A stretch of DNA of 64,000 nucleotides, taken from Zoroaster sp. YZ-2022. Lineage: Eukaryota > Echinodermata > Asteroidea > Forcipulatida > Zoroasteridae. The DNA is taken from positions 36,411,384-36,475,383 of the forward strand of contig CM055819.1 of assembly GCA_029582265.1 (NCBI GenBank). Reading direction: 5' to 3'. Position 1 is the first letter of the stretch; the number at the start of each line of letters is the position of its first letter. The notes under the pieces were generated by a model, which was given only the letters and a program-made list of their open reading frames with translations, was not told where the DNA came from and did no database searches. Positions 1 to 64,000 of this stretch are shown here, piece after piece. A program made the translations under genes and the position numbers.

Positions 1-3000
1 AAATAATTGAAGTTTTTGGAGAATATTTCAAATTAAATTGATGCCTTATAAAGTCCTTTCTGCTATGACCGGTCTGGTTGCTTCTACATTAACTTTTATA
101 TTAAATATTCCACCTTTTGGTTATGTGAAGTACCAATCCAATACATTAACCTCTAACCAGGGGCGGATCCAGTGTCTCGAAAAAGGGGGTACACACAAGG
201 GAGGCACAATGCCAACAAAGAGGGAAACCAAAAACGTATGGTAAAGTTACATGTACGGCGACACACCCCCCACACCCCCCGATCCCCCAATGCCTCTATA
301 ACGTTAACCTTGGATACTCCGTGCAAGTGTACAGTGATGAGTGGACATCTCTTCTTTGTAAGGATTATTGATCTAGTACATCAACGACATCATTACACTG
401 TCATATCGATACATCGAACACAACCCGATAACAATGTTGGTAACAACCAGAGGTTTTCATTCCCCTTGTCATATGTGTCCATTATGCAATGATAAATTAT
501 CAAAAACTTAACTTTATTTTAACACGAGACTTCTATATTATTATCCCCTATAAAATGAGAAAATTTTATTCATCTTAATATTAAGATATTGCTTTTTTAA
601 TATAACTGCTGTATACTAAATATTTAATATACCGGTACCCACCTGGGGTAATGTATTTAAACAAACTGGGGAAATAATGACCAAAAGAACACAGCGTGAG
701 AGATCGGCAGGTGTTTTGGTGATTAAAGAGGAAAGATCTCAAAAGGATAAACACGGAAACTGCTTTTATTGAGATTCCCGGAGGTTCATCTCACAGAGGA
801 AAGAAGATTATTGGAATTTCCCGGACTGTCAGAAACCAAAGCGATTTTGACGAAAATCCACAATGATTTTTCTGAACTTAATTTCCACTTTGGGCTATAC
901 GTGTCAAATGATTTTTGATGAGTTCTGTAAACATGTCCGGTAAATTATTTATCATGATTGTTAGAGTTGATCACAGAAGCCATGGGGAGAAGATCACTAC
1001 TTAAAAGTGTGTGTGTGGGGAGGGGTTTGAGAGCGTGAAGGCCTGACAAATGTTGGATTTTAAAATATTTTTAAGACACTCTGCAGTGGTGATATCTGAG
1101 CACTTTATGCCCCGTTTTCTGGGGTGAGAATTCGAATACAAAATAATTTGTGTATTTCGCTTTAAGCCCGAAAATGGGTTCTACTCTGTGTGTGTGTGTG
1201 GGGGGGGGGGGGTGTATGTGTGTGTGTGTGTTGGGGGTGTGTTCGATGCCTATGATCGAAGCTTTGAAACTCGAAAGGTGTACGTAGTGGGTTTGGTAGG
1301 GGAACAATTAATGGAAAAAGAAGAAAAAACCGGAAAGTGTTGTTTTTTCGGGGATGGAGCCCAACTTGTGTCTGCGGCGTGGACGGAGAGTATAGATAGG
1401 CCTAATCAGACCGCCACTGTATTTCAGTGCTGCTTACTGTCATCTTAACTTCAATAAACACGTCTTACCATGCAAGGATAATCTGGATAACTTTGTACTA
1501 TTCTGAAATGTTTAGTTGGACCAAAGGCTCGAGGACCACGATGAACGTACCGATGCTATTTAGAGTTTCCTATAATGCGTAAACATATGTTCCCAGCGCC
1601 CCTTGTCAATAAAACACTCATTAAGAGGTCCAGCGAGAAAATGTCCTTGCATGCTCAATACTGCCCTGGTCCTTAAAAAGGGCATTATGGCTGTTGCTTG
1701 TTTGCCCACGGAGAGGGGCAGGGGGTTCTGTGCGGGTAAGGTTGGGTCCCCATGCACTCACTTGTTCCCCTGGTTATATTAGTGAGACATGCAATGTCTG
1801 CTTAATGATGGGAAGATAAAATGGTTTTTGGTAGCGACGTGTATGTTAATTTCATTATAACTAACATGTGAAAGTTTCACCACAATAATAAATGTTCACG
1901 TTTTCAGAAAATGATTTTCAAAATAGCAATTCCTTTAAAAAAAATTAAAATTCAGACGAAATGATTTCTCAGAATGATTGATACGCGTACTGGTACCAAC
2001 TTTACGCCAAGTACGTTTTAGATCCGATCTGATAAACTGGTATGATCTTCCCTTTAATAGTAGGCTACCGTTCTCGCTCTCTGATAATATACAATGAAAT
2101 GATTACATCACAGTGTTTGCAAACACTGTCGTAAAATCCCTCATCTTTTGTCCCATTGACTCAGGTACTTGCACTATTGTAGTTTTCGTTAAGAGCCTAA
2201 AAGAATTAAAATCCAAGGTTGGTAAATATTTTCCCGCTGTTTATATAACTACAGGTATCTGTTAAAAGATTCTCATAGAAAAAAAACATGACAGTGTATT
2301 CTTGACCATATTTAGATGCAAAATCTTCTTACGAATGGTCCGGTTGTTGGCTGTCCAGTACGGTACAGTATAGCCTGTATGCCTTACGGCAGCCTTGAAG
2401 ATTTGGTTAATTAAGAGTGTTCGTTCTGAATTGCAGTGGTCTCCGATGTCACACATACAGCAGCATCCTTCATTTTTGTTGATTTACAAACCAGCGTGAA
2501 AAGGGATTTCTATAATATTAAACTAGATTTGTCAGCACACCGTAAACGAATTGGAAAATACTACTAGTTAATTAATCAATGTTTGTGCGAAACAAACTAT
2601 TATTACCCTTACAAGGAACAGGTTTCTGGATGCCGTTTTGGCGCCCATTCATGTATTTTAAATTAGTCTGTGATGAACATGCCGGCATAGAAAGATATTC
2701 CCAGAATACTTAAATAACAACGAATTGTGCTCACCATAAGTCAGCATGTTAACCAATTTACAAAACGTGTGAAACTATTATTACAATCCTTATAAAGAAC
2801 AGGGTTTGGACAAGTTAGTGAGCATCAAAGCCAACAACGCAATGACCCGTGTCATATTATAGTTGACAGGGTATTGGCTTCGTTGTCATGGCTGCGCTGT
2901 AAGGACATGCCGTACCATTACCCCCTACGGGTTGGCTGAACTCAAGTCCGTGAATGAAACAACCAAAACGAAATCACTTGATAATTTCATGTCCATGTCA

Positions 3001-4188
3001 TGATGTGTGATAACTGACATGAACATTATGTCAAGGGTAAATCGGTAAACTAAAATTAAACATCCTTCAATTGTGTAAAAGTATTGAAGAACAAGCTTGA
3101 CTATAAATATAGAGGCCTATGCATAATTGATTATGGCGGTGATACAAATAATATATCATTTTTTACTCTTTATTCTCAGGGCGAATTAATGGTGTCAACA
3201 ATTTAAATTATTCTTTGTTTGACGGATTACCAAATGATAACATTGTTTTTTTGTGTAGATTATATGTGAATATTCCAAAATATATGGTCTAGACACACCT
3301 ATATAAATGGAGAAGACGTTTCTACTTGCAAAAACACAACGGTGGCAACTATACCAACCAATAATACTTAGCTAATTGTTTAACCTGGAACTATGGACCT
3401 ATGTTAAGTTTTATAAATTATAAATACATAAATTACATTTTCATACATTACAGTAAGGTATAATTATGTGATAATGAAATTAAAATAGAATACAAACATA
3501 AAGTGGCTACTATAAACTGGACGGTATATAGTTATGATATTTACGGTATATTTTTATAATTTATGACGGTAGGCCTATATATTTATGACGTCATATGTTA
3601 ACAACGAAGTTAAGGCCCTTCATTTTATTATTATAGAAATTTAACAAATAATTAATATTTCTCTGTAATTCAAATTCTAGCCCACCGTTTTGTATGACCC
3701 AAAATCTAGACTTGCTTAATAAAATACTAGTCTATACCGATCACAGGTCAAATAAGTTAAATTCCAATATGACGTTTTCGATATGCAGATATGCAGTTTA
3801 AAGGTTTGTAAAACAATGTGTACGTTTATGTGGAAAGTTCAATCAACGGTCACTGCTATTAACGTTATACCATCACTTGAAATTAATAAAAACTATTTAT
3901 AGGCCTATTTGGTATTTTTTTTAAATTCGTGCATTTGGTTTCATTACAAAAGGGGATTATTATTCATTTGATATAACAATTTCCCCCAGTTAACATAATT
4001 ATTGTCACAAATTATAATGGTAAATACATATTCGAGTGTTAGGCAGATCATGGAGGAAGGAAAAGTTTTCCTTCCTCCATGGGCAGATGATAACATTATT
4101 TGGTTTGATTATTTTGAAAATAAAATACTTTTTCTTTCCATGGGAAACAAAAATGTTATTTTATTTTAGTTTTTTGAAGTGCATGGTT
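1..4188. other. Gene-free AT-rich DNA
   Basis: I see no convincing coding exon here; the open frames are short and without recognisable motifs. At about 160-190 there is a GGGGCGGATCCAG word resembling the end of the hAT-like elements found later in the window, but no partner end is visible. A (GT)n/(G)n tract lies at 1188-1230. A diverged direct repeat (GAAACTATTATTAC followed by a TTATAAAGAACAGG-like word) occurs near 2594 and 2771. The rest is unassigned AT-rich sequence. Confidence 0.6.
4049..4081. mobile_element. Miniature palindromic element, copy 1 (33 bp)
   Basis: The element starts CATGGAGGAAGG, ends CCTTCCTCCATG, and is a perfect inverted repeat around a single central G. It is flanked by the 7-bp direct repeat GGCAGAT (4042-4048 and 4082-4088). 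Other copies share the arm sequence but have different flanking heptamers, which is what an insertion with target duplication would leave. Confidence 0.8.
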
Positions 4189-4220
4189 CTATAATCTTTT
4201 CATGACTTTAACAACTTTAA

Positions 4221-4566
4221 TGCATGCATGCATGCATGCATGGGAGCAATAAACAGTGTCCGCTGACCCAAGCACTGAACTTGCAATCACCACAACAAAC
4301 ATGTACATGTCCCATGGAAAGGCAAGTATACCTAATAACCTCAATCCTCTAAAATCCTTCAGTAGTAAAGCAAGCACATGACATGTATGCACGCGTGTTT
4401 CTAATCTGTGACACGTGTACATGGCCAGGGACCCTCCCTGCATGCATGGAGCAATAAACAGTGTCCACTGACCCAAGCACTGACCTTGCAATGACTACAA
4501 CAAACATGGATGTACATGTACCATGGAAAGGCAAGCATGCCTAATAACCTCAATCCTTCAAAATCC
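4221..4566. repeat. Tandem duplication of about 208 bp
   Basis: Two neighbouring copies, beginning near 4243 and 4451, share the AGCAATAAACAGTGTCC start and the AATAACCTCAATCC end with scattered substitutions. A short (GCAT)n run precedes the first copy. The open frames across it are by-products of the repeat. Confidence 0.8.
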
Positions 4567-5647
4567 CTCACTTTAGCAAAGAGGATTTGGGAGGATTTGG
4601 GAAGGTTAATACGCCATTGCTCGAAAAATACAGTTGCTATGCTTTACCATTTCTGCATTTAAACTACGGGTCCTTTTGACTGGTAAAGAAAGTAAATCAC
4701 TTTCAGAAAAATCATTTCACAAAATGATTTACCAGGACATGAATACAGAGTAATGATATTTAATGAATTATTTCACGACGTAGCGTGATAAATTCACTGC
4801 TGGTCAAGGAATGGTGCTGCTTATTTAATTTTTGTAATATACTTTTCAAATTAAAAACAAAATTGTCGGTGAAGTTAAGAAACATAGGCCTATGGAATAG
4901 CCTATTGACATCTTTAACAACAATGTATCCTTCTGTGAACTAACAAAAATGCCACAATCATGACAGCTGTTGTTACAATGAAAAAAGACCACTTTTCTAG
5001 TGCAACTGATGACCTAAAATTCTTATACCCGTTTTGTCGCCAATGATAATGAAGACGATCACTAACAAATATTGTGTATGTATATTAATCTTTATTTAAG
5101 TAGTAGACCTACATACATATTCAAAAACATTGATCTTTTTACCGTCTGTTTATTGGTTTGGAAAAAAGTAAGTACATTTGGTATTGGTTATTTCACAAAT
5201 TTTTAAAAATTACTATCTGGACATTTAAAAAATAATTTTAAGGTAGTGGTGAATGCACAAGACTTATGTACTATGTCTTACAAACATTTAAAGCCCCTAC
5301 ACAACATTGACAATTTTCAAAACAAATGTAATCAAAGTTTTACCTTAAAATAACTTGATGATTATTTAAAGCATTCCTTAAAACAGTTCTCTTTGAGGTG
5401 CTATCATTTTTAGTAAAATAGTCAATTTGAATTATTACTGAATTAAATCTGAATAATTCCATACCGTGTGAGAATTGTAAATGAGAGCTTATGAAACTTT
5501 TCTCAGAAATGTTAAGACCAATTGAGCCAGAATTTTCACAGGTTGACTTAATCTTCACAGAGCGCATTTATTTAATGACCTTTTAGCAAAAGGGTAATGG
5601 GACAAATAATAATTATTTGTGATTAAACACAAGGCCTAATATTTCAA
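4567..5647. other. Gene-free spacer
   Basis: This is AT-rich DNA with no recognisable exon or complete element. It ends at the target duplication of the SINE-derived hairpin downstream. Confidence 0.5.
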
Positions 5648-5661
5648 TAATTATATCCATA

Positions 5662-5908
5662 TAGGTTGGTGAAATTCTTGCGTCTGGAGATAAACAATTG
5701 ATTTAATTTTGCCCTACACCGACGTGTGTATAGCACTGTATGCTCAGTGCTTTCCGAGTGTCTGTGAAAAAACTACACAGGCGACTCGGGCGGGATTCGT
5801 GGGTTCGAATCCCGCCCGAGTCGCCTGTGTAGTTTTTTCACAGACACTCGGAAAGCACTGAGCATACAGTGCTATACACACGTCGGTGTAGGGCAAAATT
5901 AAATCAAT
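5662..5908 (-). mobile_element. SINE-derived foldback insertion
   Basis: Two almost perfect inverted arms of about 104 bp (5696-5801 and 5804-5908) meet around a loop of about six bases in the tRNA-like B-box GGTTCGAATCC. The same sequence in ordinary orientation occurs in the SINE at 50919-51130, so the arms are SINE body and tail folded on themselves, with most of the tRNA-like head lost. The insertion is flanked by a 14-bp direct repeat TAATTATATCCATA (5648-5661 and 5909-5922), typical of LINE-driven retroposition. It lies 10-24 bases past the stop of the minus-strand gene P1, so it would fall in that gene's 3' UTR unless polyadenylation comes first. Confidence 0.85.
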
Positions 5909-5931
5909 TAATTATATCCATACTGCATGGG

Positions 5932-7017
5932 TTATTTCAGTGGGGATGGTTGCTGCCTCACTGCTGTGTGACGTGTAAATGACTTAAGTGCCGACCTAGG
6001 TTGTAACACTTTGGCATCACTCCTGAGAACATAGTCTAAGCTTGGTTCCCAAATCCTCAATGGAATTGAACCTAATGTCTCCTTCCGTAACCTTCCCCTT
6101 GTAACATATCTTGGTGTCTCTCGGTCGGGGAGCAAGGGTGGGGAGTTTGGAGGAGCATCAGGAATGTGGAAGGTGGTGGAAGAGGTAGGTAAGGCGTTAG
6201 TCGTCGAGGGCCGTTGGTGATCGGCCTCTCGTGAAAAATTATGGATATCGTTTTGAATTCTCTGTTTCATGCGGTTCAGAGTCAGAGGGGGAAACCGTGT
6301 CTCACCCGATGTCTCCCCGGCTGGTGAATTGAGTTTGTTACGGTCTACAGTCCTGGATTCCATCTTGCTATTTCCATCGTGATCTCGTTTTCCAGTGATG
6401 GGAAGTTGGTTCATTAGATTTCCTAGCGTAATTCCAGATAAATTGTACCCTCCGGAACCCCCACGTCTACAAGTTCTTAGCGAGGCAAGTTTGGCTCGCC
6501 GTCTCTCGATGTACATATCAGTCTTGGAGCGGTGTAGCCAGTTTGGATTTACTTCTGCATCCTCTCTGGGATCAGTCTGGGGGAGTTGCCTCAAATCTCT
6601 TTTACTTCTCAAGTACCCATGGAAACTCCTCTGTTTGATCACCATGTAATTATCCAGTTGTTCGTTGACCGGGCGATGGACGGTAGGGTCCCCGTGATGG
6701 GACGACGAGTGCCCCTGCAGCGGTTCACGGGCACTGTGAGGATGCACCGATGGGGGTAAATCTGCCTTGATCTCCGGTTGGAGTCTGATATGAGCCATGT
6801 CTACCTGAAAGTGCCGGTCCCTCTCCCTTGGCGACCAGCTAGTCGTTGGAGAATCAACAGCAGAGTCTCCGGACGGTGATGGATGTTTAGGGCTCATGAT
6901 TTCAACACTATCGTGGTAAGTCGTCCGATGAGTGCATAATCTAGGGGTACTCGAAGTTGAGCCAAGACTACCAGTTGAATCACCTAGCCTCCAGTTTGAC
7001 TCGCCCATATTTGGCAT
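5932..7017 (-). CDS. P1: unknown basic disordered protein, 361 aa
   Basis: This is a single open exon of 361 codons from ATG at 7017; a second ATG three codons on is possible. I do not recognise the family. The protein is rich in Arg, Ser, Pro and Thr, with no signal peptide, membrane segment or known domain. Visible motifs are DRHF followed by a Pro/Lys/Asp-Leu pattern (around residues 65-90), SKRDLRQ, and RSKTDM followed by a basic stretch. P6 has counterparts to these (DRHF, SKSDLRQ, RSKSDL), so the two are probably distant paralogues. The exon is clearly more GC-rich than its flanks, supporting real coding sequence. It is transcribed away from P2, with about 9.9 kb of nested transposons between. 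A SINE hairpin follows the stop and a shortened miniature palindrome lies 39 bases before the ATG. Function unknown; upstream noncoding exons are likely but not located. Confidence 0.7.
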   Translation of the reverse strand: MPNMGESNWRLGDSTGSLGSTSSTPRLCTHRTTYHDSVEIMSPKHPSPSGDSAVDSPTTSWSPRERDRHFQVDMAHIRLQPEIKADLPPSVHPHSAREPLQGHSSSHHGDPTVHRPVNEQLDNYMVIKQRSFHGYLRSKRDLRQLPQTDPREDAEVNPNWLHRSKTDMYIERRRAKLASLRTCRRGGSGGYNLSGITLGNLMNQLPITGKRDHDGNSKMESRTVDRNKLNSPAGETSGETRFPPLTLNRMKQRIQNDIHNFSREADHQRPSTTNALPTSSTTFHIPDAPPNSPPLLPDRETPRYVTRGRLRKETLGSIPLRIWEPSLDYVLRSDAKVLQPRSALKSFTRHTAVRQQPSPLK

Positions 7018-7055
7018 TCTGCTTTCACAAACATCGAAAATTCGCAGTCTTCAAC

Positions 7056-7070
7056 CATCCTTCCTCCATG
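7056..7070. mobile_element. Miniature palindromic element, shortened copy (15 bp)
   Basis: CATCCTTCCTCCATG keeps the outer CAT and the complete right arm of the family, with the left arm deleted. It is flanked by a perfect 7-bp repeat CTTCAAC (7049-7055 and 7071-7077). It lies 39 bases upstream of the P1 start codon, in its promoter or 5' UTR. Confidence 0.65.
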
Positions 7071-7077
7071 CTTCAAC

Positions 7078-8420
7078 CAACTCACATAAATCTTGACTAT
7101 CACATTGTTGCCTTTTCCAGGAGAAATCGCCCATTTTTGGCAGAATATTCCACAAATACAGTTAAAGTTTAGCGTAGCAACGCTGCGTGGCGTTCTTGTT
7201 TTTCCTTGTCACTGCACTCCGTGCAGGCAGGGTCAACTCCTTGACCCGAGCCGTGCTCACTCATACTTCACAACCAGATAACATTATTATTCTCAACAAC
7301 AGGTAAACACACACCAAGAAGGTTGTCACAAGGTGTCTACGCCTTGTCAAAACGGCTTCTGCACTGAGCGTGGAATTGGTTCATACGGATCTCAGCGGTA
7401 TAACCGACACATACCAGTATACGGCCAGAAAACCTCCTAAATACTGGCGATGTTTCTATAAACAAACTTGTACATAATAGCGATGCAAATACACTGTGTA
7501 CAATATATCCAACGCCCGAGGCATCAGAAAGTCCTTTGTACTCGTTATCGACCGTGTACCCTTATTGTACCCATGGAGGCGAGGATAAACGTACCCCCAC
7601 ATTATTAATTCATCACGGCAAAGAACACGGACCAAAAATAACGGTTTTTGGATAAGAGGGCGCTATTTCATTCTGCCAACTAATTTATTTACACATGCAC
7701 CGTTGTTGCCACAATGCTCCCTGAAAATAACTTCATGTGGTGTAATCAAACTGACAAAAAAATTCCTTCTGTAGTATGGCTATTGTGGGTGTATTACTGT
7801 GAATGGTTTTTTAAACCCAATGTTTGTCTTTTTTGGTTTTTGATCATGCTTTGATAAAGATCCTGCTAGGTTGGAAACGTCATGCCACAAACAATAATTT
7901 TACAAAATTGGTTTCGTTAAAAATAGTACTACGGGTGGGTTTTAAACATTGTTAATACCATTGTAAATTCAAACTGGTAATAAACTTGCTTCTCTGCATG
8001 GTATGACTATTGTAAGTACATTATTGTGTATATTAAGGTTTTTTTTAAACTAAATTAAAAAAAATTGTTGGCCTATGATAGAGATCCTGCTATGTTCGAA
8101 ACGTGAGGCTACTAACTAAAATATTTCAAAATTTGTTTCGTTAAAAATAACAGAGATATGTCATTGTTAAAACTATTGTCAAAGTTTGTAAGCTATAATG
8201 CTGTAAAAATATTGTTTCCATATTTTAAAAATAAAATTAATCACGGTCAGCGTGATTGATAGGGTGGTTGAGTAACGGGTAACGAATATTTTCGGCTTGA
8301 GCATTTCGTTTGTATAGATGTACAATGTACCAATTTACATACATTGGGGACCTTGATGTCGTATGGACATGCATTGTGAGGCTGTGGTCAGTGCAAACAA
8401 TCACAGATAGCACAAAGGAC
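7078..8420. repeat. P1 upstream region and diverged direct repeat pair
   Basis: From 7078 to about 7780 lies the upstream region of P1, with no clear core promoter. Two diverged copies of a unit of about 160 bp follow (about 7781-7940 and 8006-8170). Each has GATCCTGCTA-GTT-GAAACGT and ends in GTTTCGTTAAAAATA. The GAAACGT box resembles the terminal regions of Penelope-like retroelements, which can carry hammerhead ribozymes, but the CTGATGA half is not present. Confidence 0.5.
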
Positions 8421-8433
8421 CGTTTACTCGAAC

Positions 8434-8461
8434 CATGGAGGAAGGAATTCCTTCCTCCATG
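8434..8461. mobile_element. Miniature palindromic element, copy 2 (28 bp, perfect)
   Basis: This is the smallest full copy: a perfect, spacerless 28-bp palindrome starting CATGGAGGAAGGAA and ending in its complement. It is flanked by the 7-bp direct repeat CTCGAAC (8427-8433 and 8462-8468). Confidence 0.85.
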
Positions 8462-8827
8462 CTCGAACTAAAGACTTCTAGACGCCTTTGCGTGTCCTCT
8501 GAATCGGTACTGTATCCCATCTGCGGAGAGTGTTTGACTTATAAAGATTATACCACTGCCAATCAGTGGCGTATTTCTTGGAAGAAATTAGGGTGACGAT
8601 GCAGGGCGTTCCAAATTTTAAATTGTGATGTTAGAAAGAGAAAAAAATTTGTTTCTCCAGCTGAAAATGCCTTTTGGCATTTCTGTTGGACATCCAGTTA
8701 TAATGATCGGTGGCAATATATATTGAATACATTATTAAACCATCAGTTAAATGTCATTATAGCATATATACATGCTTACGTAACTGTTGGAATTATGTAA
8801 CGAAACTTTTTTTGTTTTCATCGCCAG

Positions 8828-9085
8828 TCCCTACGGCAACGGATGAATAACCACAAGTTTGACATCAGGAATAGGGATGACCAGAAGCCTGTGGCTGAGC
8901 ACTTTAATCTACTTGGCCATTTACTTCAACACTTCGAAGTAGCAGTTCTCAAACAAGGACCATTCAAAACCAAACTTCAAAGGGAAGCAGCTGAACAAAG
9001 GATTATTCACACCCTGAACTGCATTGAACAAGGACTGAATAGAGACTCTGGCTTCATGTCCCAATATACAGGATTAACTTCATGA
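8828..9085 (+). pseudogene. Penelope-like element GIY-YIG fragment
   Basis: The in-frame peptide begins SLRQRMNNHKFDI and continues with KPVAEHFN, GH, a VAVLKQ block, an R/E helix and GLNRDSGF. This order (conserved Arg, His, AEHFN-xxGH, catalytic-region Glu, then GLN) matches the C-terminal part of the GIY-YIG endonuclease domain of Penelope-like retroelements. The N-terminal GIY and YIG strands and the reverse transcriptase are missing, so this is a 5'-truncated copy. Its 3' region continues into a possible hammerhead core and is interrupted at 9185 by a hAT-like element. Confidence 0.8.
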
Positions 9086-9154
9086 GTCACCGCCACCTTT
9101 TGTTTGCCACCTCCTCCCAGACTGTATGACTTCCCTTGTCCTTCTTCATTGCAT

Positions 9155-9180
9155 CTGATGAAGTAGCTGTAGCTACGAAA
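9155..9180 (+). ncRNA. Possible hammerhead ribozyme core of the Penelope-like element
   Basis: CTGATGA at 9155-9161 is followed, after one extra A, by a perfect 5-bp hairpin (GTAGC-TGTA-GCTAC) and GAAA at 9177-9180. This is the order of the hammerhead core (CUGAUGA, stem II, GAAA). Hammerheads are known in the terminal repeats of Penelope-like elements. The extra A and the unresolved stems I and III make activity uncertain. The adjoining stem would have been cut by the hAT-like insertion. Confidence 0.4.
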
Positions 9181-9184
9181 GCTT

Positions 9185-10054
9185 CAACGGCGGATCTAGG
9201 CCCAAAGTTTAGGGGGGGCCAAATGCTCAGTGGAGGGGCGTATTTGCGAGCGCAAAACGTTTCTGGTGGGGTTTGTTTGTTTTGTGGGTCTAGACGACAA
9301 TACTTGATTTAGTATGAAATTTCAGTGATAAGCTTTGGATTTGAACCCGCAACCTTGTGATTGTAGGCTAGGTCCTGCGGTCTAACCACTTGACTAATGC
9401 AGGGTTTCCGGAAATGCTTAGCTTCTGGTTGCTCTGAGCGGACAAATATTATTCATAAATAGATTAGCTTTTTCCACTGTATATGAGCCCTATAATGGTC
9501 GTTGAAATACCTGTATGGCAAAATGTGGCGATTGGAGGAAACAACAACAATCAGTTAAAGCAAGAAACTAAAGTTCAATCGATGGACACCGCTTGTGGCG
9601 AAGTACTCAATAACCCGAGTGGTGGTTGGGAGACGGTCACGATGAGCTTGAAGGAGGATGAGGACTCAGGCGATCCTCTCTCATGGTTGAACGCAAAGCA
9701 GTCAGGGTACGCGATGTTCGCGCCAAGTCTAAACGTAGGCTCTACATTGCGGACGTTGCATGGCTCACCTAATATCCAGGAAACCCCACACAACCAGTCG
9801 CGTGTGCATAAGCCATGCATACAATCACCGTGTACGCCTGTCTAATGCAGCTTGGCTTAACTGCACAAACTACCATTGCAAATTTTGTGGCAATGTTGGA
9901 TCGTGAGTAGGATTATGAACACATTCATGTAGCCAATCAGTGTGTTGTAATTTGCATACTTTAACAAAAGCTGAACGTATAAGCAAGACTTAGCTGCACA
10001 ATGAGGGGGCGTAAAGTTGTGGGGTTTTGTTTGTCTCTTTTCCCCTTTTTCTTC

Positions 10055-10091
<37 letters not shown>

Positions 10092-10164
10092 TTTTTGGGT
10101 GTACAGCTTCGGTTTTTTGGGGGGGGCCATGGCCCCCGTTGGCCCCCCCCTGGATCCGCCGTTG
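9185..10164. mobile_element. Non-autonomous hAT-like element, 980 bp
   Basis: The ends are imperfect terminal inverted repeats, CAACGGCGGATCTAGG on the left and CCTGGATCCGCCGTTG on the right. They are flanked by a perfect 8-bp duplication GAAAGCTT (9177-9184 and 10165-10172). An 8-bp target and CA..TG ends fit the hAT superfamily. Inside are a decayed tRNA-like SINE head on the minus strand (about 9340-9405, with A- and B-box-like words), an open frame of about 120 codons at 9483-9845 with no recognisable domain, and a pyrimidine/poly-T tract near 10030-10096. No transposase is visible. The element sits in the tail of the Penelope-like copy. Confidence 0.8.
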
Positions 10165-10360
10165 GAAAGCTTATGCCTATTTTTAAGTTTAGTTAGTCTT
10201 AAAAGTGCTACCATTTATATATATATATATATCTTATTCTACCTGACTAACACGGCTGCATACAGATCTTTGTTTTCATCCAAAGCATGGGGAAAGATTC
10301 AGCTCAATTCAGGTTTTCAGCAAAGGGGAACCAGGCGCCCCCGACCGCGCTAAAAAATAA

Positions 10361-10451
<91 letters not shown>

Positions 10452-10452
10452 G
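10165..10452 (+). repeat. Penelope-like tail and (TAAA)n tract
   Basis: This sequence resumes the retroelement tail after the hAT-like insertion: a short (TA)n run near 10217 and a CCTGACTAACACGGCTGCATAC block, then about 95 bp of (TAAA)n. The same tail recurs at 13794-14244 with a longer (TAAA)n. Confidence 0.7.
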
Positions 10453-10711
10453 AAGAGATTATTTACATTGTAGTCCGAATAATATCGGATCTCAATTTCA
10501 CCCTTAACATATGATTTACAGAAAGTATCAAATAATGAATAATTATTATATCGGCATTTTCTATATTACAGAGAATACTTGAGGTGCTCCCAAGTGTGAG
10601 ATGATATTTAACATCTAAGCTGCCGGATATAAAAAGCTCCCCATATATATATCATAATATTCATTTGACATAAGATAGTTTTCTAACTTTGTATATTCTT
10701 CGGATCTAATA

Positions 10712-13100
10712 TTATGTAAACAAAGAAGTGTCTAACATCTTCAATACCTGAGTTACATAGGTTGCATGTACCGTCATTATCTGCCGTCCAATTTCTAATT
10801 CTGCGATTGAGTGGAAGAGTGTTGGGGCAGGTTTAGAATTTGAGACTGACGCATGGAAGTCAGTTTTATCCAAAGATAACTTTTCTAAACATGGGTGATC
10901 TTTGATGGTTACATAATCAGTTAGTGAAGATTTGGAGCAAGCTTCTTCCAACCAATCATTATCTGAAATATCCATAAGTACGCGCTTAATCGATTGTAGC
11001 CAAGTGCGGATCCGAAAAGGCTCCCAGTTTTCGCACAGTCAAAAATTGTATTCAGTTGCAGCTGGTAAGGATATTTTGAGCTATTTAAAATTTGAAGCGC
11101 AACTGATTAAATTCGCAGCCAAGGGCTACAGTAGTAAGAGGAGCTTGGGCCAGCGATGCATTTCCATATTAATAACTCTGAACAGATATTTCGCCTCGCG
11201 ATATTATGAAATGTGGAAAGAGGCGACCAGCCGAGATCGCCGTAGAAGTGCAACACGCGGCGTATTGCGTGAGCCTTCAGAATATGTCTGTCGCGCCATT
11301 TGCGATTGCAAGTTTTCAATTCTGTCAAGATCTGACTGGCTACAGGACCATACAGCACATGCATAATTGATCGACGGTGGAATCGTCCTCATAGTATATC
11401 CCCATAATAAACGCTATTATAGTCGTCGTTGGCGATAATAGACTTTATGTAAGCAATCAGTCTACTACCCTTTTAACTTCATCAATATGTGCATGATCCG
11501 ATAGATTGCGAGATATATTAACACCCAAGTACTTATAAGAATCAATTCGAAATCAATCTATCACCAAGTTTCCATAACTTTTCTTTGTTAACCCTTTGAC
11601 CTGTAATTAAGACATTGGACTTATCGTCATTAAAACTCAGTCTCCACTCATTTGCAAAATCGGCAGCTAGGTTTAACATACTGTTAAGTTCATTCTCGTC
11701 ATTAGCCAGTAAGACAACATCGTCTGCAAAGAGGCTTCCACACAAACATCGTGAATTCTTACCCTAAATCATGGGCCTTGAGTAATTTAGTGAATTCGTT
11801 GATAAAATAGAAAATAAAACCCGGAGACAGGACAGCCCTGTTTTACCCCTTCAGTCACTTCGAAAAATTCCGTATTAAATATCCCAAATTTAACCCGAGC
11901 CTGGACATTATCGTAAGTGCATCGATTAATCTCAAAAATTCTACCCTTAACCCTGTATTCCACGCTGCCATATTAAGAAGACCATCTCTCCAAAACTGTC
12001 AAAAGCTTTTCAAATCAGGAAGGCCATAAAAGTTTTTTCCCTCTGCAAGACGACACGCGGCTATGCTTTTTAAGGGTAAAAATATGATCGTCACATCGAT
12101 AAGACGAACGGAACCCTCCTGAACTTCCGAAAGCATTTGTACTTTCAAGGAAATCGGAGATATTCATTGCAATAATTCTGTTAAATATTTTTGCAACACA
12201 TGAGGTCAGGGAAATCCTGTAGTTGTTCAAATCCTTACGGTCACCTTTTTCTAAATATGGGTACAATGATACCGCGATTCCATTCCTCAGGGATCTTTTC
12301 AAACAAAATAAACTTTCTAAACATATCCAAAAGCGACCGATTTAAACACTCACCCCCGTTTTTTAAGGCTCGCTCGTTCGTAATGCCATCAATACCTGGA
12401 GATTTGTTGTTTTGGCTACCTTCAAGGCTTTGATTAGAATATCCATATGTTATTATCAACGTCATAAATACAATTACTATTATCCCTACCCTCATTAGCA
12501 CTGTCTGTCTTACCTCTGAGATTGTTAACAAAACTCTTAGCTCTGCAACCTGAGTGCGCTCATTATCATCATTTAGATTTAAATGCATTTACCCAGAGTA
12601 CGCCAGTATTGAAGAACCGTCTGGTTCATTTTGCCTTATCAGAAAATGATTTCGTTAGAGTTAGAGTTTTTATGCAATTAATACTGGGGTTATCGCGATT
12701 ATTACTGCTTCCCTTCAAAACTTTCCAAAATCCCTACACGATGGTCCACCTTATTAGCGATATTAATGGATCTATTAACCCGCATCTCAGTGATTTTATT
12801 CCTAATTAGTTGTTTTACACGAGTACGCTTTTCTGATAATCTTGCCAAAGTAAATCTCCTAAGTCTTTGTCAGATCTGTCACCCCGCGCCCATTGTCTGT
12901 GCAATCTAGCTGCACTTCTACGACCCTTGATACCCTCATCAATACTATCATCAAACCATGAATTGCACTTAACCCTCGACTCTTTTACCCCTAATCCTAC
13001 AGTCGCTGCCGCCAGGATGTGGTTTTTCCAAGAGTCCCAAGAGTATCAGGATCGTCAAAAGAATCAATATCCCAATTGTCGAGATTAATCCGCAAACGAT
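10712..13100 (-). pseudogene. Decayed non-LTR retrotransposon reverse transcriptase
   Basis: Minus-strand peptides in several frames line up in the order of a LINE reverse transcriptase. First comes KSPGIDGITNE with an IPEEW...IVPIF block (12241-12588). Next is KGDRKDLNNYR, SLTSCVAKIFNRII and a GGFR-like block (12015-12302). Then FADDVVLLA, the catalytic [FY]xDD motif, with FNDDKS (11542-11745), and a C-terminal INYACAVWSCSQSDLDRIENL-type region (11107-11392). Frameshifts and stops separate them, so it is inactive. I cannot assign the clade. It lies between the two copies of the hAT/tail segment. Confidence 0.8.
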
Positions 13101-13192
13101 CACATAAAGTGTGAAATCTTGGTCTTCCTTAACATCCCAATAAAATCCTTTTGACAACATTGTCATTTTGTTTGGCAGGAAATTATTTTCCA

Positions 13193-14244
<1,052 letters not shown>

Positions 14245-16146
14245 TGGTACGGTACTTGTATAATTAATTCATCGAAATTTGCGAACGGCTGGCTAGAACA
14301 GCTAGCAGTTAACACGCACGCCTCTCATGTGAAGAGTTGTGGAATCCACGACAGGTGTTTTATTATTTTTTATTATTAGTTTTTAAATTACAAAATTAAT
14401 TAAGAAGAAAAGCCTTTCTGTATATCAGTAACTCACGGCTGTGAAGGATTGTTTTAGGAAGATAAGTCCAAAATTCATTCTTAAAATACAAATCCATATT
14501 ATATCATATTTGAGTGTAAAATGGCAACTCAAAAGAAAAGCCTTTCTGTTTAATCACGGCCGTGGAAGATTTTTAAAGGAAGAAAATGGTAATTGTGGAC
14601 TGCAGAAACTAATGTAGCCCCGGCCCACCTGCTCTCACAGGTTTAGTCATAAACAGAAGGTACAACATTTGTAATTACCGGATTATAACATAATTATCTA
14701 ACGAACTTGGTTTAAAATTGGTAGACGTCATCATTCTGAGAAATTATTTCGTCCGAAGCGATCTTAGAGAAAACATGAATTATAATGTCGAATTAACGAA
14801 TTGAAGGTAAACAGCAGCGTAGCCACGGGGGGGCCTGGGGGAAGGGGGGGGGGCACGTGCCCCCCAGGTGCCCCCCCACGAAAAATCCTCATAGTGCCCC
14901 AAAAAACAGAAAAGAAAAAGAAAAGGGAAAAACCCATACCCCTGGCCCCCCCACTGAAAAGCAATGCCCCCCCTGTGCCCCCCCCCCCCCCACTGAAAAA
15001 GTCCTGGCTACGCCGCTGAAGGTAAGGTACAATATTGGTGATGTTGGCAAAACTGCTTCTTATAGAGTATCATTGAGACTACTTTATTTGAATACAGATA
15101 TACATTGAACAACCAAATGTGAAAGTTTCAGCTTAATCGGTCTTTATGTTTGGGAAAAATTAAAAAATAATTATTTGGAAATTTGGAAATAGAGGGCGGT
15201 ATTAATTTTGGACAGTACTGAAGTACTGAAGAAAGAGCATACTTTCTCCTAAATTTGGACCGAAGTTATTGGAAACAGTTGAACATTTCTCGAAAACGAC
15301 AACACCTCAGACAAGTTGTTTTCAAGGAAGACTGGTATACTACCATCAGACTTATAATGAGTAAAGTTTTAAATGAAAATGCTACAGTTTGGTTATTTTA
15401 GACTTACCAAACCTATAGGCCTACCATAACTTTAAAAGTACTCATTGTTTTGTGATAAATATTATGACACTATTACTAATGTGTTGCTAACTGTTGACAC
15501 TACAGACAATTTTGGTAAATAAAGCCTTGGGCGTTGTCAAAGTTACCGCTCCTTTATCCATCCTTCTAATCCTTACCTAACTTAAAGTCTTGTAAGTCTG
15601 ATTACTTTTGTGAATAATCCATGTACTTTGTGCACTCTGGAATCCGTAATACATACATACATGCTAATGGCTACTTACAACTGTACGATGAGCATATTGT
15701 GAGTTACTGTATGAAAAACTTACAAACTTAATAACAGTTTAGTGCATTTAAGAGGGTAAACATAAAGTAGTATAGATCAAATATTAGACGAGAAGAGACT
15801 CATTTTCTTTATCCATCTGCTGATATACTTTAACATTATTCAGCTGTTTCGATCCAGGTTTGCCAAGTTACCCTCAGGATGGTGCGAGGTTTAAAACCAA
15901 CAAAACTAGCTACTATAGTACAAAATAAGAACAGCTGGTAAATCCCCCGTTCGCCAAAGCCCTCTGGTAAATATACACAAGGGCTTGCTCCATGGATAGC
16001 GTAATGATACGCACCAGGACAAGTTATACAGGCGCAGGAAATGACGAACACTGATTGACGTTTAAGCATTCAAATTGATGTTTTGGTCTTCGAGTAATCA
16101 TTACACCATAGTGATTATTACACTGAGTATATAAACATTCATGTTA
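14245..16146. other. Gene-free, repeat-bearing spacer
   Basis: A decayed tRNA-like SINE head may lie at about 14285-14345. A complete small hAT-like element is at 14812-15018. Just past it (about 15020-15150) is a single diverged unit of the family that is tandemly arrayed at 26.6-27.2 kb. I see no exon. Confidence 0.5.
14812..15018. mobile_element. hAT-like MITE, 207 bp
   Basis: The terminal inverted repeats are CAGCAGCGTAGCCA on the left and TGGCTACGCCGCTG on the right, the common CAGNGGCGTAGCC type. Flanks AAGGTAAA (14804-14811) and AAGGTAAG (15019-15026) match at 7 of 8 bases. The interior is G- and C-run-rich with no coding capacity. Confidence 0.85.
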
Positions 16147-16206
16147 TTGGTTACAACTCGTAGGATGTGTCGTTGCTTGGTTACAACTCGTAGGATGTGT
16201 CGTTGC
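16147..16206. repeat. Exact 30-bp tandem duplication upstream of P2
   Basis: The unit starting TTGGTTACAACTCGTAGG occurs twice in perfect tandem. It lies about 700 bases before the P2 start codon, near a possible noncoding first exon. Confidence 0.9.
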
Positions 16207-16912
16207 TTCTTCAAGATCGCGGAGAAAGGAAAACGGATTTACCAAGACAGTCTGCGCCGATGTGAAATCCATCCACATTAAACGGCCATCATAGCCCAAT
16301 GACTACAAGATGATCTGAAGTGGATTTAAGTGCAAGTATCGTATTAAGCTACTGAAGGTAACAGGAAATAATCCCGCCTAACATTACAACAAACTATAGT
16401 ATTAGTGATATAACCAACAATATACCATAGGTTTAACAGCATACCTGCATAACAGCGTTGTGAGTTTCAGTGTTGCTTCAAGCATGGGTTGATTGATTAA
16501 TATAGAATTACTACCTATGTGAGGAGGCCATTTTAATGCTAACATATATTTGAGTGCCGTTTCATCCGAATAACAACAGTAGTAATTTTGAAACACGGAG
16601 CAGGCTGTGTTGCCAAGAGACAAAGGAGATCATATCGGGGAAAAAGCCTCTTGACTTTGTGATCGTGAATGCATATCTAATTAAAATAATGTGCGTGTCA
16701 CGTTATGTGGTAGACTTGCACATGTACAGATCACACAAGGGAAGATGTTTTGTGTTGTTTTTCTGCAATAAACCGAGTTGATGACGAACATAATTAATGT
16801 ATGTTCCTATTACGCAAGGACATATTTCTCGACAATCTTAGTATAATGGGGTCTATGGCTGGAAGCTTAACCAAATGAAACGTTTAAAAGTCATATATTC
16901 TAGGGATTTATA

Positions 16913-19051
16913 ATGAATCTTTCTAGCTCAGCTGCTTCCTGTAAACAAAATCAACATAAGAAGTTTTCACCGAGAGGAAAACAAACCCCAGCCGTCATGA
17001 GTGCTCGGCCTAGTGCCCGGCCGGCGGTCCGGCATGCCCGGCCAATATTGGACGTGCAGCACCGCTTCCCAGCGTTGGACAAACCGCAGTTCCTCATTGA
17101 GAACTCTTCCAGAGAAACGGGGCCCAGTCCGGCGCCTCGTATGGATTCCACTAAAAATCATAGAGGACGAGATGTGAAACTCACGGTAACGAGAAGTGCT
17201 GATCGCCACTCATCGGCGGCTCTGCGTGGCCGTGGCACGGTCGCTGAAGATAGGTTTGGAAATTTGGCATCTTCACCGAAGAGGATTCCCAATACATTGA
17301 ATAACAATCCAACAAATTCAAAACCAGTCATAATCAGTGATCTCTGGAAGCCTATGCATATAAAACAGCCAACAGATCAGGCAAAAGTATCTGACCTCAA
17401 CGACAATGCGGCTGGAGTGCCACACAACTTCGCGCCAATGAATGCAGAACTCAACCGACCAATGGCAGGTTATGAGAAGTACAAAATCAGGACAGAAGCT
17501 CAACAGTTGCTTCGAAACTCCCGCTCTGCCGTCCATCAATTTCTGAGAAGTCCAAGGGCCAGCTTCACTGACAAAAACTATAATGCATGTCCTAATCACC
17601 ACGGTAACAGACCTTTTACTGCTAGTTATCAGATTTATAACAGTACTCCATCAGAGACAAACGTGTACAATTTGAATGAATATATTGTGTATTCTGCAAC
17701 AGATTTATCTAGTTCATCGTCCTTTCCAAATGAGCGAGAAATTAACTCTACTGAACAAAATGCTTCAAAAAGTGAAGGTCGGTCAGTTCGATGGAAAGAC
17801 AACATTGTCGACAACGGAAACAAAGTCATGTCGGGCATGTCGAATGTAACATTTTCTCGCCAAGCAGGCATGGCTAAAGCTGGCAATAAAGTTGAAATCC
17901 ACACTCCCCAAAATGGACGACCAAATAAAACAATGTTACTTTCTACTATTAGGATTGGTATCAAAGACAGGCGTCAAAGAGAATGTGTCGACAAGACCGT
18001 GGACTCAGACGGCAGTGTTTCATCACCAATATCCCTGGATGAAATCAGTGAAGTGGGCCACAAGAACGGCTTGGAAGAGTTACCACAAGCCCGCTCAATG
18101 TGCCCCATGTGTCGGACGCAGGCTGCTATCAAAGAGGCCAGTACGGTCAGTTTAGGGTATGTTAAGCAAGAGAATATGGGCGTTGGTAAAACATTGGATA
18201 CCAGTATTCAGGACACAAGATTTGTTAGAACTGAAAGTAGCATTTTCAATGAAGGAAATGTGCATGGCAATCAACATGATCGCATACTTGAAGCTTCCCA
18301 GAGCCCACCTGAATTTGGTACACAGCATATTCCTGAAACATCTCAATACAGGTCTTCCACTTCCCCTAAACCCGAAACTATTGATTCTTACGATGAGAAC
18401 ACTGAACTCTCGAGTGATTTCAAAGTTTCTTCGCACTCGAAACCAGCTGATGAACACTGTGCTAGGATTGATCTATCAGTAGATTTAAAAACACTGAATA
18501 GCGGTGGGAAATATAATTCCTACAGTCGTAGAAATAATACCGAACGTGTGCCGGAAAAACGCAGTGGTGTGATTGAAGTGAACGGCAACAGGTTGACCCG
18601 CACTAACGATTTGGAACGCTACCGTCCAAGTCCGCTACACTCTAGCAAATGGTACGTTGGCGCAGCACGTCCAATGCCTCAAACCACCCTTCGAAACGCT
18701 CTGTCAGAGCGGGCCAGAGCGTCAAAGATTCCCATTTATATGTCCACGGAGGCAATGTCAAATATTAACCATCGTGTGCCTCTAATCATCTGGAAAAAGA
18801 TGCAACAAAGAGAGAGTTTGATACAACCCAGTCATGTGAACACCAGGATAGGTTACAGATCCAGGCAGGGGGGAGCCACCGGACCATATGCTGGCGTCAC
18901 TGCCCGTACCACCGACCATCACCAACCTGGAGAAGCAAGTGATATAATGTGGAACTCAACGGGGTTGAGCAAGATGGTTGTTCATATTCCAACAGCTGAT
19001 TTTACTGCTGAAGATGTCGATTGCCCACTCAACACCCCGACACCTGAATGA
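16913..19051 (+). CDS. P2: unknown basic disordered protein, 712 aa
   Basis: This is the longest coding exon in the window: 712 codons without a stop from ATG at 16913. TTCTAG just before it (ending 16903) could be a 3' splice site, and CTGAAG/GTAACA near 16357 a matching donor, giving an untranslated first exon as in P5. The protein is rich in Ser, Asn, Arg and Thr, with no recognised domain, signal peptide or membrane segment. A CPMC motif lies at residues 397-400 and the extreme C-terminus reads DCPLNTPTPE. P3 and P5 carry those two halves next to each other as one Cys motif, so P2 may be a paralogue with a long insertion between them. It is convergent with P3 on the opposite strand. Function unknown. 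Confidence 0.75.
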   Translation: MNLSSSAASCKQNQHKKFSPRGKQTPAVMSARPSARPAVRHARPILDVQHRFPALDKPQFLIENSSRETGPSPAPRMDSTKNHRGRDVKLTVTRSADRHSSAALRGRGTVAEDRFGNLASSPKRIPNTLNNNPTNSKPVIISDLWKPMHIKQPTDQAKVSDLNDNAAGVPHNFAPMNAELNRPMAGYEKYKIRTEAQQLLRNSRSAVHQFLRSPRASFTDKNYNACPNHHGNRPFTASYQIYNSTPSETNVYNLNEYIVYSATDLSSSSSFPNEREINSTEQNASKSEGRSVRWKDNIVDNGNKVMSGMSNVTFSRQAGMAKAGNKVEIHTPQNGRPNKTMLLSTIRIGIKDRRQRECVDKTVDSDGSVSSPISLDEISEVGHKNGLEELPQARSMCPMCRTQAAIKEASTVSLGYVKQENMGVGKTLDTSIQDTRFVRTESSIFNEGNVHGNQHDRILEASQSPPEFGTQHIPETSQYRSSTSPKPETIDSYDENTELSSDFKVSSHSKPADEHCARIDLSVDLKTLNSGGKYNSYSRRNNTERVPEKRSGVIEVNGNRLTRTNDLERYRPSPLHSSKWYVGAARPMPQTTLRNALSERARASKIPIYMSTEAMSNINHRVPLIIWKKMQQRESLIQPSHVNTRIGYRSRQGGATGPYAGVTARTTDHHQPGEASDIMWNSTGLSKMVVHIPTADFTAEDVDCPLNTPTPE

Positions 19052-19139
19052 ATGGGAAAAAGAACAGTCTCAATACTGGACTTTCGGTAGTGTTACAGTG
19101 CCAAAAGTTGCGCCAAAGGAAACTAATTGTTATTTTCAA

Positions 19140-19145
19140 ATAAAT
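19140..19145 (+). terminator. Poly(A) signal of P2
   Basis: AATAAA lies about 90 bases past the P2 stop codon. Confidence 0.55.
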
Positions 19146-20223
19146 GAAAACTGTATGGAAATATTAACTTTTAGTTGAGAAATAACCGTATACATAAAAC
19201 TTTATGAGACAAACATGAATCGGAGAGGGTTGGAACTGTGACTCTCTTCAAAGTTGGGGACTGGACCCAAGCCTCCCCCTCCGCATTCAGATTTCCCATC
19301 CTGGTCGTTTTTAGAATCTTGATTTCTTCTAAGTAGGCGAATAACAAATTGGGGTTTTTAACTTTATATTTACTGAAAATGTGCATGTTACTATTTTCAC
19401 GATGCAAAGCTACTATCATTAAGAACTGTTGTGGCTCATTCATTTTCATATTGTTTTACATTTCAAAGCATTAAGAAAAACTATTCATGAGTTATTGTTT
19501 TATTTTGTATTCTGTTTTGAAGGTAGGCCTGCATGTTCCTATTATTAGTTAATTGTCAGCAAACACTTCGGAGTTAATTTCACTTCAGAGTTAATTTCAG
19601 TTAGGGGCCTTTAGCTACGATATTGACACCTCTTTTGTGGCAATTTAAAACCAATATTGAAAGTGACGTACAGGGTTAAATAGTTTTGTTTACAAAATCA
19701 GTGTATCTCCTTGTCAGTATAAGAGTTCCCGATACGCGCTGTTGCTAGGCAAAAGTGTCATTCCTGTTGGCGGGAACTTTTACAACAACGGAGTGCATTT
19801 TTCACAGGAGAGCTCGATATACAAAAAGCATCAATGACCATAACTAATTTGAAGGTAAACGAAACACGCATTTAAGAGCAAACACCAACAAAAGAGCATA
19901 ACTATTTCGACACATAACTTGATCTATTACAATGTTTGAGGTATAAGTGAACTGTTTTTACCACTAAGTATCTGTAAATTTTCTTTTTGTAGATGTATAC
20001 ATTTACAGAGATGTTTTACTCAGACTGTTTTGTCAAACTTAATTACTTGTTATATATTATATCAATAAAATGGGAGTCACACACATTTATATAGCGCCCT
20101 CTATAGACCTTTCAAAGTCACTGAGACACACACCACCTTTACTTCAGCCGCTGAAGCGTGGTTGCCCAGTGACATTACACCACTGTGCTGCACTTTTCAT
20201 AGACGAGAGTGAGGAGGTACAAG

Positions 20224-20531
20224 CACTGATCTCTATACTAACTGGATAGGAGATGGGCGCTGATTGGCCTATAACAAGTTTAAGTAACCGGCCGCCATGT
20301 TGGTTCCCCGAAAAGGTCAAGAGTCAAATGTCACCGTAGTAATATAGTAGTAGTATACAGACAATAACGACAACCGGTTCAGCAGCACTCAGCATTGTCA
20401 CGGTCGGCCGGGTAGCAGTAAACCTCTCCGGCTGACACGTATGCGCCTCTTTCTTGGGGGAACAAAGATGGCGGACAACCAGCTTCAGCCAATCAGCGTG
20501 ATCTCATATCCAGTTAGTATAGAGATCAGTG
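20224..20531. mobile_element. Foldback MITE, 308 bp, 8-bp target duplication
   Basis: Imperfect terminal inverted repeats of about 85 bp begin CACTGATCTCTATACTAACTGG and run inward through GCTGATTGGC to GCCGCCAT. Flanks are the perfect 8-bp repeat GGTACAAG (20216-20223 and 20532-20539), which fits a hAT- or P-type element. No coding sequence is inside. Each arm carries an ATGGCGG word and a CCAAT box, which resemble a housekeeping promoter start but belong to the repeat. Confidence 0.85.
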
Positions 20532-20909
20532 GGTACAAGTCGGCATATTTAATCAATCATAGCGCCCTCAACAGTAGTCAAGCTTACGCGTAGGAATAAA
20601 CTAGGCACTACTTTACCACCCACTGCCACCGCCCTGATCACCATATTCCAAACTGGTCAAAGTCAAGTCAAATTAGTTCGCCCAAGGACCCTTGACAATT
20701 GGTCCTTGGTTCAACACGAGCAACATTTAGAAACCATCAAGTTGCATCTTGCTAAGCAATCCGTTTTCGGTGGAGGAGGGGGAGGGCATCAGAGCCTTTC
20801 TATTGGTTAGGGCTCCTTCCCGTGAGCTACATGGCACTGGTTGCATATTTTTCTCCAAATTTATGCGATTCTGTTCGAAGGTCTTTATTTCAATCGATTA
20901 TTGATTATA

Positions 20910-21174
20910 CACTGTAAAAATGGTGTTTAGAATTTCAACACGCACAAAATAAACGCGTTTAGGAATGCGTTTAATTTAAACGGCCATCCTCTGTACATGT
21001 CACATAGCTAAACGAGCTTAGCTTTTTGACACCTGTTCATAATGATTTTTAGCATTGAAACACACATCACAGAAAAAGCACAATCTAAACATGTTTTAGG
21101 TTAAACATGTGAAAAAAATGGGTACAATTAAGTCTTTAGAAATGTGTTTAAATTCTAAACGCCATTTTACAGTG
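20910..21174. mobile_element. TIR element, 265 bp
   Basis: The left end CACTGTAAAAATGGTGTTTAGAATT has a near-complementary right end ending CCATTTTACAGTG. Both are bordered by TA, consistent with a TA target. No coding capacity. Confidence 0.7.
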
Positions 21175-21697
21175 TAATTTAAAATCTCCATTAGATTATA
21201 AGGCTTAACTTTTAAGTGATGTCTCCATCAATTTCAAATTCAGTAAAATGCCAAATATTTTGCCAAGTATGCAACATTAATGATATAATGCTTACATGCC
21301 TGCATGGCTTACTTGCATTAGTATACAGATATTGGATGTCCAAGACATTTTCTTACAAGTATTTACGAACTTAGAATCGAATTGTGTGGGACGGTTTGTC
21401 ATTTTCTAAACAAAGTGACGTAATAAAAAATGTGGGCTGGGGGACTGGCCCGGAGGAAACCGGACTCAAAATTGGTATGGAACAAGTGCCGTTATTATTG
21501 CCGCTATTTTGACTCTTCGGACTGCCTTGGACAAAGGTGATGAACAGGCCCACGCATCATTGATCAAAGAAGCCCACATTGTCAAATAAAACTGTCTCGT
21601 GACATTATTTTATTGATCACATTAACTGTATACAAATGGTGTTACAAACCATTGCAGGATCGTCCTAAGAATGAAACGTCAGAACTATATGGAACTA

Positions 21698-22058
21698 CAA
21701 TAATAATAACAATGTGGACTTAATATATAGCGCACGTATCCACCAAACTGGTGCTCAAGGCGCATTATATTATTACCCCTGCTCATCAGGCTCATACATC
21801 ATTCCTGAAATCATCTCAGCTCCCTGGGGAGTATACAGCTCAATTGCTGCCATTACAGCGCATATAGGGCTAATCAAACACAACAACCAACTCTGCCCTT
21901 ACAGGTACCCATTTACCCCTGGGTGGAGAGAAGCAATTATGGTAAAGCGTCTTGCTCAAGGACACAAGCACCATGGTCGCGGTTGGGATTCGAACCCACA
22001 TTCTGACGACTCAGCCATCAGAACCCAAATCCGATGCACTAAACCGCTCGACCATGAC
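21698..22058 (-). mobile_element. tRNA-derived SINE (family A), copy 1
   Basis: Read on the minus strand it has a tRNA-like head with A-box TGGTCGAGCGGTTTAGTGC and B-box GGGTTCGAATCCC, then a conserved body (TGAGCAAGACACTTTACCATAA, CTCCCCAGGGAGCTGAGATG) and an (ATT)n-type tail. Five further copies occur in the window. Confidence 0.85.
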
Positions 22059-22423
22059 TACTATTTAGTCAACACAATTTCAATCAAGAAGTTTGCATAT
22101 CTACAATGACACCAGAGTTGTAGCACTTATACTCGTTCTCGAGTAATTTATTTTTTGGACGCGTAGTACTTGTACTCGTACTCGTACTCATGAAAAAGTC
22201 ACTTGGCTATAATAACTATAAAGTTGCAGTATAAAGTTGCAGTGTACTTGTACTCGTACCCGAGTACATTTTTCTGTTCTGTACTCGGCTACAAGTCTGC
22301 TTGGCATAGTAACCTAACTATCTAAGAAGAAGTCGCATCAAGAAAAATCCTCCTCTCAATGTTGAGCACTTTGGATTTGGCTGGGTTATCGCACCGCCAA
22401 ATGTTTCCAAAGAAAATCTGGTT

Positions 22424-22645
22424 TTAAAGGGACAGTATCGTCACGATCAGAGCAGACTTTCAAGAGGGCATGGAATCGGTGCCCTAGTTTAAGAAGAACA
22501 CAGTGACTGAATATCACTGGCTCATTATGCAGCAGCAACGGTAATATGACTTTATCGTGTGGGGTATTATTTTCAGTCACTGAGTTAATCTAAAACTAGC
22601 ACTCCGACTCCATGCCTTGGTGATCGTGACGATGTTTCCCTTTAA
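22424..22645. mobile_element. TTAA-flanked MITE, copy 1
   Basis: Inverted ends TTAAAGGGACA...CGTCACGATCA and TGATCGTGACG...TCCCTTTAA include TTAA at both edges, as in Kolobok- or piggyBac-type insertions. The second copy at 52932-53657 is interrupted by a SINE; this one lacks it and so shows the SINE-free sequence. Confidence 0.75.
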
Positions 22646-23306
22646 CTCAACATTGAATTGGGGGAAAACCAAAAGGTTTTACAAACCATTGTAGCCTCGC
22701 CCTAGCCATACTCCAGAAATATTTCAGTTACAACTCTTTATAACTTACAACTCTTTAATATTTGATTCATTTCAACAAGTCTCTGTAAACATTTCACGAA
22801 GTTGGATTAAAATATTTTAAAGAGTTCAATCAAACTTCATCGACACTTGGGTCTCAATCCGTCCTAACTCTTACAAGATTGTATTAACACTTTTGTACCC
22901 CCCCCCCCCCCGCAGTCTACAACCTTGTTTAATTTCGCTCAGTTTTGATAACCAGAATAAATAAATTAAATAAGAACCTATGATCGGAGCTTTTTTCTCA
23001 TTCCGGATATATCGTTCAAGTTCCATCGGAAAGACATTGAAAATGGAATTTGGCAACCATGCCCTTAAAACAAAATATGAATGAAACTTCTAAAACGCAC
23101 AATAAATAAAATAAATCTATTTATATTAAATACTATATCTGTTTATATTTTCTAACGAATAGAAAATCTGATTTGGCATTTCATGTAGTCTTGATCATTT
23201 TGTAAAGGCAGTATATTGAAAGACACCATACACCATTGATAACTGGTCAAAATAAAAAGATCTAGGAATTCAAAAAGATAAAGGAAAATGCAAAACAATG
23301 ATTATT

Positions 23307-23380
23307 GGCCTTACGTTTCGAACCTAGCAGGTTCTTTCTCAAAGGAAAAATGGGCCCATTTTGGTTCGAAACGTAAGGCC
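23307..23380. repeat. 18-bp perfect inverted repeat around GAAACGT
   Basis: GGCCTTACGTTTCGAACC at 23307-23324 has its exact complement at 23363-23380. The GGTTCGAAACGT core matches the repeat pair near 7880 and 8095, so this is probably a fragment of the same retroelement terminus. Confidence 0.7.
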
Positions 23381-23473
23381 ATGTACTATTTGGCATTTAT
23401 AATACAGGTCATTTAGATTGGTAACCAGTTTGCAACAATTAATTCTCTATTTATTAGATAATAGAAAAAGTAT

Positions 23474-23822
23474 ACTCTACAAAAAATAGGGTGTTAAAAT
23501 GATACCAGTGATGTGAACTTTATTCCATGGTGTTCATATTGCGCGAAATGCCCCAATATAAACACCTAATGATGAAGTTCTTAACACCCTCTTTTTTTTG
23601 GAGTGCAGTGGTATCAACATTATTCTTCACTTGCATTCACACTGAGCTGAGTGAGTGAGCAACTCGCCCAATGTGAACAGCACTGGTGTAGTTCTTAACC
23701 TTTGGAGTGCGGTTGTATCAACTTTATTCTTCACTCGCATTCACACTGAACTGTCAAGTGAGCAACTTGCCCAATGTGAACAGCACTGGTGTAGTTTTAA
23801 CACCACAGTTTTTGCAGTGTAG
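23474..23822. repeat. End-repeat element with internal tandem units
   Basis: The left end (CTCTACAAAAAATAGGGTG then TTAAAA) is roughly complementary to the right end TTTTAACACCACAGTTTTTG. Between them are two copies of a unit of about 110-120 bp with TATCAAC-TTATTCTTCAC and CAATGTGAACAGCACTGGTG. Confidence 0.65.
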
Positions 23823-24127
23823 GCCCCTAGCTGTCATCGGTTTGATTGATTCTGTACCAGAATCACTGAACATTATTTTTTTTAATCTGGAGAAAAATGA
23901 GCAATATTGCTGAAAATGTCTCAAGACAGCTTCGAAAAATACAGTATTCTTCAATTCGAACCAAGCATGAATACACGATGGACATTAATGGATGGTGAAC
24001 ACGACCCATTCAAGTAAAAATTCAAAATGATAATTTTAAGATCCAATTTGAAGGGGGAAAATCAAAGTTAACTTCTCCAGCACAAAAATAACTATTGAAT
24101 ACTTATTTGTGTACAGTTTTATATCGA

Positions 24128-24133
24128 TTTATT
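24128..24133 (-). terminator. Poly(A) signal of P3, one base after the stop
   Basis: On the minus strand the sequence reads TGA-C-AATAAA, so the canonical signal begins one base past the P3 stop codon. The 3' UTR would be only tens of bases long if it is used. Confidence 0.6.
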
Positions 24134-24134
24134 G

Positions 24135-25175
24135 TCAAAGATCCTCATCAGATTGGCTAGACTGGCCAAGAGGGGTGTTTGGTGGGCAAACATGCCCAAA
24201 TCTTGACGGTTCATAATGGTGACACATCGGACAGTCAACACTATGTAGCGCACGTGAGTCATCAGAAGTACCGCTGGACCCGCCACTCTCGCCGGGCGTG
24301 GTCCGCCTGGTCTTGTCCTGGATGTCCCCAGCCGTTACGTCAGCCCCAGACCTGCTGCGTAGTTTTCGAACCATCTCATCCGAATTCTTGTAAGTCAATT
24401 CAAAGTCAAATGCATCGCTGCGAGTTGAGCCACTGCGCTTGTACTTTCTGCTGGCCGTTCTGGTGTCTCCGAGACTGTGGTGCCGTCTGTCCCTCCAAGA
24501 TGCACGGTGGAGCCGATCACCACACCGGCGATTTTTGTCTGATGCTGTGAAGTCGTGGAGTACGGCAGTTTCTGACCTCTTAGCGGCCAACCGCCGGATG
24601 ACGACCCGTTCTCTGGATGAGGCGGCACCCATGCTTGCAGCTCGATGAGTCCGAAATGTGTCGACAGCATCTCCGATGCTACAGTTGAGGGGTGCTCCTT
24701 TAGAGTAACGCATCCTGGGAACGGGGCGGGGTTCGAGGGGTCCCAGCAGAGATTGGCCTCGGTTCAGAGCGGCCCTGTCTACTTGACCAATACGGAGAGA
24801 ATCTACAAACTCTGTGGATATGCCACTGTCCGCCACTGCATCCTTTCCATCTGAAAGCCACCGATCCCTGTGATGTGAAATATGTGATTCTGTATCCCTG
24901 TCCTTTCCAGTTCTTTTAAATGATGAGTTTGCTTTCGTGGGTACTTTGGCATCAGTTTGATCTCGCTCTATCGGTTTATTGCGTCCATTTTGTTTCTTCC
25001 TCATGTCAACAGTGAGGCCGCATTCTTCCACTCGTATCTGAGGCAACTGTGCATAGTTCCTCTTGCCTACGGACCCATCACTACTTGGATTCCCCTCATC
25101 CGTCCCTCTTTCGATACTGTTTGTTTTACTGAACATAAACACAGGTGTGGTTTTGTAGAGCATGCCAAAAGTCAT
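24135..25175 (-). CDS. P3: unknown Cys-motif protein, 346 aa
   Basis: This is a single open exon. I chose ATG at 25175; the frame is open a little further upstream but has no earlier ATG. The protein is very basic (many Arg, Ser, Asp), probably disordered, and has no signal peptide or membrane segment. A DSGIST hexamer near residue 113 resembles a beta-TrCP phosphodegron, which is only suggestive. The C-terminus carries HSVDCPMC followed after 11 residues by CPPNTP (Cys315, Cys318, Cys330; His at 319, 320 and 328). P5 ends with the same pattern, which marks the two as paralogues. The C-x2-C-x11-C spacing could bind a metal with a His as fourth ligand, but no known zinc-finger class fits. It is convergent with P2 and followed by an immediate poly(A) signal. 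Function unknown. Confidence 0.75.
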   Translation of the reverse strand: MTFGMLYKTTPVFMFSKTNSIERGTDEGNPSSDGSVGKRNYAQLPQIRVEECGLTVDMRKKQNGRNKPIERDQTDAKVPTKANSSFKRTGKDRDTESHISHHRDRWLSDGKDAVADSGISTEFVDSLRIGQVDRAALNRGQSLLGPLEPRPVPRMRYSKGAPLNCSIGDAVDTFRTHRAASMGAASSRERVVIRRLAAKRSETAVLHDFTASDKNRRCGDRLHRASWRDRRHHSLGDTRTASRKYKRSGSTRSDAFDFELTYKNSDEMVRKLRSRSGADVTAGDIQDKTRRTTPGESGGSSGTSDDSRALHSVDCPMCHHYEPSRFGHVCPPNTPLGQSSQSDEDL

Positions 25176-26611
25176 TGTGCGATTACGTTGCCACAAAAAA
25201 CCTCAAATGGGTTGTCGACATACATGTACTTGAGATAAATTTCTACAGCAACGGCCAATATCTTCAGTAATTATTCTTTAAATCACGAACACGATTATTT
25301 GATCCCAAAGTAAACATACGCCACTAATATGCGCGGTATGCTTTTAAACTTTCTTGACTCTAAACAGTCAGTACTGGTCCAGATTGGTCTACAGCAGTTC
25401 GTTAGTTGTCTAAGCAGCTGTAGTGAAATGTTGGGAAAAAAGTACGTCAGTTTGACCCTTTTAATGGTCGTAGTTTCCCAGCAGTTTTAACAAGAAAATT
25501 GCATGGAGGTAGAACGGCAAATCTCTCTGACGGTCCTGAAGATGAATGATCACTCAGGTGAGGAGTTCACCGGGCGTAATTAATTTCACCGTTCATGTAC
25601 TTATCGACAATGTCACTCTCCACGCATCGGGGTTAAAACAAAGGTTGTACGGTCAGAATAAATCTTGAAAACGAGATTTCTAATAAACACCTGTTTACCT
25701 GTTCGCCGTTTCCTGGGCGTTCACGGTTAATGCGTGTGCTGCTTTGGCTATTAAGAATCTGTTCTCACGATCAACACCTAGTTGGTACTCGGAGTAAAAT
25801 GGTCTGATTACAATGCAGTAACATAGTCATGTGGCATATCTGAATGTCAAGTTTATACACGGATACATTTTATACGATGAAAACTGCATGGAAATTATTT
25901 CTGTTGCTTGTCCATGGTCGCAAATTTCGTTACAGAATTCAAAGTGATGATGTTCGGCCATTAAACACACACATAATGAAGAGCAAGGACGAAAACAGAC
26001 AGCACACCGTGGGAGATAATGCTGTGACACGAATTCATCAACGGTCATAAACTTACAGTTATTGGTATTGCATTCACAACTTCCAGTCTGTATTGTTGCA
26101 CTGCTATTATTGGAGCTTCATGTATGTAACGCCTCTAGCAGAACAGACTATACCATGAATGACCAAATGACCTGGGAGCAGCGACAAATCAACGCTAGGG
26201 ACAAGTAATGCTCGTATGGCGCCCCTACAGTTTGAACATTGCTTTAGTACATATATACATATACTCACAAGAGTCACACTGACTCAAGCTTTCGTGTACA
26301 CTTAAAAAAACAACACCATGCAAACATGTATCGATTACACAGCAATTATTGCCGTGTTTAATCAAGCTGAGCAAGCTTGATATCAAATACTACGCAAGTG
26401 CTCTTTCTTGAAAGAATGCAAATAAGTTCTAAGAGTATCGGCTAACTGCTCGAGAATTTTTCAATTAAGGGATTCAAACTTCCACACGGATAAGGTTCTG
26501 ATGCGTGAAATTTAATTTGAAACTTGAAAGAACACCCATTAGATACAAACAAATCCAATACTTCACGTATTATGCTTTTTACTTTTGTTCTATGTATGAT
26601 CTCTTTTAAAG

Positions 26612-27190
26612 AGAAGACACAACAAAAAACTGCTTCTATGAGTATGCTTACTCTTTTTGAATCAAGATATATATTGAAGGGAAGGTATAACTTTGGCAAT
26701 GTTGCCAAACTGCTTCTATGAGTACCGGTACGTTTACTTTCTTTGAATCATGGAGGAAGAAAGCTTTCTTCCTCCATGTTTGAATCAAGATATACATTAA
26801 AGGGAAGGTACAACATTGGTAATGTTGGCAAAACTTCTTCTATGAGTATACTTAGGCCTACTCTCTTTGAATCAAGATATACATTGAAGGGAAGGTGAAA
26901 CATTGGTAATGTTGGCAAAACTGGTTCTATGAGTACGCTTACTCTCTTTGAATCATGATATACATTGAAGGGAATGTTTAGTCTATTTGAATCAAGATAT
27001 ATACAATAAAGGGAAGGTACAACATTGGTAATGTTGGCAAAACTGCTTCTATGAGTACGTTTACTTTCTTTGAATCAAGATATTAAAGGGAAGACATAAC
27101 ATTGGTAATGTTGGCAAAAGTGCTTCTATGGGTACCGTATTCTTACCTTCTTTGAATCAAGATATAATATGCATTAAACAACCAACATGT
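26612..27190. repeat. Tandem array of 80-100 bp units
   Basis: Six to seven diverged units share AACATTGGTAATGTTGGCAAA, CTGCTTCTATGAGTAC and CTTTGAATCAAGATATACATT. Single diverged copies occur near 15010, 33800 (inverted), 57725 and 63547 (inverted). A miniature palindrome interrupts one unit at 26749. Confidence 0.85.
26749..26778. mobile_element. Miniature palindromic element, copy 3 (30 bp)
   Basis: A perfect 30-bp palindrome CATGGAGGAAGAAAG with its complement, flanked by TTTGAAT on both sides (26742-26748 and 26779-26785). Sister units of the surrounding array read CTTTGAATCAAGATATA without interruption, giving the pre-insertion sequence directly. Confidence 0.9.
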
Positions 27191-28231
27191 GAAAGTTTCA
27201 GCTCAATGAAGAGTCTAAGTCATGCGAAAAGTGTGAAAAGCATTCGCAATTTTTTTTTTACAGAAACCACATTAAGCAAATGTTATTTTCAAACAATCAC
27301 CGCCACCCGAGGACCCGTTAATTGTTCACTTGCAGTGTGTTAGTCCTTGGTTTACGCCATAAACAAACTCATCCCTTTACACACACAAAAGCCGTGGTCA
27401 CGTCAGGCTATTTCCCAGCTTTACAAACAAATTGACACGACCGGTTCTTAACAAGTGTTTATAGATAGTCCACACAAAAACTGAGTAAATACACCGACTC
27501 CTTGAAACTATCTTGAATACAGTGAATTTACACACATTCACCTCAGTCCAAAAAAATTAAGGAATTTATGATGCAGTATTTGGGGGATTTCATCATCCAT
27601 TACATAACAAAGTATTCCATTAATAATTAGTATAATTACCCAGCTCTTAAACTGTACAATATATTAATTAGCTTGAATTTTTCGTTTAGTTTAAAAACGG
27701 CGTTTTGGTTTGTATACTGAGATGACATGGGGACTTACTCAGACAGTGGAAAGCAAAGATAACTTGATAGACACCCCGTGTCACAATGAAGCATCGTTAT
27801 ATTCATTAGTATTTCTCTTTATATGTTAATTTTTTTTATAAATGGTTTATTTAAAATCGACCATCGCAGCCAACAGCTGAATTGCGGCCAGATTACATAA
27901 AAACTATCATACAAAGAAAGAATCTTTAAAAAGAGATTAATATTGACATAATATGAGCATGCAGAACATGACGTTTAAGACTGGATATTCTAAAGAATAT
28001 TCTAAGGTAATATGCGACCAGAAGTCGTGTACATATACACTTCTGATGCACCCTTAAATCATAAGCCTACTATTTCCCTAAAAGATCCATCACAAGTTCT
28101 TGTAAATATTACCAATTATAGTTTGAAAAATGTCTTCATCTAAAGCAACAGAGAAATAAGTTATAGTTGTAGCTTTGGATGGTGAAAAGGATAAGTAAAG
28201 GTTGTTTGCGGTGACACCATGTGAAATTATC

Positions 28232-28369
28232 AATTGAGCAGTAATTAGTTCTGAAAAGAACTGCTGGTTACACTGGCTACAACTCGACGTTTCGATCAGT
28301 ATGCTCTGATCGTCTTCAGGAGAAAGTTGTAACCACCAGTTCTTTTCAGAACTAATTACTACTCAATTG
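28232..28369. repeat. Foldback with about 40-bp arms and a GATCAG hairpin loop
   Basis: AATTGAGCAGTAATTAGTTC...GGTTAC is mirrored by GTAACC...GAACTAATTACTACTCAATT. The loop holds CGATCAG-TATGCT-CTGATCG. A related single-orientation copy lies at about 47100-47205. ACGTTTCGATC followed by CTTCAGGAG resembles Penelope-like terminal regions. Confidence 0.65.
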
Positions 28370-29459
28370 AGTCTTTTACATGGTGTAACCGTAAACAGTC
28401 TTTATTCAACAAGTGTTTTCTTTATAAATGAATTGAAAACACAATCACCTTTAACTTACTGGGTAGAGCCTATTCTGAATATAGGGTAGACGAAACAGTC
28501 TCTTCGTGCTCAACAAAAATAATATACTGCACGGTTTCTTTACTATAATGAGCCTATTCATCTAAATTCAAAGTAAAGCTATAAGAGTGTTTTATATAGG
28601 GTGACTTTCATCCAATCATATCCCGCCTAATCGAGTGTGACACGCCCACTATAGTCACCGACAGTCACCTTTTCCAATCAATGCTCTGTGCAACAGGAGA
28701 CAGCAGTTTGATGAGAGTACTATAAAAAGTCACCCACACCATCACATGATTTGAAATAATTATAATGCAAATTTGTTTAGCGCCCTCAAACCATTCAGAA
28801 TAAAAAAGGTTAACTGCTTTGAACTGGAATGGCCGTTTACCAGAGTTGTAGTAGGCTATTCGTAGTCCTACTCGTGTACTCATGACAATGTATGGGGTAT
28901 TTGAAATGTGAAAATCCAGTAGAACTAGAAGCAAGATCCTAGTACATCAAAAACGTACAGAAGACCTAGGCCCTATATACGGTTCTTCGCAATAGGCAAG
29001 ATCCAAACCGCATGGTGTTACCGCAAACCGAACCGACAATCATTTGAAATGATTTCGCAACATACAAATAATGGTTTACTTTATTTATTGTCAAATTTAT
29101 TCTTGTTCTGGTCGGTTTTTCTTGGTTTTTGTCGGCAACAAACATGCATAGTTTTGGCTTTAAACATGTTTAATGGTCCCGGTACTGGTAATATAAACGT
29201 CTACATGGTATTTGCATGCACGCATTCTGTCGTAACACAAACAGTATGAAAGTATTTATTAGGCCTATATTATACACGAATACAAATGACAACAATATCC
29301 TTCCTTTCAGTAAGTATTTCTGTGCACAAATTCATTTTGAATCGGGCCATAATGTACTAATAAGGGCCTGTTTGTTTAGCACATATCCGAACCTCGATCA
29401 CCAGACCGTATTTATCTGGGGTTAAGCAAGTTGTAAGTTTTCATTTTAAGACATTGAAC

Positions 29460-29494
29460 CATGGAGGAAGGAAAGTCTCTTTCCTTCCTCCATG
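29460..29494. mobile_element. Miniature palindromic element, copy 4 (35 bp)
   Basis: CATGGAGGAAGGAAAG and its complement surround a 3-base centre. Flanked by ATTGAAC on both sides (29453-29459 and 29495-29501). Confidence 0.85.
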
Positions 29495-30465
29495 ATTGAA
29501 CCAACAAAAAATTCCGTCAAGGATTAGTACCAGTAAAATAAAAACTCAAATTAATACAATGCTAGCCCACTGTTCACAAGGAATGTTCACTGTTCAATGT
29601 TCACGAATTTAATGAACAAAAAATTAAGATTTGTTCGTTTAATAACGATATTATCAAACATTCAATTTGGATGAACTTATATTTGAATAAGGAAGCAAAA
29701 TAGGAAATGTTGTCATAGCAAATAACTGCACTTTAATTTTAAATTTACAAAAACATTATTGTATCGTACAACTACCGTATGTCATAAAATCACAATACAT
29801 TCAAATAAACTGATTAGCTTACTTAAAACACGGCACTGTAAAGGGTGTTATGCTGTATATAACTGTCTATCACAAAATCAAATCATATAATATCAATTTA
29901 TTAATTTTTCTTATCAAATATGAAATGCTCGGCTTCTCTCTATATGGCTAGTCCAACAAGAACGGGAAGCACATAAAGTTGCCGCAATCATTAGTATTAT
30001 ATGGCTCTGTTATGATTACCCAGACTGTGAAAATGCACCAATTTATAATTGAAGTTTTGGTTTTTAATAAGCTGGCCGGTCCAAATCTGTTTACTCTTGT
30101 TTAATTTAAGAAAAAGCTAAATCTATGTTTCATTCGAATCAGCCAGTGCACTTAAGGGGATTGTACACCAGTGGTATAAATGCATCCACGGATATGTACA
30201 GAAACAAACCTGTGAAAGTTTCAACCTATTTCATTTTGTCGTTGACGAGAAAAAAAGTGAAAATGCATTTAGATTTTTGTCTCATGAAATCAATAATTCA
30301 GTTTGGAAATTATTTTACAAATTTTACTAAAATGATAGCCACTAAGAGAGAGATTTCAAGGGATGTTTTAAACCTTGAACAACTTTACACTAAGACTGAA
30401 TGTAAAACTGTGACCAAAAGTTTTTTTTTTTAGTGTCAAAATGTTCCGTGGAAGTAGAAAACAAA

Positions 30466-31803
30466 TTAGTGCGCATAAAGTTCCTTCATTCTGTGAATCA
30501 GACTGTCCATTTTCATCTTAAGATTTAAAGTTTCAAAATCGTATAAGTCCTCCAAGCTGTCTGCCTCGCTCACCGGAGGAGTTAGGCTTCCCTGAAATGA
30601 TAATCGGTTCCAGTTGTATACCGAGTTGATTGCGGCTACATGCATGTGAGGATGGGATGGCCCAATAATACCGTTCTGCTCGAGTTCGGTAATGTTCATC
30701 AGCTTGTATTTGGGACATTGAGATGTCAGACCAGGTGGCCGGATAGGTGCGATGCGAGTCTGCATTACGGACCAAGGATCCACGAGCTGGTTCGAGCAGC
30801 AACCGACGTCTTTCACTGGCGACGGCAACTCTTTTGTGACGGGACGAGTATGCTGGAGATGACGGCTACATATCCTCTTCGTTTCTTGTGGTTTTCTGGA
30901 CCAGATTGTGCTCTTTCTTCTTACGAAAAATGGCCGGTGTACATACAGAGATTTAGCAAACTCGATGCGGGTGTTCTTGGCCGTGTAAGCGGTCGAATCC
31001 CAGGTACCCTCAGAGCGCAATAACTCAGTGCTATCTGAGATTTCGTCTGAGACAGATCTGTCGGACTGCTTGGCTGGTCTGATGGGAAGGGTAGATGTGG
31101 AAGCAAAAACAGAGTCTTTGCTCCCAAATTCTGCCTGCTTCGTCAGTTGCCTATACACTGGGCGTCTCCTTTTCTCCTGCGGTTTCTCCACATTAATAAG
31201 CTCACAAGATGTTTCATTGGTCACAGGCTTGAAGAGTATATCCACCCGTGTAACATGAGGATGTGCACAGTTTCCATGGAAACCTTCATCTTCCAGCTCC
31301 CTTTCTAGCTCTCTGTCCATCGCGGGGATGCGAGAAGTTGATTTTAATTTCCGCTTTGAATCTATATTACTCTCATTTCCTGCAGGAATTTTAATGAAGT
31401 GGTTGTCTTTTTTCTCCAGAGTTTTTCTATTGACTGATCCCTTCACACGCGACACACTTGTCCGTCTGTTGCGGCATTTACTGCCGGTGTGAGACTGGCT
31501 ACTTTCTTCTGCCTGGTTTGCGGGGAAAATCAGTTTCACCGTAGTTGTTTGAATACTGTTCCTTTTTACCCTCTTCCCCGTCTCAATAGAAAGTGACTTG
31601 TCCGTTTTCTTCAAGCTATCTCTCTTCTCCAAGGAGGCTGTGTGGAGTTTGTCGCTACCGCTACCTCTGGCGGGGTGTTTCTCGGCGGTTATCATCGGGA
31701 GTGGTGTCACTGGTTTTCTTGTTACGATCAGTAGACCGTAATCAGCGCTGCTCGGTAATTTCGGCTGCTGGCTAGTGCCTAGCCTAGTGTACATTGTCTC
31801 CAT
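30466..31803 (-). CDS. P4: unknown basic disordered protein, 445 aa
   Basis: This is a single open exon from ATG at 31803, preceded on the minus strand by AATAAA-ATG. The protein is rich in Lys, Arg, Ser and Thr with no recognised domain. The first two thirds are low-complexity and basic. The last 60 residues become acidic, with a predicted amphipathic stretch (DLYDFETLNLKMKMDSLIHRM) that could form a helix. A QCPKYK...GIIGPSHP stretch about 90 residues from the end loosely follows the CPxCK...GDICPPNSP pattern of P5 but lacks two of the three Cys, so it may be a degenerate form; this is tentative. Size, base composition, single coding exon and position support membership of the same local gene group. 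Function unknown. Confidence 0.7.
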   Translation of the reverse strand: METMYTRLGTSQQPKLPSSADYGLLIVTRKPVTPLPMITAEKHPARGSGSDKLHTASLEKRDSLKKTDKSLSIETGKRVKRNSIQTTTVKLIFPANQAEESSQSHTGSKCRNRRTSVSRVKGSVNRKTLEKKDNHFIKIPAGNESNIDSKRKLKSTSRIPAMDRELERELEDEGFHGNCAHPHVTRVDILFKPVTNETSCELINVEKPQEKRRRPVYRQLTKQAEFGSKDSVFASTSTLPIRPAKQSDRSVSDEISDSTELLRSEGTWDSTAYTAKNTRIEFAKSLYVHRPFFVRRKSTIWSRKPQETKRICSRHLQHTRPVTKELPSPVKDVGCCSNQLVDPWSVMQTRIAPIRPPGLTSQCPKYKLMNITELEQNGIIGPSHPHMHVAAINSVYNWNRLSFQGSLTPPVSEADSLEDLYDFETLNLKMKMDSLIHRMKELYAH

Positions 31804-33214
31804 TTTATTGAGAGATTATCTTCGACGAAGTGTCAGGTGACAAAGTACATTTCTGTCCAATCCGAACGGTCAATAAAATCCAACTTCCGATGACGTGTAA
31901 TACTCTCTAGTCGCAATGATGACCACTGCATACAATGACAACTGGCTTTCAGTCTTATGCAAAATTTATCTGACTCTGCAAAATAGGACAATCCTATTTT
32001 TGAGCCGATATTGGGAGATCCACGTCTTTAGTAAAGGGAGGCTAGTCTTCAATTGTAAGAGCATAAATGTCTACATTCCGCAGAAAATTAAGAACCATTG
32101 ATGACAATGCTGTGGTCATGTAATAATTTTGTTTTGTATGCTGGTAGCCTCGTTTGCCAACGGTTAAACAAAGTATTTTGTGCAAGCATGTAGTCACGGG
32201 GTGTCGAATTCTATTTACAGAGTGATTTTCATCCTAACACTGGCTTCTGGCACATCATTGTTACGGGCGCTGTAAAACAACTCCTGCCTCAATAGTTTAT
32301 CTCCACAATACATCACCGATATGTGTTATAATAAACACGAACAACCGCCACTTCGCTATCCAAACACAAGTGCAGAATACCCCGTCAGGAGCAATTAATT
32401 TTGTTTTCATTCAACCTTTATTACCAACATGAAAGGTGGCAACCTCGTCATTATCTCCCGTGTTAAATGCAGTGCAAAGGGTGTAGGGTTTTACCCTTCC
32501 GGACCCTGTTGTGCAGATGTATTATACAATGGCTTCCTTCATGACTGTACTGTCTCCGTTTTGCTCCCGCTCAGCATTACCTATGGCCACTGGGGCTTTA
32601 TGATGGAGTGACTGTGTAATCAGCGAAGTGACTGCTATAATGGGACGAATGTCTTTAAAACTATCGGTGGAAGGAGTAAACAATCCATTAAAAAAAAAAC
32701 AATTCCAATGTCGCTTTCAAAGTTATTTACCAAACGTCATTTAACGATTAGTTGTCAGGTCGACCGGCGAAGTGCTGTTTTGTGTCATAAACCGGTACTG
32801 ATATCTGGGTATTTATACCTCCTGTGACCCTCGGTGCATGAATGCCTTTTTAGGTATGAATATTAAATTTGAAAAAATGTACCGCATAATTCCCCATTAT
32901 ACACTGTATTCTTAAGTCTAATAAATGTTATGGGAATAATTATAACAAACTGGTTTTACCACAGTGGTTTTAACTACTCTGTTCTGTAAATGGGTATCGT
33001 ATTTATTGGCGGGAGCGCACTTTTTTGTGGAAATCATGGTAGCTATTTCAGGGCTTGTTACACTTTTGCAACAACATTTTTATTAGATATGTCAGAAATC
33101 GTTTATTTTAAATGAAAAGTACAATATTGGTAATTACCCAATTACAAAATTATCGAATTATTATCTGAAAGGTAACTTGAAGCTGGTAAATGTACCAACC
33201 ATCATTATGTCTGA

Positions 33215-33218
<4 letters not shown>

Positions 33219-33275
<57 letters not shown>

Positions 33276-33618
33276 TGTGGACTTATATAGCGCACGTATC
33301 CACCAACTAAGTGGTGCTCAAGGCGCATTATATTATTACCCCTGCTCATAAGGCTCATAAGGCTCATAAATCATTCCTGAAACCATCTCAGCTCCCTGGG
33401 GAGTATACAGCTCAATTGCTGCCATTACAGCGCATATAGGGCTAATCAACCAACTCTGCCCTCACAGGTACCCATTTAACCCCTGGGTGGAGAGAAGCAA
33501 TTATGGTTAAGTGTCTTGCTCAAGGACACAAGTGTCACGGCCGGGATTCGAACCCACATTCTGCTGCTAACACCAGAACTTGAGTCCGGTAAGCTAGACC
33601 GCTCGGCCACGACACTCC
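33219..33618 (-). mobile_element. tRNA-derived SINE (family A), copy 2
   Basis: Same body as the copy at 21698, with the tRNA-like head at the right end (B-box GGGATTCGAACCC on the plus strand) and a pure (AAT)n tail at 33219-33275. Confidence 0.85.
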
Positions 33619-36600
33619 ATTGCTTTCATTCGAGAGAAACCACAAACAAATATCTATATTTTCAAAACGTTTTTGCTTAAAATGTTATCTGTAAACATTT
33701 GGGAATGCTTTTTCACATTTTTTCCCCGAATAACTTAGGCTTAGACTTTCACAGGCTTATTTTTAATGTATATCTTTAATAATAAAAAAAACCATATTCA
33801 TAGAAGCACTTTGAGTTTTGCCAACATTGCCAATGGTGTAACTGTAACACATTTCAGTATAACAGACATGCCTTTTATGATATATTCGCCAGCTTATTCC
33901 GTGTAAACGGATATAATTGAGCTACAAGATTCATCACGAATCATTCGTTGAAGATTACGGTACGAATACTATACAACTTACGAGGGTAATGACTCTTTCT
34001 TGTAATGTTCTCTTATAGCACAGGAAACAAACACTAGTCTGGTGGCAAACGCAAGATTTAAACATCGGCGTAAACATCGGTATTTAAGAAAAGATTGAAC
34101 AGTCAAAATACCCGGCATGTCAAATTGTGGAGGAATTGTGCCACTATTCGAACAATCATCGCACTGGATGATTTGGACAATGCAGATTTTTGCACAGAGT
34201 GTAGAACGATATGAAGCTTAGGATAAGGCGTCAAGTTGCATGATTTAAGTGATACATAATGCTTTTTGGGGCATGAAGTGTATCACAGTCGTAAAGAACA
34301 TTAGTCCAAATTACATTCATTGACTGAAGTGAATGATTGTTAAGTCACACAAATTCTTCTTCTGAAGCACCTCTTTTTTATTTTTAGAGAAGGTTATCAA
34401 ATACTTCTGATATTCTATGATTGAATTGAAGTATAATAATTTCACACAATTTTTGCTAGAAATGGTTCATGACCTTTCTTAATTATCTCTGAAACATTCA
34501 AAGGTCAGATTTATATGACATTTCTTGATTCCGCAGATTGAAACTTACTCCAAAAATCCCGGTAAGAATACACTAATCTGCACTACAGAATCCATGAATG
34601 AACGTTATGGCACCATCCATCCCATGCTCATCTGGTAACCAACTGTACGATAACAGTATCGTCAGCAATAGCTGGTACTCACTGATACACCGGTCCATTC
34701 TGCCAATCAAACAACAGCACTTTGGTAACCAGTCCGGTTGGTAAGTGTGACATCATCTCAGCATAAGCCACACCCTTAACAAAAATCTGATATCATACGA
34801 AAATGCAGTGCCTATACTTTCACATTTACAGAAGAAATCGTAAAGAGTAAGAGTTTATGTTTTTGCAAAAGATAAAAAAATCTTACTACTGGTTACCAAT
34901 TCAGCGATATTATCGCACTGATTTCGTGAAAAGGGGTTTTCAATCTTTTTAATTAAACAGTAATCTAATATTGCGTTGGAGCTAGTAGGCTACACGTTGT
35001 AAAACGAGTGTATGTGCCGTTTATGACGCACCCACTTACGAAAAGGATAGAGCTGGCTTTCCATGACGACTGTCACTACATCGGTTTTTATGCAGGAGGC
35101 GTGACTGAATTTTCAGAATTGCTAAGGGTTGGCGTGGACTATGACCATATCTGTATTGGTGTATTGCATAAAATATTATTTTACTGAACAAAAAAAATAT
35201 GCGATAATATTAAGAAGAGGCTTTACCAAGATGGGCCATGTCAGTGAATTTACAAACCTCAGCTATCCCATATCGGTCTGACATCACACGCAACCATCTA
35301 CTCGTACATGCACACTCATGTGATTTTAATGTACTGCAAGGGTTATGTAGAGTTTATATCCCCAGCTAAAGATAACAGCAATTTAATTGCACACTAATAC
35401 ATGATTAATAACGCTGCCACTATAAACTTTGAAACCCTTGAAAACACCCACCAGATAATGAAACAGAAATAATTTTTGACAAATTGAAGCTAATCATCAG
35501 TAAATTGTTTACCATGAAAATGATTATTGGGCATGAAGACCCAGATATTTCAAGACGACTATCATTTTAGCATTATAAGGTTATATCAATACCCGATTAA
35601 TACTTCAGATAATACTGACTGACAATAAATTACCTGCAGTCATGTGAAGTAATAAGTTTTTATTAACTATAGGTAAACATAAAGTATTTATCTTACCAAA
35701 ATATTGGTAATTACCTGATTACAACATTTACCAAATTATTATCTGAAACGGCTAACTTGATGTAAAGTTTTGCGTCATTAATAACAAAGTATTGATCATT
35801 GATAAATTATGATTATAAACATTGATAAATAAATGATCATTTGATAAATTACTGTAAAAGAAACCGACACTTTTCCAAAGAAAACTAACTACATTTCAAA
35901 GGAGCGGTTTTTCTCTTACAAACACGTTTGCAATGTTGCCGTTAAAACAATGGGTAAATGGATAAGTGTAGGTTTATACACGTTGGTTTCACCTTTGCCA
36001 TTTAGTGTTTGGCTCCAGTCTTACTTGTTTCTTATTTTCACAGCCTTGGAAACCATCGTAAGTGGAAACACTAGTCTCACAAATTACCACGGCCTGTTCT
36101 CTTGAACAGTCATACATCTTGACTGAGAGGCCCTATTTCAAACTTACCGAAATACATGTACATCCACTGAGTCTCAAAACGGCTGTTATATTGTGTCAGG
36201 ATTTATTCATAATGATAAATATATGTGCCATTAATAAAGATGAAATCATTTGCTTGCGCTGTTGATTATAAAAGTAATCATGCTTTCAATTTCCGCATCA
36301 CAGTTGAATACAAAATTACTCTTCTCACCATTACAAATTGTTATCAAGAAACAAGTGACAGTCATGTTATGTTATCCCAAAGCAGTCTATGTATTAAGTG
36401 TTTGGGCTTTTCGAGGTTTCAAATGCAAAGTCCTGTGAACCTTTGTTTTTTGGGGCCATTGTTTTTTGTATCTAAAATGACATTTTGAAATTCAACGCCA
36501 AGACATTAATTGGTTAACAAGGTGACCCACTACCCATACGACCTGTGTCAAAAAGGTTATCCAAACAGGCTAACCCCTGCAACATCCAACCAGATCCAAT

Positions 36601-38492
36601 GTAGCTGTATACACTACTAGTTGACGTCTTGTTTTCTTCCTTCATAGTTGACTTCAGATATACATTCATTAGTTTGTTTCCGACAAAGGTTTAATCCGAT
36701 AATGAAGCATAGGATGGCTTACACTCCTTTTTGTTATGGTCTTCTGTGTTACTTTTTTATGAAGGCTCCGTAACTCTAATTTACTCGTATTTTCTATCGC
36801 AGACCTAATTTTCCCAGTTGATAAAACAACAAGGCAATCATTAAAAAAATGATTCAATGAACCGCCACTAACATTTCGTGCATGTATGGTTGCCAAGGCG
36901 ATAAAGAGCCCTCTTTAGTTTTCAATTCTTGGGATCATACCAGACCATCCTACCCGCTTGTAGACATCTACTGTAGCCATCATCCCGTAGCCATCAATCA
37001 CCCTACTCTGCTTATTATACCAATCAACAAGTAAAAGTTATTGTCCGGTCTTTTTGTAGCATGGATAAGAAAATACCCGATTTACATCCCTTTGTTACTT
37101 GGCTCTGACTTCCGGGCCACGTCCATCAATAGGCCGGCCCACCAAGAGGCCATGAGCCAGGAGTCCAGACCATTGATTATCTGTTTTTCTTTTCAATAGG
37201 AAATTGAAAGAATGTAGCCAGCTATTCAGAACAGTTTGAGGGCATTCGGTAGCAAGAACAGCCATGTTTCGACCTGAAGTGTGGATGTTCGTTTGGACTC
37301 CTGTTTACAGCAAACAAGTGAAACATTATTTGTCTTTTTTTCCCCCACAAATTGCTGTATTGAGATCTTCTCGTGATTTAGAGAATTGAACTGTGTTTCT
37401 TGTGTCAAAAGAATGTGCATCCCCGCTGTTGTGTTATGTTGACATCAAAGTATTCGTCCAAGGACTCACCATATCTTACGCCATTACACAACGTTAGGAT
37501 TAATGAAATACTGTATTCAGTGTAATAATTAATACATTTTCAAAAGCTCAACGAGCGGTGATTGCACACAGACATCTCAAGAGGACTTGAACTCGCACGC
37601 AGCCACTTGTGTATGCGGAAATTCACCGCCAATCGCCAGCTGTTGTCGAGAGCAAATCGCTAGGGCAACGGCATGGTCATACCTTCCTGTTTTTGATATT
37701 TCACATTGAAATCCAAACCATCAAGCCGATCAAAGTACCAACACGACTGAGGGTAATTCATGTGTCAGTGATAAAGATGATGAAATGTTGAGAAAGAAGA
37801 GGAAAGTGCTGTTGAACTCCTCTAAGTCTTTGGCTCGTATACGACGGTCATTCATCATTAGCTCATCTGCTATCGATGCACCAGTCGGAAGGAGAGGTCC
37901 GCCATGAGGCCTTGAGGATCTTTCTCGCCGCATTAGACCGCAGGTGTGTTGAATTGATTTCGATGTAAATAACAGAAGTACTGTTTCCATGCAGAAAAAT
38001 GTATATAGAAACTAACGGATTTGCTTGTTAAATTTATAATTTCGTACAGATCAGGTATAAGGTAAACAAACAAAATTTTATTAAGGCAATTTGATCAGTA
38101 TTTTCATGGCTGAACCACTTATAGTGGCTGCCGAAACGCAAATTAACACAGAACCACTACTGAATGTGAATTTCATTCATTCCATTGACATTAAATCATG
38201 CAACAGATGTAAAGATCATATGATGAGGTCATTCAGTTGAATTACTTCATTATAAGTTGCATTATAAAAACAATAAAACCTATCGTAACTGGTTTTCATT
38301 CCACGAAAGTTAGAAAGAGCTTTTCTTTCATAAGAAACATTAATGGTTGCATTTCATGTAATTATATTATCCACCATTATTATATATGTGATAGGCCTAC
38401 ATTAATGTTGATAAAGTGATTAATTTGGTTCATTCACCCTCTTTGTCGACGAAATTTGATAATTTGTTTACATTTATTGAGTTACGTCAACC

Positions 38493-38508
38493 CATGGAGG
38501 AAGGCATG
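38493..38508. mobile_element. Miniature palindromic element, shortened copy (16 bp)
   Basis: CATGGAGGAAGGCATG keeps the left arm and the terminal CATG, with most of the right arm deleted. Flanks GTCAACC (38486-38492) and GTCAACA (38509-38515) match at 6 of 7 bases. Confidence 0.6.
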
Positions 38509-39128
38509 GTCAACATCACCTAGTTTCATTTTACAAAGAGCTGGGACCCCATGTTATTATCGGACCTTAAACACGTGTTAGGTGACATTTAAGATCTAAA
38601 CTGAAATGTATATAGGCCTACTCCAAGATCATGGACGCAGAATAACTTATTAATGATTGAATTACATGTCGTAGGTTTCTACTATAAACAAACCCGACGG
38701 TCAATGTTTAGCCTTCAGTTGGCGCTTCTTGAAATGAAATCGAACCCATAACGGTTCGTTTTTGCTTTGATGGTGTAAGCTTCTAAACTTACAAATTAGA
38801 CACCGGTGGATTTCAACCACCAATCCATCATATTTCCTGTAGTTAAGGATGTTTTTTCTTGTCCATCCCACTCGATAGAACCAAGACCGACCAACTTATG
38901 TCAGTAGTTTTTTGTTAGCAAACGGAAAGGACAAGCCGATATAGGTGAGTGCTCTTTTCCAGGAGTGAACAACGTATTCTTGCTATTTTAATGAAAATGT
39001 GGGTGATTGTAGTTTTAATTACTCACAAAACAAAAGTTATAATCGTTGTTTCCTCTTTTATTTTACAGATATGACACAGATTCATGATGATGAAAGCCAG
39101 CAAACGAGCAGCATAACATGTGATCACC

Positions 39129-40496
39129 ATGCCGGTCAAACTTCTTGCCACCAACCCGTTCGCTGAGCCGGCCAGGCTGGAGTATGAACTGTCACCATCC
39201 CCGGCGACTCGCACCTACCGGTGGAAGAGACCCCTCGGTGCTGTTCCCCGATATCCGAGGCCGACTGTAAACACCCAACGTGGCCCTGTGTTTGTAGGAC
39301 GAACAAACAATCTAGCCCAGACTTTCGATACACGACAGTTGTTTAGCATGACTCAGGCGGCTTCGGAACACTTCAAGGCGGCGTCTCGGCAAGGATTTCG
39401 AGAGGAGTCTAGGAGTTGTGATTTAGATGCATATCGACTGGGCACACCCTCATGTGGTGTCAATAACAACAGTAATACCAACAATTCAAGTCAAAAGAGC
39501 AATAGCAAAAGTCATTTGCCAACTATCAAGTCGGACGATGGTTCAAGACATGGATTTGAGTACAGAGTCGGCAAACAGACGTACAGCAGGGCACATATGC
39601 TGCTCCAACTACAGAGGAGAAAGAAGCAAGTAGGGAAGCAAGTAGTCACAGAAACAACTGGGGATGGTGATGGGAGACTTCGTAAAGATTTACCCGGCAT
39701 CATCATGAGAGAATCTACCCCAAATTCGTGTGACGCCAACTGTACCACCAGAGTGGCAGTCAAGCCCTCTGATTCTGGATGTTACAGCAAGGATTCCACA
39801 GGTGTCAAAAGCCGAAGCCCGCCCTCTAAAGGCCGAAAAGTCGACCCGTCCCCCTCAGCAAAAGCAGCTCAAAATAGTGACTCAGGATGTAGTATTGTAT
39901 CCATTTACAGCTCAACCGATAGTAAAGGGGAAACCATCCTCACTAGACCCTCTGAACTCAGAGAAGAGTCTGACAGAATCAGAGGACGTCTTGGATTTGT
40001 TGAAGTGGCTACCAGTCTACAGCGTGACCGAGACAGTAACACGGTGAATGAGGATCGGTCGGCCAGCCCATTAAGCCCTGTGGTGTCAAATGATGCCGAC
40101 TGCGTTTGCGAAGAGCTACGGAAGATTGTCTTCCGCCAATCACCACCCGACCTCACCTGTGACACTCCCAACTGTCGAGATGACAACGACGCCTCTCAAG
40201 CCTCAAACATGTCTGACAAGGATCGGCTCGTGAGGGCCTTGCATTCCCTCCAACCACCCGTACCTCATGTGGTCTGGCCGGAGAATAAGTACTACACACC
40301 TCACACCGTGTTCGTTTACGGCAGTCCGTCTAGGCTGGCTCCGGTGGTCGTACCATCACATAGCGTAGACTGCCCGCAATGCAAGATCTACCAGGCATCG
40401 TCATATGGGGACATCTGCCCACCGAATAGTCCCACATCCTGGATGAGGAAAGACTACGGGTTCTACCCAGTTGAGAGACACTTTGGGTCCAAATAA
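39129..40496 (+). CDS. P5: unknown Cys-motif protein, 455 aa
   Basis: This is a single coding exon from ATG at 39129 in a good context (CACCATGC). A short 5' UTR intron is well supported: donor ATAG/GTGAGT (intron from 38945) and acceptor TTTTATTTTACAG (to 39068), 124 bp. The protein is Ser-, Arg- and Asn-rich, probably disordered, with no signal peptide or membrane segment. Repeated DSGC words (DSGCYS, DSGCSIVS) occur near the middle and a CVCEELRK patch lies further on. The C-terminus has HSVDCPQC followed after 11 residues by CPPNSP (Cys415, Cys418, Cys430), the motif shared with P3. The segment before it is Pro/Val/Tyr-rich. It is divergent from P4. No family is recognised and no function is proposed. 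Confidence 0.8.
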   Translation: MPVKLLATNPFAEPARLEYELSPSPATRTYRWKRPLGAVPRYPRPTVNTQRGPVFVGRTNNLAQTFDTRQLFSMTQAASEHFKAASRQGFREESRSCDLDAYRLGTPSCGVNNNSNTNNSSQKSNSKSHLPTIKSDDGSRHGFEYRVGKQTYSRAHMLLQLQRRKKQVGKQVVTETTGDGDGRLRKDLPGIIMRESTPNSCDANCTTRVAVKPSDSGCYSKDSTGVKSRSPPSKGRKVDPSPSAKAAQNSDSGCSIVSIYSSTDSKGETILTRPSELREESDRIRGRLGFVEVATSLQRDRDSNTVNEDRSASPLSPVVSNDADCVCEELRKIVFRQSPPDLTCDTPNCRDDNDASQASNMSDKDRLVRALHSLQPPVPHVVWPENKYYTPHTVFVYGSPSRLAPVVVPSHSVDCPQCKIYQASSYGDICPPNSPTSWMRKDYGFYPVERHFGSK

Positions 40497-40970
40497 ACTA
40501 TTATTAATTCAAGCTCCTTTGAGAATGAAATCATGTACTTTTCTTAGGTTATTTATATAAAATTATGCTGAGGCCACGAAAAAATGCTTGTTTTCTGGAC
40601 CAAATTGTTCAAAAGCCGCTATTTAAAAATAGTGATATTTGTCCCTAAAAGGAGAAAGCCACGACAGATGACAAAAATGTAACAAAATGTTTATATACAT
40701 TTGGTTTACATAGGTCTACAAGGAAATTGCATTGCTTTTGGGTCAGAAGAGCATTATATAGCAATAATTTAAGCCAAATGGATACTGAATGTGAGTTGTT
40801 ACTCCCCAAATAATCCAACAGACCATACTTGAACGATCCTCCCCCCCCCCCCCCCCCATAAAACAAGATTTGTTGCCTTATTTATAACGCTGCATCATGT
40901 CACGTTCAATTGAATGCTCATTCATAGACAGCGTAATATTTTGTGTGGTCATAGCCACTATATTAAAATG

Positions 40971-41315
40971 GAGTGCCATGGTCGAGCGGTTTAGTGCATC
41001 GGATTTGTGTTCTGGTGGCTGAGTCGGCAGAATGTGGGTTCGAATCCCGTCCGTGACCGTGGTACTTGTGTCGTTGAGCAAGACACTTTACCATAATTGC
41101 TTCTCTCCACCCAGGAGTAAATAGGGTACCTGTGAGGGCAGAGTTGGTTGTTGTGTTTGATTAGCCCATATGTGCCGAAATGGCAGCAATTGAGCTGTAT
41201 ACTCCCCAGGGAGCTGAGATGGTTTCAGGAATGATTTATGCGCCTGATGAGCAGGGGTAATAATGTACAGCGCTCTGATACCTTGTTTAAGAGCGCTTTA
41301 AAATGCCCGACATTA
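40971..41315 (+). mobile_element. tRNA-derived SINE (family A), copy 3
   Basis: Complete tRNA-like head (TGGTCGAGCGGTTTAGTGC and GGGTTCGAATCCC) and body on the plus strand. The tail is diverged (CAGCGCTCTGATACC...GAGCGCTTTAAAATG). Confidence 0.85.
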
Positions 41316-41576
41316 TAAAAATCATTCTTGAGCATAAGTGAAACTAGAAATACCGGTGTATATTATTTTAAGTAAACTGCACATGCGTTAAGCTCGGTTC
41401 ATACTACACTCAAAAGTGAACAAATATGTGACGTCAACGAGCAAATTCGTGACGTCAGTGGCTGTATGATGGCTCTTCTTAATCTGTTGATAATAAAACA
41501 GTGTTGTATTGTTGGACTAATAACCATCATGAGATGTCAGAATTATTGTGGGACGACCTGTAATCTAATAAAGTGA

Positions 41577-41850
41577 CCATGGTGCTTGTGTCCTCGAGCA
41601 AGACACTTTACCATAATTGCTTCTCTCCACCCAGGAGTAAATGGGTACCTGTGAGGGCAGAGTTGGTTGTTGTGTTTGATTAGCCCATATGCGTCGAATG
41701 GCAGCAATTGAGCTGTATACTCCCCAGGGAGCTGAGATGTTTCAGGAACGATTGCGCCTAATGAACAGGGGTAATAATGTACAGCGCTCTGATACGTCGT
41801 ATAAGAGCGCTTTAAAAATGCCTCCATTATTATCATTGTTATTATAAGTA
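41577..41850 (+). mobile_element. tRNA-derived SINE (family A), copy 4, 5'-truncated
   Basis: Body and tail match copy 3, but the tRNA-like head is missing, as expected from incomplete reverse transcription. Confidence 0.8.
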
Positions 41851-43936
41851 AAATGACAAAGCAGTTCCCCCCCCCCTTTCGTCATTCTGACCCTTTTTCT
41901 ATATAGACCCTCTCACTGCATCTGAAATCCTAAGAAAAATCAGGTCTAGCCATGTGTGCAAACACAAGGAGTCACTAAGGCAAACGGTGTCAGAAAATAA
42001 CCATTGAACATTTTATGTTCAATTGAACATTTTATGTTCAATGTTCACACAAACTAGATAGTCAGCAAATGTATACATTTTCAATTAAAAAAAAACATCA
42101 ATAAACTTCTCGAAATGATTGTATAATAACCAATGCGGCAAAAAAGAAAGTCTAGAACAACAACATGGGCGGCAAATTCTTAATTTTATTTATTTATCAC
42201 AGTTAGCCGGTTAGTACATTTATAAACGGTTAGTGCAGTTTCGGTCAGTTAATCTTCCCAGCACTATAGAATATACAATTATTCAAAATTCACTTCATCT
42301 CACCTCATGTTAAGGGAAAGGACAGATGAATGTTTTTACATTTAATATTTAATGGTTCAAATTGCTGAACATGTAAACCATACCACAACATGTTTATAAC
42401 CTTCAATACGCTCACGTGAGTCTGTACGTAGTTTTACATCCCATCCAATCATAATAATAATAAAGATTTTTAGCGCGCACATATCCACCCTGCTTTGATA
42501 AAGAAAAACATGTCAACAGTAAAGTAAAACATGTCAACAGATTTAATATACTCTATACATGTTTAGGGCTATTATTATAATAGAATGATTAATAAATATT
42601 AATATTTGTGTGACAAATTCTGTGTTCTGTTGTTTTATTCTGAAAACGATATGAAGACGAAGACGTATTAATGGATCTTCGACAGAAAACTGTGTTAAAT
42701 TCTAACTTAATAATTTCTAAGCCATCACATTTGTAAAATATTGCTTTTCAGTTTAGTCTCAATGTATGATTTCAATATCAACAAATTACAAGCGATTAAA
42801 TAATTAGGGTTTAACGGGATGGGGGCCTTAACTAAAATGTTAAGAAACTCTTGGTGTACACGTATCAGTTAAATCTGATGTTTCGTCACGGTCTTGTCGC
42901 CAATAACTGATTTCAGAAAAAGGGAAAGGTATATCCAACGCCAGATGAGATCATCGAATAGAAGGGTCTTAAATATTTTGGGATGGATAATTTAATACAA
43001 AACAAAATTGAGCTCTGAAAGAGCGATGCATTTTTATATTATTATTTCAATTGCTTTTTAATTGCTTGGTGTGGGGTCCTGAAAATGTATTTATCCAAAG
43101 ATAATTCAATCATTGTTTGGCAGTGCCGCCTATGGAGGTTACAAATATTTTCTGCTGGTTTGAAGAGGGTCGCTCCACCGTTATTAATGTATGCTCTTTA
43201 TCAAAAAAGCCTTTTGGAGTGAAAGTGCACTATGGGCGTAGGTATGGAGACAAAGGCCGGCGCTTTTCAGATCTTGTGGAAATATAAGAGAGTTAATCCT
43301 ACACTTGCGTCTTGGCTTATTAAACTACAGGGCCCTATTTTCAGACAAATAGTGCGCCCTCTTGCGATGACTTTACTTCCATGGCCTATGGACGGGGGTT
43401 ACATTTTTATTTTAACAAACCAATTTGTTTTTGTTGTGAGACATTTAATCATAAGAAAAACAAGTAATTAACCTTTAATTATATTTCCAGCTAGATCAAG
43501 TTTAAATTAAACTCTATTTCATCAATTCAATGAAATACTTTCCAAGACACGTCACAATAATTTTCATTACATCAGACCGGCGGTATAAGCATGAGGGCAC
43601 TGTAATGCATGTTCAATTTAATGCCTTTACCAGTAAATTTACCATGTTAATTTGCAGTATATATATCAAGTGGCGGATTCAGGGTAGGCATAGGGCCTGA
43701 GTCCCCCTCTTCTCCCTGCCTTATCCCCCTACCCACTCCATTTAAAGCATCCCCTCCCGTTAATTTGGTTCGAAAAAATACATATCACAGGAAACCAATT
43801 TCAGCAGCCTGATCCACTGGTTCCAATGCTTGAGACTGGCTCCAATGATGGATTTGGAGCTTGCGTGGTGTTAAAATAACACCAGTGGTGTTAATTTCAT
43901 TATACCATATAAGGCTGTGCGTTTTCGGTTATTTCG

Positions 43937-44989
43937 GGAACCGGATACCCGAAATTGGAAATCTTCGGACCCAGATACCCGTAAACAATGTAAAAACAAA
44001 TAAAATAGAATGTATAAAAAATAACCAATACGAACACAATTTTCTCTTATATTTACTATTCAAATTGGAGTTATAGGCCTAATAAATGTGAATTTATTGT
44101 AATAATTTCCCGCCCTCTATAGGCCTACATGTTTATTAAAAACAACTCGTTGCATTCCCATTCCCCTACACACATTTTGTTAACAACAAATCGGAGACTT
44201 CCATTTGTGTGGCTTAAATGTTCAGTGGAAATTTTAGAAAGTCGTTTACTATGGTCCCACAGGAATATTTCGATCTTTCTGTCGAAATATATTTCGATTC
44301 CTGTTTTTGTTGTTATTTTTAATAATTTCGTCAAAATCTCGTATAAATATCGACAAAATATCTGTTTTCCGTGAGGAAATTTTTATTTTTGTATTTTCTC
44401 GACAATTTCGATTCCTTTTCGATTTTATTTCGACGACTTTCGACTGTTTAGATCATTTCGACTGGCATTTCGACAAAATTCGACTGTTTAGACTGTTTAG
44501 ATTGCTTTCGATTTTTTTTCGAATAATTTTCGATTGTTTTAAAAAATTTGGACAAATGTTCCGATTTATTTCGACTGTAACGATTGTTTAGAATATTTAG
44601 AGAGTTCAGATTTATTTCGACTGGTTTTCGAACTTTTAGACTGTTAAGACTATTTCGATTTCATTTTCGATAGTTTCGATAAAATTTCGACAAAATTTCG
44701 ATACATTTGATCGAAACTTTATCGAAAAATATTGGTCAGGTTTAATAATTTTCGATTAATGATTTTTTTTTTCGACAACTCTCGACAAATCTCGACAAAT
44801 ATCAACAGTTTCGATTTTTTTTAGACTCTTTAGACTATTTCGACTTTTCTCGAGAAAATTTTGTAAAAAATCTAAAATCTTGACGAAACACGATCTAGAG
44901 AGTCGAAATCTCTGTGGGACCATAGCATTACGGGTAATTGGAACCAAAAAAATGGAACCGGTAATGACAGTTTCGGTCGGGTACCCGGT
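43937..44989. mobile_element. TIR element with nested insertion
   Basis: The left end GGAACCGGATACCCGAAA and the right end TTTCGGTCGGGTACCCGGT are imperfect inverted repeats. The second copy at 62129-62635 has similar ends. The copy here is longer because a separate foldback element (44249-44925) sits inside. Confidence 0.7.
44249..44925. mobile_element. Foldback element with TTCGA-rich core, 677 bp
   Basis: The ends are CTATGGTCCCACAG and its exact complement CTGTGGGACCATAG. The core is a degenerate tandem of TTTCGACTGTTTAGA-like words. The host sequence is uninterrupted in the sister element at about 62567-62590, so this is a later insertion. The target duplication is short and ambiguous (TTA or TTAC). 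Open frames inside are repeat artefacts. Confidence 0.75.
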
Positions 44990-45507
44990 ACACTCCCTAA
45001 TACCATATTGATTTTTAAGTGAGACTTTGCATGGTGAAAAGGATATTAAGTATAAAAGGCTGTGACACCATGTATTTTTTCTTTTGTCCTATCATTTAAA
45101 AATGAAATCGCTCAGAGAGTTTAACTCGCGATTTCGCTTTGTTAAAACATCATGCTACGGCGCGTAAATATGATTTCACAAGTCACAACATCTATAGCCT
45201 TCAAAATCAAAACGTGTTATTTTGTTTTTCTCAAAATTGGAGTTCATTAGATGAACATAACTACAAAATTATCATGGTTATACATAACATATCAAATATT
45301 ATTCAATGTATGGCATGTGCTTGCGTGATGACGTCAACCGTTCGTGTACCCGAGAAAACCAAAACTTGAATAGGGCATGCCTTCCTTGCAATTCACAAAT
45401 CATTTCAATCAAAAATATATAAAGGTGACACAGATGCTTAAAAATCGGTTTATACTTAGTAATAATATATATCAGATAAATATCCTGTGTTAGTAAGGAT
45501 AGATCTC

Positions 45508-46332
45508 CTACACGAATGTATATTTCCTTTGGTGTAATTTTTTGGGGTTGCATGTCATACCGTCCAGCCATCCGGAGACAGACGAAGTGGACTTCAGTCT
45601 GTTCGTGCTACGAGCAATCAGTTGTTCCACTGCCATCAAATCTGACTTTGATCTTGTCAGATTGAACAGCTCATTCGTAGTCATAATAGTGTCTGAAGCA
45701 CCTTTATTAGCAGCATTTTTATTTCCAATTAAACGATTTCGTTCCTCGTGTGGCCGATTCACAGAGTCCCGATCCAGAATGACATGCGGGAATCTGCGGT
45801 AATAGAAGTCACCAGAACTTTGCCGAAGGTCTGACTTAGATTTTGGCGAGATGACGAACCGGGTGGTGTTGGTAAAATGCCGGTCATTGTCACGCGTAGA
45901 CAAACTGTTTCCCGTAATGCCAGTCTTGGACTGCTTGCTGGTGAAGGAGGAGGGGTCCAGGGTGGTCTTGGAGCGAGATGTCAGCAGACTGGTGAGAGAG
46001 AAGGGGAGCTCACAAGGCGTTTTCTCCCGTTGCATGACATGTGGAACACGCCTCTCAAACGGATGCTTGATCGTTGGAATCTTTGGAAGCATTATGGATT
46101 TTGAAAATTGGTGGTTACTTTGACTACCAGTATAATAAAGTTCGCGAATTCCCGGTAGAGTATGCCTCGGCAACTTATCTCCATGTTCCTCTATTTGAGG
46201 CTCCTTTGACACTTGTAAGTTCAGTCCGGATCTTTTCCTAGTGAATAAGAGTCCAAGAGACCGAGCTTTCCTGTTGAGCTCAAACTCACTTGGGGTATAG
46301 CCGTCGTACATGTTGGACCTGTCATACGCCAT
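45508..46332 (-). CDS. P6: unknown basic protein, at least 274 aa
   Basis: The frame is open from about 46512 on the minus strand, but the first ATG is at 46332 (MAYDRSNMYDGY), which I use. Further upstream the same frame is open without an ATG to a likely 3' splice site (GTTTCCTAAG/GATG), so an upstream exon could supply an earlier start. The protein is basic and Ser/Arg/Thr-rich with no known domain. It has an internal repeat, RRVPHVM and RRFPHVI, and the words DNDRHF, SKSDLRQ and RSKSDL, which parallel DRHF, SKRDLRQ and RSKTDM of P1. This is the last member of the cluster; the next gene downstream is spliced and of a different type. Function unknown. Confidence 0.65.
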   Translation of the reverse strand: MAYDRSNMYDGYTPSEFELNRKARSLGLLFTRKRSGLNLQVSKEPQIEEHGDKLPRHTLPGIRELYYTGSQSNHQFSKSIMLPKIPTIKHPFERRVPHVMQREKTPCELPFSLTSLLTSRSKTTLDPSSFTSKQSKTGITGNSLSTRDNDRHFTNTTRFVISPKSKSDLRQSSGDFYYRRFPHVILDRDSVNRPHEERNRLIGNKNAANKGASDTIMTTNELFNLTRSKSDLMAVEQLIARSTNRLKSTSSVSGWLDGMTCNPKKLHQRKYTFV

Positions 46333-46519
46333 CTTTATGCCGATTGCTTGCAAACTCTGAAGGGCAAGGCTGGATGATGTATTCGCCTCGACGTGAGAGT
46401 TATTATGAGTTACGGATTCAGTCCTGCTGGCTATGCAGTTCACTCCTTGAAGCCATATGGACGAAGAAAGCGACCTTTCTTCATTATGGAAGTTTGAGAG
46501 AAGGACAACATCCTTAGGA

Positions 46520-49500
46520 AACAGTCATACAGTCGACGGTTAGATGCACCCTTGTGAAAACATTCAATGGCGTATTTCTGCTCTGTGAGTCAGTCACCAA
46601 TTACAAATACCAGATCCCTCTCCAGGCCACAGTGGTCTGTTGTGCTGTAGCTACGACGGAATTATATTCACAAAATGGTCAAACTATTTTGGACTGTAAG
46701 AAATGCCGCGTTCCTACTGTATGAAAACATTCCAACCTCCTGAGTCAACGGAGTGTCAACAAAACGTTTTATTATAAAGACTGAAAATGGCTGCATAGAT
46801 ATAGGTCTCAAGTTGTGGTACTGACAATTCATGGCCTGCGCGACTGTTCGCCACGCCAGAAGAGACTGCAGGTGGTACGGGGAAGTTTCCATGTGAACCA
46901 CGGATCAGTAACTTTTCCCACGCATGCTGACGTACCACCGTTTCCGAGGCTGTGCTGGTAAAGATTTTACCGTATTCATACACGGGAGTCGATGCTTTCA
47001 ACGCTGAAATCCTATGTTGGGTAAACCTTGAATCATTGTTGTAACAACAATCCGTACATGTAAAACTTGTAGCTTTGCATGATAAAGAGTAAGACTAATT
47101 GCGGTGACACCATGTGAAATTCTCTATTAAGTGGTAATTAGTTCTGAAAAGAACTGGAGGTTACAACTCGATGTTTCGATATGCTCTGATCGTCATCAGG
47201 AGAAATCCGTACTTATAACAACAATTCGTTTCAATAAAGAGGGGATTTTAGCCATGCATTACACAAGGTGTCACAGAAAATTTTTCGATTTAAACTCTGT
47301 TTGCCAGTAAAGTTTGCTATTACCTGTAAAGTGTAATCGGCTTGGTTTGATTTATCAAAACACAACCTATAACTTGATTAGATATGTTTGGAAGGGTAAA
47401 TATTTTGTTGGAACAGTCCAGACACCTGCGAAAGTGGTGAGGTCCAAACTATGGATCACCTGAACACTTGAGAAGGCTAATCACACTTGAATGCCTTGAA
47501 AGGACAAATGACACCGCCCTCCAATGTGCCCAACACTGATATTATAATCAATGTGGGTGGACACGAAATGTCCGGTTCCAGTGGGATATATAACTCATTT
47601 TATCCTGACATAATCACTTTTTCTATTATTTTGATTTTGCAAATCCCTTCAAAATCACTGAATAATCATATTCATAATTATTGTCCTCGTCTTCAATGTT
47701 TTCCTGTCTTCTGATTTGGTATTATTTCACCATGTCTTTCTGTATTTCCATAAAGAGGTTAAACAACAATTGCTTTGCTTCCCTTTTTCCATGTCGACAC
47801 TATTATATTATTTTATTAACAACATTACACTTGCAAAACTGTAGTTAGTGATCTTACTATTCAAACCTAACATGATCTCCGATCAAAAGCTTTTTACTCG
47901 TTACATCTATTTTTATTTATTTAAACAAACCGATGGCTAGTCTATGTACCTGTAAATCATATATGTTTACATAAAATATATGTTTCTTTGAACTTGATTT
48001 AGGCCTATGCCGGGTAAAAATAAGTACTCGCAATCGAGTCTATATCCAGGCTGCAAATTGATATCACTTAGGTTGCATTCCAAACGTCAACTCTGAGCCA
48101 TAGTTAGTAAATTTGCAAGCGTCACTCAAAATTGCACTGGGCCTATATAGCTATACGAAATTTACAGAAGTTGGAACAAGGAAATAATAATACAGAAATG
48201 ACAATTAGTTCGTACAGCTAGCCTAAAAAAATATGCAATGTACATTTACGAACTAGACCAACACGAAGAAAATATTGTATCACTTAACTTTATGGATGAT
48301 TGAGTTTGAATGAGTTTATATTCAACGCTGTGGCTAGAATCAAATTTGGAAGTATGACATCAAAGCACGTATTTCTTGTCAATGTCAAAATCAATTGATT
48401 TGCGAGAGAATTGACGCAATTTGCAACAAAAACTTGAAGGTCCGACCTTTTCCATTTGACATCCTGACCCTGTCACTGGGTCAAGGCTTTATGTGTGGGT
48501 GCATCACCTGTTGTTTCATGAATCTCCCACGAAGATCAAGTGAGAAAAACTGATATGATTGACGATTTTTTTCTTGCAGACTCAATATATAGGCCTATTT
48601 ATTCATCTGTCAAAATGCATTAGATGTATCGCCCATCATGTATTTCGTTATTTTACCGAAAATCTCCGTATTTTTTATTTTCGTCTGATTATTGCTATCT
48701 TTTAGGAAGGAAATATATACCGTACTTTGAAATGAGAAATTTCACAAAATAAACTTATATGGTTCCATACAAATTCACGTGACTAAACTTAATGGTTCCC
48801 AGTACAAATTCACGCGATCAAACCGAGGTTGGGAGGAAAAATATATGTAATTAATCAGCACCATACGTGTTATTGTTTGACGAATATTATGGCCACAGCG
48901 TCAGATTGTCGCGTTTGTGCGACAAAATGTTATCCGCTCAGTGCACATCGTAGCCCTCTAGCGGTGAATTTGCACCCAGTGCCTTGATGATAGCCACTTT
49001 TGCGTCGTGTGAGCGTTGTGCGTACTACACGCACGTGTACTTCTAGCAGCCAATGATCGCTGGAGATATTCTGCGTGTACGCACATCAACTGCAAAATAC
49101 GCAAAACGCGATGCACTGTCGTCGCTGCCCTTTTGCCCACAGCAGTGTATGGTCGGACAAAATATTGTGCCCTCAACAGCTCATGCACGGTACGAATAAA
49201 CCAAGAGAAAACCGAATTGATTTTTATGAACATAAATTATTCAATATAACAATACATCCAGGGGTATACTATAACAATACATCCAGGGGTATAACTACAC
49301 CCTTTCCTTTGGAATTCAATGGAAAATACAACATATTGGGTGTAAAGTTGTTACACGTATCAATTAATAGGGTTCCCCCTGTTTTCGTCTAAAGTGCTTT
49401 ACAAAAAATTACAAAAAGTTGTCATCTGTAAAACATGTATAGGCCTTACAGTGTTTTGTAGTTTTCCTTAAAGTGAGCACCTATATAGTGATGAAATATT

Positions 49501-50443
49501 CACAAGTTAGTTTTATGATACATTTATTGATAACTAGAGGCTTGAAATAAATATAGGCCTACATTTCAAAAGATCAATGTTGTTCCGGATCCTCCCCTTT
49601 AAATGGCCCCTTCCATCCCAATCAACACACGGCGGTTACATCGGTGGTTTCGCCAAAATTGTACATGACCTATTCAGAAGAATTACCCGTCAGCAGTGAG
49701 TGAAATAATGAGTCTGCTTTATAGGCATTCTGCTTTGATTAATTTGCATGAGTGTTGGCGACGTACATACGGCTTTCATGTTACGTGAGCAGCAGCTAGC
49801 CGAGATCAGCAGGTCGTTCATCATACGGATTTAGCAGTTAGCTCTGCACCACCACACCTAGACCTAGTACCTACGACCTCAGCTTTAATTGCGTGCATTC
49901 TTGATTTGTAAGTGCGCCCCCTTGCGTACAAACTTGGCCCCTGTCAGTCGTTGCCATAGAAATCTAAAATCAATCCGCGTGTCCATGATTATACCTTTTT
50001 AACAAAATATTCTTCCACCATATATTTAACAACTGAGCCACGTAACATTTGATTAATATTTTGAAGTATGTAAATGACATATTAATATATTTTACTGCAT
50101 ATTTCTTGTATTTAGGACGGTTTATTTTATGCGGCAGTTGGTGGCGAAGAGTTACATATTGTTTAGGGTGTTGCAGGTCAGCGGTGTAATGGTGGTGGAG
50201 AAACATGGTAAACATTGATTGGGTCAACGGATATTGCCTTTATTTGCTGTGAAGAATTATCGGTAGACTAGTCAAATACACTGCGTTTGTTCTACTGGTT
50301 TTACGCAGCACTTACACATTTCCTTAGTAGCAGGCAATGAAAGTAACGCCACAGTCTTATGAAAATTTGAGCAGCCAAGTTGAACGACGGTTAGGGCTTA
50401 GGCTGGCAAATTCGTTGAGGGAAAGTGAGAAATCTCCACAAAA
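46520..50443. other. Region between P6 and the four-exon gene
   Basis: P6 and the next gene are divergent, so promoters of both lie here. I see no other exon. A single-orientation copy of the 28.2-kb foldback sequence is at about 47070-47205. Confidence 0.45.
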
Positions 50444-54291
<3,848 letters not shown>

Positions 54292-56319
54292 TGTCTTATG
54301 GTGCAATGGTGATATAAAAATGTTGAAATATTATTATTGTATATTATAAAGAAGTATTTTACATTGAGCAGAGACTATTGTATGAAAATTATAACTGCTA
54401 AAGCCATGGTACAGCATTGAATGACTACAGAAAACAAAATAACTAAACTTATTTTCAGACGTCCTTTGAGGTTGATGGTCGTAAACACCCTGAGAAATTA
54501 TTATGTCTAAAATTACTTAATTAAAGAGAAAACAGGAAAACAAAATTAAAATTACAAATATTGCTGTCGAAAAACATTTGAACAATAACTATGGGAGAGA
54601 CTACAGCTCTTTATTCAACAGTACTCGGAATTAGATTTTTATGAATTTTCCCAGAAATTTGCTGACCAATTGAGTTGATACTTCTAGACTAATTTATTTA
54701 GATTACAATCCACAGAAGGTGTGAATACACAGAATGGCAATTGTTGTACCATGGCTTTGAAAATGGTTATGTCATCAAACGTTGGATGGCTGCAAATCAG
54801 CTTAAATACTATTTCACATTTGCACCCAAAAGAATTTAGCTGGTAAATTCACATTACCACTAACATCAATATATTTATAAACTTGTTGAATTAGCAAAAT
54901 TCAACATATATTTTGATAAAAATAATGTATATTAACTCATACTTAAAGGCAGCCCCTCTCCTAAACCCACCATATCCCCCCCCCCCCACAGCCCAACTTA
55001 CTGCAACCTAACACTGACTGTGTAACGGTAAATATGGATATTTAATAAGAAACTGTTTTTTTCATGATGTTGCAGAAAAACTATCAAGCTTCCTGTGTCA
55101 ATATAGATCACAGATTTATAACACCTAGACTATTTGCTGCTTGTCTGTGTCAGAAACACAAATACTGATTGAGTAAATACTGATGTAATACAGTTAGCAC
55201 TGGGTCTTACTAGACTAAAGACAGTATGCCAACTGCTAATATTTGTAGTAAAGAAATTTCAGGTGCTTTGTTGTTCCAAGCTGGATGGCATCCACTGACA
55301 GAGTGAACAACACTCAAAACATCCAGTGGTTGCCAGGCAATACAAGTGTCAGTTGCCCATGCGAGGGCGCTGTTGTAATAACTTAGTGAGAACAGACATT
55401 TACATTAAAAATGTTTAAAAAATTCGCCAGTTACAAATTTAGTAAGAGTTAAAGTTGAGGTATGGCAAAAACATATCAAAATTAATGTCAAGTTGATGAT
55501 ATCAAATATTACCAAGAAATAACTTTGCCTGAGGTGCTGTCATTTTTAAGAAAAGTTAAATAATTTCACAAAGGTTTAGCTGAATATTCCAAGAAAATAT
55601 TTGTATATACATAAATAAAGTTTTTTAAAGAAGACGTAGAATATGTGAAGTGAGTTTTTCTTCAGATGATTATCTCTATAGTCTATAGGGTTGCCAGCAG
55701 GGAACCTAAATCACATTTGTCAGTGTTAAATCATTATCACATCACCTCTCAAACCACTGTACCCATTGTCAAACATTATTGTGGGTTATTAAAGAAAAGA
55801 AAACTTGTCAATGTATAGAATTAGTAATTTAAAAACACCAACAGGGTTGAAAAGCTGATGATGTTATCAATCTTCCCTAGGCTAGAGATAGCCCATTCTA
55901 GGGCCAGTAGTACACTGGGTTCCCTCCCTATCCTTGGCCATATCCCCACATGTACTAAAAAGGGATGATTATTACAATCTAAAATGTAATGATTTAGGTA
56001 AGCTTGCCCAAGCAGACACTTTGTATAATATCAGTAATTTTGGTAAAATTTGTATTTTATTATTATTATTTTTTTAATTTCAAAAATGTTTCGAAAATTT
56101 CATGAAAGTGAACTATCGCAGAATAATGGATCTTAATGTATACCTTAATTCAACGAGAGTATGCATACTTGAAGCATGTTTGCAGACAGTACCTCAGCCA
56201 TGTATCTCGGGTATGTCAGGGGCGGGTCCATAATTTGAGTAAAGTACGTGTCGTCTGCTCCAGTCCATTCCGATCCACCTGTCGTCTGGCCGTTTAATGG
56301 TGATTTTTTTTTAGAGCGC
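54292..56319. other. Gene-free spacer after the four-exon gene
   Basis: AT-rich sequence with no exon. A block at about 56000-56120 (AAGCAGACACTTT, and TTTCGAAAATTTCATGAAAGTGA) recurs at 60415-60490 with the second part inverted, so it belongs to an unresolved dispersed repeat. Confidence 0.45.
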
Positions 56320-56542
56320 CCTCATTTGTTCTGATTGGTTTGTGCAATTTACTTTTTAACCAATCATTAGCCATGTTCATCCCTGGCAGCCAATCAAATA
56401 TTAGAGCAATTCCTGTGTACTTCAAATCAACATGGCGGCGCCCATCGTGTTTCATAAAGATCTTTCATAACAATCAACATAGGATTTCATCATACATTTG
56501 CTGTAGTAAATTTCGGGATTGTTGATTCCTAGACGATACAGG
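56320..56542 (+). promoter_or_regulatory. Probable TATA-less promoter and untranslated first exon
   Basis: Three CCAAT-type boxes (GATTGGTT, ACCAATCA, GCCAATCA) precede AACATGGCGGCGCC, a YY1-type initiator and 5' UTR word common at housekeeping starts. A strong donor follows (ACAGG/GTAAGTATG, intron from 56543). The ATG in ATGGCGG opens only 12 codons. The next downstream exon with a matching acceptor is the COQ7 exon, so this is probably the COQ7 first exon. The link is inference. Confidence 0.5.
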
Positions 56543-56642
56543 GTAAGTATGAATAAATGAAGGTTCCAAAAGTAGCGAGGGAAGTGTAACATTAGGCCTG
56601 CATTTTGTTAACCTTTTAAAATAGGCCTAGGCCTAGGCCTTA

Positions 56643-59124
56643 CAGTCCGGGAAAACTCCAAATACGGCAACGTTGCTGTATACGGCAACCAGTTGCCGAA
56701 TAATGCAACTTCCGGTGTGTAAACGCGAAATACAGCCAAGGGGTATACTACTGAATAACCGATGTTTTTATTGTTCTGTGTCTTTAATTAAACATCTTAA
56801 TCATTGTTCAAATCAATGTGGATAGGGTCATTTGGAATGTGTGGTATGGTGGGGTGGGGTGGGGTGGGGTGGGGATTGGGGATGGGGCGGGGTGTGACCA
56901 GTAGGGTGCGGCAGTAGAAATGTGTGTAATTGGTGGATTGGGGAGAGGGGCAGGTGTCTTGATTGCTTGGTTACCAGCAGTGTAAGCAATCTACTTGGCA
57001 GAAGAGCGTGGTCTTATAAATTGAACAACTGTATTAATGAAAATATGGACCTCTTATAATAAAAAAAAATACGAGACTATTTATTTTATATTTGTTTTTG
57101 TCCATTGGTTCAAATCAAGTTAGAATAAAAATCAACACATACAGCACTCTGTAGGCAAGATTGTCAAATATTGAATTTCAGAAAAATTTTCAATTATTCC
57201 AGTAATTTGTTCACATGCTAATTATACAAAGCAATTTTTATAAGTAAAGGTATTGACAGAGCGAATGTTTTGTAATTGTAGTTTTATTTAGGCGCATTGT
57301 AAAAACAAGGACTAGTAATTTTTGTATAATCACAAAGATCTGCTGTAAAAATTGAAATAATTTCTCCATTTTAATAAATATTGCTTTTGAATTTGATTCA
57401 TTTACTAAATTGCGATTGCAATCACGTACTTAGTAAAATAAATATTTAGTAAATTAGAAATTTAAATAAATATTAATATTTATAAAAATAAATATTGCTT
57501 TTGAATTTGACTCATTATTTACCAAGCTGTGATTGCAATCAAGTACTTATTAAAAATAAATATTTAGTAAATTATAAATTTGTTGTCATTACATAAATCA
57601 AATTAAGAAAAATTTCATTTGTTAATGTTGTTTAATTACTGTGTATTTTGTTCATGAAAGTTATAACTTATAACTGTTAAAACTGAAACCAACTTTAAAA
57701 TGTATACAGGGTTGGAACACAATCTTTGATAAAGGGAAGGTATAACTTTGATAAAAATGAAATATTGTTTTTAAATTTGCGCTGCCATCATTGTCGGCTG
57801 ATATGGATAAATGGAGAAGTGTACTATTGTACTTGTCTGCTTGATCATGAAGTGAACTGACAATGGAATTTGCAGAATTCAACTCGGAAGTAGGCCTACA
57901 TGTAATATTTTCTTTGGTGGATGACTTTCGTAATGTTCAATTAGATTCTTTGTAACCAAAGTTACTGGTGTTTTTGCACCTTCCTTTATTAATTTTTGAA
58001 AGTGGTGCTGCCACAACTTCTTCAGCCTAATATAATGATCGGGTCACTAGGACAGGCCAAGTGAGGGTGATGTGATTCACCAGGTCTTCGGCCAAAGCCT
58101 TTCTCACCACTTCAAGTAGGTTCAATACTTAATGTCACTTTACATCTCGTCTGAATTTCAAGCTCCTTTGCTTTCGTAAGGTTTTAAAACTTTAATTATC
58201 ACTATATACAGTATATACCTTTTTAATTGGCTATGCCGACAGCCCCCCCATCACATAAAAAGCGTTAAAAGCCAAAAGGCACATGAAATTACATTATCGG
58301 ACATTAGTCCCTACGGTACAAGTTTTTAAACGGCAAGAACAATGCTGCAGCTTCGTTTAAACGAGAACAGCGATGGTTAGGTTTCTCAATAATTTCTTGG
58401 TACATGTCTTGTGTTTTCGCCGTCCTTTCTCACTTTCAACGTCAGCTTCAAAGGCTATTTATCATTGTCAAAAGGTGCTATGGCTTTAATCACAATGTAT
58501 AAATGCAAAATATGTCTTCTTTTACTTCTATTTTTATCCAATAATTGAGTTTTGTTTGTATAAATGTTGTCGGCGATTTTAGTTTCCCGCGCTTCCAGAG
58601 CTTTTCCCGCGAAGAAAGACGTTGATAATTTCCAATGTAGTGTATATTTAAAATACAATTTAAAAAAAGGTGTTTACTCATATTAACATAAATCATGTTA
58701 TTTGTTTAATTTTAATTATTATATTTTTGAGAACAACAACCGTGTTTAAAGTTTTGTTTCATGAACCATACGTAAAATAATAATCTTGATTGAGGATGTA
58801 TTCTTGCACGTCAAAAATGGAGTCACGCGTTAATTGTCGGATGGGCTAGAGTGTTGGTTTTAAACGGTCATTTGCAAGAAAATGCACAGATAACTTTTTA
58901 GTTTTTGATGTGCGCAGATAGGAATTTGGGTAAGGAACCAAAGAACATATTTTTATGGTTTTCACTATTCCAATTTTGCATATTTCGTTTCCCTTTTTGC
59001 GTTTGAATGAAAGAGTTGCCGTATATGGCAACCTTAACGTTGCCGTAATGAAACGTTGCCGTATTCAGCAACTCAAGGTTGCCGTATATAGCAACGTTGC
59101 CGTATTTGGAGTTTTCCCGGACTG
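56643..59124. mobile_element. Non-autonomous TIR element, 2.48 kb
   Basis: The terminal inverted repeats (56643-56689 and 59078-59124) start CAGTCCGGGAAAACTCC and match at 46 of 47 bases. GTTGCCGTAT words recur near both ends. The interior is AT-rich with no transposase and holds a G-run block (GGTGGGG repeated, about 56849-56893) able to form a quadruplex. No target duplication is recognisable. Confidence 0.8.
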
Positions 59125-59133
59125 ATTATTAAA

Positions 59134-60115
59134 GGTATCAGGTCAACTCGGACCCAAACCAACTCGGACCCATGCCAACTCGGACCCACGCCAACTCGGA
59201 CCCACTACCAACTCGGACCTATGCCGACTCGGACCCACTACCAACTCGGACTCATGCCAACTCGGACCCACCAACTCGGACCCAAAACCAACTCGGACCC
59301 ACTACCAACTCGGACCCAACCAGTACCAACTCGGACCCAACAATGACTGAATCAGTTCTTGTTGGTAGTTTCAGGAATATTTAGGTTTTGACCTGGAAAG
59401 CTTTCGCCCGGTGGATTTTTTGTTGTTGGCCCAAACCAGTCTGGAAGATTAAAACATAAACTAGTTTTTGTTTTTTTAATACAGGCGATGCAGTTTTTGG
59501 ATCGATTTTTGGATGTTAGGTAGTTCTACAAATCTCTTTTTGACTTAGTGAGTTTTAGAAACCCCACCCTCCCCAAAAAGAAATAATAATAAGAAATCTG
59601 ATGACATCTTTTGTACATGTCAGGCCTCAATGTATACATTGCCCTCAGTGCCCCCCTTTAAAAAATTGGTGACCCCCAGGCCCCAGGTGCCCCCTACTAA
59701 CCCTTTTGGCTACGTTTTACATTTTCCTTATTCATTCTGTAGTTTGTGTACCAAACAAACAAACAACACCCAATCAAATTTAACGAATGTCACAGAAATG
59801 TCATCATGTAAAGGAAAATATGAACGCAGTTCGGCATCCCTTGATCAGTTCATTGAAGCCGGTCAAAAAGATCAAGGCCGCGTCAAACATTGTCAAATGG
59901 AATAATGGGTCCGAGTTGGTAGTGGTTGGGTCCGAGTTGGTAGTGGGTCCGAGTTGGTAGTGGGTCCGAGTTGGTTCTGGGTCCGAGTTGGTAGTGGGTC
60001 CGAGTTGGTAGTGGGTCCGAGTTGGCATGAGTCCGAGTTGGTAGTGGGTCCGAGTTGGCGTGGGTCCGAGTTGGCATGGGTCCGAGATGGTTTGGGTCCG
60101 AGTTGGATCGAAACC
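59134..60115. mobile_element. Foldback element with inverted minisatellite arms, 982 bp
   Basis: Each arm, about 200 bp, is a tandem of CCAACTCGGACCCA-type units, direct on the left (59153-59340) and inverted on the right (59909-60105). They are bordered by GGTATC and GAAACC. A perfect 8-bp duplication TTATTAAA flanks it (59126-59133 and 60116-60123). The unique 560-bp middle has no clear gene; frames over the arms are artefacts. Confidence 0.85.
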
Positions 60116-60123
60116 TTATTAAA

Positions 60124-61446
60124 AATTCGTTAACACAACAGTTAATAATAATTATACTAGTTAGGGCTTAGGCCTAACTTTAACTGTAACGTTAACCGCC
60201 ATAATTGAATAACCTTTTCAACCACTGTTGTGAAACATTAACACAAGTATTTGGCAATATACACAGCGTTTTATTAACTAATACATAGTATACAGTGTTA
60301 TCTGAACTTTAAACTAAACTGTACAAAACTGGGGCGATTTTTCTCTTTTTTCAACTTTTGATCTGCTAATTATTACAACTTAAAACTTTGTGATTAACAT
60401 TAGGTAAACCTGCGCAAGCAGACACTTTTGGCATAAAATCCACTATTCTAGGATAGCTCACTTTCATGAAATTTTCGAAACATTTTTTATATTAAAAAAA
60501 ATAATAATTAAGTTAACGTATATTATTATACGAGCAAAATTATGGAGAAAATTATTATTATCACTAGAATCATATTTTTTTTCTTTCGGTAACCATGCAA
60601 ATGGCAGATTTCTCATCTGAATTCGATCAGAGTGCTTTGAGATGTGGGATGGCAGTGGTTCTATTTTGTTTGTCGTGTACCGGATTTGCCATGATGTATT
60701 TTTGTACAGCTGAATCCTTTAAAGGCCAAGAGAATGAAAGTCATAGATTTGCGTCCGGGAAATTTCGAAAACACATGAGGCTTTTTTTCATTATTCATTA
60801 TTCATTATTCATTATTTCCATTGATCATTAATAACAGCGCAATCACAAGATGTTTCTTCTAATTTGACGTATTCTTAATCACTTTATGTACACATGCTTT
60901 CTACCTGCGAGAGAGAGAGGGAAGGGTGAAGGGTAAAAGAGGAGTAACAAGGAGTATTTTGGTCATTAAGACGTGCATCATTATACGTGCGGGCCGCACA
61001 CACAGGCATAAGATACAAAGCTCAACAGCGAACGTGTTGTGCACGTGAAGGCGGTACAGTTGCAGGTGCGGATCGGACGGAGTTTACCATACAGTTTTAG
61101 CGCGATGCAACCTTTTTTGTGAGACGACGCGGGACTAAGACTGTAAGAGAACATGTGCTAATGATTATAGCGCACATACTGGTGGAAATTTGGTAAAAAC
61201 TTCGTTTTACTGATGTGGATGATTTGGAACTAAATTTGTTTGGTGGAAATACCTTTTTTGTGCAAATAATGATTTTTTTGGCAAATAATGAAAAATTTAG
61301 GCGGTAGCTTTTGGGACATGCGGGCGGTGGATGCAAATCTATGACTTTCATTCTCATGGCCAAATAGTTCAGTTTCCAGATCATATTTTCATAGAAATAC
61401 TCTCCCAATCACCTTAAGCAAATATTAGATTTAAATTGACGGCTGG
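60124..61446. other. Part of the presumed COQ7 intron 1
   Basis: No exon is convincing. A 78-codon frame at 60595-60831 has one hydrophobic stretch but no family match or splice context. A (GA)n run lies at about 60909. Confidence 0.4.
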
Positions 61447-61975
61447 CAAAAAGGAAAAAACGGTACCTATGTACTTGCCTTGGAAAGAATGTCGTATCCA
61501 ACTGCCACTTTTTAAAGGCTTTTTTGGAATTTTTTTGCAACCACTAACCAGTTAAAAAATGATTCTATCGATTTTTGGTGGTACAGAAAGCGAAAACTAT
61601 CTTTAAAATCCACTTTTATGATGGTTTTCGGACTTTATTTCCCTTCTAAAAAAATCCTCCCCTTCAGAAAATAGAAGGATCCTATTATAGTTGCCACTGC
61701 GCATGTACAATGACTGTGTTGGTCACAAATTGTGGAGTTTACAAGACCTTCCTCCATGATCAGACTGACATGACTGAGGAAGTCATCGTATACCAAAAAT
61801 GCCTGATTTTTCAGGAAATAAATATCCTGGAATAATTTGAAGTATATGTCCATCATCATCCATATGTTCTCCACCTTACTAGGTAGGTAAGATTACTTTA
61901 TTGGTTATATTGAATGAGAAAAAGTGGCGGTCGGATACGACATTCTACCCCTTGCCTTTTTGTAATTTCTGTTAT
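61447..61975. mobile_element. Inverted-repeat element, about 530 bp
   Basis: GAATGTCGTATCCAACTGCCACTTTTT near 61487 is mirrored by AAAAAGTGGCGGTCGGATACGACATTC near 61921, with matching GGCAAAAAGG and CCTTGCCTTTTT outer ends. No coding capacity. Confidence 0.65.
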
Positions 61976-62128
61976 TTTAAAATGTTTTATTTATTTGTTA
62001 TGAATCGATTAGGGACACTTTATTGGTGCTCAAACAGGGAAGTCTCATTTCAGATCTGATGGGCAGAGACATGTGCCCCCAATATCTATGAATGGGGTAC
62101 AATAATTAGGTTTTTTTTTGATATTTTT

Positions 62129-62635
62129 GGAACCGGATACCCGAAATCAGGAAACTTCAGATACCCATTTTCATTTTTTGTTGAAAACATGCATCCAGTG
62201 GTGCACAAACTGTAAATGGTAACAAAAATTTACCTTTATAATACAGAGGATACCATACTTAAATCGATCTTTTCTATACTGTGTCGTTTTTATTAAAACA
62301 GTAGGCAAATATTCCCTCCTGTGCTGCTGGTTTGATAAGTTATTTGAAGCAGCCGCTGCCAGGCCCTTTGCAACTTTAACGATTCGATATAATGTATCAC
62401 AAACAGAAAAATGTATGGAAAATGTCTGTGAAATACTACAAAGGCTTTTTTGGAGTGTAATCTCTTGAATTTAAAGATAATTGTCTGTAAAAGTGTAAAC
62501 ATTACATTGTTCAAGAGTGACAGATTTCTGTTCACTCCGCTCAAATGTTAAGTCCAAATTTTAAAAAGTCGTTTACAGGTAATTGGAACCGAAAAATGGA
62601 ACCGGGTAATGACAGTTTCAGTCGGGTATCCGGTT
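62129..62635. mobile_element. TIR element, uninterrupted copy
   Basis: The ends GGAACCGGATACCCGAAA and TTTCAGTCGGGTATCCGGTT match the element at 43937-44989. This copy lacks the TTCGA-rich insertion and so shows the empty site. Confidence 0.7.
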
Positions 62636-62747
62636 TTGTCTTTTTCTTCCAAATGGTAGTAAACTGTTCATTACATAAACTTTCTAAAAGCCTTGATTTC
62701 TAATGGCAGTAATTTCTTATGACGATCAAGCCAGGAGAAAGTATAAC

Positions 62748-63225
62748 GGATCAGATTAGGAATGTCTCCCGACCATCATCCCCGACTTATTGTTATTATT
62801 AATTCCTAAAAAATAATCTGGAATTCCGGATCAGATTAGGAATGTCTCCTGACTATCATCCCCGACTTATTGTTATTATTAATTCCTAAAAATAATCTGG
62901 AATTCCGGATCAGATTAGGAATGTCTCCTGACCATCATCCCCGACTTATTGTTATTATTAATTCCTAAAAAATAATCTGGAATTCCGGATCAGATTAGGA
63001 ATGTCTCCTGACCATCATCCCCGACTTATTGTTATTATTAATTCCTAAAAATAATCTGGAATTCCGGATCAGATTAGGAATGTCTCCCGACCATCATCCC
63101 CGACTTATTGTTATTATTAATTCCTAAAAAATAATCTGGAATTCCGGATCAGATTAGGAATGTCTCCCGACCATCATCCCCGACTTATTGTTATTATTAA
63201 TTCCTAAAAATAATCTGGAATTCCG
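62748..63225. repeat. Six-unit tandem array with alternating 80/79-bp units
   Basis: Units starting GGATCAGATTAGGAATGTCTCC begin at 62748, 62828, 62907, 62987, 63066 and 63146. Unit lengths alternate 80, 79, 80, 79, 80, 79 because an A-run alternates between six and five, so the repeating block is a dimer of 159 bp present three times. Confidence 0.95.
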
Positions 63226-63607
63226 AACTTCCCTGCTACCAGTAGGGACTGTGGACATGTATCTTTAGAGAAAAGTCTCAAATTGGCTAAAACAAGTTTG
63301 ATGCATCCAGGGGTCAGGGGAGGGGCATGGCTCCCAATTTGTTGCCATGTCATGTAAAAAATATCATCACCCACACTTTTTTGCAACAGAATGCCATGTA
63401 AGTAATATAGTCCCCTCCCCCCCCCCCCAATTTTAAATGATGATGATTACCTCAACCCCTGTCCCCCCCCTCCATCTGATTGAATACAGTTGAGAACGAA
63501 TCCATTTGCATGTTTTTAAAATTATTTTCTTGCATCATGGAAGTAGTTTTGCCAACATTACTACCATACCTTCCCTTTAAAATCGGCAGGATTTAATTCC
63601 TTTGACC

Positions 63608-63844
63608 ATGTATGCTTCCCAAGTACGTTCTGCGGCATGCTCAATGTGCCGCACCTGTCATCATGCTACAAACACTACAAGAAGAACCACCGTACTAGGT
63701 AGACATGCCAGCTCAAAGGCTGCAACCAGTGCTCTGATCGATCGTATAATCCGAGTGGATCATGCAGGGGAAGTGGCTGCAGATAGAATCTATGCAGGAC
63801 AGATGGCAGTGTTAGGTAAAACACCTGTTGGACCGGTTATTCAG
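63608..63844 (+). CDS. COQ7: COQ7 first coding exon (5-demethoxyubiquinone hydroxylase)
   Basis: This 79-codon exon starts at ATG 63608, after an acceptor AATCGGCAG (exon from 63590), and ends at CAG/GTAAAC, phase 0. The first 45 or so residues are Arg/Ser/Thr-rich without acids, as in a mitochondrial presequence. Then comes DRIIRVDHAGEVAADRIYAG and QMAVLGKTPVGPVIQ, the start of the conserved COQ7 domain. The Glu of HAGE is a di-iron ligand. The enzyme hydroxylates demethoxyubiquinone in the mitochondrial inner-membrane coenzyme Q complex. The remaining exons lie beyond the window. An untranslated exon at about 56.4-56.5 kb may precede it. Confidence 0.93.
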
Positions 63845-64000
63845 GTAAACACAATAATAAGTATGAATCAGATGCAAAATTGACATCATCTGACAGAAAC
63901 TAGAACAGAAATTTCACTCTCAACTCGAAAAGTGTGAAGATCTCTCGTCCAACAAAAGAGCACCCTCAATGCTTGAAAAACCAAGGGAACAAAATAGTCC

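Follow-up and report, generated by a model that had tools for sequence, protein, structure and literature searches.

In a 64,000-nucleotide stretch of DNA, referred to here as the window, perfect palindromes of about 30 bp recur between short direct repeats, and the question is what process has placed such small units there. The host of the sites is a sea star. The sites are probably repair scars, each recording one past jump in which a P-superfamily DNA transposon was inserted and then excised.

Structure of the seven sites

The six palindrome sites of the first-pass annotation were reproduced with their coordinates, and a seventh, one-sided copy was found at 61747, beyond the span then noted. 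The full copies are, as described there, perfect inverted repeats of 28–35 bp differing at the centre, with stems of 16, 14, 15 and 16 bp. All seven sites are recorded without strand. The first (4042–4088) consists of a GGCAGAT duplication (4042–4048 and 4082–4088) flanking a 33-bp palindrome (4049–4081) with a perfect stem of 16 bp and one unpaired central base, and is read as 17 nt plus 16 nt from the transposon ends. The third (8427–8468) has CTCGAAC on both sides of a 28-bp palindrome (8434–8461) with a perfect stem of 14 bp and no unpaired central bases, read as a blunt join of 14 + 14 nt. The fourth (26742–26785) has a TTTGAAT duplication around a 30-bp palindrome (26749–26778) with a perfect stem of 15 bp, again with no unpaired central bases. 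The fifth (29453–29501) has ATTGAAC around a 35-bp palindrome (29460–29494) with a perfect stem of 16 bp and three unpaired central bases, read as 16–17 nt per end plus 1–3 filler bases. The arm had been reported in full at four sites, which holds for those at 4049, 8434 and 29460 but not for that at 26749; this copy reads CATGGAGGAAG-AAAG and is without the full CATGGAGGAAGG because the same G is missing from both arms. The missing G is read as a variant of the parent whose ends match.

Two further sites are lopsided, and their shorter form and duplications agree with the earlier description. At 7049–7077 an exact CTTCAAC duplication surrounds the 15-bp CAT|CCTTCCTCCATG (7056–7070), read as 3 nt from one transposon end and about 12 nt from the other. 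At 38486–38515 GTCAACC and GTCAACA, which differ by one mismatch, surround the 16-bp CATGGAGGAAGG|CATG (38493–38508), read as 12 nt from one end and 4 nt from the other. The seventh site (61747–61765) has the exact arm CCTTCCTCCATG (61747–61758) followed by ATCAGAC, and is a probable scar that has lost one side; a second arm with its duplication was not found, and ATCAGAC occurs four times elsewhere in the window, in no case followed by CATGG. The duplication is thus exact in five of the six two-sided sites. Arms of at least 14 nt are retained on both sides at 4/7 sites, 2/7 are lopsided and 1/7 has lost one side.

The fourth site lies in a minisatellite (26626–27165, forward strand) with periods of about 77–87 and 209. 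In six other units the sequence TTTGAATCA(A/T)GATAT is unbroken and contains a single TTTGAAT. Because these units show the site uninterrupted, the fourth site is an insertion with target duplication; the insert-free target is seen for this site only, through paralogous minisatellite units. Together with the exact repeats, the uninterrupted units bear out the proposal of insertion with a constant 7-bp target duplication.

Recurrence of the arms and the target motif

Exact matches to the 12-nt arm number nine in the window, both strands counted, and none in 20 Markov resamples, so chance is a poor explanation for the recurrence of the arm. A scan for palindromes (stem at least 7, loop at most 8) returned 115 in the window; an adjoining exact repeat of at least 6 bp, in each case 7 bp, was present only at the four full copies, a count taken from the window alone, without a resample control. 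No other palindrome family with duplications of at least 6 bp was found among the 115. A looser scan, which required a 7-mer (at most one mismatch), a prefix and suffix of the arm with ends of at most 17 letters, and the 7-mer again, gave nine matches, comprising the six sites and three weak ones, while 100 resamples gave a mean of 1.01 and a maximum of 4. The three weak matches (7845, 31929 and 35400) were considered as minimal scars and rejected as one-mismatch cases whose count is at chance level. The total of seven sites covers those detectable through their arms, and scars without arms escape detection.

Searches of viral contigs gave no arm matches. Prokaryotic contigs gave three, in Streptomyces, a Pelosinus MAG and a Nitriliruptoraceae MAG, in hairpins of 45, 30 and 43 bp; these were dropped, flanking duplications being absent by eye. 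That such hairpins share the 12-nt arms without duplications is what might be expected of palindromes that arise by chance or serve in regulation, for example as protein-binding sites. That reading is contradicted by the exact 7-bp duplication flanking each full copy, by the uninterrupted minisatellite units and by the empty resamples, and it is extremely improbable for the window sites.

The duplications also share a target motif. The Drosophila element 1360 (Hoppel/ProtoP), a member of the P superfamily, has a published target motif of GTTNAAC and a 7-bp duplication in 274 of 279 sites, and an earlier study gave a looser motif, KTNBWAB (PMC3276498). The six duplications in the window agree with GTTNAAC at 24 of 36 positions (23 with the other copy of the imperfect duplication), a score reached by none of 200,000 random sets. 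The best score at any other offset within 8 bp of the duplication was 16. GTTNAAC ranked first among 64 palindromic motifs, and none of 3,000 random sets reached 24 with any of the 64. The weak points are GGCAGAT, which fits at 2/6 positions, and a G at position 1 in only 2/6 duplications. The Galileo motif GTANTAC fits less well (16/36, P = 0.014).

Comparison with P-type excision and with other explanations

Ends starting with CA define the P superfamily, in which duplications are 7–8 bp, and the features of that superfamily seen at the window sites are CATG ends and the 7-bp duplication. Under the excision-scar explanation, the ends of the parent transposon would read CATGGAGGAAGGAAA(A/G).... 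The parent would have inserted into a GTTNAAC-like site and duplicated 7 bp; the duplication is observed, and for one site so is the uninterrupted paralogous target. The transposase would then have made a staggered cut, severing one strand where the element meets the flanking DNA and the other some 17 nt within each terminal repeat; the stagger is suggested by how long the palindromes are and by what the fly enzyme does. Each donor end would retain no more than 17 nt of the transposon. Trimming and end-joining of the two identical, non-complementary overhangs would give duplication, arm, inverted arm and duplication, a step proposed because the window sites match published fly junctions. Identical ends in the parent would account for the perfect arms, and independent joining of each full copy for the differing centres. 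With lengths of 28–35 bp and stems of 14–16 bp, the full copies amount to at most two 17-nt ends and one base, and the 35-bp copy requires at least one filler base under the 17-nt limit. This limit rests on the palindrome lengths, and the arm scan, in which longer ends could not have been reported, is no test of it. The earlier suggestion of a fixed hairpin product of excision or end-joining was right in substance, although a hairpin intermediate is unnecessary.

In the fly, P transposase makes its cut 17 nt within either end of the element, which leaves 17-nt tails; after end-joining, a junction consists of two remnants of at most 17 nt each, the second inverted, between 8-bp duplications that are mostly retained (PMC2895639, Table 1). 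The commonest two-armed product, found in 14/66 isolates, is a 30-bp perfect palindrome between duplications; by arm lengths transcribed by hand, 33/66 isolates have at least 12 nt on both sides and 7/66 are lopsided, and joins at long microhomologies left little or no arm in 20/66 (PMC2895639). The comparison is weakened in that the junction table derives from Rad51-deficient flies (PMC2895639). The products in the window are near-full palindromes of 28–35 bp, lopsided joins and one join minus one side. The two systems share duplications on both sides, head-to-head ends of at most 17 nt, palindromes of about 30 bp, small fillers, lopsided joins and losses of a side, which in the fly extend past one duplication; the ends begin with CATG in both (PMC2895639). 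They differ in that the fly junctions have 8-bp duplications and arose experimentally, in laboratory flies carrying a known element, whereas the sea-star sites are natural and several, have a 7-bp duplication and a purine-rich end, and lie in a window that shows no parent.

Other P-type elements resemble the window sites in part. Element 1360, compared by duplication and target motif, shares the 7-bp duplication and GTTNAAC; the window, unlike 1360, is without an element body and without the P-group flanking preference. That tendency, ANAGT / ACTNT, extends outside the duplication and was reported from Drosophila (PMC3276498), but in the window the outer preference (ANA...TNT) was found at 6/24 positions against 7.4 expected, from six sites. 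Galileo, a foldback-type member of the P superfamily, also has a 7-bp duplication (PMC2775673), the modal length in D. willistoni (PMC4168063), although its long repetitive ends are unlike the window sites. The zebrafish element Pdre2, a deuterostome P-type element, starts with CATACC, sharing CAT with the window ends, and has a duplication, AGGTGAAT, that resembles some window sites, but the duplication is 8 bp and the 13-bp ends, CATACCTGTCAAC, are otherwise dissimilar (PMC10983969). Excision by zebrafish THAP9 came with larger deletions of flanking DNA in fly cells and, in human cells, with many rearrangements (PMC10983969), so tidy scars are not universal among P-type enzymes.

The same mechanism could have been driven by another superfamily whose transposase also cuts deep inside its ends. 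The P assignment is drawn from the end sequence, the length of the duplication and its target motif rather than from a transposase, and the absent flanking preference also speaks for another superfamily. However, the 17-nt stagger is described as setting P transposase apart from other characterised cut-and-paste enzymes (PMC7776569), and the 7-bp length and the GTTNAAC fit are independent of the arms, which makes a non-P source unlikely.

It had also been suggested that the unit of about 30 bp is itself mobile; it would then be an ultra-short miniature element with transposase supplied in trans. The constant 7-bp duplication at unrelated sites would suit such an element, and lopsided copies could be later deletions within an unstable palindrome. 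The suggestion is not favoured and appears improbable. The four full copies lack the shared interior of a miniature inverted-repeat element and differ precisely at the centre, where an end-join would fall, while their arms and duplications have no mismatches (0 in 178 compared bases). A P-type cut 17 nt inside the ends would leave almost no double-stranded element, and a 30-bp duplex is so stiff that it can hardly bring its ends together. The internal 10-bp sites that the fly P transposase binds (PMC7776569) would also be missing.

Dada-type elements shortened by deletion had been named as a possible partner. Their duplications are 6–7 bp, and GCGAAT/GCGAAC of Dada-U1 resemble some window sites (PMC3706591). 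Dada-U6 and Dada-U1 are nevertheless without terminal inverted repeats, whereas the window sites begin and end in one, and those Dada elements whose termini are clear are inserted in small-RNA genes (PMC3706591), while 0/7 window sites lie in a predicted tRNA or Rfam match. Dada is therefore a poor fit and hardly credible as a source, although a Dada element carrying the ends CATGGAGG would revive it.

A search of the window for a parent, using exact 7-mer duplications around inverted ends (at least 12/16 bases) up to 8 kb apart, found none; of the six pairs returned, four were the palindromes and two were AT-rich pairs attributed to chance. Pfam matches were absent from the 10 open reading frames scanned, of 29 listed in the window, and no transposase was seen among them. 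Seven scars against zero intact copies in 64 kb is a high ratio, and was counted against the scar reading.

Probable excision scars as a genomic record

The excision scars of many cut-and-paste transposons amount to only a few bases and are hard to recognise in retrospect. After a P-type cut, about 30 bp can remain between the duplications, and past departures are therefore readable and countable from an assembly. Scars that are nearly neutral would pile up while intact copies stay few, and may therefore come to outnumber the elements. A bolder proposal, held tentatively and with somewhat less than even confidence, is that the window samples a dispersed 'repeat family' made purely of excision scars. 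It would be a countable, near-neutral record of P-type departures that far outnumbers the living copies and is young enough, with 178 bases free of mismatches, that many scars still segregate, the transposase perhaps being active in the germ line today. A literature search by title and abstract opening, most subscription journals lying outside its coverage, found no account of P-type scars forming a dispersed family in nature.

If true, the scar explanation would suggest that a P-type transposase has recently been active in sea stars. The P-superfamily reading is also favoured by the three THAP9-like genes of a sea cucumber, which carry a P-element transposase domain and belong to a class reported in other echinoderms (PMC13228809). 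Were seven sites per 64 kb a typical density, a wild animal could be studied without crosses to estimate lifetime excision, the end-joining habits of its germ line and the turnover of elements. For repeat annotators, the sites are a caution that what looks like a palindromic 'element' could be such a scar.

Palindromic sites and their anatomy

Re-examination of the window sequence has confirmed the sites of the palindrome family claimed by the first-pass annotation. Full copies occur at 4049, 8434, 26749 and 29460 (33, 28, 30 and 35 bp, respectively) between exact 7-bp duplications (GGCAGAT, CTCGAAC, TTTGAAT and ATTGAAC). These palindromes and repeats are present as annotated, except that at 26749 one G is missing from both arms alike, the arm being the transposon-end-like half that starts CATG. 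The short copy at 7056, between exact copies of CTTCAAC, retains CAT on one side and 12 nt of arm on the other, and that at 38493 has a 12-nt arm followed by CATG, flanked by GTCAAC plus one mismatch. A probable seventh site, at 61747-61758, is an exact arm standing alone with no partner arm. Exact arm matches numbered 9 in the window and 0 in 20 Markov resamples. A looser scan returned 9 window sites, the six known two-sided ones and three weak ones, against a mean of 1.01 and a maximum of 4 in resamples (n=100; matches counted whatever their strength). Among 115 short palindromes counted in the window itself, exact flanking repeats of at least 6 bp were found at four, the full copies only. 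The site at 26749 breaks up a minisatellite; TTTGAATCA(A/T)GATAT is unbroken in six other units, where the 7-mer is single, these units being paralogues within one array and not the same locus of another haplotype.

The arm sequence is common to all sites, and the full copies (n=4) differ only between arm position 11-12 and the centre. With stems of 14-16 bp and total lengths of 28-35 bp, none is longer than two 17-nt ends plus one base. If taken as head-to-head joins of two transposon ends, the seven sites split, in order of position, as 17+16, 3+12, 14+14, 15+15, 16-17 per side around 1-3 filler bases, 12+4 and 0+12. Because the six two-sided splits were assigned with ends no longer than 17 letters, they alone are no proof of a 17-nt limit. 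Such a pattern would be expected if broken transposon ends had been joined in pairs, and not if one small element had been copied.

Probable P-type excision and the target duplications

The P transposase of flies has been reported to cut the two strands at different places, the first at the edge of the element and the second 17 bp into the terminal repeat, and this stagger is called unusually long (PMC7776569, available text). The available part of PMC2895639 describes junctions following P excision in Rad51-deficient flies. In most of them the target duplication survived, together with as many as 17 nt from either end. A 30-bp perfect palindrome between duplications was the most frequent two-armed product (14/66); other junctions were lopsided, bore filler or had lost sequence past the duplication. 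By arm lengths transcribed by hand from that paper, 33 of the 66 isolates had 12 nt or more left on each side and 7 were lopsided. The seven window sites fall in the same visible classes (four two-armed, two lopsided, one one-sided); joins at long microhomology with little or no arm left, 20/66 in flies (PMC2895639), are invisible to a search by arms. On this reading, the ends left behind by an excised P-type element, at most 17 nt each, would be joined head to head between duplications. The sites are likely to be P-type excision scars, a reading that replaces the miniature mobile element of the first-pass annotation while keeping its palindromes. The tidy outcome is not universal for P-type enzymes, because excision by zebrafish THAP9 is messier: in fly cells it removed more of the flanking sequence, and in human cells rearrangements were frequent (PMC10983969, available text).

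The duplications have also been compared with P-superfamily targets independently of the arms. As far as the available texts go, 7 bp is the modal duplication of Drosophila 1360 (274/279 sites; PMC3276498) and likewise of D. willistoni Galileo (PMC4168063), and the 1360 target motif is given as GTTNAAC, with KTNBWAB cited there from an earlier study (PMC3276498). The six window duplications fit GTTNAAC, a motif taken from the publication on that other element and not fitted to the window, at 24/36 informative positions against 9.7 expected, and 0/200,000 random sets of window 7-mers scored as well. The score was at most 16 with frame shifts of up to 8 bp and 23 with the alternative copy of the imperfect duplication; the four full copies alone gave 15/24 (P = 0.0002). 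GTTNAAC ranked first among all 64 palindromic motifs of the same shape, and 0/3,000 random sets reached 24 with any of them. The Galileo motif, GTANTAC, suits the duplications less (16/36, P = 0.014). Counting against the fit, GGCAGAT at 4049 scores just 2/6, G occupies motif position 1 at only 2/6 sites, and the window duplications lack the ANA on the left and TNT on the right that P-group targets tend to have (PMC3276498, available text), with 6/24 matches vs 7.4 expected.

Echinoderm hosts, age and scarcity of elements

The arms at the window sites share the CATG start with fly P (PMC2895639); zebrafish Pdre2 starts CATACC (PMC10983969). In a sea cucumber, a P-element transposase domain has been reported in three THAP9-like genes, and their gene class in other echinoderms too (PMC13228809; all three in the available text). 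A dispersed natural set of probable P-type scars in an echinoderm, with a 7-bp, GTTNAAC-like signature, appears to be new.

No mismatch was found over 178 bases of paired arms and duplications in the four full copies, which bounds divergence at ~1.7%. As evidence that they are young this is no more than approximate, because the copies were picked as intact, the unpaired central bases (1 and 3) are omitted and palindromes may self-correct. The duplication at 38493 does carry a mismatch. Scars may outnumber elements over time, because selection and silencing would restrict intact copies while nearly neutral scars would accumulate, one more with each end-joined departure. Within its 64 kb the window has seven scars but no element that could be recognised, which is consistent with this, short of proof. 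Viral and prokaryotic contig collections yielded nothing related to the scar sequences.

Other features of the window

The ORF at 39120-40496 (+; also delimited as 39117-40493) matches an uncharacterised protein of Asterias rubens at 68% identity along 99% of its length; identity is 54% with Acanthaster planci and 53% with Patiria miniata, and there is no Pfam match. These identities mark the window as sea-star DNA, likely from a relative of Asterias (Asteriidae). Relatives of the ORF align along its length in other sea stars and along about one fifth of it in urchins and a sea cucumber. Its C-terminal part and that of the ORF at 24138-25202 (-) share VDCP.C..Y..S..G..CPPN(T/S)P, and the two long ORFs possibly represent a local family of uncharacterised proteins.

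Several inverted structures are also present. A unit of 2482 bp at 56643-59124, whose ends form a 48-nt inverted repeat (CAGTCCGGGAAAACTCC..., arms 98% complementary), is a candidate DNA transposon, and 28196-28404 (77-nt arms, 87% complementary, 55-nt spacer) a candidate miniature element. The 118-nt inverted repeat at 5682-5923 (97% complementary, arms 6 nt apart) resembles a miniature or fold-back element, with a possible 3-bp TGC flanking repeat judged by eye only. Arrays of a 16-17-bp unit (CAACTCGGACCCA...) lie in opposite orientation at 59144-59342 and 59906-60106, ~560 bp apart, and together form a large fold-back structure with outer ends AAGGT...ACCTT. The region 52517-53567 has inverted arms of 318 nt each (97% complementary), one of which contains a tRNA-Thr called by ARAGORN (53480-53563) but not confirmed at the Rfam gathering level. 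It may consist of two tRNA-derived short repeats in inverted orientation, one on either side of a 200-bp ATA array. The sole Rfam gathering-level match within the window is a tRNA at 50998-51071 (-), with 43.5 bits.
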